Under the pieces are notes generated by a model. That model saw nothing but the letters and a program-made list of their open reading frames with translations. It did no database searches and was not told the origin of the DNA. 64,000 nt of DNA from Taxawa tesnikishii (nom. ined.). Its lineage: Eukaryota > Ascomycota > Dothideomycetes > Dothideales. Where the stretch lies: contig JAPDRO010000002.1 in NCBI GenBank assembly GCA_030247885.1, forward strand, positions 1,674,001 through 1,738,000, in the 5' to 3' direction. Each line of letters opens with the position of its first letter. The stretch's first letter is position 1. Positions 1-64,000 of the stretch are shown here, in pieces. Both the position numbers and the translations under genes were made by a program.

Positions 1-532
1 TGCTCGTGCCCGTCTGCACTAGCTCGGTCTCTCCCTGACCTTTCCCCTCTTCGGCGACTATCCGTTTGCCATCTCCTGCGCCTATGATGTGTACTTCTCG
101 GCCCTGGAACTTTTCATTCGATGTCGGCGGGGCGTCCAGTTGTAATCTGTTCTTCTTGCCCGACTGTTCAAGATCGTCTAGGTCGATGTTGTAGAGGGTA
201 GCGGCAAGACCGGCGACACTCAGAAGCAGCCCGATGGTCGCAAACCGCATCCGTTGCATGTGATAGCTCTTTGTCTGCGCATATTCCCGTTCCGCCCTGA
301 CTTGATCGAAAGGGTTGGTGGGTCTGTCAAGGACCTTCGGTGCATCCGGATCCGCATCGGGGTCTATGAACGATGCAGGCTGAGACGGAGTCGCGCTCGC
401 TTGCCGTGAGGAGGGGTTGCTGTATCTGGATGCTGAGCGGATGCATTGGCGGGCTGGACGGGGTAAGCGATGAAGTTGATGCAGTCTGGAAGACAGGAGG
501 CGCATGCTCGGCCGCGCAGATGACAACGACAT
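1..532 (-). CDS. N-terminal part of a mitochondrial membrane protein (possibly AIM18/AIM46-like)
   Basis: An open frame starts at the ATG at 532 and runs off the left edge without a stop (177 codons, no intron). The first 38 residues are rich in Arg, Ser and Leu and lack acids (MSLSSARPSMRLLSSRLHQL...), a typical mitochondrial presequence. A Pro-rich spacer with DPDADPDAPK follows, then one hydrophobic segment (about residues 98-116, FATIGLLLSVAGLAATLY), then an acidic/charged stretch ending in ELVQTGTS. Presequence plus one membrane span suggests the inner membrane facing the intermembrane space. The GREVHIIGAG and VQTGTS words remind me of the fungal AIM18/AIM46 chalcone-isomerase-like family, whose domain would lie beyond the edge; that is memory, not a search. 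The gene diverges from the secreted protein at 2003. That it is a gene: high confidence; the family: low. Confidence 0.7.
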   Translation of the reverse strand, partial: MSLSSARPSMRLLSSRLHQLHRLPRPARQCIRSASRYSNPSSRQASATPSQPASFIDPDADPDAPKVLDRPTNPFDQVRAEREYAQTKSYHMQRMRFATIGLLLSVAGLAATLYNIDLDDLEQSGKKNRLQLDAPPTSNEKFQGREVHIIGAGDGKRIVAEEGKGQGETELVQTGTS

Positions 533-2002
533 ATTGTATAGCTGTGATACAGCCTTGCACAAAGAGAAGATAGTTGCCTATGCTATCGGTTAACAAAGCT
601 GGCGATGGCGGGAGCTGTCAGCAGAGCACTCGGACTGGCATGAGGTTGATGCCAAGAGAGATTCGCTTTCAAAACACTCGGGATGTCACATCATCTCATC
701 TCGTCTCTTTCCGACAATCCGCTGCCCGTTGACTGCATCTTCTCACCTTCTCCCTACCAACGCACTTCTTTTGCACTCTCTACCACTGCAGCCGCCGTCA
801 CTGCGGATGCATCTCCACCACCTGGAAGGGATGAAGGTGATCAGTCGCTGTCGTTCTTCCTGCAAGTCATCGCAAGTCTACGACGATGCAGCAACGTAAC
901 TGCCGAGGCCCAGGCCTAGGCCAGATTCGACATCAACTCCCGTGTCCGTCCTCGTAACATCCGAGACTCTGTTTCTAATTTCGTGTACTGTGCGGTCCTG
1001 CTCACCTGTACTATAAGCATAATTTGCAAACGCCTTTACAGCGATCGGGTGGCTCGGAAAACCCCATCTCAACGGCCTTGTCGCTATGCGGCTGCATACC
1101 ATTGTGAATGACATATCCACCACGATTCCGGCTCGACCCCTGAGTGAGGATTTTCGAATGGTTTGTCTCAAACAACTCCAAGACAAGGGCCTGAGCATAG
1201 ACAATCTCGTTACAGAAAAACTTCACCGTCTGAGGATGGCTATGCTGTCAAACCACAAGTCTTTCGGCGTCTCGATCTTCCCAACGTTCGTACATTAAAC
1301 CCGTTAAACCAACGTTCATCGATAGCGCTCAGACCGAATACACGCTCCTTCCCGACTTAGGCGCAGTGCAAGCAATTAGCCAAACATTTGCTCCTGCCCA
1401 GCAACCCAGACGCTACCCACGTTGCACCGGTGTTTCCCTTTCAAGATGGACGTCATGGGGACTCGGCGGCCCATCACCGGCCTGGTGGACCTGCAGCCTC
1501 TTCGAAGCTCCACCCCGGACGCCCTCGTGTCTCACGACCCTAATGTAGCGGGCCGGACCTGCATTGGCACTGCCACAGGAGTCATGACTGTCCCGTCAGT
1601 CGGTAGACTAGAGTGGCAATAATCGATAGCAGCCTGGTATCCCCGAAAAACCGTCTCATATTGTTGTTGTGCACTGATGGGGCTACAGCAAACCGCCAAC
1701 CAACAGCGGTATCCAGCCGTCTCCCTCTGACAGATCTGTCAACGCCTGGGAGAGGCCTCTATATATTACGAACCTTCCCACCACACCGAACTTCTCTCGT
1801 CATCCAGTTCAGTTTTGTCTTTTCGGTACTAACTCACATATCCAGTTTCAGTTTTGTTTTGCTTTGGTCTTTGCGCTAGTCGTCTTTCATTACTTATTCC
1901 CTTGGGCATTCTGCGAATCATCCACTCTCTAACTGTCTAATACAACCAACCACATCCGTTGCTCGCAACCGCGACTAAACCACAACTCGGTTCTCACCAA
2001 CC
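533..2002. other. Divergent intergenic region, 1.47 kb
   Basis: No convincing coding sequence; the short open frames on both strands overlap each other and show no domain. The right half is the promoter and 5' leader of the secreted protein at 2003. It contains a TATA-like box near 1760 and then pyrimidine-rich sequence, usual around fungal transcription starts. Confidence 0.6.
1760..1768 (+). promoter_or_regulatory. TATA-like box of the secreted PAN/CBM1 gene
   Basis: TATATATTA lies about 235 bases before the ATG at 2003 and is followed by CT-rich DNA. A clear TATA box suits a strongly induced secreted-protein gene. Placement is by eye; a start-site map would be needed to confirm it. Confidence 0.4.
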
Positions 2003-5000
2003 ATGGCGAAGAACTTCGTTCCCGCCGCTCTAGCGCTTCTCGGAGCTCAGGGCGCTCTCGCCGGACCTCTGTCCCTGAAGAGCCTCTTCGCTCGCGACGC
2101 TCTCAGCTGCGACAACAACGCAAGCAATGGAACCACCTACACCTCCTCTGCCGGCACCTCGTACACCATCTTGTGCGGCACCGACTACGGTGGAGGTGAC
2201 TTGGCTTCCGGCCAGGCAAGCTCCTTCGAGGACTGCATCAACCAGTGTGACTCGACCACAGGCTGTATCGACGTTTCCTATGTGGCTCCAATGTGCTACA
2301 TGAAGTCCACTCTGGGTACTCCATCGAGCACCAGCTATGTTTGGACGGCTGTCTCTTCCAAAATGATCACCGGTCAGCAACTCTGTGTCAACGGCCAGGG
2401 TAATGACACCTCTGTGGACATCCCCTCGACCCTCTCCAGCAACGGTACCATTCCGATGACCCTTCTCTGCCAGATTGACATAAACGGTGGTGACATGTAC
2501 AATGTCCAGTCTACTTCGTTCAAGGACTGCATGAGCACTTGCGCCAGCACTCAGAGTTGTGTCGGTGTTGCCTATGTCGCCCCTACTTGCTACCTCAAGT
2601 CCACTGTGGAGCCTGGCCTCGACTACAACTGGGTCAACTCCGCCGTCTTCACTGGTTACTGGAAAGCCTACCTGAGCAGCGTCTCCGCCGGCGCCTCTGG
2701 CGCTTCCTCAGGCGCTTCCTCTGCTGTCTCCTCTGCTGCCTCTGGGGTTGCTGCTGCTGCTTCCGGTGCCGCCTCTGCCGCATCCAGCGCTATTGGCACC
2801 GTCGGATCCTGCGCTACTACCAGCTCTACCACTTACTCCCTTGCTTGCGGCGTCGACTACAACGGCCAAGACCTCTCGAACGCCAACACTAACAGCTTCT
2901 CTGATTGTCTTACCCTGTGTGACGAGACTTCGGGATGCGTAGGTGTAGCGTACGTCGGTGGTGCTAACCCCGGTGTTTGTTACATGAAGTCTAGCATCTC
3001 TGCCGGTATTAGCAACAGCGGCGTCGACTCTGCTGCAAGACTCGGCGGGGCTTCCTCTGGCGCTTCCTCTGCTATATCCTCTGCTGTCTCTGGGGTTGCT
3101 ACTGCTGCTTCCGGTGCCGCCTCTGCCGTATCTAGCGCTGTTGGCACCGTCGGATCCTGCGCTTCTACTAGCTCTACCACTTACTCCCTTGCTTGCGGCA
3201 TCGACTATAACGGCGAAGACCTCTCGAATGCTAATACTAATAGCTTCTCTGATTGTCTTGCCCTATGTGACGAGACTTCGGGATGCGTAGGTGTAGCGTA
3301 CGTCGGCGGTGCTAACCCCGGTGTTTGTTACATGAAGTCTAGCATCTCTGCCGGTATTAGCAACAGCGGCGTCGACTCTGCTGCAAGACTCGGCGGTGCA
3401 TCCACTGGTGCCACATCTGCTGTTGCGGGTGCTGCTTCTGGTGTCTCCAGCGCTGTCGCGGGTGCTGCTTCTGGTGACTCTGGTGTCTCCGGCGCTGTCT
3501 CCGGCGCTGTCTCTGCCCTCACCTCTTCCAGCGACATCACTTGCCCAACCAACAACGGCTCCATCTACCCAGCTCCAAACGGCCAAAACTACCAGATTCT
3601 TTGTGGTGTCGACAATGCGGGCGGTGACATGGCTTCTGCGTCCGTCTCTAGCTTCGCTCAGTGTGTCCAGACCTGTGCCAACACCACTGGCTGTGTTGAC
3701 GTTTCTTTCGTTCCGCCAAACATGTGTTACATGAAAAACGCCATCATGCCATCGCATGCTGCTTCCAACGTCTGGACCGCTGTCTACGTCAATACCACTT
3801 CCTCTTCTGGCTCCTCTTCTGGCTCTGCCACCAGCTCTGGCTCTGGGCTCCTCTCTGGAGTCGCTACTGGCGCCGCTGGCGCCGCCTCTAGCGCCGCCTC
3901 TGGTGTTGCCACTGCTGTTTCTGGCGCTGCCTCTGGTGTTTCGGGCATTGCCTCTGGTGCTGTTGCTTCCGCCTCGTCTTGCGCTGGCATTGGTTCTACC
4001 ACTTACACCGACTCAACTGGCATGTCCTACTCTCTCGCGTGTGGCGTCGACTACAATGGCCAAGACCTTTCCAACGCCAACACCAACAGCTTCGCTGACT
4101 GCCTGACCCTCTGCGATCGAACCTCCGGGTGCAAGGGCGTCGCTTACGTTGGTGGCAATAATCCCGGTGTCTGTTACATGAAGTCCAGCGTTGCCGCCGG
4201 TGTTGCTAACAGCGGCGTCGATTCCGCTATGCAACTCGGCTCTTCCTCCACTGGCTCCGCTTCTGGCGTTTCTTCCTCAGCTGCCGCTGCTGCCTCTCCA
4301 GTTGCCTCTTCTTCCGCTGCCGCTGGTCTTGGTGGTGTCGTCTCTTCTGCCGCTGCTGGTGTCGCCTCCTCAGTCGCTTCGGTCGCTTCTTCCGCTGCTG
4401 CCTCCCCAGTTGCTGCTTCATCCGTTGCAGCCTCGCCAGTTGCTGCTTCGTCCGTTGCTGCCGCACCAATCGCTTCCAGCTCCACTTCCTCCGCTGCTTC
4501 TTCCTCTGGCACCGCCGCTGCCTACGCCCAATGTGGTGGCACGAGCGGCCTTGTCCCATGGAGCGGCCCAACTGTCTGCGCCACTGGCTACACATGCGTC
4601 TACCAGAGCCTCTACTACAGCCAATGCCAGCCTATCGCTGGCTCCAGCGCTGCCGTCGCCGCTTCCAGCTCTGCTGCTGCTCCTGCTTCCTCCGCTGCCA
4701 CCTCTGCCGCTGCTTCCGTCGCCAAGACTTCCACTACCACTGCTGCCCTCGCTGCCTCCAGCTCTGCCACCAGCTCTAATGGCTATGCTCTTGGCTACAC
4801 TCAGTGTGGTGGCTCTGGCTGGGTCGGTCCAACTCAGTGTGTGAGCGGCTTTTACTGCCAGTACCAGAATGAGTTTTACAGCCAGTGCGTGCTCGGCACC
4901 GCGTCTTCCAGCTCTGCCACCACCGCCAAGTCTTCCTCCGCCGCCGCCGCCCCAGTTGCCTCTAGCTCCGCTGCTGCCGTCAAGTCCTCCACCACTTCCG

Positions 5001-6250
5001 CTGCTGCCGCTGCTTCCAGTTCTGCCACCAGCTCTAATGGCTATGCTCTTGGCTACACTCAGTGTGGTGGCTCTGGCTGGGTCGGTCCAACTCAGTGTGT
5101 GAGCGGCTTTTACTGCCAGTACCAGAATGAGTTTTACAGTCAGTGTGTGCTCGGCACCGCGTCTTCCAGCTCTGCCACCACCGCCAAGTCCTCCACCACT
5201 TCCGCTGCCCCAGTCGCCTCCAGCACCACCTCTTCTGCTGCTTCGGCTGCTGGCACCGCCGCCGGCTACGCTCAGTGTGGTGGTGTTTCCTACAGTGGTC
5301 CAACCGTTTGCGCTACCGGCTTCACCTGTGTCTACCAGAGCATCTACTACAGTCAGTGCCAGCCAGCCTCTTCCAGCTCTGCTGCCGTTGCTGCTACCAC
5401 CTCTGCCGCCAAGTCCTCCACCACTTCCGCTGCCGCCGCTGCTTCCAGCTCTTCCACTAAGTCCTCTTCCACTGCCGCTGCCCCAGTCGCCTCCAGCACC
5501 ACCTCTTCTGCTGCTTCGGCTGCTGGCACCGCCGCCGGCTACGCTCAGTGTGGTGGTGTTTCCTACAGTGGTCCAACCGTTTGCGCTACCGGCTTCACCT
5601 GTGTCTACCAGAGCATCTACTACAGCCAGTGCCAGCCAGCCTCTTCCAGCTCTGCTGCCGTTGCTGCCTCCTCCAGTAAGGCCGCTACGACTAGCGCTGC
5701 TGTCGTCGCGTCTTCTTCCACTACCTCTGCGAAGGCTTCTTCCACCTCCAGCGCTGCCAGTACTCTGAGCACTCCTTTCTACATTCAGATCGCGAACACC
5801 AACACCAATACCGACGGCAAGTACATCGTCCTGAGCTCTGGCTCTTCCGCCGACAGCATCGCCTTCACCAACTACAAGACCAGCGCCACCAAGTTCGTCA
5901 TCGATTCGGCCAGTCAGAACCTCCAAGAGTACAACGCTCCACACGCTAACTGGGCTGGTTACACTCAAGTTCAGACCGGTGCCAACGGCCTCCAGAAGTA
6001 CTTCTTCAACCAGTTCTCTACCTCGCAGTCCTACACGAACTGCGCCTTCTACAGTGGTGTCGTCTCTGGTGCCCAGGTCGTCGGCTGCCAGTACGCTGGT
6101 ACCAGCACCTTCGCCCTCGCCGGTGTCTGTCCCAATACCTCCCTCGACCCATACTACACCGCCACCACTCTCATTTGGGGCTCCCAGACCACCATCAACA
6201 ACAGTGGTTTCACCTGCTACTGGGCCGGTCTCGTCGTTGTGTCCGCATAA
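2003..6250 (+). CDS. Secreted modular protein, six PAN/apple-like and five CBM1 modules (CBEL-like)
   Basis: Single intronless frame of 1,415 residues. Residues 1-20 are a signal peptide (cut near ALAG). Six Cys-rich modules of 65-80 residues follow at about 36-113, 127-209, 269-333, 385-449, 512-587 and 659-731. Each has the pattern LxCGxDxxGxDL...SFxDCxxxC...GCxxVxYV...CYMKS, resembling PAN/apple folds. Ser/Ala linkers separate them. Five fungal cellulose-binding CBM1 modules lie near 841-877, 931-963, 1017-1049, 1088-1121 and 1179-1211, each with QCGG, GPT, C and YSQC and the aromatic residues that stack on cellulose. The C-terminal 160 residues (from about 1257, STPFYIQIANTNTNT) form a separate domain I do not recognise, with four Cys. 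No catalytic domain is visible, so the likely role is binding or adhesion to plant or fungal wall. PAN plus CBM1 is the architecture of the oomycete lectin CBEL. No GPI signal is evident. Confidence 0.9.
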   Translation: MAKNFVPAALALLGAQGALAGPLSLKSLFARDALSCDNNASNGTTYTSSAGTSYTILCGTDYGGGDLASGQASSFEDCINQCDSTTGCIDVSYVAPMCYMKSTLGTPSSTSYVWTAVSSKMITGQQLCVNGQGNDTSVDIPSTLSSNGTIPMTLLCQIDINGGDMYNVQSTSFKDCMSTCASTQSCVGVAYVAPTCYLKSTVEPGLDYNWVNSAVFTGYWKAYLSSVSAGASGASSGASSAVSSAASGVAAAASGAASAASSAIGTVGSCATTSSTTYSLACGVDYNGQDLSNANTNSFSDCLTLCDETSGCVGVAYVGGANPGVCYMKSSISAGISNSGVDSAARLGGASSGASSAISSAVSGVATAASGAASAVSSAVGTVGSCASTSSTTYSLACGIDYNGEDLSNANTNSFSDCLALCDETSGCVGVAYVGGANPGVCYMKSSISAGISNSGVDSAARLGGASTGATSAVAGAASGVSSAVAGAASGDSGVSGAVSGAVSALTSSSDITCPTNNGSIYPAPNGQNYQILCGVDNAGGDMASASVSSFAQCVQTCANTTGCVDVSFVPPNMCYMKNAIMPSHAASNVWTAVYVNTTSSSGSSSGSATSSGSGLLSGVATGAAGAASSAASGVATAVSGAASGVSGIASGAVASASSCAGIGSTTYTDSTGMSYSLACGVDYNGQDLSNANTNSFADCLTLCDRTSGCKGVAYVGGNNPGVCYMKSSVAAGVANSGVDSAMQLGSSSTGSASGVSSSAAAAASPVASSSAAAGLGGVVSSAAAGVASSVASVASSAAASPVAASSVAASPVAASSVAAAPIASSSTSSAASSSGTAAAYAQCGGTSGLVPWSGPTVCATGYTCVYQSLYYSQCQPIAGSSAAVAASSSAAAPASSAATSAAASVAKTSTTTAALAASSSATSSNGYALGYTQCGGSGWVGPTQCVSGFYCQYQNEFYSQCVLGTASSSSATTAKSSSAAAAPVASSSAAAVKSSTTSAAAAASSSATSSNGYALGYTQCGGSGWVGPTQCVSGFYCQYQNEFYSQCVLGTASSSSATTAKSSTTSAAPVASSTTSSAASAAGTAAGYAQCGGVSYSGPTVCATGFTCVYQSIYYSQCQPASSSSAAVAATTSAAKSSTTSAAAAASSSSTKSSSTAAAPVASSTTSSAASAAGTAAGYAQCGGVSYSGPTVCATGFTCVYQSIYYSQCQPASSSSAAVAASSSKAATTSAAVVASSSTTSAKASSTSSAASTLSTPFYIQIANTNTNTDGKYIVLSSGSSADSIAFTNYKTSATKFVIDSASQNLQEYNAPHANWAGYTQVQTGANGLQKYFFNQFSTSQSYTNCAFYSGVVSGAQVVGCQYAGTSTFALAGVCPNTSLDPYYTATTLIWGSQTTINNSGFTCYWAGLVVVSA
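2705..3395 (+). repeat. Direct duplication of a PAN module with its linker
   Basis: Two adjacent copies of about 345 bp (roughly 2705-3050 and 3050-3395) are nearly identical at the DNA level, including synonymous sites. Each carries one Ser/Ala linker and one PAN module (modules 3 and 4). The identity implies a recent in-frame tandem duplication or gene conversion. Ends were judged by eye. Confidence 0.8.
4767..5670 (+). repeat. Duplicated CBM1 cassettes
   Basis: The second and third CBM1 modules (about 4767-4930 and 5020-5185) match almost base for base, as do the fourth and fifth (about 5210-5400 and 5479-5670). The two pairs differ from each other, so two separate recent duplications, or ongoing homogenisation, built the array. 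Confidence 0.8.
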
Positions 6251-7387
6251 GCGGAACGACAAGAAGCATTGTGAACCCAAGCGTTGGAGTTGGATTGTCG
6301 GGCTGGCGTTTCTCGTCGCATCTGTATCTGCACCGTCTGCACCTACGCATACCTCACTGAACTGGATTTCTCTTTAGTGGTTTTTTTTATTTTGGTTTTT
6401 GAATTTCTTTTTGAATTTCGGTACATTCACTTGATCAATGATCGTGAAGAAAGAACGGGTTTGGACAACCCAAGGGAAAAACTTAGATAGTCTACTCCGA
6501 AGCACATAGTGTCTAAATCGCAAAGCGCCCAGTACGCGCTCGTCCACAGAGATTTTCTGCTTCTCTATCAACATTGGCTTTCTTAGCAGTTTCCTTCTGA
6601 TGTTCGCCAGGTACAACTCTCTCAACTTGACTTGCCTGCTACAACGTCGGACCTCTCGCCTAACAGCACCAGTAAAGGGAGGCTGCCATTGTACACGTCC
6701 ACCACACGCTCCGTGCATGCATGGGTGCGTTGCCGCAATTTTTCTCACCAACCAACAACCACTTGAAGTGCTCCCCACTAACCAAGAAAAACTCGGATCA
6801 AACCTGCCCACAAAAGACTGGTTCTGTCAGCCGCTTGGAAATCATCCGTAGCGGCTCATGCGGCCTCTAGCTGACCTCCCACCTCCCGCTCATCTCCTGC
6901 CTTGCCACCCTCGCATCTAACTCCCTCGGGTAGATCTCGCACCTTTCTCGCGCAGTCACGGCGGACGTCGCTACGATACGCCAGCGGCGGTTCCGTCGTA
7001 AACGCCTGGCTGGGATCTAGACGTACAGTGCCATCCTTTCCGGGTCCCGCGCTACTAGAAGCGTGTGGGTGACGGCCAGCGTGTCACAAACCCACGAGAC
7101 GTTTTTTCGAACACAAAAGGGACTCGTTCTTCCGGCAAGGGGTCCCGGACACGCCCTCGTCAGGTGTGCTCGTCGGAAACGCCAGGTCGAATGGCAGCCC
7201 GGGTCAGCGACGTTGGAACTTGACGGCGCATTGAAGGAAGCAACACATGCTCATGTTTGAGAATTCACTAATGATCGTCCTTCCCACTCCCCGCTATATC
7301 GCTATCTAGTGATCATGATGCCAACCCATCCATCGTTAACAAGCCTCAGAGTCTCCCCCGCGCCCAAGCTCCCAGCCACCTCCGCGC
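6251..7387. other. Intergenic region between two convergent genes, 1.1 kb
   Basis: Contains the 3' ends of the PAN/CBM1 gene and of MTR10. A T-rich stretch near 6375-6415 may be part of the 3' processing signal of the former. I see no supported coding sequence. Confidence 0.55.
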
Positions 7388-10300
7388 TTATCCCGCGAAT
7401 CTAAACTTCGTCGCTTCAAGCCTACCCAGGCCCTCACGAGGCGCGACGTTCCTCCTCCTGTACGAGTTCGTAAAATCCTGCAGGAGCGTGCGGATCTTGC
7501 GGATGTCGTTGGACTGGATGCGCTGTTCGATGTTCCTCAACAGCCTCTCCTGCTCCTGCGGACTCATACTGCCGGCCGGTAACATCGTGATGGTCGTCCC
7601 GACCCAGCGAGCGGTTTCCTGGGGAAGGATCTGAAAGAGGGCGAGGAGCACGCCGGAGCCGTCGGGGAAACAGTCGGCGGGGAAGGTGTACATCATGCCC
7701 GTCATCAGGCGTTGTACCATGGTCTCGCCGTTCTGAACCGTGAGTTGTTTCACCGCTTGTTGGATCTCTGGTGGGTTCGAGCGCGGGCCGGCGCCGTCGG
7801 AGAATGTGGACGTGGGGCTGTCTTCTGAGCCGTAGGCAAGGAAGTCGCGCAGGAAGTGAAGGGTCGCGAGCAACGGCTCCTCTTTGAGCAGGGTGAGAGC
7901 TGCAGAGGCGGCGGAAAGTATGGACGGCATTAGGTCAGAGGCGATGATTTGATGGGGGTGGTAGAGGAGAACGTCGACGCAAAGCCGGTAGAAATCTTCG
8001 ATGACTACGCAGACGATCAGCAAATGCTTCCACTCACGGTTCGGTAAACATACCATCAGGAAGCTCTTCCGGCGCTAGCGCGCTGAGGGTCCGAAGGAAG
8101 GTCGTCGCTTGTTGCTGGAAGAAATCGAATACGGCACCGATGGTTTCTTTGCTGACTGCCTCTGAATCATCGGTGAATTCGCGGACAATGGAATCAGTGG
8201 CCCAAAGGAAGCATCCTTGCCGTGACGCAGCGAAACCTGAAGCGAGCTTTTCTGCAAGAACTGGGAGCAGGGGCGCAATTTGCGTGTGGTACGACAAAAC
8301 CATGTACCGCCAGCAGCGGCATACCCTCTCTAGTATCGGCGGAAAGTTAGAAAAGTGATCGGCTATGTCAGCCAGAACGGGGAAGATCTCTTGGCAATAC
8401 TGAACAGCAGGATGAGGTTGGCCAGGTGGGGTTATGGGCTGGATCCATTGCACAAAGACGGTGACGAGCTGGAGGGCATCTGAGAGCGTCAGTGAGGAAA
8501 AGCAAACAGGTCGCGAGTCCACTTACCTGCAAGCGCTTCCTTGCTTGCCTGGTCGTTTGCAGATTGGGCCATAGCCACCAGCCGCTTCATGACAGGATCG
8601 CAGCACATCTTGAAAGACGCATAGGTCTGCTCAGGCGGTAGCTTTGCTATCACTGAGGCAATCCCCTCTGTGATTTCCTCCTGACTTGACGACGGTAGCT
8701 TGTCGAAAACACCTTCGTAAAACGTCTGCAGCTGATTGATGTAGTCCTTCAGCAAGTCGGCACAGTCGTTGCAAAAGAACCTGAAGGACAACGCTGCAGC
8801 CCGCACGACGTCTTTCGACGGGTGCTGGAAGGCCGCCATGATGAAATCCAGTTGCGGTTGCAGAGTATCCGGGTGTTGTGAAGTCCACTCGGTATACCGG
8901 CCCAGAGCCATGACGGCCTGGAAGCGGACCTTTCCTGATCCGGGATCTGCACTATCAAGGGTATGAGCCGTGGAAGCATGATATTCTCATCCGGCGGGAC
9001 CATGCGGCCCATGGCGCGCATGCTGAAGAGAGGTGCCTCGAGCTTTTGCCACTCCGGGACTTTTCCTTGACTCGCTTGAGGACCGTACGTCTTCACCCAT
9101 TGCTCAATGAGGTTGTAGGACTTGGATAAGCATTCCGTCACACCGATGACCTCGCAGCAATCCTTCAGCACGTCGCCCATCTGGTGTCTGAATTCCCTGA
9201 ACTTGTCTTCCTGTTCCCTGTCACCCTCGAACAGATCGCTGTCGTCTCCGCTCTCGGGTTTGGGGTACTCCAAGTGGCCCGTCATGACGTCGACAAGATT
9301 TCCGTAGATGTCAACGAACTGCAACCGGGCTGGCATGTAACGCTCCAGTGTGATGTACTGCTTCAAGTCGTACCAGAAGTTGAAGGTCAGAGAGATGACG
9401 TCCCGTCCCTTGTCGCGCGCAGCACACTCCAGCACAGCATCCACAAGTCCTCTGAAGTCTTCCGGCATCCTGGCGATGAGCACGACCCAGGCCTCTCCCG
9501 CCTCAGCAAACACCCGAGTAACGCCCTTGAAAGTGTCGGTGTCATCGCTCTCGGCAGCCTGGGAGATTCGAGGCCGCAAGTCCATGATCCTGGGATACAA
9601 GGCTTTGATCATGTTGATGCATTCGTCCACGTCTCGCGTTTCTTTGAACATGGCGCAAAGGGTTTCCACTGCAGCTTCGAAAGACTGGTCCGTCTGTAAA
9701 GCAGTCATGACCACATCCATAAGGGGCGAATTTATGATGTCGTTGAGTGGAACTTCGCGTATCCAGGATGTGATGCAGTCCATGAGCTGAGGGTTGCGGG
9801 TCGCATCTCCTGAAAATCGCAAGTGTAAGCATTTCAGGCAACGCACAGGCTTCGTGTTCCGATACGAAAGGCAACCAGAGCTGGTGGAGAAGATTCGGCT
9901 CTGGAGTACGAGATGAAATAGAGCCTTCCAATACAAGCGTTGACTTACCAGACGTCTGCGCATATTGGGTCAAGAACTGTACAACTTGGTGTCCGTTATC
10001 CCCCAGTAGCTCCATTGTCCTTTCTCTGAGTTCGACCTCCTGTTTCCATAGCATTAGACTTTGACCATTATCTCTTGCGTTGTCCGGAAAGGAGATCCAT
10101 CCGTGTCGACACATACAGAAAGGTTGATTTTGCGTCCTTCGATCGCTTCTTCGGGGAGAACTTTGAGGAATTCAAGGACACATAGTATGCCGTTGGGGTC
10201 GTTGCCGAGTGTGGAAACGACTGATTGCAGGACATCTTTCCATTCCAACATCTGGATTGCCAAATTTGCCAAGCACACGCATAGCTGTGTCCGTATGGGC

Positions 10301-10727
10301 TTTGGGCCTTTGCTGTAAGCGGTGAGGAGTCGGAGTAGAGTATCTCGAAGTTGAGGGAGTGACTCGTGCGGTAGTTGGTGCAAATCGAATATGATCTGTG
10401 CCAGTCAGAGAATATTTCGCGAGGCGGACGGGTCGGTGAAGCGTACTTTGCCCTTGAGCGTCGTGGCAGCGAACAGTCTGGCTTCATCTGTAGCTTCAGA
10501 TGCCTGGAGGATGGCAAAGGTTGTTGTCCATGCGTCGGTCTGTGTATGCAGTTAGTCCACACTGGTTCCTGTGAGCCCCCGCCAACCCCACCATGACTGA
10601 CTGATTTCTGGAAGTGTTCCAGGAATTCGTGTGCCTGACCCTTCTGCGCGCGGTCTACGTTAGACTGCATGGTCGCAAGAGCAGCCAACACGGGCGCAAA
10701 CGCCTGCTGTGTACCGTTGGACGCCAT
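7388..10727 (-). CDS. MTR10: mRNA transport regulator MTR10, importin-beta/transportin-SR type nuclear import receptor
   Basis: Seven exons: 10727-10602, 10539-10447, 10395-10117, 10039-9949, 9809-8527, 8479-8054 and 8004-7388, all with GT...AG introns. The spliced product is about 971 residues, usual for the family. It opens MASNGTQQAFAPVLAALAT and has the importin features LKGKIIFDL, GPKPIRTQLCVCLANLAIQM and, later, ALGRYTEW and FRFFCNDCA, a HEAT-repeat solenoid throughout. The family carries SR/RS-domain RNA-binding proteins such as Npl3 into the nucleus. Odd: at 8929-8935 the frame slips. Upstream reads ...IVQIPDQE and downstream KVRFQAVMALGRYTEW needs one more A (GAAAAGG instead of GAAAGG). 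Counting that base, all exon phases close and the stop at 7388 fits. I take it as an assembly deletion, not a pseudogene. Confidence 0.92.
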
Positions 10728-11702
10728 GGTTGTGTTCGAGGAGCGCAGCGCGCAGAGGGCAAGGAGAGTGTTATGTTTGGCGGAGGTCTGACAGGAGGAC
10801 CATAAACTCGTGACGAGTGTTGTATGCCACAGTATGCGACAGATCTTGTCGGCTGGGGTGGTTGTCAAGTAAGGATCTGGAAGTAATGTAATGCAAGGCA
10901 GGGCAAGGCAATGCAGTGAAGCGTGGCTCGTTGGCAACTTTCGAAAGGAGCCAAATAAAGTTGAAGATGATGCCCGCTGCGCACATGCAAGCCCGGCGAC
11001 ACGGCGTTGATGAAAAGCCTTGGCAGTACAATCACGAACTCGAACCCGAACTCGAACTCTCGAACTCGAACTCCGGTTGGGCGACGTCGGGGCCTCACTT
11101 CGCCGTTGCCATATACGACTCTACAGTTGGAATGGGACGGTGGACCTTGGACACAAGTCCAGCGTCTTCGACACTGGCAGCGTGGATTCAGGTTCAACAC
11201 TCTGGGTACGAATTCGATCGGCATGAAACTTGCAACGCAGCGTTACCCCAGGTCGTGTGCAGCGCGACAGCATCTTCGAAGACGAAGACAGACGAAGACG
11301 GACGAAGTGCTTGTTGTTTAGCAGATAGAGCTTCTGAGCAGCACCCGTAACATGTCCATGCTGCTATTGAATCCCGGTCGTGTTCGTGCAACGGCGACAT
11401 AGTGTATGTCGTCTGTCTCGACGTCGAGGTCGGACAACAGACATGCATGACATGACGCCCGTCAAAAATTCGAAACAGATCAAGAGCCGTCGCCACTTCC
11501 CCAAGATTAGATGCGCCCCTGCCCTGTCCTGCCCTGCCCTGCCGTTTCGCTCAGCCAACGACATCCTTGTTTCCTTGGCGTCGCCAACCCGACAAGTCCG
11601 ACCATTACGACGCCGCCTTTCTCCTCCTCCGAAGTAGAAACAATACATACCCTCATACCGCACAACAACACTGCCTACCACACACCACACCACAATACCA
11701 CA
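10728..11702. other. Divergent intergenic region MTR10/ROT1
   Basis: Shared promoter region of about 975 bases. It holds short direct repeats of CGAACTC/GAACCC type near 11036-11072 and runs of GCAAGGCA near 10893-10915. No coding sequence is supported. Confidence 0.55.
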
Positions 11703-12687
11703 ATGAGATTACCATCCGCATACGCGTTGACCGCCAGCCTGGCATTCGCTGCCGTCGCGTCCGCCCAAGGTGCTACCGACCTCGTGGGAACCTGGTCAAC
11801 AAAGTCCAACAAGACCCTCACCGGCCCTGTACGTTCGCATAACGAGGAAGTACCCATGGCAGCAAGGAGACGCTGCTAACTGCAAGCGCAGGGCTTCTAC
11901 GATCCCGTGAATGAGGAATTCTTCGAGCCAGAGCGCACCGGCATCTCTTACTCCTTTACCGCAGATGGTCACTTCGAGGAGGCTTACTACCGCGCTATCG
12001 CCAACCGTACGTCGTATCGCCTCGTCCTTTCCTTCTTCTTTCGAGTGCGCAATCATGTTGGAGTACTGTATTTGGAAGAGTAGACTAACATACGGCACGA
12101 CACAGCACAAAACCCTGCCTGCCCGAGCGGAATAATGCAATGGCAACACGGAACCTACGTCAAGAACGCCGATGGTTCTCTCAGCCTGACTCCCTTTGCT
12201 GTCGACGGGCGCCAACTGCTCTCCGAGCCCTGCAGCTACGACAACGCCATCTTCACGCGCTACAACCAGACCGAGAAGTTCAAGGTATTTCCCTTTCCTT
12301 CTTGTGCACTTGTCATCTTCCTCGATCGCTAACGGCCCACTCCAACAGTCCTACCAAGTCCTGACCGACCCCTACCACAACATCCCCCGCCTGAACCTCT
12401 TCAAATTCGACGGCTCGCCTATGAACCCCATGTACCTCGTCTACTCTCCACCACAAATGCTGCCAACCAGCACCCTGAACCCAACTGCTTCTGCTACCGC
12501 AGGTGCGACCGCGACCGGCAGCAGCAAGCTCAGGAAGCGCGATGAGGTCCCGCTCAACTTCAAGATGACCCAGAGACGCGCCCACCAGGTCATGAACCCG
12601 GATCGCTGGTGGTGGATTGGCCTGACCCTGACTGGCGTCGGAGGATTGATGTACTTTGGCCCGAGGAGGATGGGAATCAGTCTCTGA
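11703..12687 (+). CDS. ROT1: ROT1, ER membrane chaperone for cell-wall glycoprotein synthesis
   Basis: Four exons: 11703-11828, 11892-12006, 12106-12284 and 12349-12687; 252 residues. An N-terminal signal sequence ([21 protein letters not shown]) is followed by the ROT1 hallmarks [93 protein letters not shown] and [12 protein letters not shown]-terminal hydrophobic anchor ([18 protein letters not shown]) ends the protein. In yeast Rot1 is an essential ER protein needed for beta-1,6-glucan synthesis and for O-mannosylation and folding of glycoproteins. Length and order match the family; the N-glycosylation sequons (NKT, NQT) suit lumenal exposure. Phases close without correction. Confidence 0.95.
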
Positions 12688-13278
12688 GCCGCACCATCAG
12701 GAACGCAGTCGGCGAGGTTAACAAAGGGAAGCATGTTGTGCATGTCATTGATGGAACATGGATCAACGGGCGTTTTCGGGGGCTGGGAAACCGTCACAAG
12801 CGCTTTGGCTGGAGTTAAGAGACGCAATTATGGGGACTATCTTCTTTTGCACAATCCATGGCACACGACTGCATGTGGGAAGTAACTGACTATTTCATCG
12901 CCCGCGCCTGCCTTTCCTGCCTTTCCTGCCTTTCCTGCCTTTCCTGCCTCCACTCGTAAAGTGTCATCAAGTGATTACCACTTTCCCGAAGAAAACGTCA
13001 AAGAAATCATCAAATCATGGCCAACCTGTTTCGCGTCAAATTCTCCAATCCCGTCCGCGTGGAGGTCATCTTTCAGCTCCAAAACTGTCACAGTCGTGTG
13101 ACGAGCCACTTCACAGGACCTCGCTCCATCTGTCGTTCCCTTCTTCCACTTCGTTCTCTTTATTATTTTTTTATTTTCTCTTGCTCTGCGCTTTGTTCTC
13201 CTATTCACCACTCTGCTTCCCCTGCTTCACTTACGACTGTGAGCCAGAGAAGCCAGCGCTTGGGCGGGGAAGAGAACT
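12688..13278. other. Convergent intergenic region with a 9-bp minisatellite
   Basis: 3' flanks of ROT1 and of the DUF6697 gene. Apart from the short tandem array at 12907-12948 I see nothing functional. Confidence 0.55.
12907..12948. repeat. Tandem array of TGCCTTTCC, about 4.5 copies
   Basis: Perfect 9-bp units in a row in the intergenic DNA between two convergent genes. Pyrimidine-rich on the plus strand. Confidence 0.9.
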
Positions 13279-15415
13279 CTACTTGCGCTCACCTGCACGA
13301 CCACGCAGATGCGGTGCTATAAACGGCTTCTGGCCCGGCTTGACGTCCTTCTGCTGCGCAGCACCAGCACCAGCATCAGCACCAGCACCAGCACCACCAG
13401 CAGCTGACGGGTTGCCGCTTCCGCCATCGCCGTTCTTCCGGCTCGCCTGCGCAGGTTTCGCCGTCCTCTCAGACACCGGAGCCTTGGCCACGCCATCTGG
13501 CGCCACGGCCCCCGCGCCCTCGACATCCTTGTTCTTGATCTTGACCAGCACGTCGTAGAACGCGCGATCGTAGCCGACGCACTCGAGGTACTCCCACCAG
13601 AGCCTGAGGCCGGGCTCCTCGTCGGCGTCGCTCTTCCCGAACGCGGCGAGGACGGCCTCGGGCCTGAGCAGGGAAACCTTCATGCGCGCCTCCCTCTCCC
13701 AGTCGCGCAGGTCGAGCACGTAGTCGTCCAGCGCGCGCTCGAATACTCGCTTCCCGGATCCGTTCTCGCGGGACGCGGACGCGATGCCGCCCTCGCCCGA
13801 TCCGGCGGCGGCGGCGGAGGAGGAGGAGGAGGAGGAGGAGGAGGAGGAGGCGGCACGGGCGGACGGCAGGGGCCCGGCGAACTCGGGCTTGGGCCAGAAG
13901 TGCGACATCAGCGCGTCGGTGACCCATCCAGGCCGGCCCGCGGACGCGAGCTGCTCGGCCCAGTACATCTTGACCGCGTCGGGCACGCCGTCGACCATGC
14001 GGTCGTGGTCGAGCCTGTCGCTGAACCGCGTCTGCGAGTAGTTGCCGTAGTACGTGTACTCGAGCCTTCCCCCGCCTTGGGCTCGCCGACGAAGACGGGC
14101 GCGTTCCGGTACGCGCGCTCGGGGGCGAGTCCTCGGTGGTGGAGGTGTTGAAGAAGGCCGTGAGTTTGGCGCCGTGGGTGCCGGGCGAGGCGGGCAGGAA
14201 GGGCTCGAATTCCGCGTCGAGGATCCAGTAGGCTCGGTCGGGGAGGATGCTGGTTCGCTTTTTGGTGACCCAGTAGAAGCCGGGGCTCCACTGGGTGCCG
14301 TGCAGGGTTTCGAAGAGGAACTCCCACGAGAAGGTCTCCGCGTGAGGGGGATGTTGTTTGTGATGTGAGGGTCGAGGGGCGGACGTTGTGCGATGTAGGT
14401 AGGCTGCCAGGTGGGATCGGCCTTGAGGGAGGGATCCTCGATGCTGCGGATGGGTTCGTCGGGGCTTTGAGTCGAAGCTGGCGTCTCAACTTGCTTTGGC
14501 TTCTCGTCCTCCTTCTCGGAGGCGGATGGCTGTGCCGAGATCTGGTCGAGTGGAGGCAGTTGGGTGCTCTCTCCGGAAGACTCGATTCGTGGAGGCCCAT
14601 CAATGGACGCCTTGACATTGGCACCAACACCGGACTGAACCAGCTCCCTGACCGTGATTGCTTTAGAGAAGGTTTGTGGCGGGGGATAGAGTGGAGGTTC
14701 ATTGTCATCACCAGCCTCAATCGACGCATCAATGTCATGCGCCATCTTCTTCAGCTCCCTTCCCAGAGCCTCCGCGGCCTCGGCTTCCGCAAGATAAGCG
14801 TCCGAGAGGCTCATACTTTCGTCGGAAGCGAACTGTCCCGTGGCCATACGAACAAGTGCTGGGTTCTTCATTGCCGCAGCCAGCTTCTCTCGGTGGGTCC
14901 TCTCTTTCTTGGGTATAGAGCGCGGCTGTATCGTCAGCACGGGAAGCTTCTTCCTCATACACACGCTCAATGTCACTCACCTTGTTCCGAAGCTCATGGA
15001 TCTGTTGCTGCAGGCTTCTCAGATCTCTGGTGACAATCTCTTTGACGTCCGCAATCTCCTTGGTTAGCTCTTCCACTCGATGCTCGGCTGCCTGGCCATC
15101 GGAAAGGTGACGGGAATCATTGTAGACCATTTGCTTTTGAAGTCCTTGAACCTTGCTCTCTAACAGCTCCGTGGAAGGGTTATTGGCCAGCGGAAGATAC
15201 GTCGTCATGACGTTTGGCTGGAAGCCTGGGGCTAAAGGGTTCAGATTGGGTATGCTACTGTTGTAGCGAGTGAGACTCAGGTCGGTGACTGGTGGCCGTT
15301 GAGACTGAAAGTGACGTTCAGCTGTTTGAAACGGAAAGCCGGGCATCCTGCTGGTGATGAATCTTAAATCTGTGGTTTGTTGAGCGTTGTTGTTGGAAGT
15401 GCTCGTTGCTGCCAC
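13279..15415 (-). CDS. DUF6697-like fungal protein with N-terminal coiled coil
   Basis: Two exons, 15415-14981 and 14925-13279, joined by a 55-nt intron (AAG/GTGAGT...ACAG/CCG). The N-terminus is disordered; residues about 85-145 form a coiled coil (ELLESKVQGLQKQM, VKEIVTRDLRSLQQQIHEL). The conserved core has SWEFLFETLHGTQWSPGFYW, AYWILDAEFEPFLPA, HGAKLTAFFN, RNAPVFVGEP, EYTYYGNYSQTRFSD, VKMYWAEQLAS, HFWPKP and, near the end, IAPHLRG. I recall this set as DUF6697, function unknown. A Ser run (about 11) and an AGAGAGADAGAGA tract lie in the C-terminal half. Three one-base deletions are needed, at 14346-14350 (G5), 14121-14125 (G5) and 14069-14073 (C5); three of the same sign restore the original frame, so a shifted-frame island of about 90 residues sits inside an otherwise open frame. 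Corrected length is about 694. Confidence 0.75.
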
Positions 15416-16746
15416 TGGTCTTTGTTGACGTGTGGGTGTCGGTTGATGGTATTGAAGGGTAGAAAGGTAAATGATAGAGAGCCGATAGAATCAAGAAGGG
15501 AGCGTCAGATATGGAGAACGAGAAGGATTTCTGGTCGGTTGTAGGTTAAAGATGTTGCAGTGTGGATCAGCGGTTCATTCAATATGACTTCAGTGGAAAT
15601 CGAATGTTGAGTGAAGCTCCGTAGTGAATTCCGCGCACTGGCTCAGTAGGCGAGAAGGTTGAAGGGACCACTGCCAGCCAAGTGGACAGTGGCTAGGAAA
15701 CTTGTTTATAGTTGTGTGTACCGGAGATATCGTGCAGTAGAGGATTGGGGGCGGGGGTTTGGATGGGAAGGACAAGGAAGGGAGGAGATGGAAGGCAACA
15801 TGTAGCTTCAGTTCTGATGGGACAAGGAGGAAAAACGTCGAAAGGGCCTTTTACCATCCAAGAGGTGAGGAACTACTGGCTCACATACGAGTCAATCGGT
15901 CACTAAAACATCGTTTGAGAAGAATGATTTGAGCGAGAGGATTAGGTATTGTACGTAAGATGCAGTTAGGTAAGCTCTCTAGAGCCTCGGAGCAGACAAT
16001 GTATGCTCGTGACACGCTCGAGTAACCAGGTTGGGCAAGGTGGACGTCTATTCAGCCTTCGAAGCCTACTTTTTGATCAGTAAAGTATCAATATCGGGCA
16101 TCGCCTGAAAACATGGATCTTGCCGGCCGGTAAAGTTCCCACCATTCGGCGGCGCATTGAGAACTGGATTACCAGATACTTCTGCCATGTCAAACCCCTA
16201 TCAGAAGATGTAGCCAGACACTGCCGTTCCGCGCCTCGCTCCTCGTCCTCAGTCCATCCAACTGGGAGTTCATCTACGCAGGTAAAAAGAAATCGTCAGG
16301 TTGCTGTCATACTCTCCAGTCAACGAGACAGGCTGTGCAGAGCCGGACCAGTCACCAACCCAGTCGTGCTGAGGATACGGACCCGGCTGCAGTATCAATG
16401 GATGGGTATCCCTCCAGCCACGAGGACCATACCAGCTGATGTATGAGTGTAGCCAAATCAACCCCGAGATTCCTTTTAGCCAACCGAAATCCAGTCGTGA
16501 ATTCTCCCGGGAAGAGACTACCTCTGTCTCACTGGGACATGGATCAATACCTCTCTAGCCTTGATTGAACGGAGCATCCATTGACCATTCCGACACGTTC
16601 GTAGTGTTTACGTCGAGGCCGAGGACCCAAAATCTGAGTGGGCAAGGTTGGTTGACCCTCACGATTCAGCCTCATGATGTCACCCGCCCTGCCGCTTCAC
16701 TTGTCCATCCGCCCTCCCTCGTCTTTGACCAAAAACTCTCCCAGAT
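15416..16746. other. Intergenic region, 1.3 kb
   Basis: Upstream region of the DUF6697 gene, then sequence with no supported gene. Small open frames are scattered on both strands without shared codon character or domains. Confidence 0.5.
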
Positions 16747-17799
16747 CTACGCCGCTTCCTCCTCACGCTCGTCCTCAGCGTCGTACCCGACGTCGTCTCT
16801 GCCAGACACATGGCCTTTTCCGCCATTTTCGAAGTTCAGCATGCATCCAGCGACCGGGACCCCGCGACCGCTTCGGTGCTTGTGAGGATGCGTCGCCGCT
16901 TCACCTTGCGATTGATGGAGCGCAGGCGGATAGTTCTGTGCTGCACCTTCCCTAGCGAAGGGAGGGTCCATGGGGCGCAGAGGCGTCAATGGCTGTTCGC
17001 CTGCTTTGAACGGAAACTGGCTCGAGCTCCGACGATGAGAAGGCAAGTACCATTTCCTCTTCATCCGAAGACGTAAGTGCGAGAAGTTCTCGTAGTTACT
17101 CGAGTCATTTGTCGGTCTGCGAGGCTGGGGCCGCCGCCATTTTTCTTTTGATGGTATTGCGTCTCAGTTCTCGGGAGGCAGTGTTTCTTGGTGCTGGCGG
17201 CTCAGGAACCGGTTGGATACCTGATTCTGGTTCGTTCGCTGGTCCGCTCGGAACTGTTTCTTCCTCGTCCGGGGATAAGGCGCTTGCAAGCATCTCTAGC
17301 AGTGTTTCTGTCACGTCTCTCTGCAAGGCTGCTGCCGACGGTGACTTCTTCAGGCGGGATGACGGTCCTCATGCACTGTCATCTGAGGCAGAATGGTCAA
17401 GCAACTCGAGTAGTTGTTCGAATTCGTGGTCAGAGATTGCGGATTGGAGGACGCCGATATCTTGAGTGCGGGTACAGACATCGGCCTTCCACACAGCGTT
17501 GTTCTGCGCTCGCAACGTCGCAGTAACCCCGTCGTCGGGTGTTCGTGTCGAGTTCTCTTGGCATGAGTTTGATTGTGTTTCTCCTTTCCCTAAACCATCA
17601 AAACACAGCGCCCTGGGTGGGCTTGATCCGTCATGCTCACTTGGTGTCTGTAGCGAGTTGTGTATAGTTACTCGTGTGTAGTCTGGCGTGGTCGGAATCT
17701 GGGTGAATCTGGTGATGACTAACTCAGGAATACATATAGAAACAGAAACAAGAGCAGTACCAGCATGACAAAGTAAGCGACAATTGCCGTGAAACTCAT
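16747..17799 (-). pseudogene. Doubtful interrupted gene: one membrane span plus low-complexity basic tail
   Basis: I do not recognise it. An ATG at 17799 gives a strongly hydrophobic N-terminus (MSFTAIVAYFVMLVLLLFLF). A short intron (GTATTC...CCAG, weak donor) could link it to a frame running to 17369 (…SAISDHEFEQLLELLDH…). That frame meets one TGA and then continues in phase to 17105 (…DVTETLLEMLASALSPDEEE…). After one slip near the A-run at 17146-17150 it continues to 16747 as a Ser/Pro/Arg-rich tail (MKRKWYLPSHRRSSSQFPF). The three segments are collinear and similar in composition, which suggests one gene that is broken, mis-sequenced or spliced in a way I cannot see. It could also be chance frames. 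Confidence 0.25.
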
Positions 17800-17945
17800 G
17801 TGCTGTGAAAGCTCGGGCGAACATGAAAGCGTCATCGGTGTTGTGCATGTTGATACGGTGAACTGTACTTGCGTGAACCATACAGTTGTTGCCCTGATAC
17901 AGCCGACGGGCTCTGTTCCACGTAACTTGAGATCCAAGCACACCA

Positions 17946-17982
17946 GCTGGGCTGGGCTGGGCTGGGCTGGGCTGGGCTGGGG
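17946..17982. repeat. Tandem array of GGGCT, about 7 copies
   Basis: Pentanucleotide microsatellite in the roughly 400-base spacer between the doubtful gene and the DAHP synthase 3' end. The spacer (17800-18213) otherwise shows nothing functional. G-runs at regular spacing on the plus strand could form a quadruplex. Confidence 0.9.
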
Positions 17983-18213
17983 CTATGATTGCTGATGCTC
18001 GGTCTCTGTTTGGGGCACCCGACCGTAATGATTGTACTCATGTGATGCCGCAAAGAGCCCATGGGACCTAAAGGGTTATGGTCTTGACCGAGATGAACTT
18101 TTGTATGGTATAAATGCTCGTCAATAGTACAAACGCCCAGTCATGCAACGCCACGCCATCGAGATGAAACAGCACTTTTCCGACCGACTCTTCAACGTGC
18201 AGCGGAGTGGCAT

Positions 18214-19490
<1,277 letters not shown>

Positions 19491-20122
19491 GTTTGCAGTC
19501 GCTCAATGGTACAGGGAATAATTGGTGAGTGAAGAACGACGGAGAAGAGTATGTTCGGTTTTATGTGTGTTGTGTGGGATGACTTGATATGGAGCCGGTA
19601 CGCAGAACGTAAATCGTAGAATGTAGGGACGCGGAACGTAGAACGTAGAACGTAGAACGTAGAACGTAGAACGTAGAACGTGTGTGACTCAGGGATTGTC
19701 CCAGGGTTTGAGCGGCTGGATCCCGCATTTGCCAGGGCGTCAGTTGTAGGCCTCCGTAGCACTTTGTCCTCTGCGCGCGCCAGTTTCACCGCCCCATCCA
19801 AACAACAGCCGCTTAACAGACGTTTCCTTGTCCTACGACGCGACGAGACAAAGGGAATACAGCTCCTCCTTCCCCTATCCCTATCCCTTCCCCTTCCCCT
19901 CCAGTACAGCTGTCACCCCGCCCGCTCTGGTATACCTTCGTCACCGACCGGTGGCTGTTGCCTCAGTTGCTGCCATACTTACTGTCTTCCGAGCATTTCA
20001 AGGTGATGCGATCGACGTCATTCGATGTCATGGCGGGGTGTCTCTTCCGCATCTTTATCTGTCTCCAGATCGCATAGCAACAGGTCGAGTACCACTTCTC
20101 TTTGTCCACTACGTCTCTCACA
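19491..20122. other. Shared 632-bp divergent promoter
   Basis: Lies between the start codons of DAHP synthase and the dehydroshikimate-dehydratase-like gene. It carries the 7-bp minisatellite at 19633-19681 and a CCTATCCC/CCTTCCCC pyrimidine tract near 19868-19902, a common fungal core-promoter feature next to the right-hand gene. Confidence 0.6.
19633..19681. repeat. Tandem array of GAACGTA, about 7 copies
   Basis: Perfect 7-bp repeats inside the divergent promoter, with degenerate units to the left (GTAAATC, GTAGAAT, GTAGGGA). A related GTAGAGC/GTAGTGC array sits near 27550-27582. Confidence 0.9.
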
Positions 20123-21217
20123 ATGTCGATTTCTCTGTCCTCACTACAATCCATCCCTACCTCCTACGCCACTGTCTCCATCGGCTGCAAGGATGAGCAC
20201 ACTCTCCCCAAGAAGCTCAACGCCATATACGGGGCGGGCTTCTCGGCCATTGAGCTCGGCTTCCCGGATCTGCTCTCCTTTGCTTCGATGCACTTGAGGA
20301 AGGAGGTTGGTCCGTACGACTGGGACGATCTCATTACCGCAGGAAAGGTGGTCAAGGCACAGTGCGACGCCAAGGGCCTGAAGATCCTCATGCTGCAGCC
20401 CTTTTCCAACTTTGAGGGCTGGAAGGAGGAAGAAGGTCGCAAAGATGCTTTCACTCGCGCAAAGGGCTGGATCAGGATCATGGAGGCCGTTGGCACCGAC
20501 ATGCTGCAGGTGGGCCAAATCTCCCGTAGGGCCGGCTCACTCACCTACTAATGCTGGTACTACCAGGTCGGCTCCTCCGATACACCAGAAGACAAGATCG
20601 GTACCGACCGGGACCGCTTTGTTTCCGATCTACGTGAACTGGCCGACATGCTCGCCGAGCACAAGTTCCGCCTCTGCTACGAGAACTGGTGCTGGTCTAC
20701 CCACGCTCCGACATGGCGAGACGTCTGGGACATCGTGCAGAAGGTTGACAGACCCAATATCGGACTCTGCCTCGACACCTTTCAGACCGCCGGTTACGAA
20801 TGGGCTGACCCCACTACCGAGTCCGGACTGCTGGACAAGCCCAAGGATAAGCTCGAAGCCGACTTTCACGCTTCAATGGAAGACCTGGCCAAGACTATCC
20901 CCAAGGAGAAGATCTATCTGCTGCAGATCAGCGATGCATACAAACCAAAGACCCCGTTCGACAAGGGAGTTGACGAGTCCGGAACCAGGCCGCGTGGCCG
21001 ATGGAGCCATGATTTCCGGCCACTGCCCTTCCAGGGATACCTGCCGGTTGTCGAGGTGGCCAAGGCCGTACTGAAGACGGGCTTCAGGGATTGGTTCTCT
21101 TACGAAATCTTTGACGGCGGCCCAGAGGGCAAGGGCAAGGACTACGAGCTGGAACCGTTCGCAAAGTCTGCGTTCGCTACACAGAAGAAGCTGCTCGAGG
21201 CTTGCGCGGATTCTTAA
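20123..21217 (+). CDS. Sugar-phosphate isomerase/epimerase-type TIM barrel, 3-dehydroshikimate dehydratase-like
   Basis: Two exons, 20123-20509 and 20567-21217; the 57-nt intron has a TACTAAT branch site. Product 345 residues. I chose the ATG at 20123 because the conserved N-terminus (SLQSIPTSYATVSIGCK) starts there. Barrel motifs: AIELGFPDLLSF, LMLQPFSNFEGW, CYENWCWSTHAPTW, IGLCLDTFQTAG, IYLLQISDAYK, RGRWSHDFRPLPFQGYLPV and WFSYEIFDGG. The Glu, Asp, Gln/His and Glu of these strand ends are the expected divalent-metal ligands of the xylose-isomerase-like superfamily. The closest functional relatives I recall are fungal dehydroshikimate dehydratases (quinate pathway, giving protocatechuate), but many family members have other or unknown substrates. 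The neighbouring DAHP synthase makes a shikimate link plausible; the exact reaction is inference. Confidence 0.85.
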
Positions 21218-21441
21218 CGGCGCGGTTTACGAACTGAGTACATAATTCAAACGAACATAATATTACTGTGGAACTGAAACCGACATTGACTCTCGTACCT
21301 ACGTAAAGACCATGCAAGAACATAAACTTACCACCAAGCAGGACATCGAGTGGCACGCAGCGCACTGAACCCAGCAAATCGTAGGAAAATCGTAGAAGAT
21401 TGGTCCAACAACAACCAACGATTAACAAGACGGCGAACGGT

Positions 21442-22456
21442 CTACGCTCCCTTCATACCTCCACATCCCGTACCTTGGCAATCCAGACCAGGCAGAGGGT
21501 ACGCACACGCTCCCGCATCTGCAGACGGCTTCGCAGCCTCCGAAGTCTTCGTCGAGCTAGGCTTAGTCGGCTCCGGCAGGGATAGACCTTCTCGGTCGTG
21601 CTCGTGCTCGTGCTCGTGCTCACGCTCGACGTCGTCGTCAACGAAGAAGAAGAAGAAGAAGAAGAAGAAGAAGAAGAAGAAGAAGAAGAAGAAGAAGAAG
21701 AAGAAGAAGAAGAAGAAGAAGAAGAAGAAGAAGAAGAAGAAGAAGAAGAAGAAGAAGAAGAAGAAGAAGAAGAAGAAGAAGAAGAAGAAGAAGAAGAAGA
21801 AGAAGAAGAAGAAGAAGAAGAAGAAGAAGAAGAAGAAGCTGCTGGGGCGTTGGCGGCGGGGATGTGTGAAGCACTGTCCGCGGCGGAGGAAGGCTTTGAC
21901 CGTAGCTGCTGAAGGGAAGGGTGGAGAAGATGAACGGCTGGGTCACGGTGACGGTTGGCGCGTCCGCCGTGACGGTGACTGTGGGCGCCTCTGCCGTGAC
22001 CGTGACGGTTGCCTGCGATGCCTCACGTGTCGTTGCTGCGGCTTGGGCACCCTTGCGTGGGGTGCTCGGCGTGATCGGGATGATCGCGAGACTGCTCGAG
22101 GAAGCTCCGCTGGTGGGCGCGACGGCGAGAGGAGTGCTCGTCGGAACAACCGCCAGGCTGCTAGAGGAGGCTCCTGTGGCCTTTGGTGAGGGAATCTCAA
22201 AGGTCAGGTACGGCAGCTTAGGGGCTTGGGTTTGCTTAGATGCTTCTGAGGATTCGGAAGAACTGGATGCTGGAGGAATGTAGACGGTCGAGGTGGCCGT
22301 GTCCGTAATGGTGGAGAGCCCCGGCGAGGTTGTTCCAGGAGCGACTGTGGTATACTTGGTGACAATGTCGGTAATGGTAACGAGCTGTCTGGGTAAGACG
22401 GCCGCTGCTGCGATCTGGCCTGCCAGAGCAGCGAGGATTGCGTTTTGTGGATGCAT
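21442..22456 (-). CDS. Secreted Ser/Thr-rich protein with a very long poly-Ser tract
   Basis: The ATG at 22456 begins a signal peptide (MHPQNAILAALAGQIAAAAV) followed by Thr/Ser-rich sequence with a repeated APTVTVTA motif (about residues 155-180). No named domain. The frame then reaches a 65-unit TTC tract. Read naively it becomes poly-Leu and stops at 21638. Two single-base deletions, near the AAA at 21893-21897 and in the CCC at 21579-21581, would instead give poly-Ser flanked by Ser/Thr-rich sequence (NAPAASS before, LTTTSSVSTSTSTSTTEKVY after). A Pro/Lys-rich tail with three Cys would follow (CAYPLPGLDCQGTGCGGMKGA) and end at 21442. With two bases added the length is exactly 339 codons, which supports this reading. 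Likely a wall or extracellular protein. Confidence 0.6.
21643..21838. repeat. (GAA)65 trinucleotide tract
   Basis: 196 bases of uninterrupted GAA on the plus strand (TTC on the minus strand), inside the secreted-protein gene on the minus strand. A pure purine/pyrimidine tract of this length can form triplex DNA and is prone to slippage, so the assembled length may not be exact. A shorter GTGCTC array (about 21594-21622) lies beside it. Confidence 0.97.
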
Positions 22457-22831
22457 CTTGATTGATGGTTCGCGTGTTTTTGATAGATAAAGGTAGAGAG
22501 CTCGCGATGGTAGAGAACGTAGGAGAAGGGGGCTTAATATTAGCAGAAAGACACCAGGGCATTGCGAATGTGCACATGGTCGTTGTTCAACATAAAACAC
22601 AAAGAAACACGTGGTGGGAAAAGGACAATGCCTTTTGTGTACAGCTTCGTTGTGACGTGCCGACACAATAGCCTTTCATTCTTAAGATACAACTGTCTGC
22701 GCCACCACATGACATGAGGATACCAGCAACAGCGTCCAACTTCTGATTCAGCTGGCTCCGAAACGACCCTTCGCTCAGCTGATTGGCATGTCGTGAGATC
22801 CCGATGTTGCTGCCCAGTATACGACCCGGCA
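22457..22831. other. Short intergenic region, 375 bases
   Basis: 5' flank of the Ser-rich protein gene and 3' flank of the AAA ATPase gene, both on the minus strand. Nothing else recognised. Confidence 0.5.
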
Positions 22832-24680
22832 TCAAGGAAGTGAACCCCGAATAACCAAGTTCGCAAGCGTTCTAGACCGAGTCCCGAGGGAGCCTCCACT
22901 CGAAAGCTGTGGGCGTGATGTAAGCCATCTTGCTCGCAGCAGCACCAAGGAGACTTCCGGACCAGAAGCGTTCGGTTCAGCCTCGTGCACATGCTTGTCC
23001 CTTATCCCAAGTGAATGCATCGAAGCTTCTACTGTCCCAATGAAGGTGTCGGGCTCAGGGTTGGTTGCAGTCGCATTGGGTCCGCTGTAGGTGTTTGTTG
23101 GTGCCGGGGAGGTCTTTTCTTTCATGTCTTCTCTGAGAATGCGGATTTGCTCTTTGATCACTCGCCAGAGCTCGTACCGCCCCAGGTCCCCATGGTCGTC
23201 GTCTCCTCCGAGAGATACAACTCCATCCGTCTTGTTGCGTGCAATGATCAGCAAAGCGGCCACGAACGCCTCTTGCATGTAAGCAAAGGAGAATCCATCT
23301 GGCAGAAACGATCAGTACATCTTCACGGAAGACTGCATTCACAACTTCTCAATTCTCACCTGTAATGCCAGCAATAGCCGAAGAGAGTTTTTCTGGAAAC
23401 TCGACAGACGGTCTCTTTTGCAGCTTCTTGCGCCAGAATTCGCAATAAAGCACACGTTCATGATGCGACGGTAATGGAAACAGGTATTTGCGATCAAACC
23501 GACTCGGCCGCTTTGAGATACCGGGATCGAGCTTGTTGATGTGATTAGTGCTAGCCACCATCAGTATGCCCTGGTTATTCTCTAGACCGTCGACTTCGTT
23601 GAAGAAGTAGCTTCGCGTCATTGCGGTGACAATCGTATCAATGTCTTCAAAGACGAGCAGACACGGTGCTTGTTGTCGAGCCAGCGAGAAGACATTGCGA
23701 ATGTGGTACTGATTGGGTGCGTTCTTGACGTAGAGCGTAGGAATAGGATGTTTCCGCCTCATCAGTGTATGCATGAGAGCTGGAATCCAGTCAGCGGCAG
23801 ACTTATGAAGTCCACAAACAGTTAACATACCTTTGATCGAGATGGTCTTGCCATTTCCTGGCGGTCCATAAAAGATGACACCTCGCTAGACAGACGTTAG
23901 CGAGCTCCTCTAAAGCGCACAGTTCGCAGCTCTCACCTTCCATGGTACGCCCAGATCCTCGTAGATTTCTGAGATGATATGTCAGCTCCAATTGTTCACG
24001 GCATGAGGAGAACAAGCAGATGCTAGGAAGAAAAAGACAGCGCACACAGTACCTTTGTTATCGAAGAATTTCTCGCTAACCTCCGTTAATGCCTTCTTCA
24101 TTCCCTCATCAAGAATAACATCCTTCCACTCCGCTTTCTGCACCTCGTTCCAAAGATCTTTGTTTCTGACCCAGTAGTTGTCGTACACCCAGACAAATTG
24201 TTCATCCGCAGATTGCCATTGACCCACCGTCCGGAGCAGAGCGTCCGTGACAGACGAATTTGCGAGCACGTGCTCTCCTTTCTGGGGTTCCTTGAGTACA
24301 TATTGCATTCCGGAAACGGTATACAATATGAAATCTTCGCCCTTCCACGAGTAATGGTACTTGGCGAAAAAGGTCACTTCGCCGAGACCGCCTTGTTGAC
24401 CTCGTCGTCGCGATGGCACCCACCCACGCCATTTTGCGACAGAATCGGTATCCGTATCGAGCTCAGCCACGGCGTTGCCCGAGGCCGCAAAAGCTATGAG
24501 GTTGCAGTTCGTAGCCGGAGTCGAGGTGACGATAAGCTCCGGGTGCGCCTTACGCAGTGCTGTAAGGTATTGTATGTCATGGTCGGCTGTCTTTGCGGAC
24601 GTGAGGTCCTGGAAGTCATCGAACAGGTGGTGTGGTCCACTGCGCTCAACGAGAGTGAAAGGTTCAAAGCTATCGGCCAT
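22832..24680 (-). CDS. AAA ATPase, BCS1-type
   Basis: Five exons: 24680-24053, 23968-23937, 23885-23831, 23779-23360 and 23298-22832; 533 residues, phases close. The N-terminal 210 residues include a sandwich-like domain (GEVTFFAKYHYSWKGEDFIL). The AAA module follows with Walker A GPPGNGKT, Walker B LLVFEDIDTI, sensor 1 MVASTNHINKLD, the arginine-finger region RPSRFDRKY and a C-terminal lid (ITGDGFSFAYMQEAFVAALL). This layout is that of fungal ATPases related to Bcs1, the mitochondrial chaperone that moves the Rieske protein. However, I see no N-terminal membrane span or presequence, so this paralogue probably works elsewhere and its substrate is unknown. The last 45 residues are Arg/Ser-rich and look unconserved. 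The start ATG at 24680 precedes the conserved MADSFEPFTLV. Confidence 0.85.
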
Positions 24681-25646
24681 TACAGGCAAAGATGCAGAGA
24701 GGTGACTGTGAATTCGAACCGAAATGCGGAATAATAGGAAATGGAGAGAAAGACAAGAAGGCTCAACAATGCAGACTTACTGGAATTTGAACAAACCGTG
24801 GGATGAGGATCATGCAAGTACGGCTGCCTTGTCCGTCTGCCTGGAGAACAGCCTCCGATGACGTTCGTAGGATTCAAGGATTCAGGAGGTGCCGGCTCGG
24901 CGTGTTGCACCGTTGGTAGTCAGCTGGCTGAGCGTCAAGCCAGGGTGCATTGAAACCTGTTGGTTTTGTAGACGGCGACGTCTTTTACTTTTATTGCGTG
25001 GGGACAGCCTGCCCGTTGGCCTACCCTGGAGCGAGAGGTTGGTTTGTTCCACCAGAGCATGGTCATGGTGGTTGGTGGAGCAGGAGCAATGCTGCACATC
25101 TGATCTGCCGCAACACAGTATCACCCAGTTTCCGATGAGACAACAGGCTGCAAGGCGTGAGTGGTGAGTAGTGTGCGATGTTTCGGAGGGGAGGGAATGG
25201 CATGAGATGGCATGGCAGCCGTCGTTGCGCCGTTCATTCCGTTCTCTTGGGGGTTACCTTTTAAATAATCATGCTACGAAAAGACGGGATTCAGCGAATC
25301 AACGCGTAGCGGAATTTTTGGTCATCACCCCCACGCCCCACGCGCTATTCCCTTAAGTACAGGTATAGCCTAAGCTGTTCCCCTAAGTACAGGTATAGAC
25401 GACGGATATGTAAAGAGATGGCGCTTAGCGGCGGACAGACAAAGACATTATCAAACTGATACTCAACAGTTGTCAGCTGCGAGATAAAATCTTTTCCACG
25501 ACTTTCTTTCTTGATCCTCTTCTACCAGAATTCAAGAAAGCGCAAAGAGTCTTCGACGACCAAGATAGGATTGCTGACTTTAGAAACCCCCACTACCCCA
25601 CCAATACCACTGTCGGAGAGCCACACACGCAAATCACTCATCCACC
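24681..25646. other. Divergent intergenic region, AAA ATPase/ornithine aminotransferase
   Basis: About 970 bases without a supported gene. It holds two copies of CCxTAAGTACAGGTATAG near 25350-25399, about 30 bases apart, which could be paired regulatory sites of either gene. Confidence 0.5.
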
Positions 25647-27318
25647 ATGGCACCCATAGCAATCGACGCCAACGAAGGCGCAAACGGCACTTCCCTGAAT
25701 GCCAAAGCACCATCTTTCCAGCCACAGTCGCAGCAAAATGGCTCATCGAGCATCCATGCCGCATCGTCCAGTGAGGCCATCTCCGCCGAGGCCGCTTACG
25801 CCGCACACAACTACCACCCCTCCCGATCGTCTTTGCTCGCGCTAGCGGCTGCGAGGTCTGGGACCCTGAAGGTCAGTGTTCTAACCTGGTCGCGTTGAAC
25901 GAACGGCTACTGAACAGCCCGCAGGCAAGCACTATCTGGACTTTCTCTCTGCATACAGCGCCGTGAACCAAGGACACTGCCACCCAGAACTCGTCAAGGC
26001 GCTGTGCGACCAGGCCTCGCGCCTGACTCTGAGCTCGAGAGCGTTCTACAACGATGTCTTCCCGCGATTCGCCGAAGTGGTCACGAAGACGCTGGGATTT
26101 GAGATGGTGCTGCCCATGAACACAGGTGCAGAGGCCGTCGAGACGGCGGTCAAGATCGCCAGGAAGTGGGGATACAAGAACAAGGGCATCCCACAGGACA
26201 AGGCTCTGGTGTTTTCCGTGCAGGAGAACTTCCATGGCCGAACGGTGAGTTGGGACAGTCAGAGACGGCGCATTGTCCGAGGTCTTGAGTACAGTGCTGA
26301 TGCTTCTGCTTCCCCTGCAGTTCGCTGCTATCACCATGTCCAATGACCCTGAGTCGAGAGAGAACTACGGCCCTTACCTCCCAAACATTGGCTCTGTCTG
26401 CCCTGCGACTGGAGCGCCTCTACGGTACAACAACGCCGACGATCTTGAGAAGGCACTTGAGATTCATGGCAAGGAAACTGCTGCGTTTCTTGTTGAGCCC
26501 ATCCAGGGTGAAGCTGGCATTGTGGTACCGGACGAGGACTACCTCCGCAAGGTGCGGGCTCTTTGCGACAAGCACAACGTCCTCATGATCTGCGACGAGA
26601 TTCAGACGGGTATTGCCCGTACAGGCAAATTGCTCTGCCATGAGTGGAGCGGAATCAAGCCCGATCTGGTTCTGCTGGGCAAGGCTATTTCCGGTGGCAT
26701 GTACCCTGTGTCGTGTGTCTTGGGTCGCAAAGACGTCATGCTCACCATTGAGCCTGGTACCCACGGTTCCACCTACGGCGGTAACCCTCTAGGCTGTGCT
26801 GTGGCTATCCGCGCACTCCAGATTGTGCAAGAGGAGGGTATGGTTGACCGCGCACAGAAGCTGGGAGAGCTCTTCCGGCAAGGACTGCGCAACATCCAGT
26901 CAAGGAACTCCATGCTTCAGACCATCCGCGGCAAGGGTCTGCTGAATGCAATGGTCATCGACGAGAGCAAGACGGGGGACACACGGCGTGGGATCTTTGC
27001 ATGCTCATGAAGGAGAAGGGGCTTCTGGTAGGAAGAGCCCTTAGAACTATGAAGACGGTGTCCGGACCGACCATCGCGGTGAAGGAGACGTCGTCGTTGA
27101 TGCAGAGTGCTAACATGAATGGCAATGAACAGGCGAAACCAACACACCAGAACATCATCCGTTTAGCACCACCATTGGTCATTTCTGAGGAGCAGATCAA
27201 GACTGCTCTGAAGATTATCGAGGAGGCAATTGAGGAGCTGCCCAATTTGAAGGGCAAGAAGGAGGAAAAGGTTCTGCCCGAAGGTGAGAGGAACGTGCAC
27301 GTTGAGCTTGAAAACTGA
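25647..27318 (+). CDS. Ornithine aminotransferase (ornithine-oxo-acid transaminase)
   Basis: Four exons: 25647-25871, 25925-26244, 26321-27027 and 27133-27318. Cytosolic PLP enzyme of arginine catabolism converting ornithine and 2-oxoglutarate to glutamate semialdehyde and glutamate (yeast CAR2). Signatures: [82 protein letters not shown], the PLP-lysine region [14 protein letters not shown] and [11 protein letters not shown]. Two one-base deletions interrupt it. At the C4 at 25817-25820 the frame goes from HNYHP to the expected [18 protein letters not shown]. At the G5 at 26976-26980 it goes from DESKTG to [16 protein letters not shown]. With both counted the CDS is 480 codons and all phases close. 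The sequence between exons 3 and 4 is a normal 105-nt intron. Confidence 0.93.
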
Positions 27319-28717
27319 GCGGCGCCGCACGCGATTGGGTTTGATTTGGGAGGGCGTTTGGTGTTCACGCAAGGACACGCCGCCGTGCGCTGTTCTACGA
27401 GAAGATCCAGCGCAGTAAATAGCGGCTTGGTGAACTTCGGTCTAGAACAAGCAGCAAGTCAAGCCTCTCCAGACGGGAGGCACCAGGAAATGCACAAGAG
27501 CACTTTCAGACACAGAGAAGTCGGGCTATCGACAAGCCGTGACACAAGCGTAGAGTGTAGAGCGTAGTGCGTAGAGCGTAGTGCGGCACAGCATTGTGCG
27601 GTTTTGACGTGGCACGTGGGGTCATTCCCATTCCGAGGGACCCATCCAGATTCTCCGTTCGAACATCGGTGGCTTGGCTAATCTTGGCTAATCTTGGCTC
27701 GGCACTAGCCACTGCAAGCTAACCTAAACAAGCACTCTGTGGAGCGACGGAGATGTGCGTGCCTCGAGCAGCTGGCCAGCGTTTTCCCAAGGACGCGCGG
27801 ACACGGCAGCAGTTGGACAGGGGCCATGATTGCCGACTCTCTGTGGTGCGATGGAGGCGAGGGCTGCGGGAAATGTGATTTTGCGTGAAACGATGTGATG
27901 AATCGTGCCCGTATGCGTACGGATCGTATACCGTACAGACTGAGTGTGTGCGTACTAAGTCAACCAGGATTGCGCATGGCTAGGCGTGGTACGTTTATCC
28001 TGGGCACGTTGAGGTTGAAGTCAACTAACAGTGGGTGGGTAGGCAAGCTCAGATATAGTCAGATATAGCGTGCATAATCTCACTAAAGTAACGAGTCTGG
28101 GGTTAGTTTCACGGACTGTTCCATCTCGGCGCGCGTGATTGGCTTGGGCTTTACCTCGAGTCTAGCGATATTCAGGGGCGGCCTGCTAGCGGGTGTTCTC
28201 GCCGTTTGGCGCATGGGCGTCGCATGATACGCTGATTGCTGGCGATGTGTGTGCCATCATGATGTGAGTTGATACATGTACTGCAGCTGTCCGGGCCGCC
28301 TGCCCTTGCAACTGCTGCTCTTTCACAGCTTCCTCACTTCCACCCTCCTCGACTTCCTTTCCGTCAGCCCTTCCTGCGACCAATCCTCGACCACGCTTCT
28401 TGGCCATTGGAGCTTCCGGACCAAGACTGTTCGCCTGTTTACCGGCACCCTGTCCCGCATACCCCCTTCTTCGAACAACCGTATCCATTGGGTGATACTA
28501 CGTCTATATATCTTCTTATCCGCCGGTCACCTCTGTCTGGCATAAAAGGATCGGGTCGACGATACCACCGTTCAGCGACTCGGGCTCCACAACAGCCAGC
28601 CAAAGTAAGCATGATCTGGCCCAAGTCGAACGCTTGGTTCTCGTACTAATCGTGCATAGTAGTATTCTTCAGAATCAAGCTCGCATTGAAAGCTCCGAAG
28701 CCAGACCATCCACGACA
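27319..28717. other. Intergenic region, 1.4 kb
   Basis: 3' flank of ornithine aminotransferase and promoter of the gene at 28718. It contains a short GTAGAGC/GTAGTGC array near 27550-27582 and twin TCTTGGCTAA units near 27680. No supported gene. Confidence 0.5.
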
Positions 28718-29377
28718 ATGTCTAACGAGAAGACGACATTCGGCGCCACTGTAGAGCCTGTCAGAACGGCCACGGATGCCAACACTGCTCTCCTCACACC
28801 ACGCAACGTCTTCGACACACCAACGGAGCTCACGCCTACAGTGACCCGCGATGGACAAGACCATCACCCTCCCAACCCGTTCTCGTCTTCGCCCAACTCC
28901 GCACCGGAGCGATGCTCCCTGGAGAAACTCGAACCGGTGACCAAGAACCACCTCGACGTCTTCGAGACCGACCTCGAATCCGGACGTGCAACGCCCGTCA
29001 GTGCTTCACCAAGCCCATTGGCTTCCGGTCTCGACCTACCCACTCCATACCAGATACACTCGAACTTCGGATCGGGGTACCGCTTGAGCAGCGACGCCAG
29101 GACGAGGGATTGCACCATGTGGCCGACGAAGGAGACGCTGCGGGAGAACGCACGTAAGGAGGAGATGAAGCGGAGAGCGACGCGGGCGTGTGGCCTCGGC
29201 CGGGTCAGCGACGCATGGCACGGCATGGACAGGAAGACGCGGTTGTGGATTAAGATTCTACTCGCGCTGTTCGTCGTTGCTCTGGCCGTGGGCTTGGGAA
29301 TCGGTATCAGCAAGGCTGTCGGCGGCGGCGTGTGGGCCGGTTCGGGTCATCAAAGCACGATCCCGAACAACTCATAA
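28718..29377 (+). CDS. Conserved fungal single-span membrane protein, function unknown
   Basis: Intronless, 219 residues. The N-terminal 150 residues are polar, Pro/Thr/Ser-rich and probably disordered. A basic Cys-containing patch (KEEMKRRATRACGLGRVSDAW, preceding the span) leads into one transmembrane segment near residues 188-208 (LWIKILLALFVVALAVGLGI), followed by a short Gly-rich tail (SKAVGGGVWAGSG). The basic patch before the span predicts the N-terminus in the cytosol. I recall the TRLWIKILLAL...GISKAVGGGVW tail as conserved in filamentous ascomycetes, without an assigned role. Confidence 0.8.
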   Translation: MSNEKTTFGATVEPVRTATDANTALLTPRNVFDTPTELTPTVTRDGQDHHPPNPFSSSPNSAPERCSLEKLEPVTKNHLDVFETDLESGRATPVSASPSPLASGLDLPTPYQIHSNFGSGYRLSSDARTRDCTMWPTKETLRENARKEEMKRRATRACGLGRVSDAWHGMDRKTRLWIKILLALFVVALAVGLGIGISKAVGGGVWAGSGHQSTIPNNS

Positions 29378-29797
29378 GGGTCACCACGATCTGATCTCCT
29401 TTTTGTTTTTTTGTTTTTTTTGTTTTCTTTTGTTTTTTTGTTTTCGCTGGTGATGAAAGCATAGCGTGGCGTTACGGTGGGATTGGGACTGTACATGTTT
29501 TTGTCTCCTATATACCCTGCTGCCGCTCAGAATCATTGCTTGTGGCTGTTTTCTTTTTCTATATCTCATGGACGTCCATGAACTCTTCAATGTCAATACA
29601 TTCTCATGTGTCTCACTGGTGCCCAATGAAAGCATACCACAATGCTAACCTTGATCTTTAAACATAGTAGCTTTGTGAGAATACTACCGGTGTTCAGCGG
29701 TCGGAGCGATGGAGGCGCCTCAAAGCAAGCTCTGCTAGTCATCTTCATAACTTAAAATTCTGGAGCATGGGGATCTATGGTATTGCTGTGTCGCAAG
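29378..29797. other. Intergenic spacer with T-rich terminator-like DNA
   Basis: Between two convergent genes. T-runs interrupted by single G at 29400-29443 follow the stop of the upstream gene and probably belong to its 3' end region. Confidence 0.5.
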
Positions 29798-30626
29798 CTA
29801 TCTTGGTTTGCGCTTCACATCCATCTCTTCTCCATTCACCTTGCCGTACAGCCAACTCAAGCTCAACGTACTGACAGCCATGACCACTGCGCTGCCCGAA
29901 AAGAGCGCAGCACGTCCGGGAGTATCCAGTTGCTCAAAGATTGGGTAGGCGTAGAAGCCGTTCTTGCTATAGCACAGCTCGGTCCAGAACCAATACGCCA
30001 GAGCAATGAAACTGCTCAAGCCAAGCGCAGGGAGCGCGGAGATTGCATACGGCGGGGAGAAGAAGAGGAGGTCGACTACGAGGGCTACGGAGGGTATCGC
30101 GTGGAATGAGAAGTCGGTTTTGAGGGAAAGGACAGGCGCCCAATCCGGCATGACGAGGCCCGGGTCGATCTGGTCAAGAGTAAGCGGAGTGGGAGGAAAG
30201 TGTGCCGGCGCTCTACGTACGGTTCGCAAAGCCCAGTACAGTATGCTGATCAGGACTTCCATGGGTGCACTGGCTATGCTCAGCGTGTTCTTTATCCTAA
30301 ATAGAGTCGGGCTAAGTGTGAGATCGGCCAATAGGCCCACAGCGAACGTGGATGCGGCCAAGGAGAGACCGATGATGGTGAGGTATTGCATGTGCCAGCC
30401 GAATGAATCATTTATCTGGTTGGGATTGGCCACGAGATAGTTGAAGGAGTAAGCAAAGCTGGCAAGTCCCAGTACCTGTCTGTGTGTTCAGCATATCTTT
30501 TCGTCCTTCCCGGAGAGGTTTCGTTGTTCACGCATACGTGTAGTAGTGAAGACGCGCCTCGTGAGGGCGAATGCAACCTCTGAAGGGGTGTCGTTGCACG
30601 AGTGAGTGCGCTGTATCACCAGACAT
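29798..30626 (-). CDS. FAR-17a/AIG1-like membrane protein
   Basis: Two exons. Exon 2 (30475-29798) is clear: VLGLASFAYSFNYLV, QINDSFGWHMQYLTIIGLSLA, DFSFHAIPSVALVVDLLFFS, FWTELCYSKNGFYAYPIF and a basic C-terminus. It gives five or six membrane spans, typical of the androgen-induced-gene/FAR-17a family; the human members AIG1 and ADTRP hydrolyse fatty-acid esters of hydroxy fatty acids using a conserved Thr and His. Exon 1 (30626-30538) encodes MSGDTAHSLVQRHP and, after one extra C in the C4 at 30585-30588, LQRLHSPSRGASSLLH. It then splices at GTATGC. With that base the exon is 90 nt, in phase, and the protein is 255 residues. Fungal members do begin with an RHPLQR-like stretch. Confidence 0.82.
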
Positions 30627-31060
30627 AGTAAGACGCGCTCGTGCGGAGAACAATCGTAGTTCAAGCTGATATGCGAAGCGAAGACTGGAAAGACTGTATT
30701 ATCCCGGCTGAGTGAGATACGCAACGAATTACATCATCGACATCGGTCCGAGTTGACCCGAATGCGGCTGGGTGCCTTTTCATCTTATTGCGAAGACTTT
30801 GGTTCAAAGAACCAGCGTATATTTGCCATTTCCCGCAAAGTTTCTACAAATTTCACCCCGGAATGCTGAAAAGGGTGTTCGTAGGGAACTACAACCAAAC
30901 CAGCAGCACAAAGAACAATGCTTCTGTTATCATAACCCATATCAATAACTCATGGACGAGCTCTGAGGCAACGTCGAACAGAGAGCCAGGACATGCCCTA
31001 CATCTTACTCCTCCATAGGCTCTCCCTCGTCTCCTTTAAGTCATTCTCACAGTGTCTAGC
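30627..31060. other. Intergenic spacer
   Basis: 5' flank of the FAR-17a-like gene and 3' flank of the HET relic. No gene or motif recognised. Confidence 0.5.
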
Positions 31061-32948
31061 TCAGACAATAGCAATAGTCTCCATCCTTTCCTCCCAATTT
31101 CCTTCGAGAGCCTCGCCGTCCATAAAGCCGTGGCAGTAGCAATCTCCAATATACTGGAAAATGGCGAGAACATCTCCATCCAAGAGGAACACATCTTCAC
31201 GACGGCGGAGTATGTAGAGAAATAGGCGCCCTGGAATGATGTAAACCTCATCGCCAACTGTAGCTTCAGGAAAAGCCAAGCCGAACGTATCGTGTTCAGT
31301 TACGAACAGTCTTCTCTCCGTAAAAACTCGAACGGTGAGGCAGCCAAATCGTGGCTAGAGCGAACAACGCTTTGTGATTGATTCCAACAGCTGTTGAAAA
31401 AGGTGCTGTAGTCACTACCAATGTCTCGACGCCAATGACCTGTTTCCCCGATCTGGCTAGAACAGACTGTCTTCCATAAGGCATCTACGCGGGGGCCAAG
31501 CTCCGAAGGACGTGGCAGCTTGTCTATTGAGGCAATTTCCATCCATTGACGCAGGACCTCGTTGAATTCGCGCTCGTCAACCGCAAACGAGCCAGGGAGG
31601 GACAACTTTCTAATTCTTAGCGCTTTCAACACTAGCACAGAGCTGTTTGGGCCGTCAAATCTAGGCTCAAACACTGTCTCTCCAGATGAGCTGAACAAGC
31701 GATCAAACGCTCCAAAGTCTGAATGTAACGTTGTGGGTTGGACAACAGAGGTGATCCAATCAGGAACCCATGAGAGAATGTTTGATGAATCGGGCCGAGT
31801 GCCTCTACCGCGCCAGCCGCTGGAGTCGGTAGCTAACATTTTAATGGTGGCCTGGACGAATATACCCCGAGTGGCGATCGAGTAATCGGGGACCAATGGA
31901 CCGTCTGGACCCCAGGACGTGACAAGACCTAATAGCGCATAGATGAGGTCCCGTCTGTCTGTGGCTTCACATCTTGTGATTTGCGACCGGATGTACCCTA
32001 GATCTCTTGTCGGTCTAGCCCGTATCTCACTGGCAGAAGGTTTCTGGCCAACGCATCAAGTGGTGGGTATGCTTCTTGGTCCATCCGCCAATACTGGTTC
32101 CTACAGCAGCTTCTTCTGTGCCTCCCCAAACCAATGCTGCTGTAATCAAATCCTGGAGGGTACGCCTCTCCATGCCCACACGAATGTAGCACGAGTCGGC
32201 AGGACAGCTTCTTGGATTACCCACACTCTTCTCTACCATCTGAACCCGGACATGCGCTTAAGTGATGCAAAGTACTTTCTGTGGCTCCTTTCAGTCCTGT
32301 AAATCCCTTCTTGATCTCTTTCGAAAAGCTGTGATTCATCGATGTGTTTATCCTCTTTAGGAATATCGAGTAGTTCAAAAGCCTTCCGAGCGGTCTGAGA
32401 GTCTGGTGGGAGCAATGAATCTGATCTGGAGCAAGTCAAGCTTTCTTCCAGGAACAAGAAGGCCTCTTCACATTTCTCGAAGATCTAGCCCATCAAAGCC
32501 ACCTGCTGTGATTTTTCGGCATTCGAATCCTGGTTAATGCAGATGGCATCTACCCACAACAAGAGTGGTTTGTCGAGCGACCTCAGACGACGCAGTGAAT
32601 CCCATAGGTTTCGCGTAACAAGGACGGACCTCCTGTTGACATGGTCTCGGTCTTCCGGGGCTTTCCCCAGACATAGGATAAAGCATTGTATGACGGCCTT
32701 TCGTCAAAGTAAACCGTCCGAAGACTGCATTGAATTTCAGCTTGCCAATTCCCAGGCCATATGGTCAGAAGCCGGATCTGATGTACAGTGTTATCGAGTT
32801 TGTCATATCTAAAGGGCAGAGATCGACTCGTCTCCCCGGGAGCATTCGGCGACAGACCAGTTTGCCTCTTACGGACAACGTGCGGCCGATGATTGGCGGA
32901 AGACGTCTGAAACGTGGCGAGAAGTCGGAGTAGCGTCAGGAAGATCAC
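31061..32948 (-). pseudogene. Decayed HET-domain (heterokaryon incompatibility) gene
   Basis: Recognisable HET blocks occur in the right order on the minus strand. Near the N-terminus is IRLLTIWPGNW...PSYNALSYVWG; then VTRNLWDSLRRLR and LLLWVDAICINQD; then RVWVIQEAVLPTRATFVWAW. The C-terminal block is GDEVYIIPGRLF...GDCYCHGFMDGEAL. HET proteins mediate allorecognition and programmed cell death on fusion of unlike strains. This copy is broken many times (roughly six or more breaks, both nonsense-type and length changes), so it cannot give one product as read. Some of the breaks look like C:G to T:A transitions, the mark of repeat-induced point mutation; others may be the assembly slips seen elsewhere in the window. 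Treated as a fossil. Age unclear, but domain words are still well preserved, so decay is not ancient. Confidence 0.8.
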
Positions 32949-35523
32949 TGTAGGAAAGATGAAAGAAGTCCATGAGCTGAATGAGGCTGAGATATGCTAC
33001 TTTAATATAGGCCCCGCTTTCCGAGGATCTTAGCTGGAGCCTGCAATTTAGTGACGTACACACAAGCAAACAATACTTGACACAAGACTCTTCCATTACC
33101 AATGTATCAAAGACCTGTTGACTTGTGCGCTATGATACCATGGACGTGCTGTAGCCAGCTGGGGTTGGGCTTCGCATGCAAATGGCGCGTAGGGGGCCGA
33201 GGAGAGGACGTCAGCGCGAAGTGCAATCACTTGAGCATATGTATCGCACTCGACAGGTGCGGAGAGTTGAACGTGGTCAAGGAGAGTAATAGTTGATGAA
33301 TCGAGTTGTTGAATGGAGAGGCGCGCGATCGATTCTCTTCACCGCCGTCTCCGCTCCGCTCCGCTCATTCGGTCGGCTGTCGCCGTCCCTTGTTCCTTCC
33401 CTCTGGGCAACCACCTCCCTGCAGTCTTACTCATACTCGAGTTTGTAGTTTTGCGCCAGCACATACCGCAACAAAGCCGTTTTTGCATCCTCAGCAAGTC
33501 CCTCGCGCCTGGGGTATTGGCTATATCATCCAGCCGTTCGCACATACATTCCGCCAAACATGACAAGACGCCTGTGGAATCTACCCGAAGCCCGTCCTCG
33601 GGCATCCAGCCCACCCAACACCGATGACGGTCTGTGAGGAAGAGGAGGGGTTCTATTGAGATGAGGGATCAAGAGCCGGGCTGAGAGAAGCGAAGCCTTG
33701 ATGCTTACACACGATCCGGAAGCAGAATCCTGGATACAAGGCCGCTTTCCCCGAAGCACCCCTTGACACCTCTCGGGTAGTGTCCGCGACCAGAGGGTTC
33801 TCCGATCTCCTTTCTGAAGGCCAGACAAGCGATTGGTTTGTGAGGCGCAGCGCGATACTCACATGTTTTCCCGACAATCTCAAATGATAGCTTGTGATGG
33901 ACGTTGCGCTTTGGCCGTGACCGCACAGTCGCCGGCATGCTGAAACCAGGCCCAAAGAATACTGGGGCTGCATTCGGCAGCATTTGAAGACAAAGCAGGC
34001 CAGAGGTCATTCTTATGGTCCATCAGCCCCTCCCGGCGCGACATGTTGTGCCTCGCGGCAGTGGTGTGCGATTTTATACATGTATATACAGGGGATTCCT
34101 TCTGCCTTCGATGTTTCCTTTTCCGGTTGCTGGTAAAATATACGGATGAGAGCAGCGGCAGACTTGTAGCCTGTTGTCTCTCTCTGTTCTCTTCTCATTG
34201 CTCAAGCTCCTGTGGACGGACCCCCAATGCCAGCAGATGACAGCATCGAAGAGAATGCAACGTACGCCCAACCGCGAGATCGAGCAACCCCCGGGACCGG
34301 CGATTGCGTGGCCCAGTCAGATGAGACAGGAGACGCTGCGGACCAGTCCACTTGCAAGCCTGATTGAGCCCGAAGAAGACGTCGGCGCAAGACACAGATC
34401 CAGATGTAGACCTGTGGTTCCAGTGAGCGCTTCTGACATGCATCTGCTGCCGCAAAACTCCTGCTTCTGGGAGAAGTGCTAATGTTAGTTCACCGGCGTA
34501 TCTCGATGCACCTTCTCCGACGTGTCCTGAAGAGTAGAGGTCGCTGATAGGGTAATCGTTGATAGGGGTGGCGCCAGCCTCTAACCTGACGCGCTCCCTC
34601 ATTACAACAACGTCCATCTCACCTGCTCATGCGTACAGTCGTCGCTGCTGTGCCGATTCACGGCCTTCGCGGCCATGGAAGGTCCAAATGATCTTGCTGT
34701 TAATCGCGGCGGATCAGGCGGCCCTCTTGTGCAGGGAAGAGGCGTTTGCAAAGGCACACCTTTGTTCTCCTTCAGACCCTTTGCCGGGAGCAGGAAGCTA
34801 GCTGAACTCATGCTGCATGACGTGTTCGGTATAGTCTTAGCTCTTCAGGAACCAGAGCGCCGTGTTTGCTTCCGGCAGTCAAAAGGAACAGTTATCTTAA
34901 GGAGTAGCAGGGTGGCTGCCATGCCTGTTCACCTCCGATGGAACCATCTCGCATCGCAACAGCTTGTATCGCATCGCTCCTGGGTTGAAAGGGAAATCCA
35001 AACGTGGCGTTTCTGAGCTGCCCGCCTGCTCTCGTGGTCCTTGGATACACCCTTTTCCCAGTATTCGCTTCCTGCTACTGCCAAACCGGACCCAGCGCTG
35101 TCTTACGATGGTCATAGTCCTTCCTGCAGCTTTCTGAGGAGCGGTACATCTCCCTCTGGTGGCTTGCTGGACGCTCGCCATGCCGTCGTTTTGTGCAAGC
35201 CCGGGGGCATGTGGACATGCAGGAGCAGATGGTGGTGTAGGGCTACGGCATCAAAACAGCTCGGTATCGTCGATATCTAAGGCAAGAAGAGCAACCAAAT
35301 GCGGTGTTTCTGGCCTGCCCGCCCCTCAGTATCCTCCTCTTGCTATGGTCTGTCTGCAACGGGCCTTGTCTTGCGATGGAGGTATCGTCTGATTGGGGTC
35401 TGTGAAGGGCGACAAGCCTTTGTTGATCTTTGTGGGCTCTCACCTTGTGCTACCGCCGTACACAAACATTGGATCTGTGGCCGCGCGAGAGGGGATTGTG
35501 GTGTAGGGCAACACGAACTTCGC
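32949..35523. other. Gene-poor region, 2.6 kb
   Basis: No supported gene on either strand; the small frames present overlap each other and have no domain. It includes diverged tandem sequence at about 34950-35520. Confidence 0.5.
34950..35520. repeat. Diverged tandem repeat, period about 300 bp, two copies or slightly more
   Basis: Words recur in the same order: GTTTCTGxxCTGCCCGCC at about 35007 and 35307, CAGTATxC at about 35062 and 35327, TGTCTTxCGATGG at about 35099 and 35368, and GTGGTGTAGGGC at about 35231 and 35500. Spacing is close to 270-300 bp. The copies differ at many sites, mostly C/T and G/A. The sequence codes for nothing I can see. Confidence 0.55.
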
Positions 35524-35766
35524 TCAAACAATCCCGCTGTCGTGTGAGACACGTGGGAGACGCTGCATGCTAATCCCAGTCGCGGCACTAGCACCGCCGT
35601 CGTCGTCAAGACCAATTACTTCCTGCTCTTCGTATCTACGGTCAACGTCGCTGTTTCGTCGTTCTGCTTGCGCCTTGCGCTTCATCTTCATAAGGCAGGC
35701 GATGAGAAAGAACAACAGGATGATGATTGCTGGGACGCTCAGGCCTATGACTAGAGGTAAATTCAT
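35524..35766 (-). CDS. Possible small single-span membrane protein, 80 residues
   Basis: ATG at 35766. Residues 4-26 are a strong membrane span (LVIGLSVPAIIILLFFLIAC), followed by a basic stop-transfer (MKMKRKAQAERR) and an acidic soluble tail (YEEQEVIGLDDDGG). That is a textbook type III/single-pass layout that chance frames rarely give. No family is recognised and no upstream exon is evident. Could be the last exon of a longer gene, or a short signalling or adaptor protein. Confidence 0.45.
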   Translation of the reverse strand: MNLPLVIGLSVPAIIILLFFLIACLMKMKRKAQAERRNSDVDRRYEEQEVIGLDDDGGASAATGISMQRLPRVSHDSGIV

Positions 35767-36772
35767 GATGTGTTTACTGAATGGGACGCGTCGATGATGG
35801 GAATCTGGTATTCAATGTGATGGTGTTTATGTTTGCGCGAAGCAAAGAGAAGCGAAATACCTACAGAGTCACCAAGCTCGACACGCATGTCACCTACAAC
35901 TTATGAAGTCACGGTGTGATACACGGGAGCAAAGACTGCGAGAATCACAAGGGCATGCAAACATCACAAGGAGACCGGATGGAGAGCATCTTCTACAGCC
36001 TCCAGCTCAAGGCTAAAGGCACTGATGAAAAATGGTTGATTCGCGTCAGCCCGAGGCAGTGCAATACGAGCGACACAGTGGCCAGAGAGGTGAGCAAGCC
36101 CAGAGCTCTCCGACCTGGCCTCAAAAATAACACCGGTCAGGGTAGAGTAACAAACGCTAGGCAGGCAGATGTTTGAAAAGAAAACGCAGGCTGCCCCCTG
36201 CGTGTCCAGAGAGATGAGAATACTCAGAGCCCTGCGGACAGTTCCAAAATTCCCTGGCGCTCTGGAACCAAGAAGTGCTCGAGAGAGAAAAGAAGAGGAA
36301 GTCTGGCGGAAGCTGAGCGAACTTTTAAAGTTGCTCCTCTCGGCAACAACCGGGCGGTGAGGGTAAGCGTGACGGCAGATCACACTAGCAATGATATTGC
36401 AGAGCCTACAAGGACATGGGGCCGCGTAAAGGGCACGTCATTGCCTTGAACGCGTTCATTGAGGCTCTCCCTTGAGCACGGTATACGCATTTCTACAGTC
36501 CAAGAACCCCTACTTCGTCTATCAGGAGCCTAACCATGTAAGGAAAATCAAGAGAGCCACGGAGAGCGGTCATCGTAGTTCCGTGCTCTTCGAATGCGAA
36601 GGCGGGTGTGTCTCCGATGGACCGTAGAGGTGTGCATCATCATAGAACATGAAAAGAGCGCGTAGGTCTTCAGGAATCTTCTCTGCACCCAATTGTTTCT
36701 CTGTCTTCTCTTGCTCCACACCACAACAACCACATCGCGACCTCACTCTCATTACCACCACCACAATCACAA
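35767..36772. other. Intergenic region, 1.0 kb
   Basis: No supported gene. The right end is the promoter and leader of the small gene at 36773, with CCACAACAACCACA-type leader sequence. Confidence 0.5.
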
Positions 36773-37421
36773 ATGGCGTCAATCATTGCCGCATTCTCCG
36801 CCGCGCAACGCCTGGCCGAGCTGAGCATCGAGCTCGCCAGCCGCATTCACGCCCTGGTGTCCCTCAGGGCTAGCGAGTAAGGCCACCAGAAAGTGTTGTT
36901 GGCGATGCTGACAAGTTTCGTAGCCACCCACAACTGCATCTCGCTTGCGCCGCCGACGTCGAGCACTTCTGGGGCCTGTACTCACAGGCGTGGAAGTAAG
37001 TACAAGATACATCACGCTCTCAAGGACATCAACGACGGTCCGCTTGAACCGCTATACTAAGGCAAGGGCTTACGACAATTTGGTGGTACGGCGAGAAGAG
37101 CACAATCTCATGCGTACTTCTTGTCTACCTTCGAAGCAACGGGGCAAGCAAGATGAGCTGCGCTGCTATCCACGACTTTCCACCACCACTAGCCTGCACC
37201 TCACCTCGCCTTAGTATAGTGGTTCAACGGGCTGATTGCCTGTCCTTTTGAGACCTATTACGCTACGTTCTATCGTACGGGTGCGCTGACATACGGGCAG
37301 TGACTACCACGAGCTCACTTCGCAGCTCGTACCAGAGCTGAGAGAGATGGCGGCCGCCATCGCTCGGGGCAGCAACCACCCCGAGAGCGTGGAAGACATC
37401 CTCCGCGGTCGAGCTTTGTGA
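36773..37421 (+). CDS. Small hypothetical protein, 98 residues, three exons
   Basis: Exons 36773-36876, 36924-36995 and 37301-37421, each bounded by good splice sites (GTAAGG...CGTAG and GTAAGT...GGCAG); phases close at 99 codons. The product is alpha-helical and mostly hydrophilic: MASIIAAFSAAQRLAELSIE, then a His/Cys-containing middle (HPQLHLACAADVEHFWGLYS) and a C-terminal helix (QLVPELREMAAAIARGSN). No signal peptide or known domain. The middle segment reads like a real, constrained helix bundle. The second intron is unusually long for this locus (305 nt). Being spread over three short exons, it would be missed by scans for long open frames. Confidence 0.6.
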
Positions 37422-38613
37422 AGGAGTACACCGCAGCAAGGCGCAAATAGCATAAGCATTGGCCTACATAATTCAAATGCAGTGATTTTCTGCTTTCTTT
37501 CTTGCCTCGAGCTCTTGTTGCCCACCATTTTGGCCAATCGAGACTGGGTCTCCAACGCTCATAACATGTAGCGAGATACCGCTGCCACAATGCGTAATTG
37601 ATGTACAGGGGCGTTTGTTTAGACAATCAGCAGTCGCCTCATGCCTTCTTGACTCTCTCCGATATTGTGCTGCCCGCTATTCGAACCAACTGAACTGTCT
37701 GTCGAACCTGAACTTGTCAGCCTGAAATGGTCATACCAATCTCAACAAAGCAGAGGAGTTGTCTACAGATTCCGGACCTGTGGCAATCGTTGGATCTTAC
37801 GCTACCCATCTAGAGCTCCGGGTCAGCTGATTGGTCGAATCCTGCTTGCTCTCCAACATGATCTGACCAGCCGCAGAATTGCTATATCAAGTCCGTTGCA
37901 AAGTCGGTGGCAGATCGGCATCCACACCGCCCGCGCCAATCGGGGCCGCGTAGCCGAAACAAACCCCCAAACCATTCGTGTGCTATCCTCCTTGCTTTCA
38001 CCACGCTCAGCATTGAGCTGGAACTACCCATGCAGCGAGCCATATCTGGAAACAGATACCCAACCTCATATTTTTTTCCATGTTCCGGAGCAACGGAGAG
38101 GTCTTGATCCGCCGCGGGGCTTGTGCTACAAACCATTTAGCCAGCTTATCTGTCACACCATCTCTGTTACTCATGGTTTTGCAAGCCACAGACCAACACG
38201 TACGAGTTTTTGTTGTTGGGCAGATGTCGTGTTCCCAAAACAATAAGCTGGTACTGTGCGACTCTTGCCTGCGTTATGTGTCCGGCGCTTACACTGGATG
38301 GCAAGCTTCCTTGTAGATCCAAGGGGCTGCTGTGTAACTGGATGTGCTGCCGCACCATGAACTAGGTAATTATATGTCATGACTTGCATTCAGCTATTTC
38401 TTTGGCCCTACATAACGGTCTCGTGGCCGCCGATTGGGAGCTCTCGCCTCCCAAAGAACCCTCACCTTGCCCTGAAGTATCACCTTCATTCCCACACTGC
38501 GCTCTCTGGGCTTGAAACTGTCCCGAGCCGTTACTTCTGGGTCCTTTCTTTTTCAACCTTGGTCGAAGCGCGGTAATATCTTTCTTTCTATCTTGTTCCC
38601 TTCCCTCATAGCC
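37422..38613. other. Intergenic region, 1.2 kb
   Basis: Promoter side of the rhodopsin-domain gene; no supported gene or clear repeat. Confidence 0.5.
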
Positions 38614-39978
38614 ATGCATTTTCCGCCGCTTGCTGTGTTCATCACCTTCCCTACGCCCAACTACATCAGCCCAGCCACACGCGGCAACGCGCTCGTCGTG
38701 ATCGACATCGTCTTCATGGTACTGATTACCGTTGCTGGTAAGTCAGTCTTTGGGAACAAATCCGAGAAGAAGAAGTACCGACTGCATGTACTCATCATCA
38801 TACTAGTGGCGCTGCGGTACTATGCACGCATCACCCTAAAAACCGCCTTGGCAAGGACGATGTGGCAATCGCTGTTGCTCTGGTGGGCTGAGTCTTCTCG
38901 CGCTCCTTCTCCTTCCGCTACGCATTCCACAAGGCTGACGACAAGCTCTACCAAACAGATCTGGGCGCTGGGTCTGGGTATAGCGGTCATTCTGGCCAAT
39001 GTCCGCTACCAATGGGACCGCCACATCTGGGACGTTCAGTTCACCGTCGTACAAGACGCAAACATCGTTGCCATGGCCGCCAAGCTGCTCTTCACGCTCG
39101 CCGCCACGTTTACGCGAGTCTCGCTGATATGCTTCTACTACCGCCTCATCAAGGACAGCGGAAGTTTCTGGTTTCGCTGGATGCTGCATTCCAGCATGCT
39201 CTGGACGATCGCCGTGTGCATCAGCTTCGTCGTGTTGACGGTTTTCCAATGCACGCCGGTCGAATCGTATTGGCTCTTCCCACCCATGAACAAGTACCAC
39301 TGTCTCGACGAGGGAAAAGTGACGCTGGCAGCGGGCATCATCAACTGTGTGTCCGATCTCCTCGTCACGCTGATCCCGATACCGATCGTCATGCGGTTGC
39401 ACATGCCGCTGAGCCAACGCTTCGGGGTGGTCGTGCTCTTGACTCTGGGTATAGTGGTCACGGTTGCAGGGGTCGTCCGGACATACTTTATCTGGTTGAG
39501 CTTGATAGCTTCATGGGATGAGACGTGGTATTCCTACCCGCTGTGGATCTCCGCTGTTGTCGAGATCGACCTAGCCGTTGTGAGTCGAAACACCCTGCGC
39601 TGCATTTTCCGTTGGCTTGAGCCTCCCCTCCGTTAACATCTTCCCATGAAGCTGTGCGCATGCGCTCCGGCCCTGAAACCTCTTTTGTCACCAGCATGGG
39701 CGTCACTCACCTCGGCCATCGCCTCAACCCTCTGCCCAAGTTTTATGCGCGACCGGTCGAGAGATAGAGCGGAAGCATCGCCGTTCTCGTCCGGTGCATC
39801 GTCGTCACGGCCGATGTTTAACCCTTTGAGGAGTCTGGGCTGGTTCCAGCACCCGCGATATGAGTTCGAACCCGTCCAGTTTGGGGGCAGCAGGCCTGAA
39901 GTGGTCTTCAGGGTGGTACGGGAGAAGGGTACGTGTGAGCTATCTGGGCGTATACCGCCTCAGAACATGGAGGTGTGA
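38614..39978 (+). CDS. Fungal rhodopsin-domain (Pth11/SAT5-like) integral membrane protein
   Basis: Three exons: 38614-38737, 38807-39579 and 39652-39978. Family words: RGNALVVIDIVFMVLITVA, VALRYYARITLK, RVSLICFYYRLIKDS, VFQCTPVESYW, GIINCVSDLLVTLIPIPIVM, WDETWYSYPLWISAVVEIDL and CACAPALKPLLS. Six or seven membrane spans and a cytosolic tail. Members of this large family lie in plasma or vacuolar membranes and some act as receptors in infection. The stretch 38838-38960 is suspect: as read it gives TALARTMWQSLLLWW, but one extra A in the A5 at 38838-38842 gives NRLGKDDVAIAVALVG, the usual family sequence. A return to the downstream frame needs further changes I could not place, so the second membrane span is uncertain. 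The product as read would be 407 residues. Confidence 0.78.
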
Positions 39979-40354
39979 TCGGGTTTTTGCAAGACGAGGG
40001 AGAGAGTTTACCAGTCAGGTCACTGCGGAGTGGAAATCGTCCCCATAAAGGGTTCGAGCGTGCTCGTTATGGGCAAGTGTACATTTGCTTTGGGGACGAG
40101 CAACTTAGAGATACGAGATCATGCAACCGTTGTTGTGATTATCAATTAATTGCAATGCTCTTCTGGCAACCGCATTCGTCAGCCTTTTGTGGTCGCTTGG
40201 CCATACTTCGTGAACGATTCACCTTTTCCTCAATAACGCAATCGAAAAGTCTGTTCCTCCGGCTTTGATTTTCCCAATGTGCCGCCGATCGAAACGAATG
40301 GTATCTATGCTAGCCATACTCCCAAATCCACCAACGCCTTCGAAAACCCTCATC
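39979..40354. other. Convergent intergenic spacer
   Basis: 3' ends of the rhodopsin-domain gene and of the securin-like gene; nothing else recognised. Confidence 0.5.
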
Positions 40355-41819
40355 TTACAGTTCGGGAATCTCAAGCTGGAAATCCCGCAACGAATCATCC
40401 TCATCATCCAGCTTGAGGCCTCCTAGGCCACTGTAGAGGTTCGCCTCGTCCTCATCATCCTCCATGGTGTTGAGCAGGCTTGCTTGACGCCGGATCCAGT
40501 CATCCAGCTCTGGGTCCTCAGCAAACGGGTCCTCTGGACCTTGCTTGGTTGGAGCTCCGGCTTGGGGCAGGATGGGCTTCTTGGTGATGACCTTTGACCT
40601 GTGTGCCTCACTAAGGGGAGGTCTGGCAGAGGCAGAGACAGCTCTGCCTTTGAAATAGCCGAGAGTGGATTTGGATGCGGCCGTTACTGCAGCATGGCGC
40701 ATCGTAGCTGATGTGCTGGGATCTGGGACGCTTGGCTGTTTGCGAGAAGTGGGAACCGCAGGGGCGCGAGTTTTGGAGACAGCTGTAGGGACGGCGAAGC
40801 GAGGTCGAGAAGTTGATGAGGTCGATCTTGAGGGAGCCGGTCTTGACAGAGCGGCTGCTGCACTCTTTGATGTGAGAGTCGACGGTCCCTTGATACTGAG
40901 CGGCTTCTTGGCTATGCTTGCTTGAGTCTGCTTCTGCATGACGGAGGCATTGCTGATAGCGTGCCTGTCTTCAGGACTCGGTGCCGCACTCCGCTTGCCG
41001 TAACCAATGATGGGGTCATTGTCCAGAGCATTGCGGAGGAATTCATCTTCGAGCTCCTTTGTTCGTGCCATGAACTCGGCTTCCTCGCGCTCCTTCTTCG
41101 AAACCCCGTTCTCGTCGATTGGGTTGGAGAACGCGCTCCACATACCACGAGTCAGGTTCGCGCCTTCAAAAACGGAGAAGTCGAAGTCATGCCGGAAGTC
41201 CTCGGGGTAGTCAGGCAGAGCTGCTGATCGTAAGCAAAGCGCTTGACAAGCACTGCTGATGGATAATACTCACGCACTGAGCGAGGAGGCATGTATTCGA
41301 TCTCTGGTTCCTCATCCTCCTTCTCCACCTTCTCGGTCTCTGCTTGGTGGATCTTCACTTTCGGTCTCCGCAGACGAGGACTGACCGTCTTGATCGACTC
41401 TTTTCCAGCGGTGAGAGGCGCTGGGGTCTGGAGAGCTGCAGCTTTGGCATTGGTTGTTTTCATGCCCAGTGGTGCGCGAGTGCGCGGTCCTACAGCGCGC
41501 GTCAACTCCCGAATCTTAGCAGCGACGCTCTCGAGGCACGCGTACCGGCCGGCGTGACGAAAGCATCCTTGGCTGCGCCCAAGCCCTTCTTTGCTCCAGT
41601 CACGGCATTCTCATCTCCCTTCTTTCCAGTTTTCAGTCCGGTGTTGCCTCCACGATGGTTGTTCTCGTCGTTCAGCGCGATTTTGAACGGAGTCTTGGGT
41701 GCTTTGTTTCCTGGGGTCTTCGCGCCGAGCCCCTTGATTCCCTGGTTCAGCGGTTTCGCAGCTGCAGCGGTCTGCTGGCCGTAGACGAGGTTTTCCTGAT
41801 CAGCCCGGGCGGCGAACAT
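40355..41819 (-). CDS. Securin-like protein (Cut2/Pds1 type)
   Basis: Three exons: 41819-41546, 41489-41274 and 41220-40355; 451 residues, phases close. Residues 1-110 are basic and disordered (QENLVYGQQTAAAAKPLNQG, TPGNKAPKTPFKIALNDENN), then TRAPLGMKTTNAKA, then an acidic segment with PEIEYMPPRSV, then DFDFSVFEGANLTRGMWSAF and a long Ser/Pro/Lys-rich tail. RAPLG followed by the (D/E)IEYMPP box matches fission-yeast securin Cut2, which has RAPLG near its N-terminus and EDIEYMPPP in the middle. The NDENN segment may serve as a KEN-like degron. Securin holds separase inactive until the anaphase-promoting complex destroys it. Securins evolve fast, so this rests on short motifs; I have no alignment. 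Confidence 0.65.
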
Positions 41820-42440
41820 TGTGGCGGGCAGTCGTTGGCATCTGTTTTGGGGGTGGACCTAGTGCGCGAAGCTTATCTAGTAGCTCTTTGAGGGAGAGTC
41901 AGACAGAGAGAGACAGTGACAGTGGCTGTGGCTGTGGAAGCGTCGATTGCAGGTGTTTTGTTTACAAGCCCGGTTGTTGTCGGTCCAACCTTCCGGATCG
42001 GGGAAGGCGCATCCGAGACTTGGCAGGGTATGGAACTGAACCCAGCAACTGAACCCAGCAATATGACCGTGACTACTACTACTCGTGTATGATATACGCT
42101 ATTACTCGTGTATGATAATACTGATTGTCCTGAACCCAATGCGCCTAGTGAAACATACCTAAAGTGGACATGATTTGTTTGAGGACGGCCCAGGGAACGC
42201 CCTTGGGAAGCTCCCAGAAACGCTTGGCGCGACTGGACCCTTGTAAGCGTGGCCGCCGCCCAAAGGCACCTGCAGTCAACACTTCGATCCACACACACCT
42301 GCTTGCGTTTCCTCCTATAACAAGCAGCGCTAATACCACAACAACGCTCTGCACAAGACCACCTGCCAATCAAGCAACATCCTCTCCATCTGCTTCATCC
42401 TCCCGACTCGCTCTACCCTCCGACCGCGCCGACCAACATC
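41820..42440. other. Divergent intergenic region, securin-like/tropomyosin
   Basis: 620 bases shared by two cell-division genes. It has GAACCCAGCAA duplicated near 42037-42061 and ACTCGTGTATGATA duplicated near 42080-42117. No gene seen. Confidence 0.55.
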
Positions 42441-43132
42441 ATGGACGCAATCAAGAATGTCAGTGTTTGCAACGTTTCATGAGTACCCCTCACCCTCACC
42501 ACCACCGCTGTCCATCAACACACGGCATTCCAGAACATTTGTTATCCTACCAAACGCTTCTGTCATTTTTCACCATAACAAACCCAATCACTGACTCAGT
42601 ACTAGCGCATGAGCGCTCTCCGCCTCGAAGCCGAAGAATCCGCCGCCAAAGTTGAGGAGCTTCAGGCCAAAGTCAAGGCACTCGAGCAGGAGAACCTCGC
42701 CAAGGAGCAGGAGATCACTTCGCTGTCACACAAGAACCAGCTGCTCGAGAAGGAGCTGGAGAAGCTGGAGACTGGTTTGAAGGAGGCCAAGAGGGAGGCA
42801 GACGAGAGCTTGCAGCACGGTACACAGGCCGAGTCTCTACAGAGGAAGCTCCAGCTGCTGGAGGAAGAGGCCGAGGAGGCAGACAAGAACCTCAGAGAGA
42901 CCAACGAGAAGTGAGTTGCTCGCCGCCAACACTCACAAGGAACAGGGACTGACATGCATGCTCTCACAGGCTCCGCCAAACAGACGTCAAGGCCGGCCAC
43001 TACGAGCGTAAGGTGCAAGCTCTGGAGGCTGCCCGGGATCAGTGGGAGGCCAAGTACGAGGAGATGGCCAAGAAATACACCGAGACGAAGAAGGAGTTGG
43101 ACGACTTCGTTGCTGAGATAGGCAACATCTAG
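42441..43132 (+). CDS. TPM1: Tropomyosin
   Basis: Three exons: 42441-42458, 42606-42910 and 42970-43132; 161 residues, the length of fungal tropomyosins (yeast Tpm2, fission yeast Cdc8). The 18-nt first exon codes MDAIKN and is joined to RMSALRLEAEESAAKVEELQ. The whole protein is one continuous coiled coil with heptads of Ala/Leu and charged residues (LEKELEKLETGLKEA) and ends in LDDFVAEIGNI, the typical fungal C-terminus used for head-to-tail overlap. It binds along formin-made actin filaments, stabilising cables and the contractile ring. The first exon is too short to be found without knowing the family; the 147-nt first intron follows the common fungal gene structure. Confidence 0.95.
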
Positions 43133-43259
43133 GCGCTGCATAACCATGGACGTCCCCTCCCAGCCCCTGTATTCTGGACGACTTATCTGTCTCGCGGCTG
43201 TTGGGGTCTGGCACGGTGTGCGATATCAACACCCGGTTTGGCGAGCATTGATTCGAGCG

Positions 43260-44083
43260 TTATACGGATTTCCTCAGGTCTCCTACTGCTTTCCACGATA
43301 CCATACAACTGAAATCAGTTTTCGTTTCTAACATGACATGTGCATTGTTTGCTGTGCTATCATCCACTCCGACGGACCTTTGCCGCTGCGGAGTTCTTCG
43401 CTTTTGTTTCTGCCTAGTTTGTTTCCGCTCTGCCTTGCTCTCATACCTAAACTTTTTCTTCTTCTTCTTCTTCTTTGCAGCATTGTCGGCAGACTTGTTC
43501 CTTGATGCTCCCTTTCTGTTCGCTGCAGCGCTAGCGGGCGCCTTGCCCTGCGTTGTCATTGTGGATGATCTTGTCTCTGCCGTCCCTCCATCTTCGTCCT
43601 CGCTTCCAACGGCCAAGTCCCTAGGGTCATCCATTGTCTCTATTGTGACCGTGGTGTACTTGTCCTCGTCGATGTACTCGTCCACACCGTCAACCGCCGC
43701 AGGTTCCTCAATCCCATTCCATCCTTCCTCCGTCACTCCACCCTCGCCCTCTTCGACCCCCGACTCCGCCTCGCTCGCATCAGGATTTGCTTGCTTCAAC
43801 AGCGCATTCACCTCTGCCACGTGCCGCTCAAGATCCTGCTTCCTCTGCTCGCGCAACTGCAACCCGTCAATGTCTGCGTCCCTCCCCCAATATGACGTTT
43901 TCGTACCTGCTTGCGCTGTTGCACCTTCTCTTCCCGCTCCTTTTTGGCAGCCTCTTCCTGCGCGTGCTTTATGCGCTGCAGCTTGCGCTTGTGGAACCCA
44001 GTCAGGTACTCTTGGCGAGCGGCGGGATCGAAGGTGAGTGCTTCTGGCTGCTCGAGCTTGCGGCGCTTGAGTGCTGGCGCCAT
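43260..44083 (-). CDS. RRP17: RRP17/NOL12-type ribosomal biogenesis protein
   Basis: Two exons, 44083-43907 and 43856-43260; 257 residues. Exon 1 carries the Nop25 signature (ALTFDPAARQEYLTGFHKRK, then LQRIKHAQEEAAKKEREEKV). The intron is GTACGA...TTGCAG (50 nt) and exon 2 continues LREQRKQDLERHVAEVNALL. An acidic middle follows, then a basic tail with a nine-Lys run (nuclear or nucleolar signal). In yeast Rrp17 is a 5'-3' exonuclease that trims 5' ends of 5.8S and 25S rRNA precursors in the nucleolus. A longer frame reading through the intron up to 44606 exists but would replace the conserved N-terminus, so I reject it. It converges on tropomyosin with 127 bases between stops. Confidence 0.9.
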
Positions 44084-44538
44084 GTCTCCGAACTTTTGGG
44101 GATGTGACGTGCTGGTAGAGGAAATGTTGGCGCCAAAACCAAGACAGCGATTCCGATGATCGAGTCGGAAAATATTTAGGCTGTCCCTGCAGTTCAGGCT
44201 GTTTCTGAGCTTTCAGCGGGATGAGAATTAGAAGGCGTTCGCGTACGGATGCCCTTTCCAAGGCCGAGGTCCGCATGCTGTAAAGATTAGACGGGCGGAC
44301 GATTTCGTGCCAAGATACTCCGCCGAAACGAATCCGAACCCACCCACCCACCCGCGCCAATGCTGTTAAGTACTTCAGGCTAAACATCCCACTCGAACTG
44401 CCATGAGGGGCATTGTACGTTGTTCGGTCATGGCGGGGCAGAGATATATATACAGAATGCCGTTTTTCGTGGAGACAGACACTGGTTGATTGATTGTATA
44501 CCTCCCGCCTCTTCTTGTCCAGATTTCCCACAATCAAA
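44084..44538. other. Divergent intergenic region, RRP17/GH43
   Basis: 455 bases with start-site elements of both genes. A TATA box lies at 44445-44452, and CACCCACCCACCC occurs near 44340-44353. No gene. Confidence 0.55.
44445..44452 (+). promoter_or_regulatory. TATA box of the GH43 gene
   Basis: TATATATA about 87 bases before the ATG at 44539, a distance usual for fungal TATA elements. Judged by sequence only. Confidence 0.45.
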
Positions 44539-45516
44539 ATGTCCACCGCTCCCCTAGTCACACACATCTTCACAGCCGACCCGTCGGCGCACTCCTTCGA
44601 GGGCAAGATCTATGTCTATCCGTCGCACGACCGTGAAACCGACATCGAGGACAATGACAATGGCGACCAGTACGACATGGTCGACTACCACGTCTTCTCC
44701 ATGGACTCAGTCGAGGGCGAGGTGACCGACCACGGCGTCGCCCTCAAGATGGAGGACATTCCGTGGGTCTCGAAGCAAGTCTGGGCGCCCGACGCAGCCC
44801 ACAAGAACGGCAAATACTACTTCTACTTCCCCGCCCGTGACAAGGAGGGCATCTTCCGCATCGGTGTTGCCGAGAGCTCGCGCCCCGAGGGACCGTTCAA
44901 GCCGGATCCAGAGCCCATCCCCGGCAGCTACAGCATCGACCCTGCCAGCTTCGTCGACGACGACAACAACGCCTACCTGTACTTCGGCGGCATCTGGGGC
45001 GGCCAGCTGCAGTGCTGGATGACGGGCAAGTTCGATGACAAGTGGAGCGGACCGCAGGAGCCAAAGGGCGACGTCCCCGCCCTGAAGCCGCGCGTCGCCA
45101 AGCTCAGCGACGACATGCACACCTTCACCGAAGAGCCTAGGGAGCTGGCCATCCTGGACGAGCACGGCGAGCCCATCAAGGCGGACGACCACGACAGGCG
45201 CTTCTTCGAGGCCGCGTGGATGCACAAGTACAAGGGGAAGTACTACTTCTCCTACTCGACCGGAGACACGCACTACCTCGTCTACGCGATTGGCGACAAC
45301 CCGTACGGTCCCTTCACCTACCAGGGAAGGATACTGGAGCCCGTGCAAGGATGGACGACGCACCACTCTATTGTCGAGCACAAGGGACGCTGGTTCCTGT
45401 TCCACCACGACACCTCCATCTCGGACAAGAACCACTTGCGGTGTATGAAGGCTAGGGAGATCTTCTATGACAAGGAGGGAAGGATCACGCTCACTCCTTC
45501 TTCTTCTTCTTCTTAA
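44539..45516 (+). CDS. Glycoside hydrolase family 43 protein (beta-xylosidase/arabinanase-like), no signal peptide
   Basis: Intronless, 325 residues, one five-bladed propeller domain. Residues near the start (HIFTADPSAHSFEGKIYVYP) hold the Asp expected as catalytic base. VWAPDAAHKNGKYYFYFPA holds the Asp that tunes the acid. DRRFFEAAWMHKYKGKYYF holds the Glu expected as general acid. SIDPASFVDDDNNAYLYFGG and GWTTHHSIVEHKGRWFLFHH also match GH43. GH43 enzymes release xylose or arabinose from plant polysaccharides or oligosaccharides. Lack of a leader suggests cytosolic action on imported oligosaccharides. The terminal Ser run comes from a TTC-type codon repeat. The exact GH43 subfamily and substrate cannot be set by eye. 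Confidence 0.92.
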   Translation: MSTAPLVTHIFTADPSAHSFEGKIYVYPSHDRETDIEDNDNGDQYDMVDYHVFSMDSVEGEVTDHGVALKMEDIPWVSKQVWAPDAAHKNGKYYFYFPARDKEGIFRIGVAESSRPEGPFKPDPEPIPGSYSIDPASFVDDDNNAYLYFGGIWGGQLQCWMTGKFDDKWSGPQEPKGDVPALKPRVAKLSDDMHTFTEEPRELAILDEHGEPIKADDHDRRFFEAAWMHKYKGKYYFSYSTGDTHYLVYAIGDNPYGPFTYQGRILEPVQGWTTHHSIVEHKGRWFLFHHDTSISDKNHLRCMKAREIFYDKEGRITLTPSSSSS

Positions 45517-46076
45517 ACGCTGTGGACCGTTTGAAAAGCAAAGGTCTGCAGACCCACCTCCTTGGGCAGGTTCTTCGTCTCTGGATTGGTCAGGTTGACC
45601 GACTATGTCATGTCACAATATCGAAGCTTGGTACTCGTTAGGACAGCTACTCCAGTGCTACCGATTACACTCTGCGTCTCCTTGATATTTGCAAATGGGG
45701 GTATTGGTCTTTGCGAAGGCTTTCACGATCACGCTGAGTTGGAACTGCACTTGCGGTTCAGATGAGTGAATTCGGTAGGGGGAATGTTTATTTACGATAA
45801 TGTGCCACAATCTGGCGGTCTGTAATTCGAACGCAGAATCTCATGAACTCTTCTACTGCTCCAGTTTGTTTCGTCATGGTCGTCCTCATGCTGCAATAGT
45901 GCAAAGCACCGGACCTCTTGCTGTGGAGTTTCGATAAGGATTGCTCTAGAAAGTTGTCGCTTCCGTTCGTGTTGCTTCTCGGTGTGTCGGATATAGTCGA
46001 AGAGACAAGAAGAACCGACCCTCCGAACATTGTCCTCACCTTTGTTCCAAGGAATCGGCTCATCATGTTGGACTAT
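45517..46076. other. Convergent intergenic region
   Basis: 560 bases after GH43 and the GNAT gene. No supported gene. Confidence 0.5.
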
Positions 46077-47560
46077 TCATGTGCATACTATGATGATCGT
46101 TCCAACACCGCTGGTTTCGGTAGAGAGACTCAATGAGACGAAGTGTGAGAATTTCCCCAAATCCGCGCTAGTAATGGAAGTAGATGGCGGCGCAGTGAGG
46201 TTCTCCTCGAGCACTGGACGATAAACGAGATAATGCGAGAGGATCGAACAAGTGGGGTGTGTAGCTGCGGAATCGCCACGAGCCTTGACGTAGGTGTCCG
46301 CAAGAAGCAGACTATACTGTGGGATCAGCCTGTTCTGCTGTCCTTCGCGGGCCCTCTTCTCACGGACCAAATTAAGGTATTCGTGTCCCTCTGGCAGCTC
46401 TCCAAACGGCCAGTCCACTCCACGCTCACGAATTGCGGCAAGCGTTTGCATCGGTTCTTCATGGTCGACGAAGAACCGTGTGTCTGCCGTTGATACTGCG
46501 CCATCGCTACCGCCTTCCCCGAACAGCGAACCGTGCGATCTTGCTTCTTTGACAAAGCTCACCGACGACGATTGCATCACAATGCGAGCGTAGTCTCTGA
46601 TCACATTCAGATTGGCATTCTCGATGCCATTGCCGAAGGCGCGGAAGACCGCTGAGATGGTCGCCGGATGTGAGCTTAGCACACCATATCCGACGTCTTT
46701 GTAGTTGTCTTGTCGGAGTTCTGTGAGCAGCCTGGTGGCAAGGCCTTTTCTACGGAATGGGCTCATGACAACAAGCTGGGTGATCCAGCAGAAGTAGCCT
46801 CCATCGTACGGCCATCTGCATGCGAGCACATTTCCGGCAAGCTCCCCGCCAATCTGAACGCGAATGTAGACGTCCTTGCCCCTTGGTTTTTCGTCCTTTG
46901 GGGTTGGACAGTCTTTCCTCAGCATCCGCGGGCTTACACGTATTCGGCGTCCTGCACCCAGATGGCCAGTCAATCAACCGTCCCGTGCATGTTAATCTTG
47001 TATGTTCAGGAGAAAAGGAAACTACGTGAATGGAGATATGCTGGAATTGTTCAGTGGTCACGCAAAGCACAGAAGGACGAACCGCAGCTGAGCTCGCTCT
47101 TGCGTCCTTGTGGTCGATAGAAGAAATCCTATGGTTCTATTCACGCCATCCTGAGGTCGCATCCAAATCGGATATACGGTGCTACTACTGCTGTGCCGGA
47201 CTCGCAGTTCACACTGTACACTTCTCGGATTTATGAGAGCTTCCAGCTTGAAAATAGTTGGAACGATGTAAACTATAGGCCTGCACTGAGAGAGCGTAGT
47301 GACATTCGTACATCACAACGCACTCAGACCATCGAACCTTTCGCAGTTGGTACGGGACGTTCTCAAGAGTGGGCAATGGGGCAGGAGAGACTCTACTAAC
47401 CTGCCTTCGCAAATTCACCCCACTGTGACTCCGCTAGAGGCCCCCAGACGCCGTAGTTCTCTGAGAAGAGTATGGCAGCTTTACTGACGATATTGTCTGT
47501 GATTTCTTCGTCGTAAAAGTCCTGAAATACCGCAACTGCATCGATAGCTGATCCGGACAT
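46077..47560 (-). CDS. GNAT-family N-acetyltransferase
   Basis: Two exons, 47560-47401 and 46951-46077, separated by an unusually long intron (449 nt, GTTAGT...GTGCAG). Exon 1: MSGSAIDAVAVFQDFYDEEI and LFSENYGVWGPLAESQWGEF. Exon 2: VYIRVQIGGELAGNVLACRW, then the acetyl-CoA loop QLVVMSPFRRKGLATRLLTE (the R-x-x-G-x-A type), GYGVLSSHPATISAVFRAFG and DWPFGELPEGHEYL. The last 90 residues do not look conserved, and family members that I recall end soon after PEGHE, so a further intron or an earlier stop may be missing. Substrate unknown; the N-terminal block VWGP.A is shared by a group of fungal GNATs of unknown function. As read it has 344 residues with phases closing. Confidence 0.8.
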
Positions 47561-48054
47561 GGCTGAATGGATGACTGATACTAAAGGTCGATCCTTCGGT
47601 GTGTGTAGTCAAGCGATGAGAATGCGAATTCGTCCGGGTACAAGTGAGAAAAATAGAGCGCATGAAAAGAAAACCTTTCTCACGCGCCCTACCTTGTGGA
47701 CCTGGGTAGCATGCGATAGGAAAAGGTAATAGTACGTTTGCACATCCGTCGATTCGGTGCATCGGACGTGCTCCGGATCAGCTTAACCCTCTGCATGCTC
47801 AATGGTGACGGAATAGAGTAGTGAGTTTGCAGATACATCCCTCTCGCCAATCATATATAGGATAAAACATATAGTGACAGGTGTAGGAAAACGGGAGCGA
47901 CGGCGGGTATTGCACACATATTGCTTCTAGGTATCAGGGTCCAGACGGGATGCTCCGATTGGCCGCAGCCGAAACCATCCATCTCCAGTCGGACATCAAC
48001 GTCAGAGCAGACATAGCAGACAGAAGAGCTTCTGTTCCTCTACCGACCATCAAT
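47561..48054. other. Divergent intergenic region, GNAT/BIG1
   Basis: 494 bases; promoter region of both genes. No further feature recognised. Confidence 0.5.
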
Positions 48055-49294
48055 ATGTTGCTACGTCTATTAGGTGCTGCCGCCCTGGCATGCGACCTCG
48101 CCTCTGCCTTCCGCGACACGTCGCCTTTCTTCCTGTTCTCAACCTCTCAGTACGTATCCTGCAGCCTTGAATTGCCCCCGACGAACATGCTACTCACACT
48201 GATAGGCTTGATACGTCGAAGAACCCCATTCAACACGTCGTAAAAGCAAGAGATGTCGAATCATACACTGCAACACTTCTGCGCGAATGTCCTTCGGACA
48301 CCTACATCTTCGTCTCCCAGCCAGGTGTCACGGCTGCCGACTTCTCGTCATACCAAGCGACGCCTCACCTTAGGAGGCGACTGATGGGGAAGATGCTGCG
48401 ATAAGATCATCGGTTGTTGTTCCGGACGTGTTGGGTGCGGCGGATTATAATACAGGAGCCCGATCAGCGCTGCAGAAGCTGTGCACCAAGACAACCCCTG
48501 TTGTTCTGGATGGTTCGAGTAGGTCTTCCGCAAAGGGCAACGCTGTGATATGAACGGCGCTGCTCGAGATGTTGTTAAAGAGGTACTGACTTGTCCCAGG
48601 CGGTACTATCCCACGGCATGGGCCCGTGCCCCAGAGCATTATTGTTGACTTCCCCAGCCTGCCTGTGGAGGCTGATGAGCGCGCCTCCACGCTTGCGAAG
48701 CACGGTATGGTATTTCATTCCGATGTAGGGATTTGCGGTGCTGATGGCTGGCAGATTCGTACTTGAACGCCCTTGTCGCGAGCTTGCCCAACGAGGAATA
48801 CACAGTGATCTATACTACCACTACCCCTGCTGAAGACCAGCGTGTCTCCGAGATCATCCACCAAGCCCAGTACTACGAGATGGATGAGCCTTACCCGTCT
48901 GGCATGCATACAGATCTCAAGCGCGACCTGAGGGCCTACCCCCGCGCGTCGAATAGTAGCAACCTCGATTCCAAGCTCCCACTGTTCGAGAAATACCAGT
49001 TTTTGTCCTCAGGTGAGTGCATTCGTTGGATTCCCAAGAATTTGTCCTCCATGCCAGCAGGTAGCCTCCCACATGTGGTGGAGTGGGCGCAATGCTTTGG
49101 GTCGAATCCGGTTGGTTCTGTTTCATGCAAGCGTACTAATACGTTATACAGGAATCTTCATGGGTCTAACAGTCACCGTGCTTCTTCTTCTGATTCTGTA
49201 CATTGCGGTCTCGGCCATCTCCGGTCTGGAGGTATCCTACATGGCTTTCAGCAAAGAGATGGGCCCGGCAGCGCAGAAGAAGCAGCAACAATAA
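48055..49294 (+). CDS. BIG1: BIG1-like ER membrane protein (V-ATPase S1/VOA1 family)
   Basis: Five exons: 48055-48149, 48206-48518, 48600-48704, 48755-49012 and 49152-49294. A signal peptide (MLLRLLGAAALACDLASAF) is followed by RDTSPFFLFSTSQLDTSK and a lumenal domain with CPSDTYIFVSQPGV, PVVLDGS, VPQSIIVDFPSLP and NEEYTVIYTTTTPAED. A C-terminal span (LTVTVLLLLILYIAVSAISG) leads into EVSYMAFSKEMGPAAQKK, whose Lys tail looks like an ER-retrieval signal. Yeast Big1 is needed for beta-1,6-glucan; the related Voa1 helps assemble the V-ATPase Vo sector. One base is missing in the G4 at 48386-48389: reading switches from HLRRRLMG to EDAAIRSSVVVPDVLGAADY. With it the CDS is 305 codons and all phases close. 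The last intron has a TACTAAT branch site. Confidence 0.9.
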
Positions 49295-51460
49295 ACGATG
49301 GAGTTCTCAACCGACAACGTCCCGTCAGTTGTTCACGACCTCGAAGAGCCGTTTGAGGATTGAAGTTTTGTGGGATTGGAGGCATCTAGACTGGTGTTCA
49401 TGGCAATAATTCTTTGCGTGTACGAGAAGCGGATGACTCTCATCATGGAACGCCGCTAGTGAGGCCAGAAGGGTCTTTGACGGTGCAAAGCAAACCGGCT
49501 AGCAGCGCATATGTAGTCCGGCATGTAGCCTACTGTAACATGATATATGTACCTACTGGCTACACGCGGAAGTGAGGTTCATTGCCGAGATCCAAAGGCG
49601 CAGGGGTCGCTGTGGTGCCATGATCGCAGATCCGGGGTGAAGCTCGAAGATTGACCAGTAATCAGCAGTTCATGCTGTGCGACAACGTCGAAACCAATGA
49701 GCGCCCCTCAATTTATTGATTCCGGCACACCTCCTCGTAATTTATAGTTTGTAAGCTGTCTTTCTACGCCAAAAGCTTCCATGATCCAAATCTTGAGTCA
49801 GTATGCTTGGCGGCTCCACATCCGTCTATGATGTATATAATTATACTGATTATGTATGCTAATGCACTAAGTACCTTCGTTACCTATAATTAACTACTAA
49901 ATGCTTTCGTTGCGCGTAAAACTTATACACATCTATCTTGCGCGCAATATCTATGCATAATTAGGTTACGCGTAGTATTGATGCATAACCATGCTATGCG
50001 CAGATTTTATGCATGATGAATAGTTCGTAGGTTATAGTATACGAGCTAAAAATATGGGGCTATGTCCACATGAGTCGATTGCATGACTCTGAAGCATATT
50101 ACATAATCAGCAGATCACAGAGAGACCCTATGAACGCTGCTAAGCGAGGAGGTGTGCTAGTACTAATGGATCGAGGGGCGCTCATTAGTTTCGATGTGCG
50201 ACAAGCGACAGGCCCATCTGTCGGTACTCGGAAAGAGCATGGCGTGACCATGTTGGCATTCTACTCGAACACGCAGTTGACGATCTGGGCCCAAGTCAAA
50301 GTGCGAAGCAAGCAACAAGTCGACACACGGACCCCGTCACGAGCTGCCTCAGCCCGCCTCGGCGCTGGTCTTTGCAAACTGAACATGCAGTGTTGCAAGA
50401 AATTTGCGCGGAGAAGACCCCGTTTTGCAAAGTGTGTCGCGCTGGCTTCAGAGCATCCAGACCCGCACAGTCAGCAACTTGACTGGAGGTCCCTTCAGAG
50501 TCTGTCACAGCAGACCAGACTCGGGTTGGAGCGGTTATAACCAAGCTGCTTCGTCTTATTCCCGTTAACGCCGCTGACGTGCTGCCAGCACTGCATCGAG
50601 TGCTTGTGCTTAACGAGACTCCAGATGGCTCAACCGCGAGTGTTCAGCCCACCGCTAAACCACAAACCGAATCCCAGCGTGCATTGTACCCCACTGCTGC
50701 GACGGAACTTGCCGAAATTTTCTTGGTAAGCGCGCGGAGCCAAGAGATCTGCGAACTCTACCGATCTCTACCGATACGCTTCGATGAGCGTTGCGTGTGC
50801 TTCTGGTGCTGCTATCCCTTCAGAAAGCTGTTACATGTACATGCAAACGTGTCAGGCTCAATGCTACGCAGGAAAGATGTGGGAGAGGTCGAGCGTGGCG
50901 TGTTTGCAGACGCAGAGAGCAACGTGGTGGCAGAGCCCTACGTCGAGGCCAAGCTCAAATCATACGGGCTCTAGTCCGATCTAGAACGCGGCAGCCCCGT
51001 CAAGCCGTACGGGACAGAATAACGTCTTCCCGGGAGTCCAGTTCGCCCAAGATTGCGCTGCTTGCTGCACTTACGCCCTGCTAGCTGTCATGTTACCAAG
51101 CGTCGACTACCTGTGTCCCTCTTGCACCTACATCCTCTCCTTCTGCAAGTGACCCTGTCCCTCTCTCACCACTGCCGCGGGCCCGTCCCTGCTTGTACAC
51201 CACACAACAAATACTTACTAGAGTATACCACTACTGCTATCGACTGTACCGCACTCGGCAACGTCGCATAGTACTAGTCGGCTGACTGACAACGTTGCGA
51301 ATTCTGTCTTGTCCGCTCGATCCGTTGACGCCAGTAACACTCGCGACTCGCACTCTGCCCCAAATCCCGCAGCAACCGCACATTGCTTGCGGCCGCGCCT
51401 TGTACCCTCTATCCTTGCCAGATCCGGACTTGTCACTGCATTACGCGCGAATGACCTGAT
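49295..51460. other. Gene-free region, 2.2 kb, with an AT-rich block
   Basis: No supported gene. Two medium frames at 50070-50540 and 50579-50974 (plus strand) have no domain or start context and I do not call them. The right end is the leader of the histidine kinase. The left part includes the AT-rich block at 49740-50060. Confidence 0.5.
49740..50060. repeat. AT-rich, TA-dinucleotide-rich block
   Basis: About 320 bases much richer in A/T and TpA than all surrounding DNA, with recurring ATGCATAA and GCGCxTA words. This is what an old repeat inactivated by repeat-induced point mutation looks like. No family can be named. Confidence 0.5.
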
Positions 51461-54329
51461 ATGGGCGGCTACGAACTTCCACCGGACCTCGACGTGAGGA
51501 AGTCGCTATGTTTTACCCAACTGACCGACCATGTGATTATTCATGATTCAGACAACAGGTTCGACGAAGAGCTAGGAAGGCTGTACAAGAAGGAGGAGAC
51601 CCGCTTGTTGGAGGGGTTGCTGCATCTCAAGGATACACTGAAGAAGAGCGACAACGATGATTTCTGGGCTATTGTTACCGAAGGCATGGCGGAGTTGCTG
51701 GGCGCACAGATGTCGTTTGTCTCGAAGAGAATTTTGGTCGACGAACATGACTCCGCTATCGAGATGCCACCCCTAGGGGAGCCGGGAGCATGCTTGATGG
51801 CATCAGCATTTCACTACGTGGACGGAAAGGGCGAGAAAAACACCTTGAAAGCCTTCAAGTACCACGCCTATGGATGCCCTTGCGGCTATATGCGTCACGA
51901 CAAGGTCTTCATCGTTCCGGAGGGTATGAATCAGTATTTCAACGAAAACCCCAACCAGCTGCCCTTCAAGGACGAGGCCTACATTGGTGTGCCATTGTTT
52001 GCTGAAGGCAAATGCTTTGCCCATTTCGGAATCATCTGGTCCGCGGATGGCGCAGCTAAGCGCGAGTACTCCTGGACCCAGATTGAACTGTTCATGCACT
52101 CACTCGAAGACATGATTCTACAGAGGCTTCTGGACGGTTCGCGTTTCGTCAAGTCCGATCCGACTCCCGCGGAAAAGAGCCGGGTCATCCCGCACGAGGC
52201 CGTGACAGCCGCTCAATCACTGAAACCATATGCTCGGAGCTTGTCCCATGAGTTACGAACGCCAATGCAGGGAGTTGTGGGAATGCTGGATGTCATGCAT
52301 GCCACTGTTCAGGAAGCAGCCGAAGGTCATACGGATCCAGAGATCCGAAGAGTGTTTGAACAGCTGAAAGAGAATATCGAAACCGTTCAAGGTTTGTTGT
52401 CCAAACTCACAATCAGCCAGGGACAGTCTGACTCTTTCACAGACAGTGCAAGACGGGCGGTTGAGGCCGCAGATAACGTCGTCCACGCATACGATATGGA
52501 TATGAGTGTTCCGGAAGGCCCAACAGCGATTCACATGGAGGAGTCGAGTGAGGGCTTTGCCAGCGCACCAACGGACAAGCGACCGGAAATTTTGGTTGCC
52601 GGAAGTGACCTACCAATCTCAAGGCCTAACAAACGCCGACGAGAAGAAATCAAGGAGTCAGACAGCCCATCGAAAGTCCAGGCCACGCTAACCGCGTGGG
52701 CATCCAGGAGTCAGCCAAGTGACAGATTAATGCAAGGTTTACATGAGGCCGAGGTTACATCTATGCCCGGGAGGATACTTCCAGAAAGAAGGCGATCATC
52801 CATTGCATCATTTGGCAGCGCGACCACACCTGCGGCCCGCGATTTCGCCACCACCCCTTTAGCTCCTGAGAGGACAATAGCACCTGGTTTCCGCCACACT
52901 CATCTGCGCCATGTGCTCCAATATGTCGTCAATGAAGGGTTAAAAGTGGGCGGACGGCCTGAATCGGCAATCGCACGAGAGACAGATCTTGGAGAGGTTA
53001 TTGAAGTATGGACAAGGAGCAGCAACGGCGAACCAAGGACAAAGACGATCGAGTGGTCTGTGGACTCTACTGTACCAGAGACCATATTCGGTAGGTTTCG
53101 ACAATTTGTATTGTCTGCAGCAACAATGCTAACTCCAAGCAGTCGATGAGAAAGATCTCGGTAAACTGATATCTTGTGTTTTCCTGAACGCCGTCAAGTT
53201 CACAGAGCAAGGACGCATAACTGTCACTGCCCAGCTCAGTCACAAGTCGCGATATATTGTCGTGCGAGTCTCAGATACCGGGCCGGGCATTCCCGCTGCT
53301 TTCCTACCCAACTTGTTCAAGCCCTTCTCAAAAGAAGATGTATCGCTTACGAGACAGAGTGAAGGCCTCGGTCTCGGGCTCATGGTGGCCAAAGGCATCG
53401 CACGCAAGATGGGAGGAGACCTCTTGTGCATCCGTGCCGACACCTCCGAAGTCAACCACGGATCAGAATTCGAGATGAGGGTTCCTGTCACTGCGGGCGA
53501 AAGCATAAGCCGAGCCGCCTCGCCGTTCAGCACACCAGCGCCAAACCAAAGTCGCACTTCAAGCTCAGTCGAGGCGTCTGATGATGGCACGCAAACACCT
53601 ACGCACAAGTCACAGCATTCGCCGCCCCAACCGCCGGTTGCGCTCTCCGGCGCAAAGGCTCCTTCATCGCCCTCGCGAGCGGAGCTAACCAAGGGCCATG
53701 CTCATGCGCATGCGCATCGTGCACACGGTATTTCCTGCAAGCCCGCGCTCAACCTCGCACTCCCACCTGTTACGATTGCCGAGCGAGCCCAAGCACGTTT
53801 TTCCAACAACAACCGTCGGCAATCGATGCGCAAGGGTTCGGCTACCACTGCCGAAATCGACCGCGACCTGGCAGTCAAACACCCACTCACCTTTTTGGTC
53901 GCTGAAGACAACAAGATCAATCGTAAGCTGCTCGTGAGCATGCTGTCCAAGTTCGGCTACAAGACGATCCACGAGGCCTACGATGGGGCCGAAGCGGTAC
54001 GTCAGATGCACGAGCACCGGAGCATCGACGTCGTGCTTATGGACCTTTGGATGCCTTTTATGGATGGCTACGAGGCGACGCAGAAGATCCTCAACATGCA
54101 TCAAGGTCGCCATGTACCGACGGTGCTGGCCGTGACAGCGGACGTCACAGACGGTGCTCTTCAGAGAGCGGCCGAGGTCGGCATGAAAGGATTCATGACC
54201 AAACCGTTCAAACTGCTGGATCTGCAACGGCTCATACTGGAGTACTGCGCCAGGAGCGTTGCGGATGGCGTTGACGGTGTCGACGGTGTCGACGGTGTCG
54301 ACGGTGTCGACGGTGTCGACGGTGTGTGA
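51461..54329 (+). CDS. Hybrid histidine kinase: GAF - HisKA - HATPase - receiver
   Basis: Two exons, 51461-53090 and 53143-54329, with a CTAAC branch site; 938 residues, no membrane span, so cytosolic. Residues about 50-230 resemble a GAF sensor domain (FWAIVTEGMAELLGAQMSFV, AYIGVPLFAEGKCFAHFGII). The H-box SLSHELRTPMQGVVGMLDV has its His near residue 263. The ATPase has the N-box FLNAVKFTEQGRI, DTGPGIP and GLGLGLMVAKGIARKMGG. A Ser/Pro/His-rich linker leads to the receiver: FLVAEDNKINRKLL, phospho-acceptor Asp near residue 844 (VVLMDLWMPFMDGYEA), AVTAD and MTKPFK. Fungal hybrid kinases feed the Ypd1 phosphorelay to Ssk1 and Skn7. I do not assign a fungal HHK group. The extreme C-terminus is a DGV repeat from a 9-bp minisatellite. 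An extra upstream exon cannot be excluded. Confidence 0.93.
54270..54326 (+). repeat. In-frame 9-bp minisatellite GTCGACGGT, six copies, ending at the stop codon
   Basis: Encodes VDG repeated at the very C-terminus of the histidine kinase and abuts the TGA. Perfect units suggest a length-variable tail; the receiver domain ends before it. Confidence 0.95.
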
Positions 54330-55080
54330 TGTCTTTACTATGTCTATTCCCGATGGGCTTATAGCTCACGAGCATGCCTTTAATGAATCATAGAGATGTT
54401 CCGGAGAAGGCCTCACGGCTGGTGTGGCGTTCTTCGACGGGCAGGTTTTAAGAGCGGACGTTGGGTTGGAAAAGGGAGTCTCTGGGACATACACTTGATA
54501 CCTCCGCCGTTGAAAAACATGCTATGTCTGTATTACGAGATAGCAAGAATGAACTCTTCGATGCTGTGGCTGGGTGCCGTTGTTAATGTTGGCTCCATTC
54601 GACTTAGCCTAGACTGTCTTTAATTCAGTCATGCCATGTTAAAGGTGTCGTGGTCGGGCTTTGATTCTTGTAGGAGCAGCCGCAATTCACAGTCCTTGTT
54701 CGGTAGAGAAGGCGTTCTGATCGTGAAGCTGACAACGGAACGTGTAGCCTAGTTTTCCCTCGCTCCTTCCAATTCTGGCAACCGGCGTGCCAGCGGAAAA
54801 GCCGACGTCCATGACCACTCACGCCGCCTTGGACCAGTAGAAGCGGGAGAAGGGAGGTGATCTGAAGCACGCCATAGCGCTTTCGAATATGAAAGTTTTC
54901 GAATTAGAAACAACAATTCACTTAAGTCAACACCAGCACCAGAGGTATCTCAAAATGAGCAAAAGTCCGCCTTCTGCGGTGGCGCAGTTGCGCAAACCCA
55001 ACAGTCCAAACTCCAGCCCTTTCCTTCACGTATGCAACGCTCCTTTTCTTCGACGGAGGCCCTTAAATCCAATAATGTTC
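54330..55080. other. Convergent intergenic region, 750 bases
   Basis: 3' flanks of the histidine kinase and of the DUF3602 gene. No gene recognised. Confidence 0.5.
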
Positions 55081-55564
55081 TCACTTCTTCCCCGTAACCT
55101 TCTCCAGCATCTCCTTGCCTTTCTCAGCAATTCCCTTCTTCTGCTCCTTTTCTGCAGCAAAGCTCTCCCTGCGCACTTTGTTCCTCGCCTTGTTCGCCTC
55201 AAGTTCCTCTTTGGGAAGTTTAGCCACGTTCGCAGCACCTCCGCGTCCGTAGTGAAAGTCTGCTTCCGGCTCACGGATCGCTGAAGCGGATATCTCGACG
55301 TCCTGGGCTTGGCGGGCGAGCTTCGGGTTCGAGGGGTCGTTCGAAGCCATGTTACCAGTGCCGCCGCGTCCGGTAGTGTAGGTGCTCGACTTGATGTGCG
55401 GAGTCTCCAGATCGGTGGGGCGCAAAACGGGTGATTTGGCGATGTTTCCTTGGGTTGACTTAGCGCGGAGGCGGATGCAGGATGAAGGATGGAGGATACA
55501 TACCTGCACCGCCGCGACCATGCGAAAGGGTGCGCTCGGTCACCCTTCTGGATTCTGCAGCCAT
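55081..55564 (-). CDS. DUF3602 (PAR32-like) protein
   Basis: Two exons, 55564-55504 and 55448-55081; 142 residues. Three evenly spaced GRGG motifs with following Asn (HGRGGAGNI at the exon junction, TGRGGTGNMAS and YGRGGAANVA) are the mark of this fungal family. Between them are short acidic and Pro segments (RPTDLETPHIKSSTY), and the C-terminus is a charged helix (EKEQKKGIAEKGKEMLEKVT). In yeast the related Par32 is a TORC1-dependent phosphoprotein that restrains ammonium transporters Mep1 and Mep3; whether this one does so is unknown. Splicing at GCAG/GTATGT restores the first GRGGAGN motif, which supports the model. The protein is disordered and probably phosphorylated. Confidence 0.88.
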
Positions 55565-56245
55565 TGCGCGTTCTTTGTGAACGAGGTGTTGGTATATGCC
55601 TGTTTGCCCCGCACAACACACTATTCGGAAAAGTGGAGATTTATGTATGAGCGAGGATGCGCAGCGGTACGGAAGGAAGGGATAGAGATGAATGCGAAGG
55701 ACCGAACAAAGAGAGATGCAAGCGGGAGGCTGCTACCATCGAGGGCATTGGGCATCTGGAATGCTAGCCATGGCGACGCATTGGCATTGGCGTTGACGTT
55801 GGCATCGGCATTGGCATTGGCATTGGTACATCACAAGCCCTCCAATGGGTGACGGTTCACCTGGCTCGCATTGAGGTTCTCATTAGGTAAACGCTCGCTT
55901 CCGCATTTGGCTCTGGCGCATTGGAGCGGGAAGCAGCAGCACGAACTCGGTGTAGATGCGTTGTTCCCCTCCTACACACCGGTTGGATGCCAAGACATCA
56001 GACAGTAACAGCGATCGAGTGAGAGCGGAACTGAACAGGTGGAGATGGACATATATATATACGCGTAGTTATCAGCTGCATGCGGTCCCAAGCTGAGGCC
56101 CGGTGCCAGTTCACGATGCTGGGGAGCTGCACGTGTGACGCGCGCCAAGCCTTGCATGTGTTCGCGTTCACCCAGATCGGAAATCTAGGGTCCCAATTGA
56201 CAGCAACGTTAACTCGACCGCGAACACCAAGTCGACCGGGTCACG
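55565..56245. other. Divergent intergenic region with a 6-bp repeat
   Basis: 680 bases between the DUF3602 gene and STT4. It includes a GGCATT/GGCGTT/GACGTT array at about 55779-55826 and a TATATATATA run near 56051-56062. No gene. Confidence 0.55.
55779..55826. repeat. Imperfect tandem array of GGCATT, about 8 copies
   Basis: Hexanucleotide units with single-base variants (GGCGTT, GACGTT, GGCATC) in intergenic DNA. Confidence 0.85.
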
Positions 56246-59200
56246 ATGAGGGCGTGAGTACATACCGTTGTCCTGACTCGACTCGCCTTCAGTACAGCTA
56301 ACCGAAGCCTTCGTAGTTCCCACCACACCCCGCTGAGGCGTCAGGCCTTTGAGAAACTTGCTAGCTTATCTACACAGCATACCACTGACCCGCGCAAACC
56401 AACTGACCTGCACCGAATATGCTCATTGTACCGGTCACCGCCAGTCGCCAATGGCGCGTCCAGCAAGGATGCCCACGCGTCGCAGATGTTTGTGTCCAAG
56501 ATTCCTATGGTGCGTTGCCCAGGACGGAAAGAGCGTGGTCTTCTGGCTATTCAGCTTCTCACACAATCGCCAGAGCGTACGAGAGCTTGAGGTTCTCACA
56601 GCATTATGCCGTGCAGCACCGTGGGTTACTGTGACCGAACAAGCCGAGAGGTTGTTGCATCAGATTGTCCCCTATCTGGCAGAAGCGCATACACAGACGT
56701 TCAGACCATCGCCTTCGTTGCGTGATTTCCAGCCATCGCCATGGGAAGTCCTACTCCGCGATCTCACCACTGCTGTACTTGTCCTTGGAACCAACCACCC
56801 TTCTCTGCGGGCGGAGTCCCTTTCTTGCATCACCAAAGCAGTGGACACCTTCTGTTCAGCTGCCGAGAAGATCGCGTGGACGCACAAACTGGACGATCAG
56901 GAAATTGCCAAGGCCATGGATATCCAAGCGGCTCCCAGCATTGTGCCTTTCACTGTTTCTCTTCTTGGATTTCTCGGCGCCTTAGCAGGATACCCGCGAT
57001 TCTGGACCCTTGAAGAGCGAATCGACACCATCCACAAATTGAGGAGGCTTTTGTCTGAACAGTTCATGACCGTACTGGAAGGCACCTTGTCCTCGGTGCG
57101 CAACGAGCATGGTCACTTCAAAGCCCTCAAGGAATGGAGGCGCCTCTTGAAGCTTTATGCATCGGCAGGTCGGCCTTTGGGGGCGATGCTTCTGCAACAA
57201 GAGTTTATGCGTTTTGTGGCCTCGTCCACCGTACTTCTTGTTCAAACGCCGTCTCCAGCAACAAGCGATAACATCTTAGACCTTCTTCTACAATTCCCTT
57301 CGGCCACAGCTGTCAGAAAGGAGGACATGGACGACAACGTACTGGAAGCGCTTAGCGATCTGATTGCCGACGAGATGGCGTTGTTAGAGGCCGACGCTGA
57401 CTATTTACAGCTTAGCTCGGCATGGCAGCAACGGCTGGCTTTCTCCGTCAAAGCCAACAGTCTCAAGAGCTACCTCTGCTGCTGCCTGACTAACGAAGAT
57501 ATTGCTGACTCCGATGTTCTGATGAACTGGCTTGAGGCTGTGCTCAGTGATCCGGTCCAGTTCGGTGATGACAACCTAGCACAGGTCACGTTCAAATGTA
57601 TGGCAATCCTGGCAAAGATCTCCCAGCCGCTGGCATCCCAGCTGGGTAGAACTCTCCCGAGGTTCATTGTACAAGGTCGCATGACCACCGTCATTGCGGC
57701 CACTGCGGCAGATTGTCTCGCTAGCATACTCATGCTGCTGTCCCAGGACACAGTGATCAGCACATTGTATAGCCTGGGCAATGTTCTCAGCTCAGCAGGG
57801 AATGCGTCACGGACGAATCTGGCCCTATCTTCTGACCCCAATGCAGTCAACCAAAATGGCTCATTGTCATACTCACAGCCCGCTACTGGGAGCTCAATAT
57901 CGCTAATCACATCTGATGCGGAGGAGACGGCTGCTGTTTATGGAGCGGTCGTGAACGTGGTTGTACAGATCGCAATCAAATGTCAAGATGAGAAGATCGT
58001 GGCGCTTGCTATCTCTATGCTTGCACAGAAAATCGGTCGCTCAACTTCGGCGGTCGACGCGAAGATCATCGCCGGTTCTGCTGCTCTTGGACTGCATGGC
58101 GCAGCCGCTGACTTCCGTCTGTTGGTCAGACTATATAGCAAGCTAGGCAATGATGCTCTTCTGACCGGCAATGGGACAATTCTTGATGCTGTGAGTCGTT
58201 TCGTAACAATCACGCGTCTCGAAACTAACAAAGTGCAGGTCATGGAAGCTCGCTTACTTCTGGCGAGAAGCATTGGAAAGAAGTCTCCTCTGTACGAACT
58301 GTACCTTGTTCATCTTCTGGATGCTCTGGTAAGCACGGGCGACTCATTTACCGGAGAGTCACGCACTGCTTCAGCCAACGTCAAGGCCGGCGCAGAAGAG
58401 ATTGCACAACTTTTGCATCCTCTAGCCGTCCTTGTTTCTATGGATCCCGAAACTAAGGACGATTTCGAGGATCCTGCTACCGTCTCGGCTCTTAGCAGAG
58501 ATGCCTGGTTCAATCTCGTGGTCCACGATTTTACCTTGAACTCCAGTCTGGGCAGAAAACACCTGAGAGATTTGCAGATTCTGGCTTGTTATAGTCCGTC
58601 GTTGATCGATACGGATCGTGCAAACTCTCAAGAGAGCGGTCTCGATTTGAATACGGTCCTCCGTCGCGGCATGGGCCCCCAACATGCGTTGCAGCAAAAG
58701 CGTTGCTAATCCGTGCAATTCCTGCGTCTGAGGTGGATATCAAAGGCCTTGACTATGCAGAACTCACGTTCCTCAACGCTGCCTACATGATTGCAGTTCT
58801 CCGTGCACGGTCAGGTGACTGTACGCGAACTATGGAGTACTTCCTCGACCGCAAGTTCAAGAACGGACCATTGAGCAATTGCCTTGTTGCTATTGCCATT
58901 CACGCAGTCGATGTCTACCTTGCAACAACCCAAACTGGAAGAAATTCGAATTTTGCTGCTCCTGAACTCGCTCAGCAGCTGGTGAGATTTTTGGAGGGCT
59001 GCTGCCATCGCATAGACAAGGTTCAGCATGTCGCAACATCCTCCGCAGATCGCATTATTAACCTGGTTCCGTCTGCGCTATGCCAAAGACCGTCCTTGTT
59101 CGCACTCTTGGAACTTCTTACATTAATGTGGACTAGCTGTCTTGAAGCGGAAACTGACGAGTACGATTGGAAACCGTCTGCGACTTCGCCCAAATGCGGA

Positions 59201-62200
59201 GTTTCGATACAGCTCTCCGACGATCTCGCGTTCAAGCAGATCACCCTGAACAACTTTCACAAACGATGCCGTGCATGGGTATCGAAGATCGTGGATATTG
59301 CACCGCTAGACGCCAAAGGACTCCTTCAAACATATCTTTCGGACTATCAGGACGACGGTGCGTACGGACGTATCTCTCTTGGCCGATCGTTTGCTCTAGA
59401 GATGGGATCGCTTGTTCCGCTTACCGAGCAACGTCTGGCAGCCATTGAATATGCGAGAAATTTCAACATCAACACCGCATCCGACTTTGTCGCGCAATAC
59501 ACGACTCGGCAGCAGTATAGGGCTATTGACGCGTCTCCTTTCCAGGACGAACAGTGGGTACACGTTGATCGCCGCACACTGAATATCACTTACGGAGATG
59601 AACATGAGCGGAACGTTCGAGAAACCGTGTCACAACTGCGCGAGATTGAGTCACGTCTTGCGCATCATCATCACATACCTCTTCCGGAAGTCAAAACCGC
59701 TCTGCGAACAGCAGCTACACTCCTCTGCCGGGCAGGCTCCGATCACTCCGCGCTTGTACATTATCTAGTCAGCATCCCATTTGCCGCGTTTTCCAAGCCG
59801 TCTATCAAGCTCGGCATATCCCTATGGGTGGGGGTCATCAAAGAAAACTCGATGCTCGAACCGAGGATTCTCGCCGAAATCGCCACCAACTGGGAGAGCG
59901 CAGTTCGCCAAAAGCGTGGCATCTTCAGTTCTTCTCTGCAGTACGTTATAAGCCTAGTACAAAGGTGTTTCTTGCTGACTTGGTTCCCAGACACCTTGAT
60001 CCCTTCTATGTGAGAGAGGAATTTGCACCAACAGATAGGGCTGCCATCGTCAAGCGCCAACAAATCGTCAACGACCTCATTGCCCCGCACTTTCGTTTGG
60101 TGCAATTCCTGTCGAGTCATCTTAATGCTAACCGCCTTTGCAGTCCGCAACTGGAACGCATCTTTTTCCGTCTGGCCCGTGTGACTCTTACGGCTATGAA
60201 GCACAGTGCTGGTCAGCCATTAGCGAGAGAAGTGCACTTCCATCTGGTTCTACTCGCGCTGCGAATCTTGATGTATGGTACCGGTTCTAACGATACGGCC
60301 AAATGGGGCCTCAAAGACCAAATTTTGTCTGCAGGACTTTCGTGGTTCAGTCTACCACCGAGGTGAGATACTCAAGATTTGTTCATCTAGTATGGCTCTC
60401 TCTCTGACGTTTTCAGGTGGTCCTACGGCAGCAACAGGATACAACTCAAAGCTGAGCTTCAGTTGATCCAGGAAGTCACCGCGGCACTACGGAGCGCCGC
60501 TTCAATTGGTGCCAAGTCCACGTCCTCTCTACAGTCCTTGCAACCCAAGCAGGATTTGTTGTTACACCTGCTAAGCAATGAGTCTTCTCGTCTCAGCGTT
60601 TGGCTCTCACCTTTGAGTCACGAAGGCTCGAGTGTGTTGCATCTGGGGATCGCAGCAAAGGCGCGACCGAGGTATGTTGAGCTTAATGGGCTTGGCGACA
60701 TGTACTGACGCTCGCAGGTGGCACTGTCGCCACTTCTAAAGGTTGCTTGGGCGGAGAGCGCGTCTCTTGCAACTCAACTTGTTACTCGTTTTCAATCCCA
60801 GCGGTTGCACAGTGAAGTCCGTTGGTTATTGCTGAATTTCCCTGAGAGAGCCCTTGACGAACCGGAAGCCCTGCATGTGTTACTTGGCAGTTCCCTTCCC
60901 AAGGATGTGTCTTTCCAGTTGAAGGTACTTTTTGCTGCCCACGACAATACTAGAACATTGCTAATATTCCAGCAGTATCTGCTCTACTGGGCTGCAGTTA
61001 ACCCCATCACTGCTGTAACTTACTTCCTTCCGGCCTATGGCAATCATCCCTTCATCATACAATACGCGATGAGAGCTCTGGAAAGCCACTCAGTGGATGT
61101 GACATTCTTTTACGTTCCGCAGATCGTGCAGACACTGCGTTACGATGTCCTGGGCTACGTGGAGCGATACATCATCGAGACCGCAAAGTTCTCCCAGCTG
61201 TTTGCCCACCAGATTATCTGGAACATGAAAGCGAACGCCTTCAAAGATGAAGATTCCGAGATCCCGGATCCAGTCAAGCCAACACTCGACAAAGTGACCG
61301 ATTCCCTGCTCAGCAGTTTCTCGACGGATGACAAGGATTTCTACGAACGTGAGTTCAGTTTCTTCAACGAAGTTACGAGCATCTCGGGAAAACTACGTCC
61401 TTTCATCAAGCGTCCCAAGCCGGAGAAAAAGCAGAAAATTGAGGAGGAACTGCGGCTGATCAAAGTTGATGTGGGCGTTTACTTACCCAGCAACCCGGAC
61501 GGTGTGGTTGTCGGTATCGACCGCAAGTCAGGAAAGCCTCTTCAGAGTCACGCTAAAGCGCCGTTCATGGCAACGTTCCGCATACGCAAAGAGAAACAAG
61601 GTGGGATGGAGGCCGAAGATGAAGACCTTGACAAAGTCGCCCAAGGCAAGCAAGAAGCAACTCAAGCAGCCACCTACGAAGTATGGCAGTCTGCCATATT
61701 CAAGGTTGGCGACGATTGTCGGCAGGATGTACTGGCGTTGCAGATGATCGCTGCTTTCCGCGGTATCTTTAACAACGTTGGTCTGGACGTATACGTTTTT
61801 CCCTACCGCGTCACTGCCACCGCTCCTGGATGCGGTGTAATCGACGTTTTGCCAAACTCCATCTCCAGAGACATGCTTGGCAGAGAGGCAGTCAACGGGC
61901 TCTACGAATACTTTGTTTCCAAGTACGGCACGGAAGATTCACTCCGTTTCCAGGCTGCGCGTAACAATTTCATCAAGAGCATGGCTGCCTATTCAGTCAT
62001 CTCTTACCTTTTGCAGTTCAAAGATCGGCATAACGGTAACATTATGATCGATGATGCTGGCCATATCATACACATTGACTTTGGCTTCTGCTTTGACATC
62101 GCGCCTGGCGGTGTTCGGTTCGAGCGCGCTCCATTCAAGTTGACATCGGAGATGGTCGCGGTCATGGGCGGGTCTACAGAGTCCCAGGGTTACCGTCGCT

Positions 62201-62463
62201 TTGAGGAGCTGTGCGTGAAGGCATTCTTGGCTTCGAGGCAGTATGCGGAAAAGCTGAGCCATCTGGTCGTTGTCATGCTCGATTCTGGCTTGCCCTGCTT
62301 CAAGCCGGAGACGGTGCAGCACTTCAAAGAGCGGTTCGTGCTGGATAGGACGGAAAGGGAGGCGGCGGAGTTCATGCGGATGCTGGTCCATCGCAGCGAG
62401 AGGAGTTACAGTACCAAGGGGTACGATCAGTTCCAGCTGCTCACCAACGGCATACCGTACTGA
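56246..62463 (+). CDS. STT4: Phosphatidylinositol 4-kinase STT4 (PI4K type III alpha)
   Basis: Seven exons: 56246-56253, 56293-56509, 56574-58190, 58239-59940, 59991-60362, 60417-60671 and 60718-62463; about 1,972 residues. It makes PI4P at the plasma membrane in complex with Ypp1 and Efr3. N-terminus: RQAFEKLASLS and SVRELEVLTALCRAAPW; then the long helical solenoid (LNTVLRRGM, ASEVDIKGLDY, FLNAAYM), the lipid-kinase-unique domain (VDVTFFYVPQIVQTLRYDVLG) and the C-terminal kinase with VGDDCRQDVLALQMI, GCGVIDVLPNS, catalytic DRHNGNIMIDD and IHIDFGFCFDIAPGG. It ends STKGYDQFQLLTNGIPY. Two bases are missing: in the A4 at 58696-58699 (ALQQ to ALLIRAIPASEVD), and one near 60612-60640 needed to reach the splice at 60671 in phase. 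The intron at 58191-58238 is 48 nt, in frame and free of stops. The 8-nt first exon and 39-nt intron are less certain; the model from exon 2 on is firm. Confidence 0.93.
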
Positions 62464-64000
62464 GGAAACCGCCAACGGAGGATTGTCTCGACAAAGTTAA
62501 TGGTTAAGTGATTACGTGACGATAGCAAGGATCGATCGGGAGATTGGCGTCAACTTCATCATCGACAATTAGACCGGAAGGCTTACGCAAGCTTGCCAGT
62601 ACTTATGTACATGTGTTATAGTCGTTAATCAATAGCGATAGAGGTCCCGTGACAAGAGGCTGTAGTGATCTAGATCGAGCCGGTTTCGGAGGATGTGTTC
62701 CGTCTCCGATCAACTTTCATGACTCGAGAGGCCGATCTGCAAGGGAGACTTGAGAGCCGCAGCCACCGCAAGCATCGATCGGGAAAATTTGGGGTTCATC
62801 GTCGCCTTCATTGGTTCCAGAGGGCAATCGTTTACTCCGTGAAAGGGAGAAGCATGTACCATGCGGGGCCGCCGCCGCCGACGGTAGCACATCGTCTTGA
62901 AATAAGTCAGTCCTCTCAGCCCGGTAGATGGTACCGGAAGAGGGACGACAGGCTCCCACACGTGCGGTATCAGAAGCCATACAGAGACGCACACACCAAA
63001 TTAGAAAGACGTCTTCGATGAGCTCTTCCGCCATGAGGCTGCGGAAGCCCAGCCGAGCAAAGGGTCCCGTGCATTAACATGCAGCAGTGTGAGCCACAAT
63101 ACTAATGCATCAAGTAATGACGCCGACTATCAAAGGTAGGCTCGAGGTCTAACATATTGATGGACGCTGTTGCCGGTAATCTGTTCTTGCTGGCACTACC
63201 ACCTAACCGTGCAGAACTCGGGGCAGAAATTCCCTCGGTTCTACGAATCTGTCATCTTTAGGCTTTATCTCATGCAATACATCCGCAATGAAAGCTAGAA
63301 GCGTACGCTATAAAATGCATAGGCTATAACAGGATGGTACCTCTTTACGCAATCATTACCATAGTTGATGCAATAGTTGTAACACCAACAAAGCACGTTT
63401 AAAGGTTCTGCAAAAGGGACGGCCTACCTTTCCTTACGGTCGCGACGCTTACGTACCGACCGTGGTATCTAATTGGTGCAGCACGCACGGTAAGACAACT
63501 CCACGTGGCTTAATGATCACCGGAGTGTACCCCGAAGGTGCACAAGAATGGCGAGCTATAGTTGCGTTTCACCATTGAGAGTATTACTACCGGCAATTGT
63601 TTTTGCAACGAAACGGAGCTTCCTCATTCCCATAAGCGCGAAGTACGCCAAGGGCGTTCATTCACAGCTCAGCCGAGCTCCTTTCACCTTTCTCGAAGTC
63701 CCCGTTATGGAAGGGTCATAACCCGACCAGTAGGGTTCGGCACTTCGGCATACAACTCAATGAGAAACGAGCTCTGTTGTACGAAGCAGCACAAACGCTC
63801 TCCTACCGTCTGATGTTGTCGTGGCTTGTTTGAAGGTCCTTCGGTAACGAGTAATGGCATTCTATCACATCGCATGGCGTGGCGTGGCGTGGCGTGGCGT
63901 GGAGTGGAGTCCATCTCATCTGAGGAGCCTGACCCTGACCCCCTGTTGCTCTGTCTCCCGTCGTCTCCACTTTGCAGGTAACCTGCGTCTCTCTGAACCT
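62464..64000. other. Gene-free right end, 1.5 kb
   Basis: 3' flank of STT4, then sequence without supported genes up to the edge. A short GGCGT/GGAGT array lies at 63876-63910. Confidence 0.5.
63876..63910. repeat. Tandem array of GGCGT/GGAGT, 7 copies
   Basis: Five GGCGT units followed by two GGAGT units in the right-hand intergenic DNA. Confidence 0.9.

Follow-up and report, generated by a model that had tools for sequence, protein, structure and literature searches.

The window analyzed in this work is the whole 64,000-nucleotide stretch at positions 1674001-1738000 of contig C12, in a 29.4 Mb genome of 34 contigs that was judged to be fungal from its genes. Its protein genes include ornithine aminotransferase (OAT), an MTR10/transportin-3 relative, an STT4/PI4KA relative, a DUF6697 gene, BIG1, a fungal rhodopsin-domain gene, a FAR-17a/AIG1-like gene and a Ser-rich gene; no tRNA or Rfam match was found in the window. 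A sequence-only reading had listed 12 single-base slips in these genes, plus a probable one in the rhodopsin-domain gene, and we examined each of the 13 named sites against protein relatives, coding signal and a gene model that knew nothing of the list. The second OAT break (26974..26991, plus strand; model call at 26991) is the clearest of all. Similarity to the structure 5VIU stops in one frame at the named site 26978 and starts in the next, both near residue 367, so that no intron fits between them, and the OAT region is present as a single copy in the genome. The MTR10 relative shows a one-base frame loss at 8925..8975 (minus strand), where the match to transportin-3 structures runs as far as about residue 478 in one frame and resumes from about residue 476 in the next, with a frame offset of one base modulo three across the break. 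The third Pfam TPR domain begins at 8929 in the new frame, and the model call at 8975 is 44 bases from the named site at 8931.

The DUF6697 gene (minus strand) switches its best-scoring frame at all three named places: from frame 2 to 0 at 14340..14350 (model call at 14340), from 0 to 1 at 14121..14129 (model call at 14129, loosest penalty only) and from 1 to 2 at 14064..14073 (model call at 14064, loosest penalty only), the final frame thus being the starting frame. At the third break the Pfam DUF6697 match follows, from 14094 on. The gene called BIG1 by the sequence-only reading, whose C-terminal Pfam match is to the Ac45/VOA1 transmembrane domain, has a coding-signal frame change at 48386..48389 (plus strand; model call at 48389). 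In the STT4/PI4KA relative (plus strand) the coding signal changes frame at 58690..58704 (model call at 58704), where PI4KA is matched in the frame after the break and the frame upstream of 58697 found no relative among solved structures; the second candidate break lies at 60599..60625 (model call at 60599). Near the latter, a predicted 46-base intron (60672-60717) would break the frame, and the PI4KA alignment stays in a single frame across an intron that was read as coding, so that homology alone does not require a slip at about 60625. For BIG1 and both STT4 sites the evidence is the coding signal, and some of these sites may be introns.

The first OAT break (25817..25820, plus strand) was placed at 25818 from the printed frames; the model made no call there, the downstream piece aligns to 5VIU residues 31-51 with only 3.4 bits, and a search with the upstream frame at a threshold as loose as E 10 matched no solved structure. 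The case leans partly on the N-terminal motif of OAT, and this listed slip is weaker than it first seemed. In the rhodopsin-domain gene a break at 38838..38842 (plus strand; named site 38840) is plausible from a run of five and a change of plausible frame, with no model call, and the Pfam match begins only at 38962. The claimed FAR-17a/AIG1-like break (30585..30588, minus strand) lies in flat coding signal, and the Pfam matches of this gene are all in one frame. The two breaks claimed for the Ser-rich gene (21579..21897, minus strand) lie around a simple repeat in which every frame scores; positions 21650-21850 of the window score as coding in all frames.

Training of the gene model used the window together with 19 further loci of the assembly, and losing or gaining a base cost the same. 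Four penalties were applied, and one stricter than the loosest was used for statistics. A version that placed introns liberally bridged the breaks with false introns and called hardly any, and a stricter intron model was substituted. With the loosest penalty the calls in the window comprise 10 lost bases and none gained, and eight of the 10 fall within 44 bases of named sites (8975, 14340, 14129, 14064, 26991, 48389, 58704 and 60599), whereas the calls at 22952 and 39656 are absent from the list. Eight of the 12 listed slips were thus recovered blind, all as lost bases, and two of these eight (MTR10 and OAT 26978) are backed by relatives of solved structure; the strictest penalty kept just three lost-base calls in the window. 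The assertion that a base must always be added, never removed, holds at the loosest penalty for the eight recovered slips; under two stricter penalties the model placed one gained base within the DUF6697 gene, at 14114.

The imbalance extends beyond the window. The 19 other loci gave 29 lost and 9 gained bases with the loosest penalty and 16 and 4 with the stricter one, with lost-base calls in 15 and 13 of the 19, respectively. Over window and loci together (about 144 kb of real coding sequence) lost bases outnumber gained bases 39 to 9 and 21 to 5, in excess of the false calls expected from simulated intact genes. These simulated genes (about 79 kb coding) yielded 4-11 lost and 9-13 gained bases with the loosest penalty and 0-2 and 1-2 with the stricter one; part of the 39 loosest-penalty calls is therefore false, and the gained-base calls are at or below the simulated false level once scaled for length. 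When 91 losses and 91 gains were planted, the stricter penalty made 40 lost and 35 gained calls, respectively, counted without matching positions. The simulated genes replaced an earlier control in which codons of the real loci were shuffled along the no-break path (13 lost and 3 gained with the stricter penalty, 23 and 10 with the loosest). That control, whose lost-base calls were nearly as numerous as the real ones and to that extent speak against the artefact reading, was set aside because shuffling inside frame segments preserves any real frame change between segments. Lost-base calls are about as dense in the window (10 over 64 kb) as in the other loci (29 over 190 kb), and the window is typical of the assembly.

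We then considered the sequence at the breaks. The sequence-only reading had placed nearly all slips in runs of three to five identical bases; 12 of the 13 named sites touch a run of at least three (background 0.29), nine touch a run of at least four (background 0.07) and five a run of five (background 0.013). Run length at the named sites ranges from 2 to 5, and the base is C or G at seven of the 13; the STT4 site at about 60625 touches a run of two only. The reading may have placed sites on runs, and the model was blind to them: 13 of the 21 lost-base calls made with the stricter penalty (20 of 39 with the loosest) lie near a run of at least four, compared with 0.176 (0.175) at random coding places.

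Longer runs are missing. Compared with synonymous shuffles, coding runs of at least six number 0 in the window against 14.9 expected, and 6 in the other 19 loci against 57.2, or 6 against 72 all together. Under the same treatment, 82 reading frames of E. coli contain 56 such runs against 78.6 expected. About 66 long runs are absent from 138 kb of coding sequence, which would be of the order of the number of breaks implied by the call rate and the power of the caller. The depletion is milder in noncoding sequence (34 long runs against 64 expected from a Markov estimate) and does not extend to noncoding T runs (22 against 19); C and G runs are more strongly affected in this assembly. All seven runs of at least six in the window, located between positions 6381 and 38077, consist of T when read on the plus strand, and three form a cluster near 29406-29440. 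Across the genome, very long runs of A and of T are about equally frequent, and the plus-strand T bias in the window may be chance.

Similar breaks were found in conserved nuclear genes on other contigs. An HSP70-like gene on contig C3 and a CCT-type gene on contig C1 each contain one break, with a lost base at a run of four. These are the two frame-changing pairs that came out when the 72 match rows for four Pfam families (HSP70, CCT/Hsp60, AMP-binding and sugar transporter) were read by eye for neighbouring matches too close for an intron; for PF00501 and PF00083 part of the candidates was scored, and rows with internal stops were left unsorted between introns and breaks. Of the 5S ribosomal genes, 44 of the 47 scored matches (out of 1720 candidates) are 120 long, and the sole 119-long match is too diverged to reveal a base loss. 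Locus L009 (G000:C1:100001-110000), 10 kb long, has a GC content of 23%, lacks tRNAs and open frames of 100 codons (code 4), and its runs do not exceed six; it is perhaps a centromere or an AT-rich block.

The mitochondrial contigs allow run lengths to be compared directly. Contigs C26 and C28 share one mitochondrial stretch, and over its first 6.1 kb the two copies differ by 13 gapped events and one pure substitution, that is, by run length rather than by substitution, 10 of the 13 gapped events lying in runs of at least four. This count leaves out 22 of 36 events, all in the last ~570 of 6689 alignment columns near the end of C28 (19 of the 22 are substitutions). Another gapped event lies at a lone base in a tRNA gene whose two copies measure 73 and 72. 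With regard to run lengths, the assembly is in conflict with itself, and genuine length variation among mitochondrial copies could contribute to the differences. Over the last ~560 bases of locus L045, C28 differs from C26 chiefly by substitution, as if a repeat or recombined form started there. The cox1 gene of C26 is split over three frames by two breaks, each at a run of five and each lacking one base, whereas cox1 of C25 is open in one frame. The three C26 pieces are 93, 93, and 80% identical to C25 cox1 with no residue gained or lost.

C25 and C26 (loci L037 to L041) represent two distinct mitochondrial genomes, with 480 of 533 aligned cox1 residues identical; the nuclear PI-kinase-type and CCT genes are present in about one set, judged from match rows. 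A contaminant, a mixed culture or a donor mitochondrion is possible. The tRNA and cox1 places of C25 are mirror-repeated about ~14.1 kb and ~49.6 kb, a pattern that resembles a palindromic concatemer with a unit of ~35 kb; this is perhaps a linear mitochondrial DNA whose ends are hairpins, or else an artefact of assembly.

Taken together, these results indicate that the frame breaks are almost certainly errors of the assembly caused by homopolymer under-calling, not biology of the organism. During base calling or construction of the consensus, single-base runs would be read one base short; a short-counted run in an exon would break the reading frame, and one in an intron or in intergenic DNA would go unnoticed. 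Under-calling predicts a shortage of long runs, a genome-wide excess of lost bases, breaks in mitochondrial genes and run-length conflict between redundant copies, and all of these were seen. The source was probably long reads, probably nanopore, that were not fully polished with short reads. The artefact reading originally proposed is thus supported, but the claim that under-calling explains everything is a little strong, since three of the 13 gapped differences between C26 and C28 are not changes in runs of at least four.

Homopolymer-length errors have been reported for nanopore-only fungal assemblies (PMC7500977), and false deletions in a bacterial assembly peak at runs of four to five (PMC12007338). 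The errors described there are likewise false deletions of one base at short runs, and they disrupt the frames of conserved genes. The agreement is not complete: in PMC7500977, insertions outnumber deletions after polishing, whereas gained bases here are not above the false calls; in PMC12007338, A and T are hit harder than G and C, whereas here it is the C and G runs.

The alternative that missed introns or wrong gene models cause the frame changes draws on the liberal intron model, which spans nearly all of them, and on BIG1 and the two STT4 sites, where coding signal is the support. We consider it very improbable: relatives continue across OAT 26978 and the MTR10 break, no residue is added at C26 cox1, and false introns explain neither the imbalance between lost and gained bases nor the shortage of long runs. 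Equally improbable, in our judgment, is a genome that tolerates the breaks by ribosomal -1 frameshifting or by RNA polymerase slippage at runs. Programmed -1 frameshifting needs the same frame change as that seen here, single-base runs are natural places to slip, and in insect endosymbionts, where transcriptional slippage at runs occurs, frames are likewise broken at single-base runs. Such a device might be expected to be confined to particular genes and one decoding system; instead, the breaks affect a mitochondrial gene as well as many unrelated nuclear genes spread over several contigs. Transcription and translation in mitochondria use a polymerase and a ribosome of their own. With mitochondrial and nuclear genes broken alike under separate decoding, a single cytosolic recoding device cannot explain both, and frameshifting or slippage would need to act in both compartments. 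Nor does recoding predict the run-length conflict between C26 and C28 or the missing long runs. Slippage by the polymerase would be expected at long A or T runs, but the longest run at a named site is five, with C or G at several sites, and runs of two to five are short for polymerase slippage. Frameshifting and slippage as means of recoding are known in other systems (PMC5009743, PMC8254509).

Slimmer still is the chance that the sequence is correct and that the fungus, in nucleus and mitochondrion, both avoids coding runs of at least six and repairs one-base losses at short runs during expression. Least probable of all are true pseudogenes, or relaxed selection across many genes: the reading frames are indeed broken, but coding signal and homology carry on past the breaks on both sides, losses are in excess and gained bases are not above false calls where decay would give mixed gains and losses, and relatives of STT4 and MTR10 were found once (PF00454, families searched in part).

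With homopolymer under-calling as the preferred explanation, lost bases were called at about one per 7 kb of coding sequence (stricter penalty), and the true rate is perhaps one lost base per ~3 kb of coding sequence after allowing for the power of the caller. The significance of the finding lies in data quality, and there is none as biology: gene predictions from this assembly will contain split genes along with spurious short introns and pseudogenes, essential genes included. Because false gene models are to be expected, accurate reads are needed before gene loss, unusual introns or recoding are claimed for this fungus.
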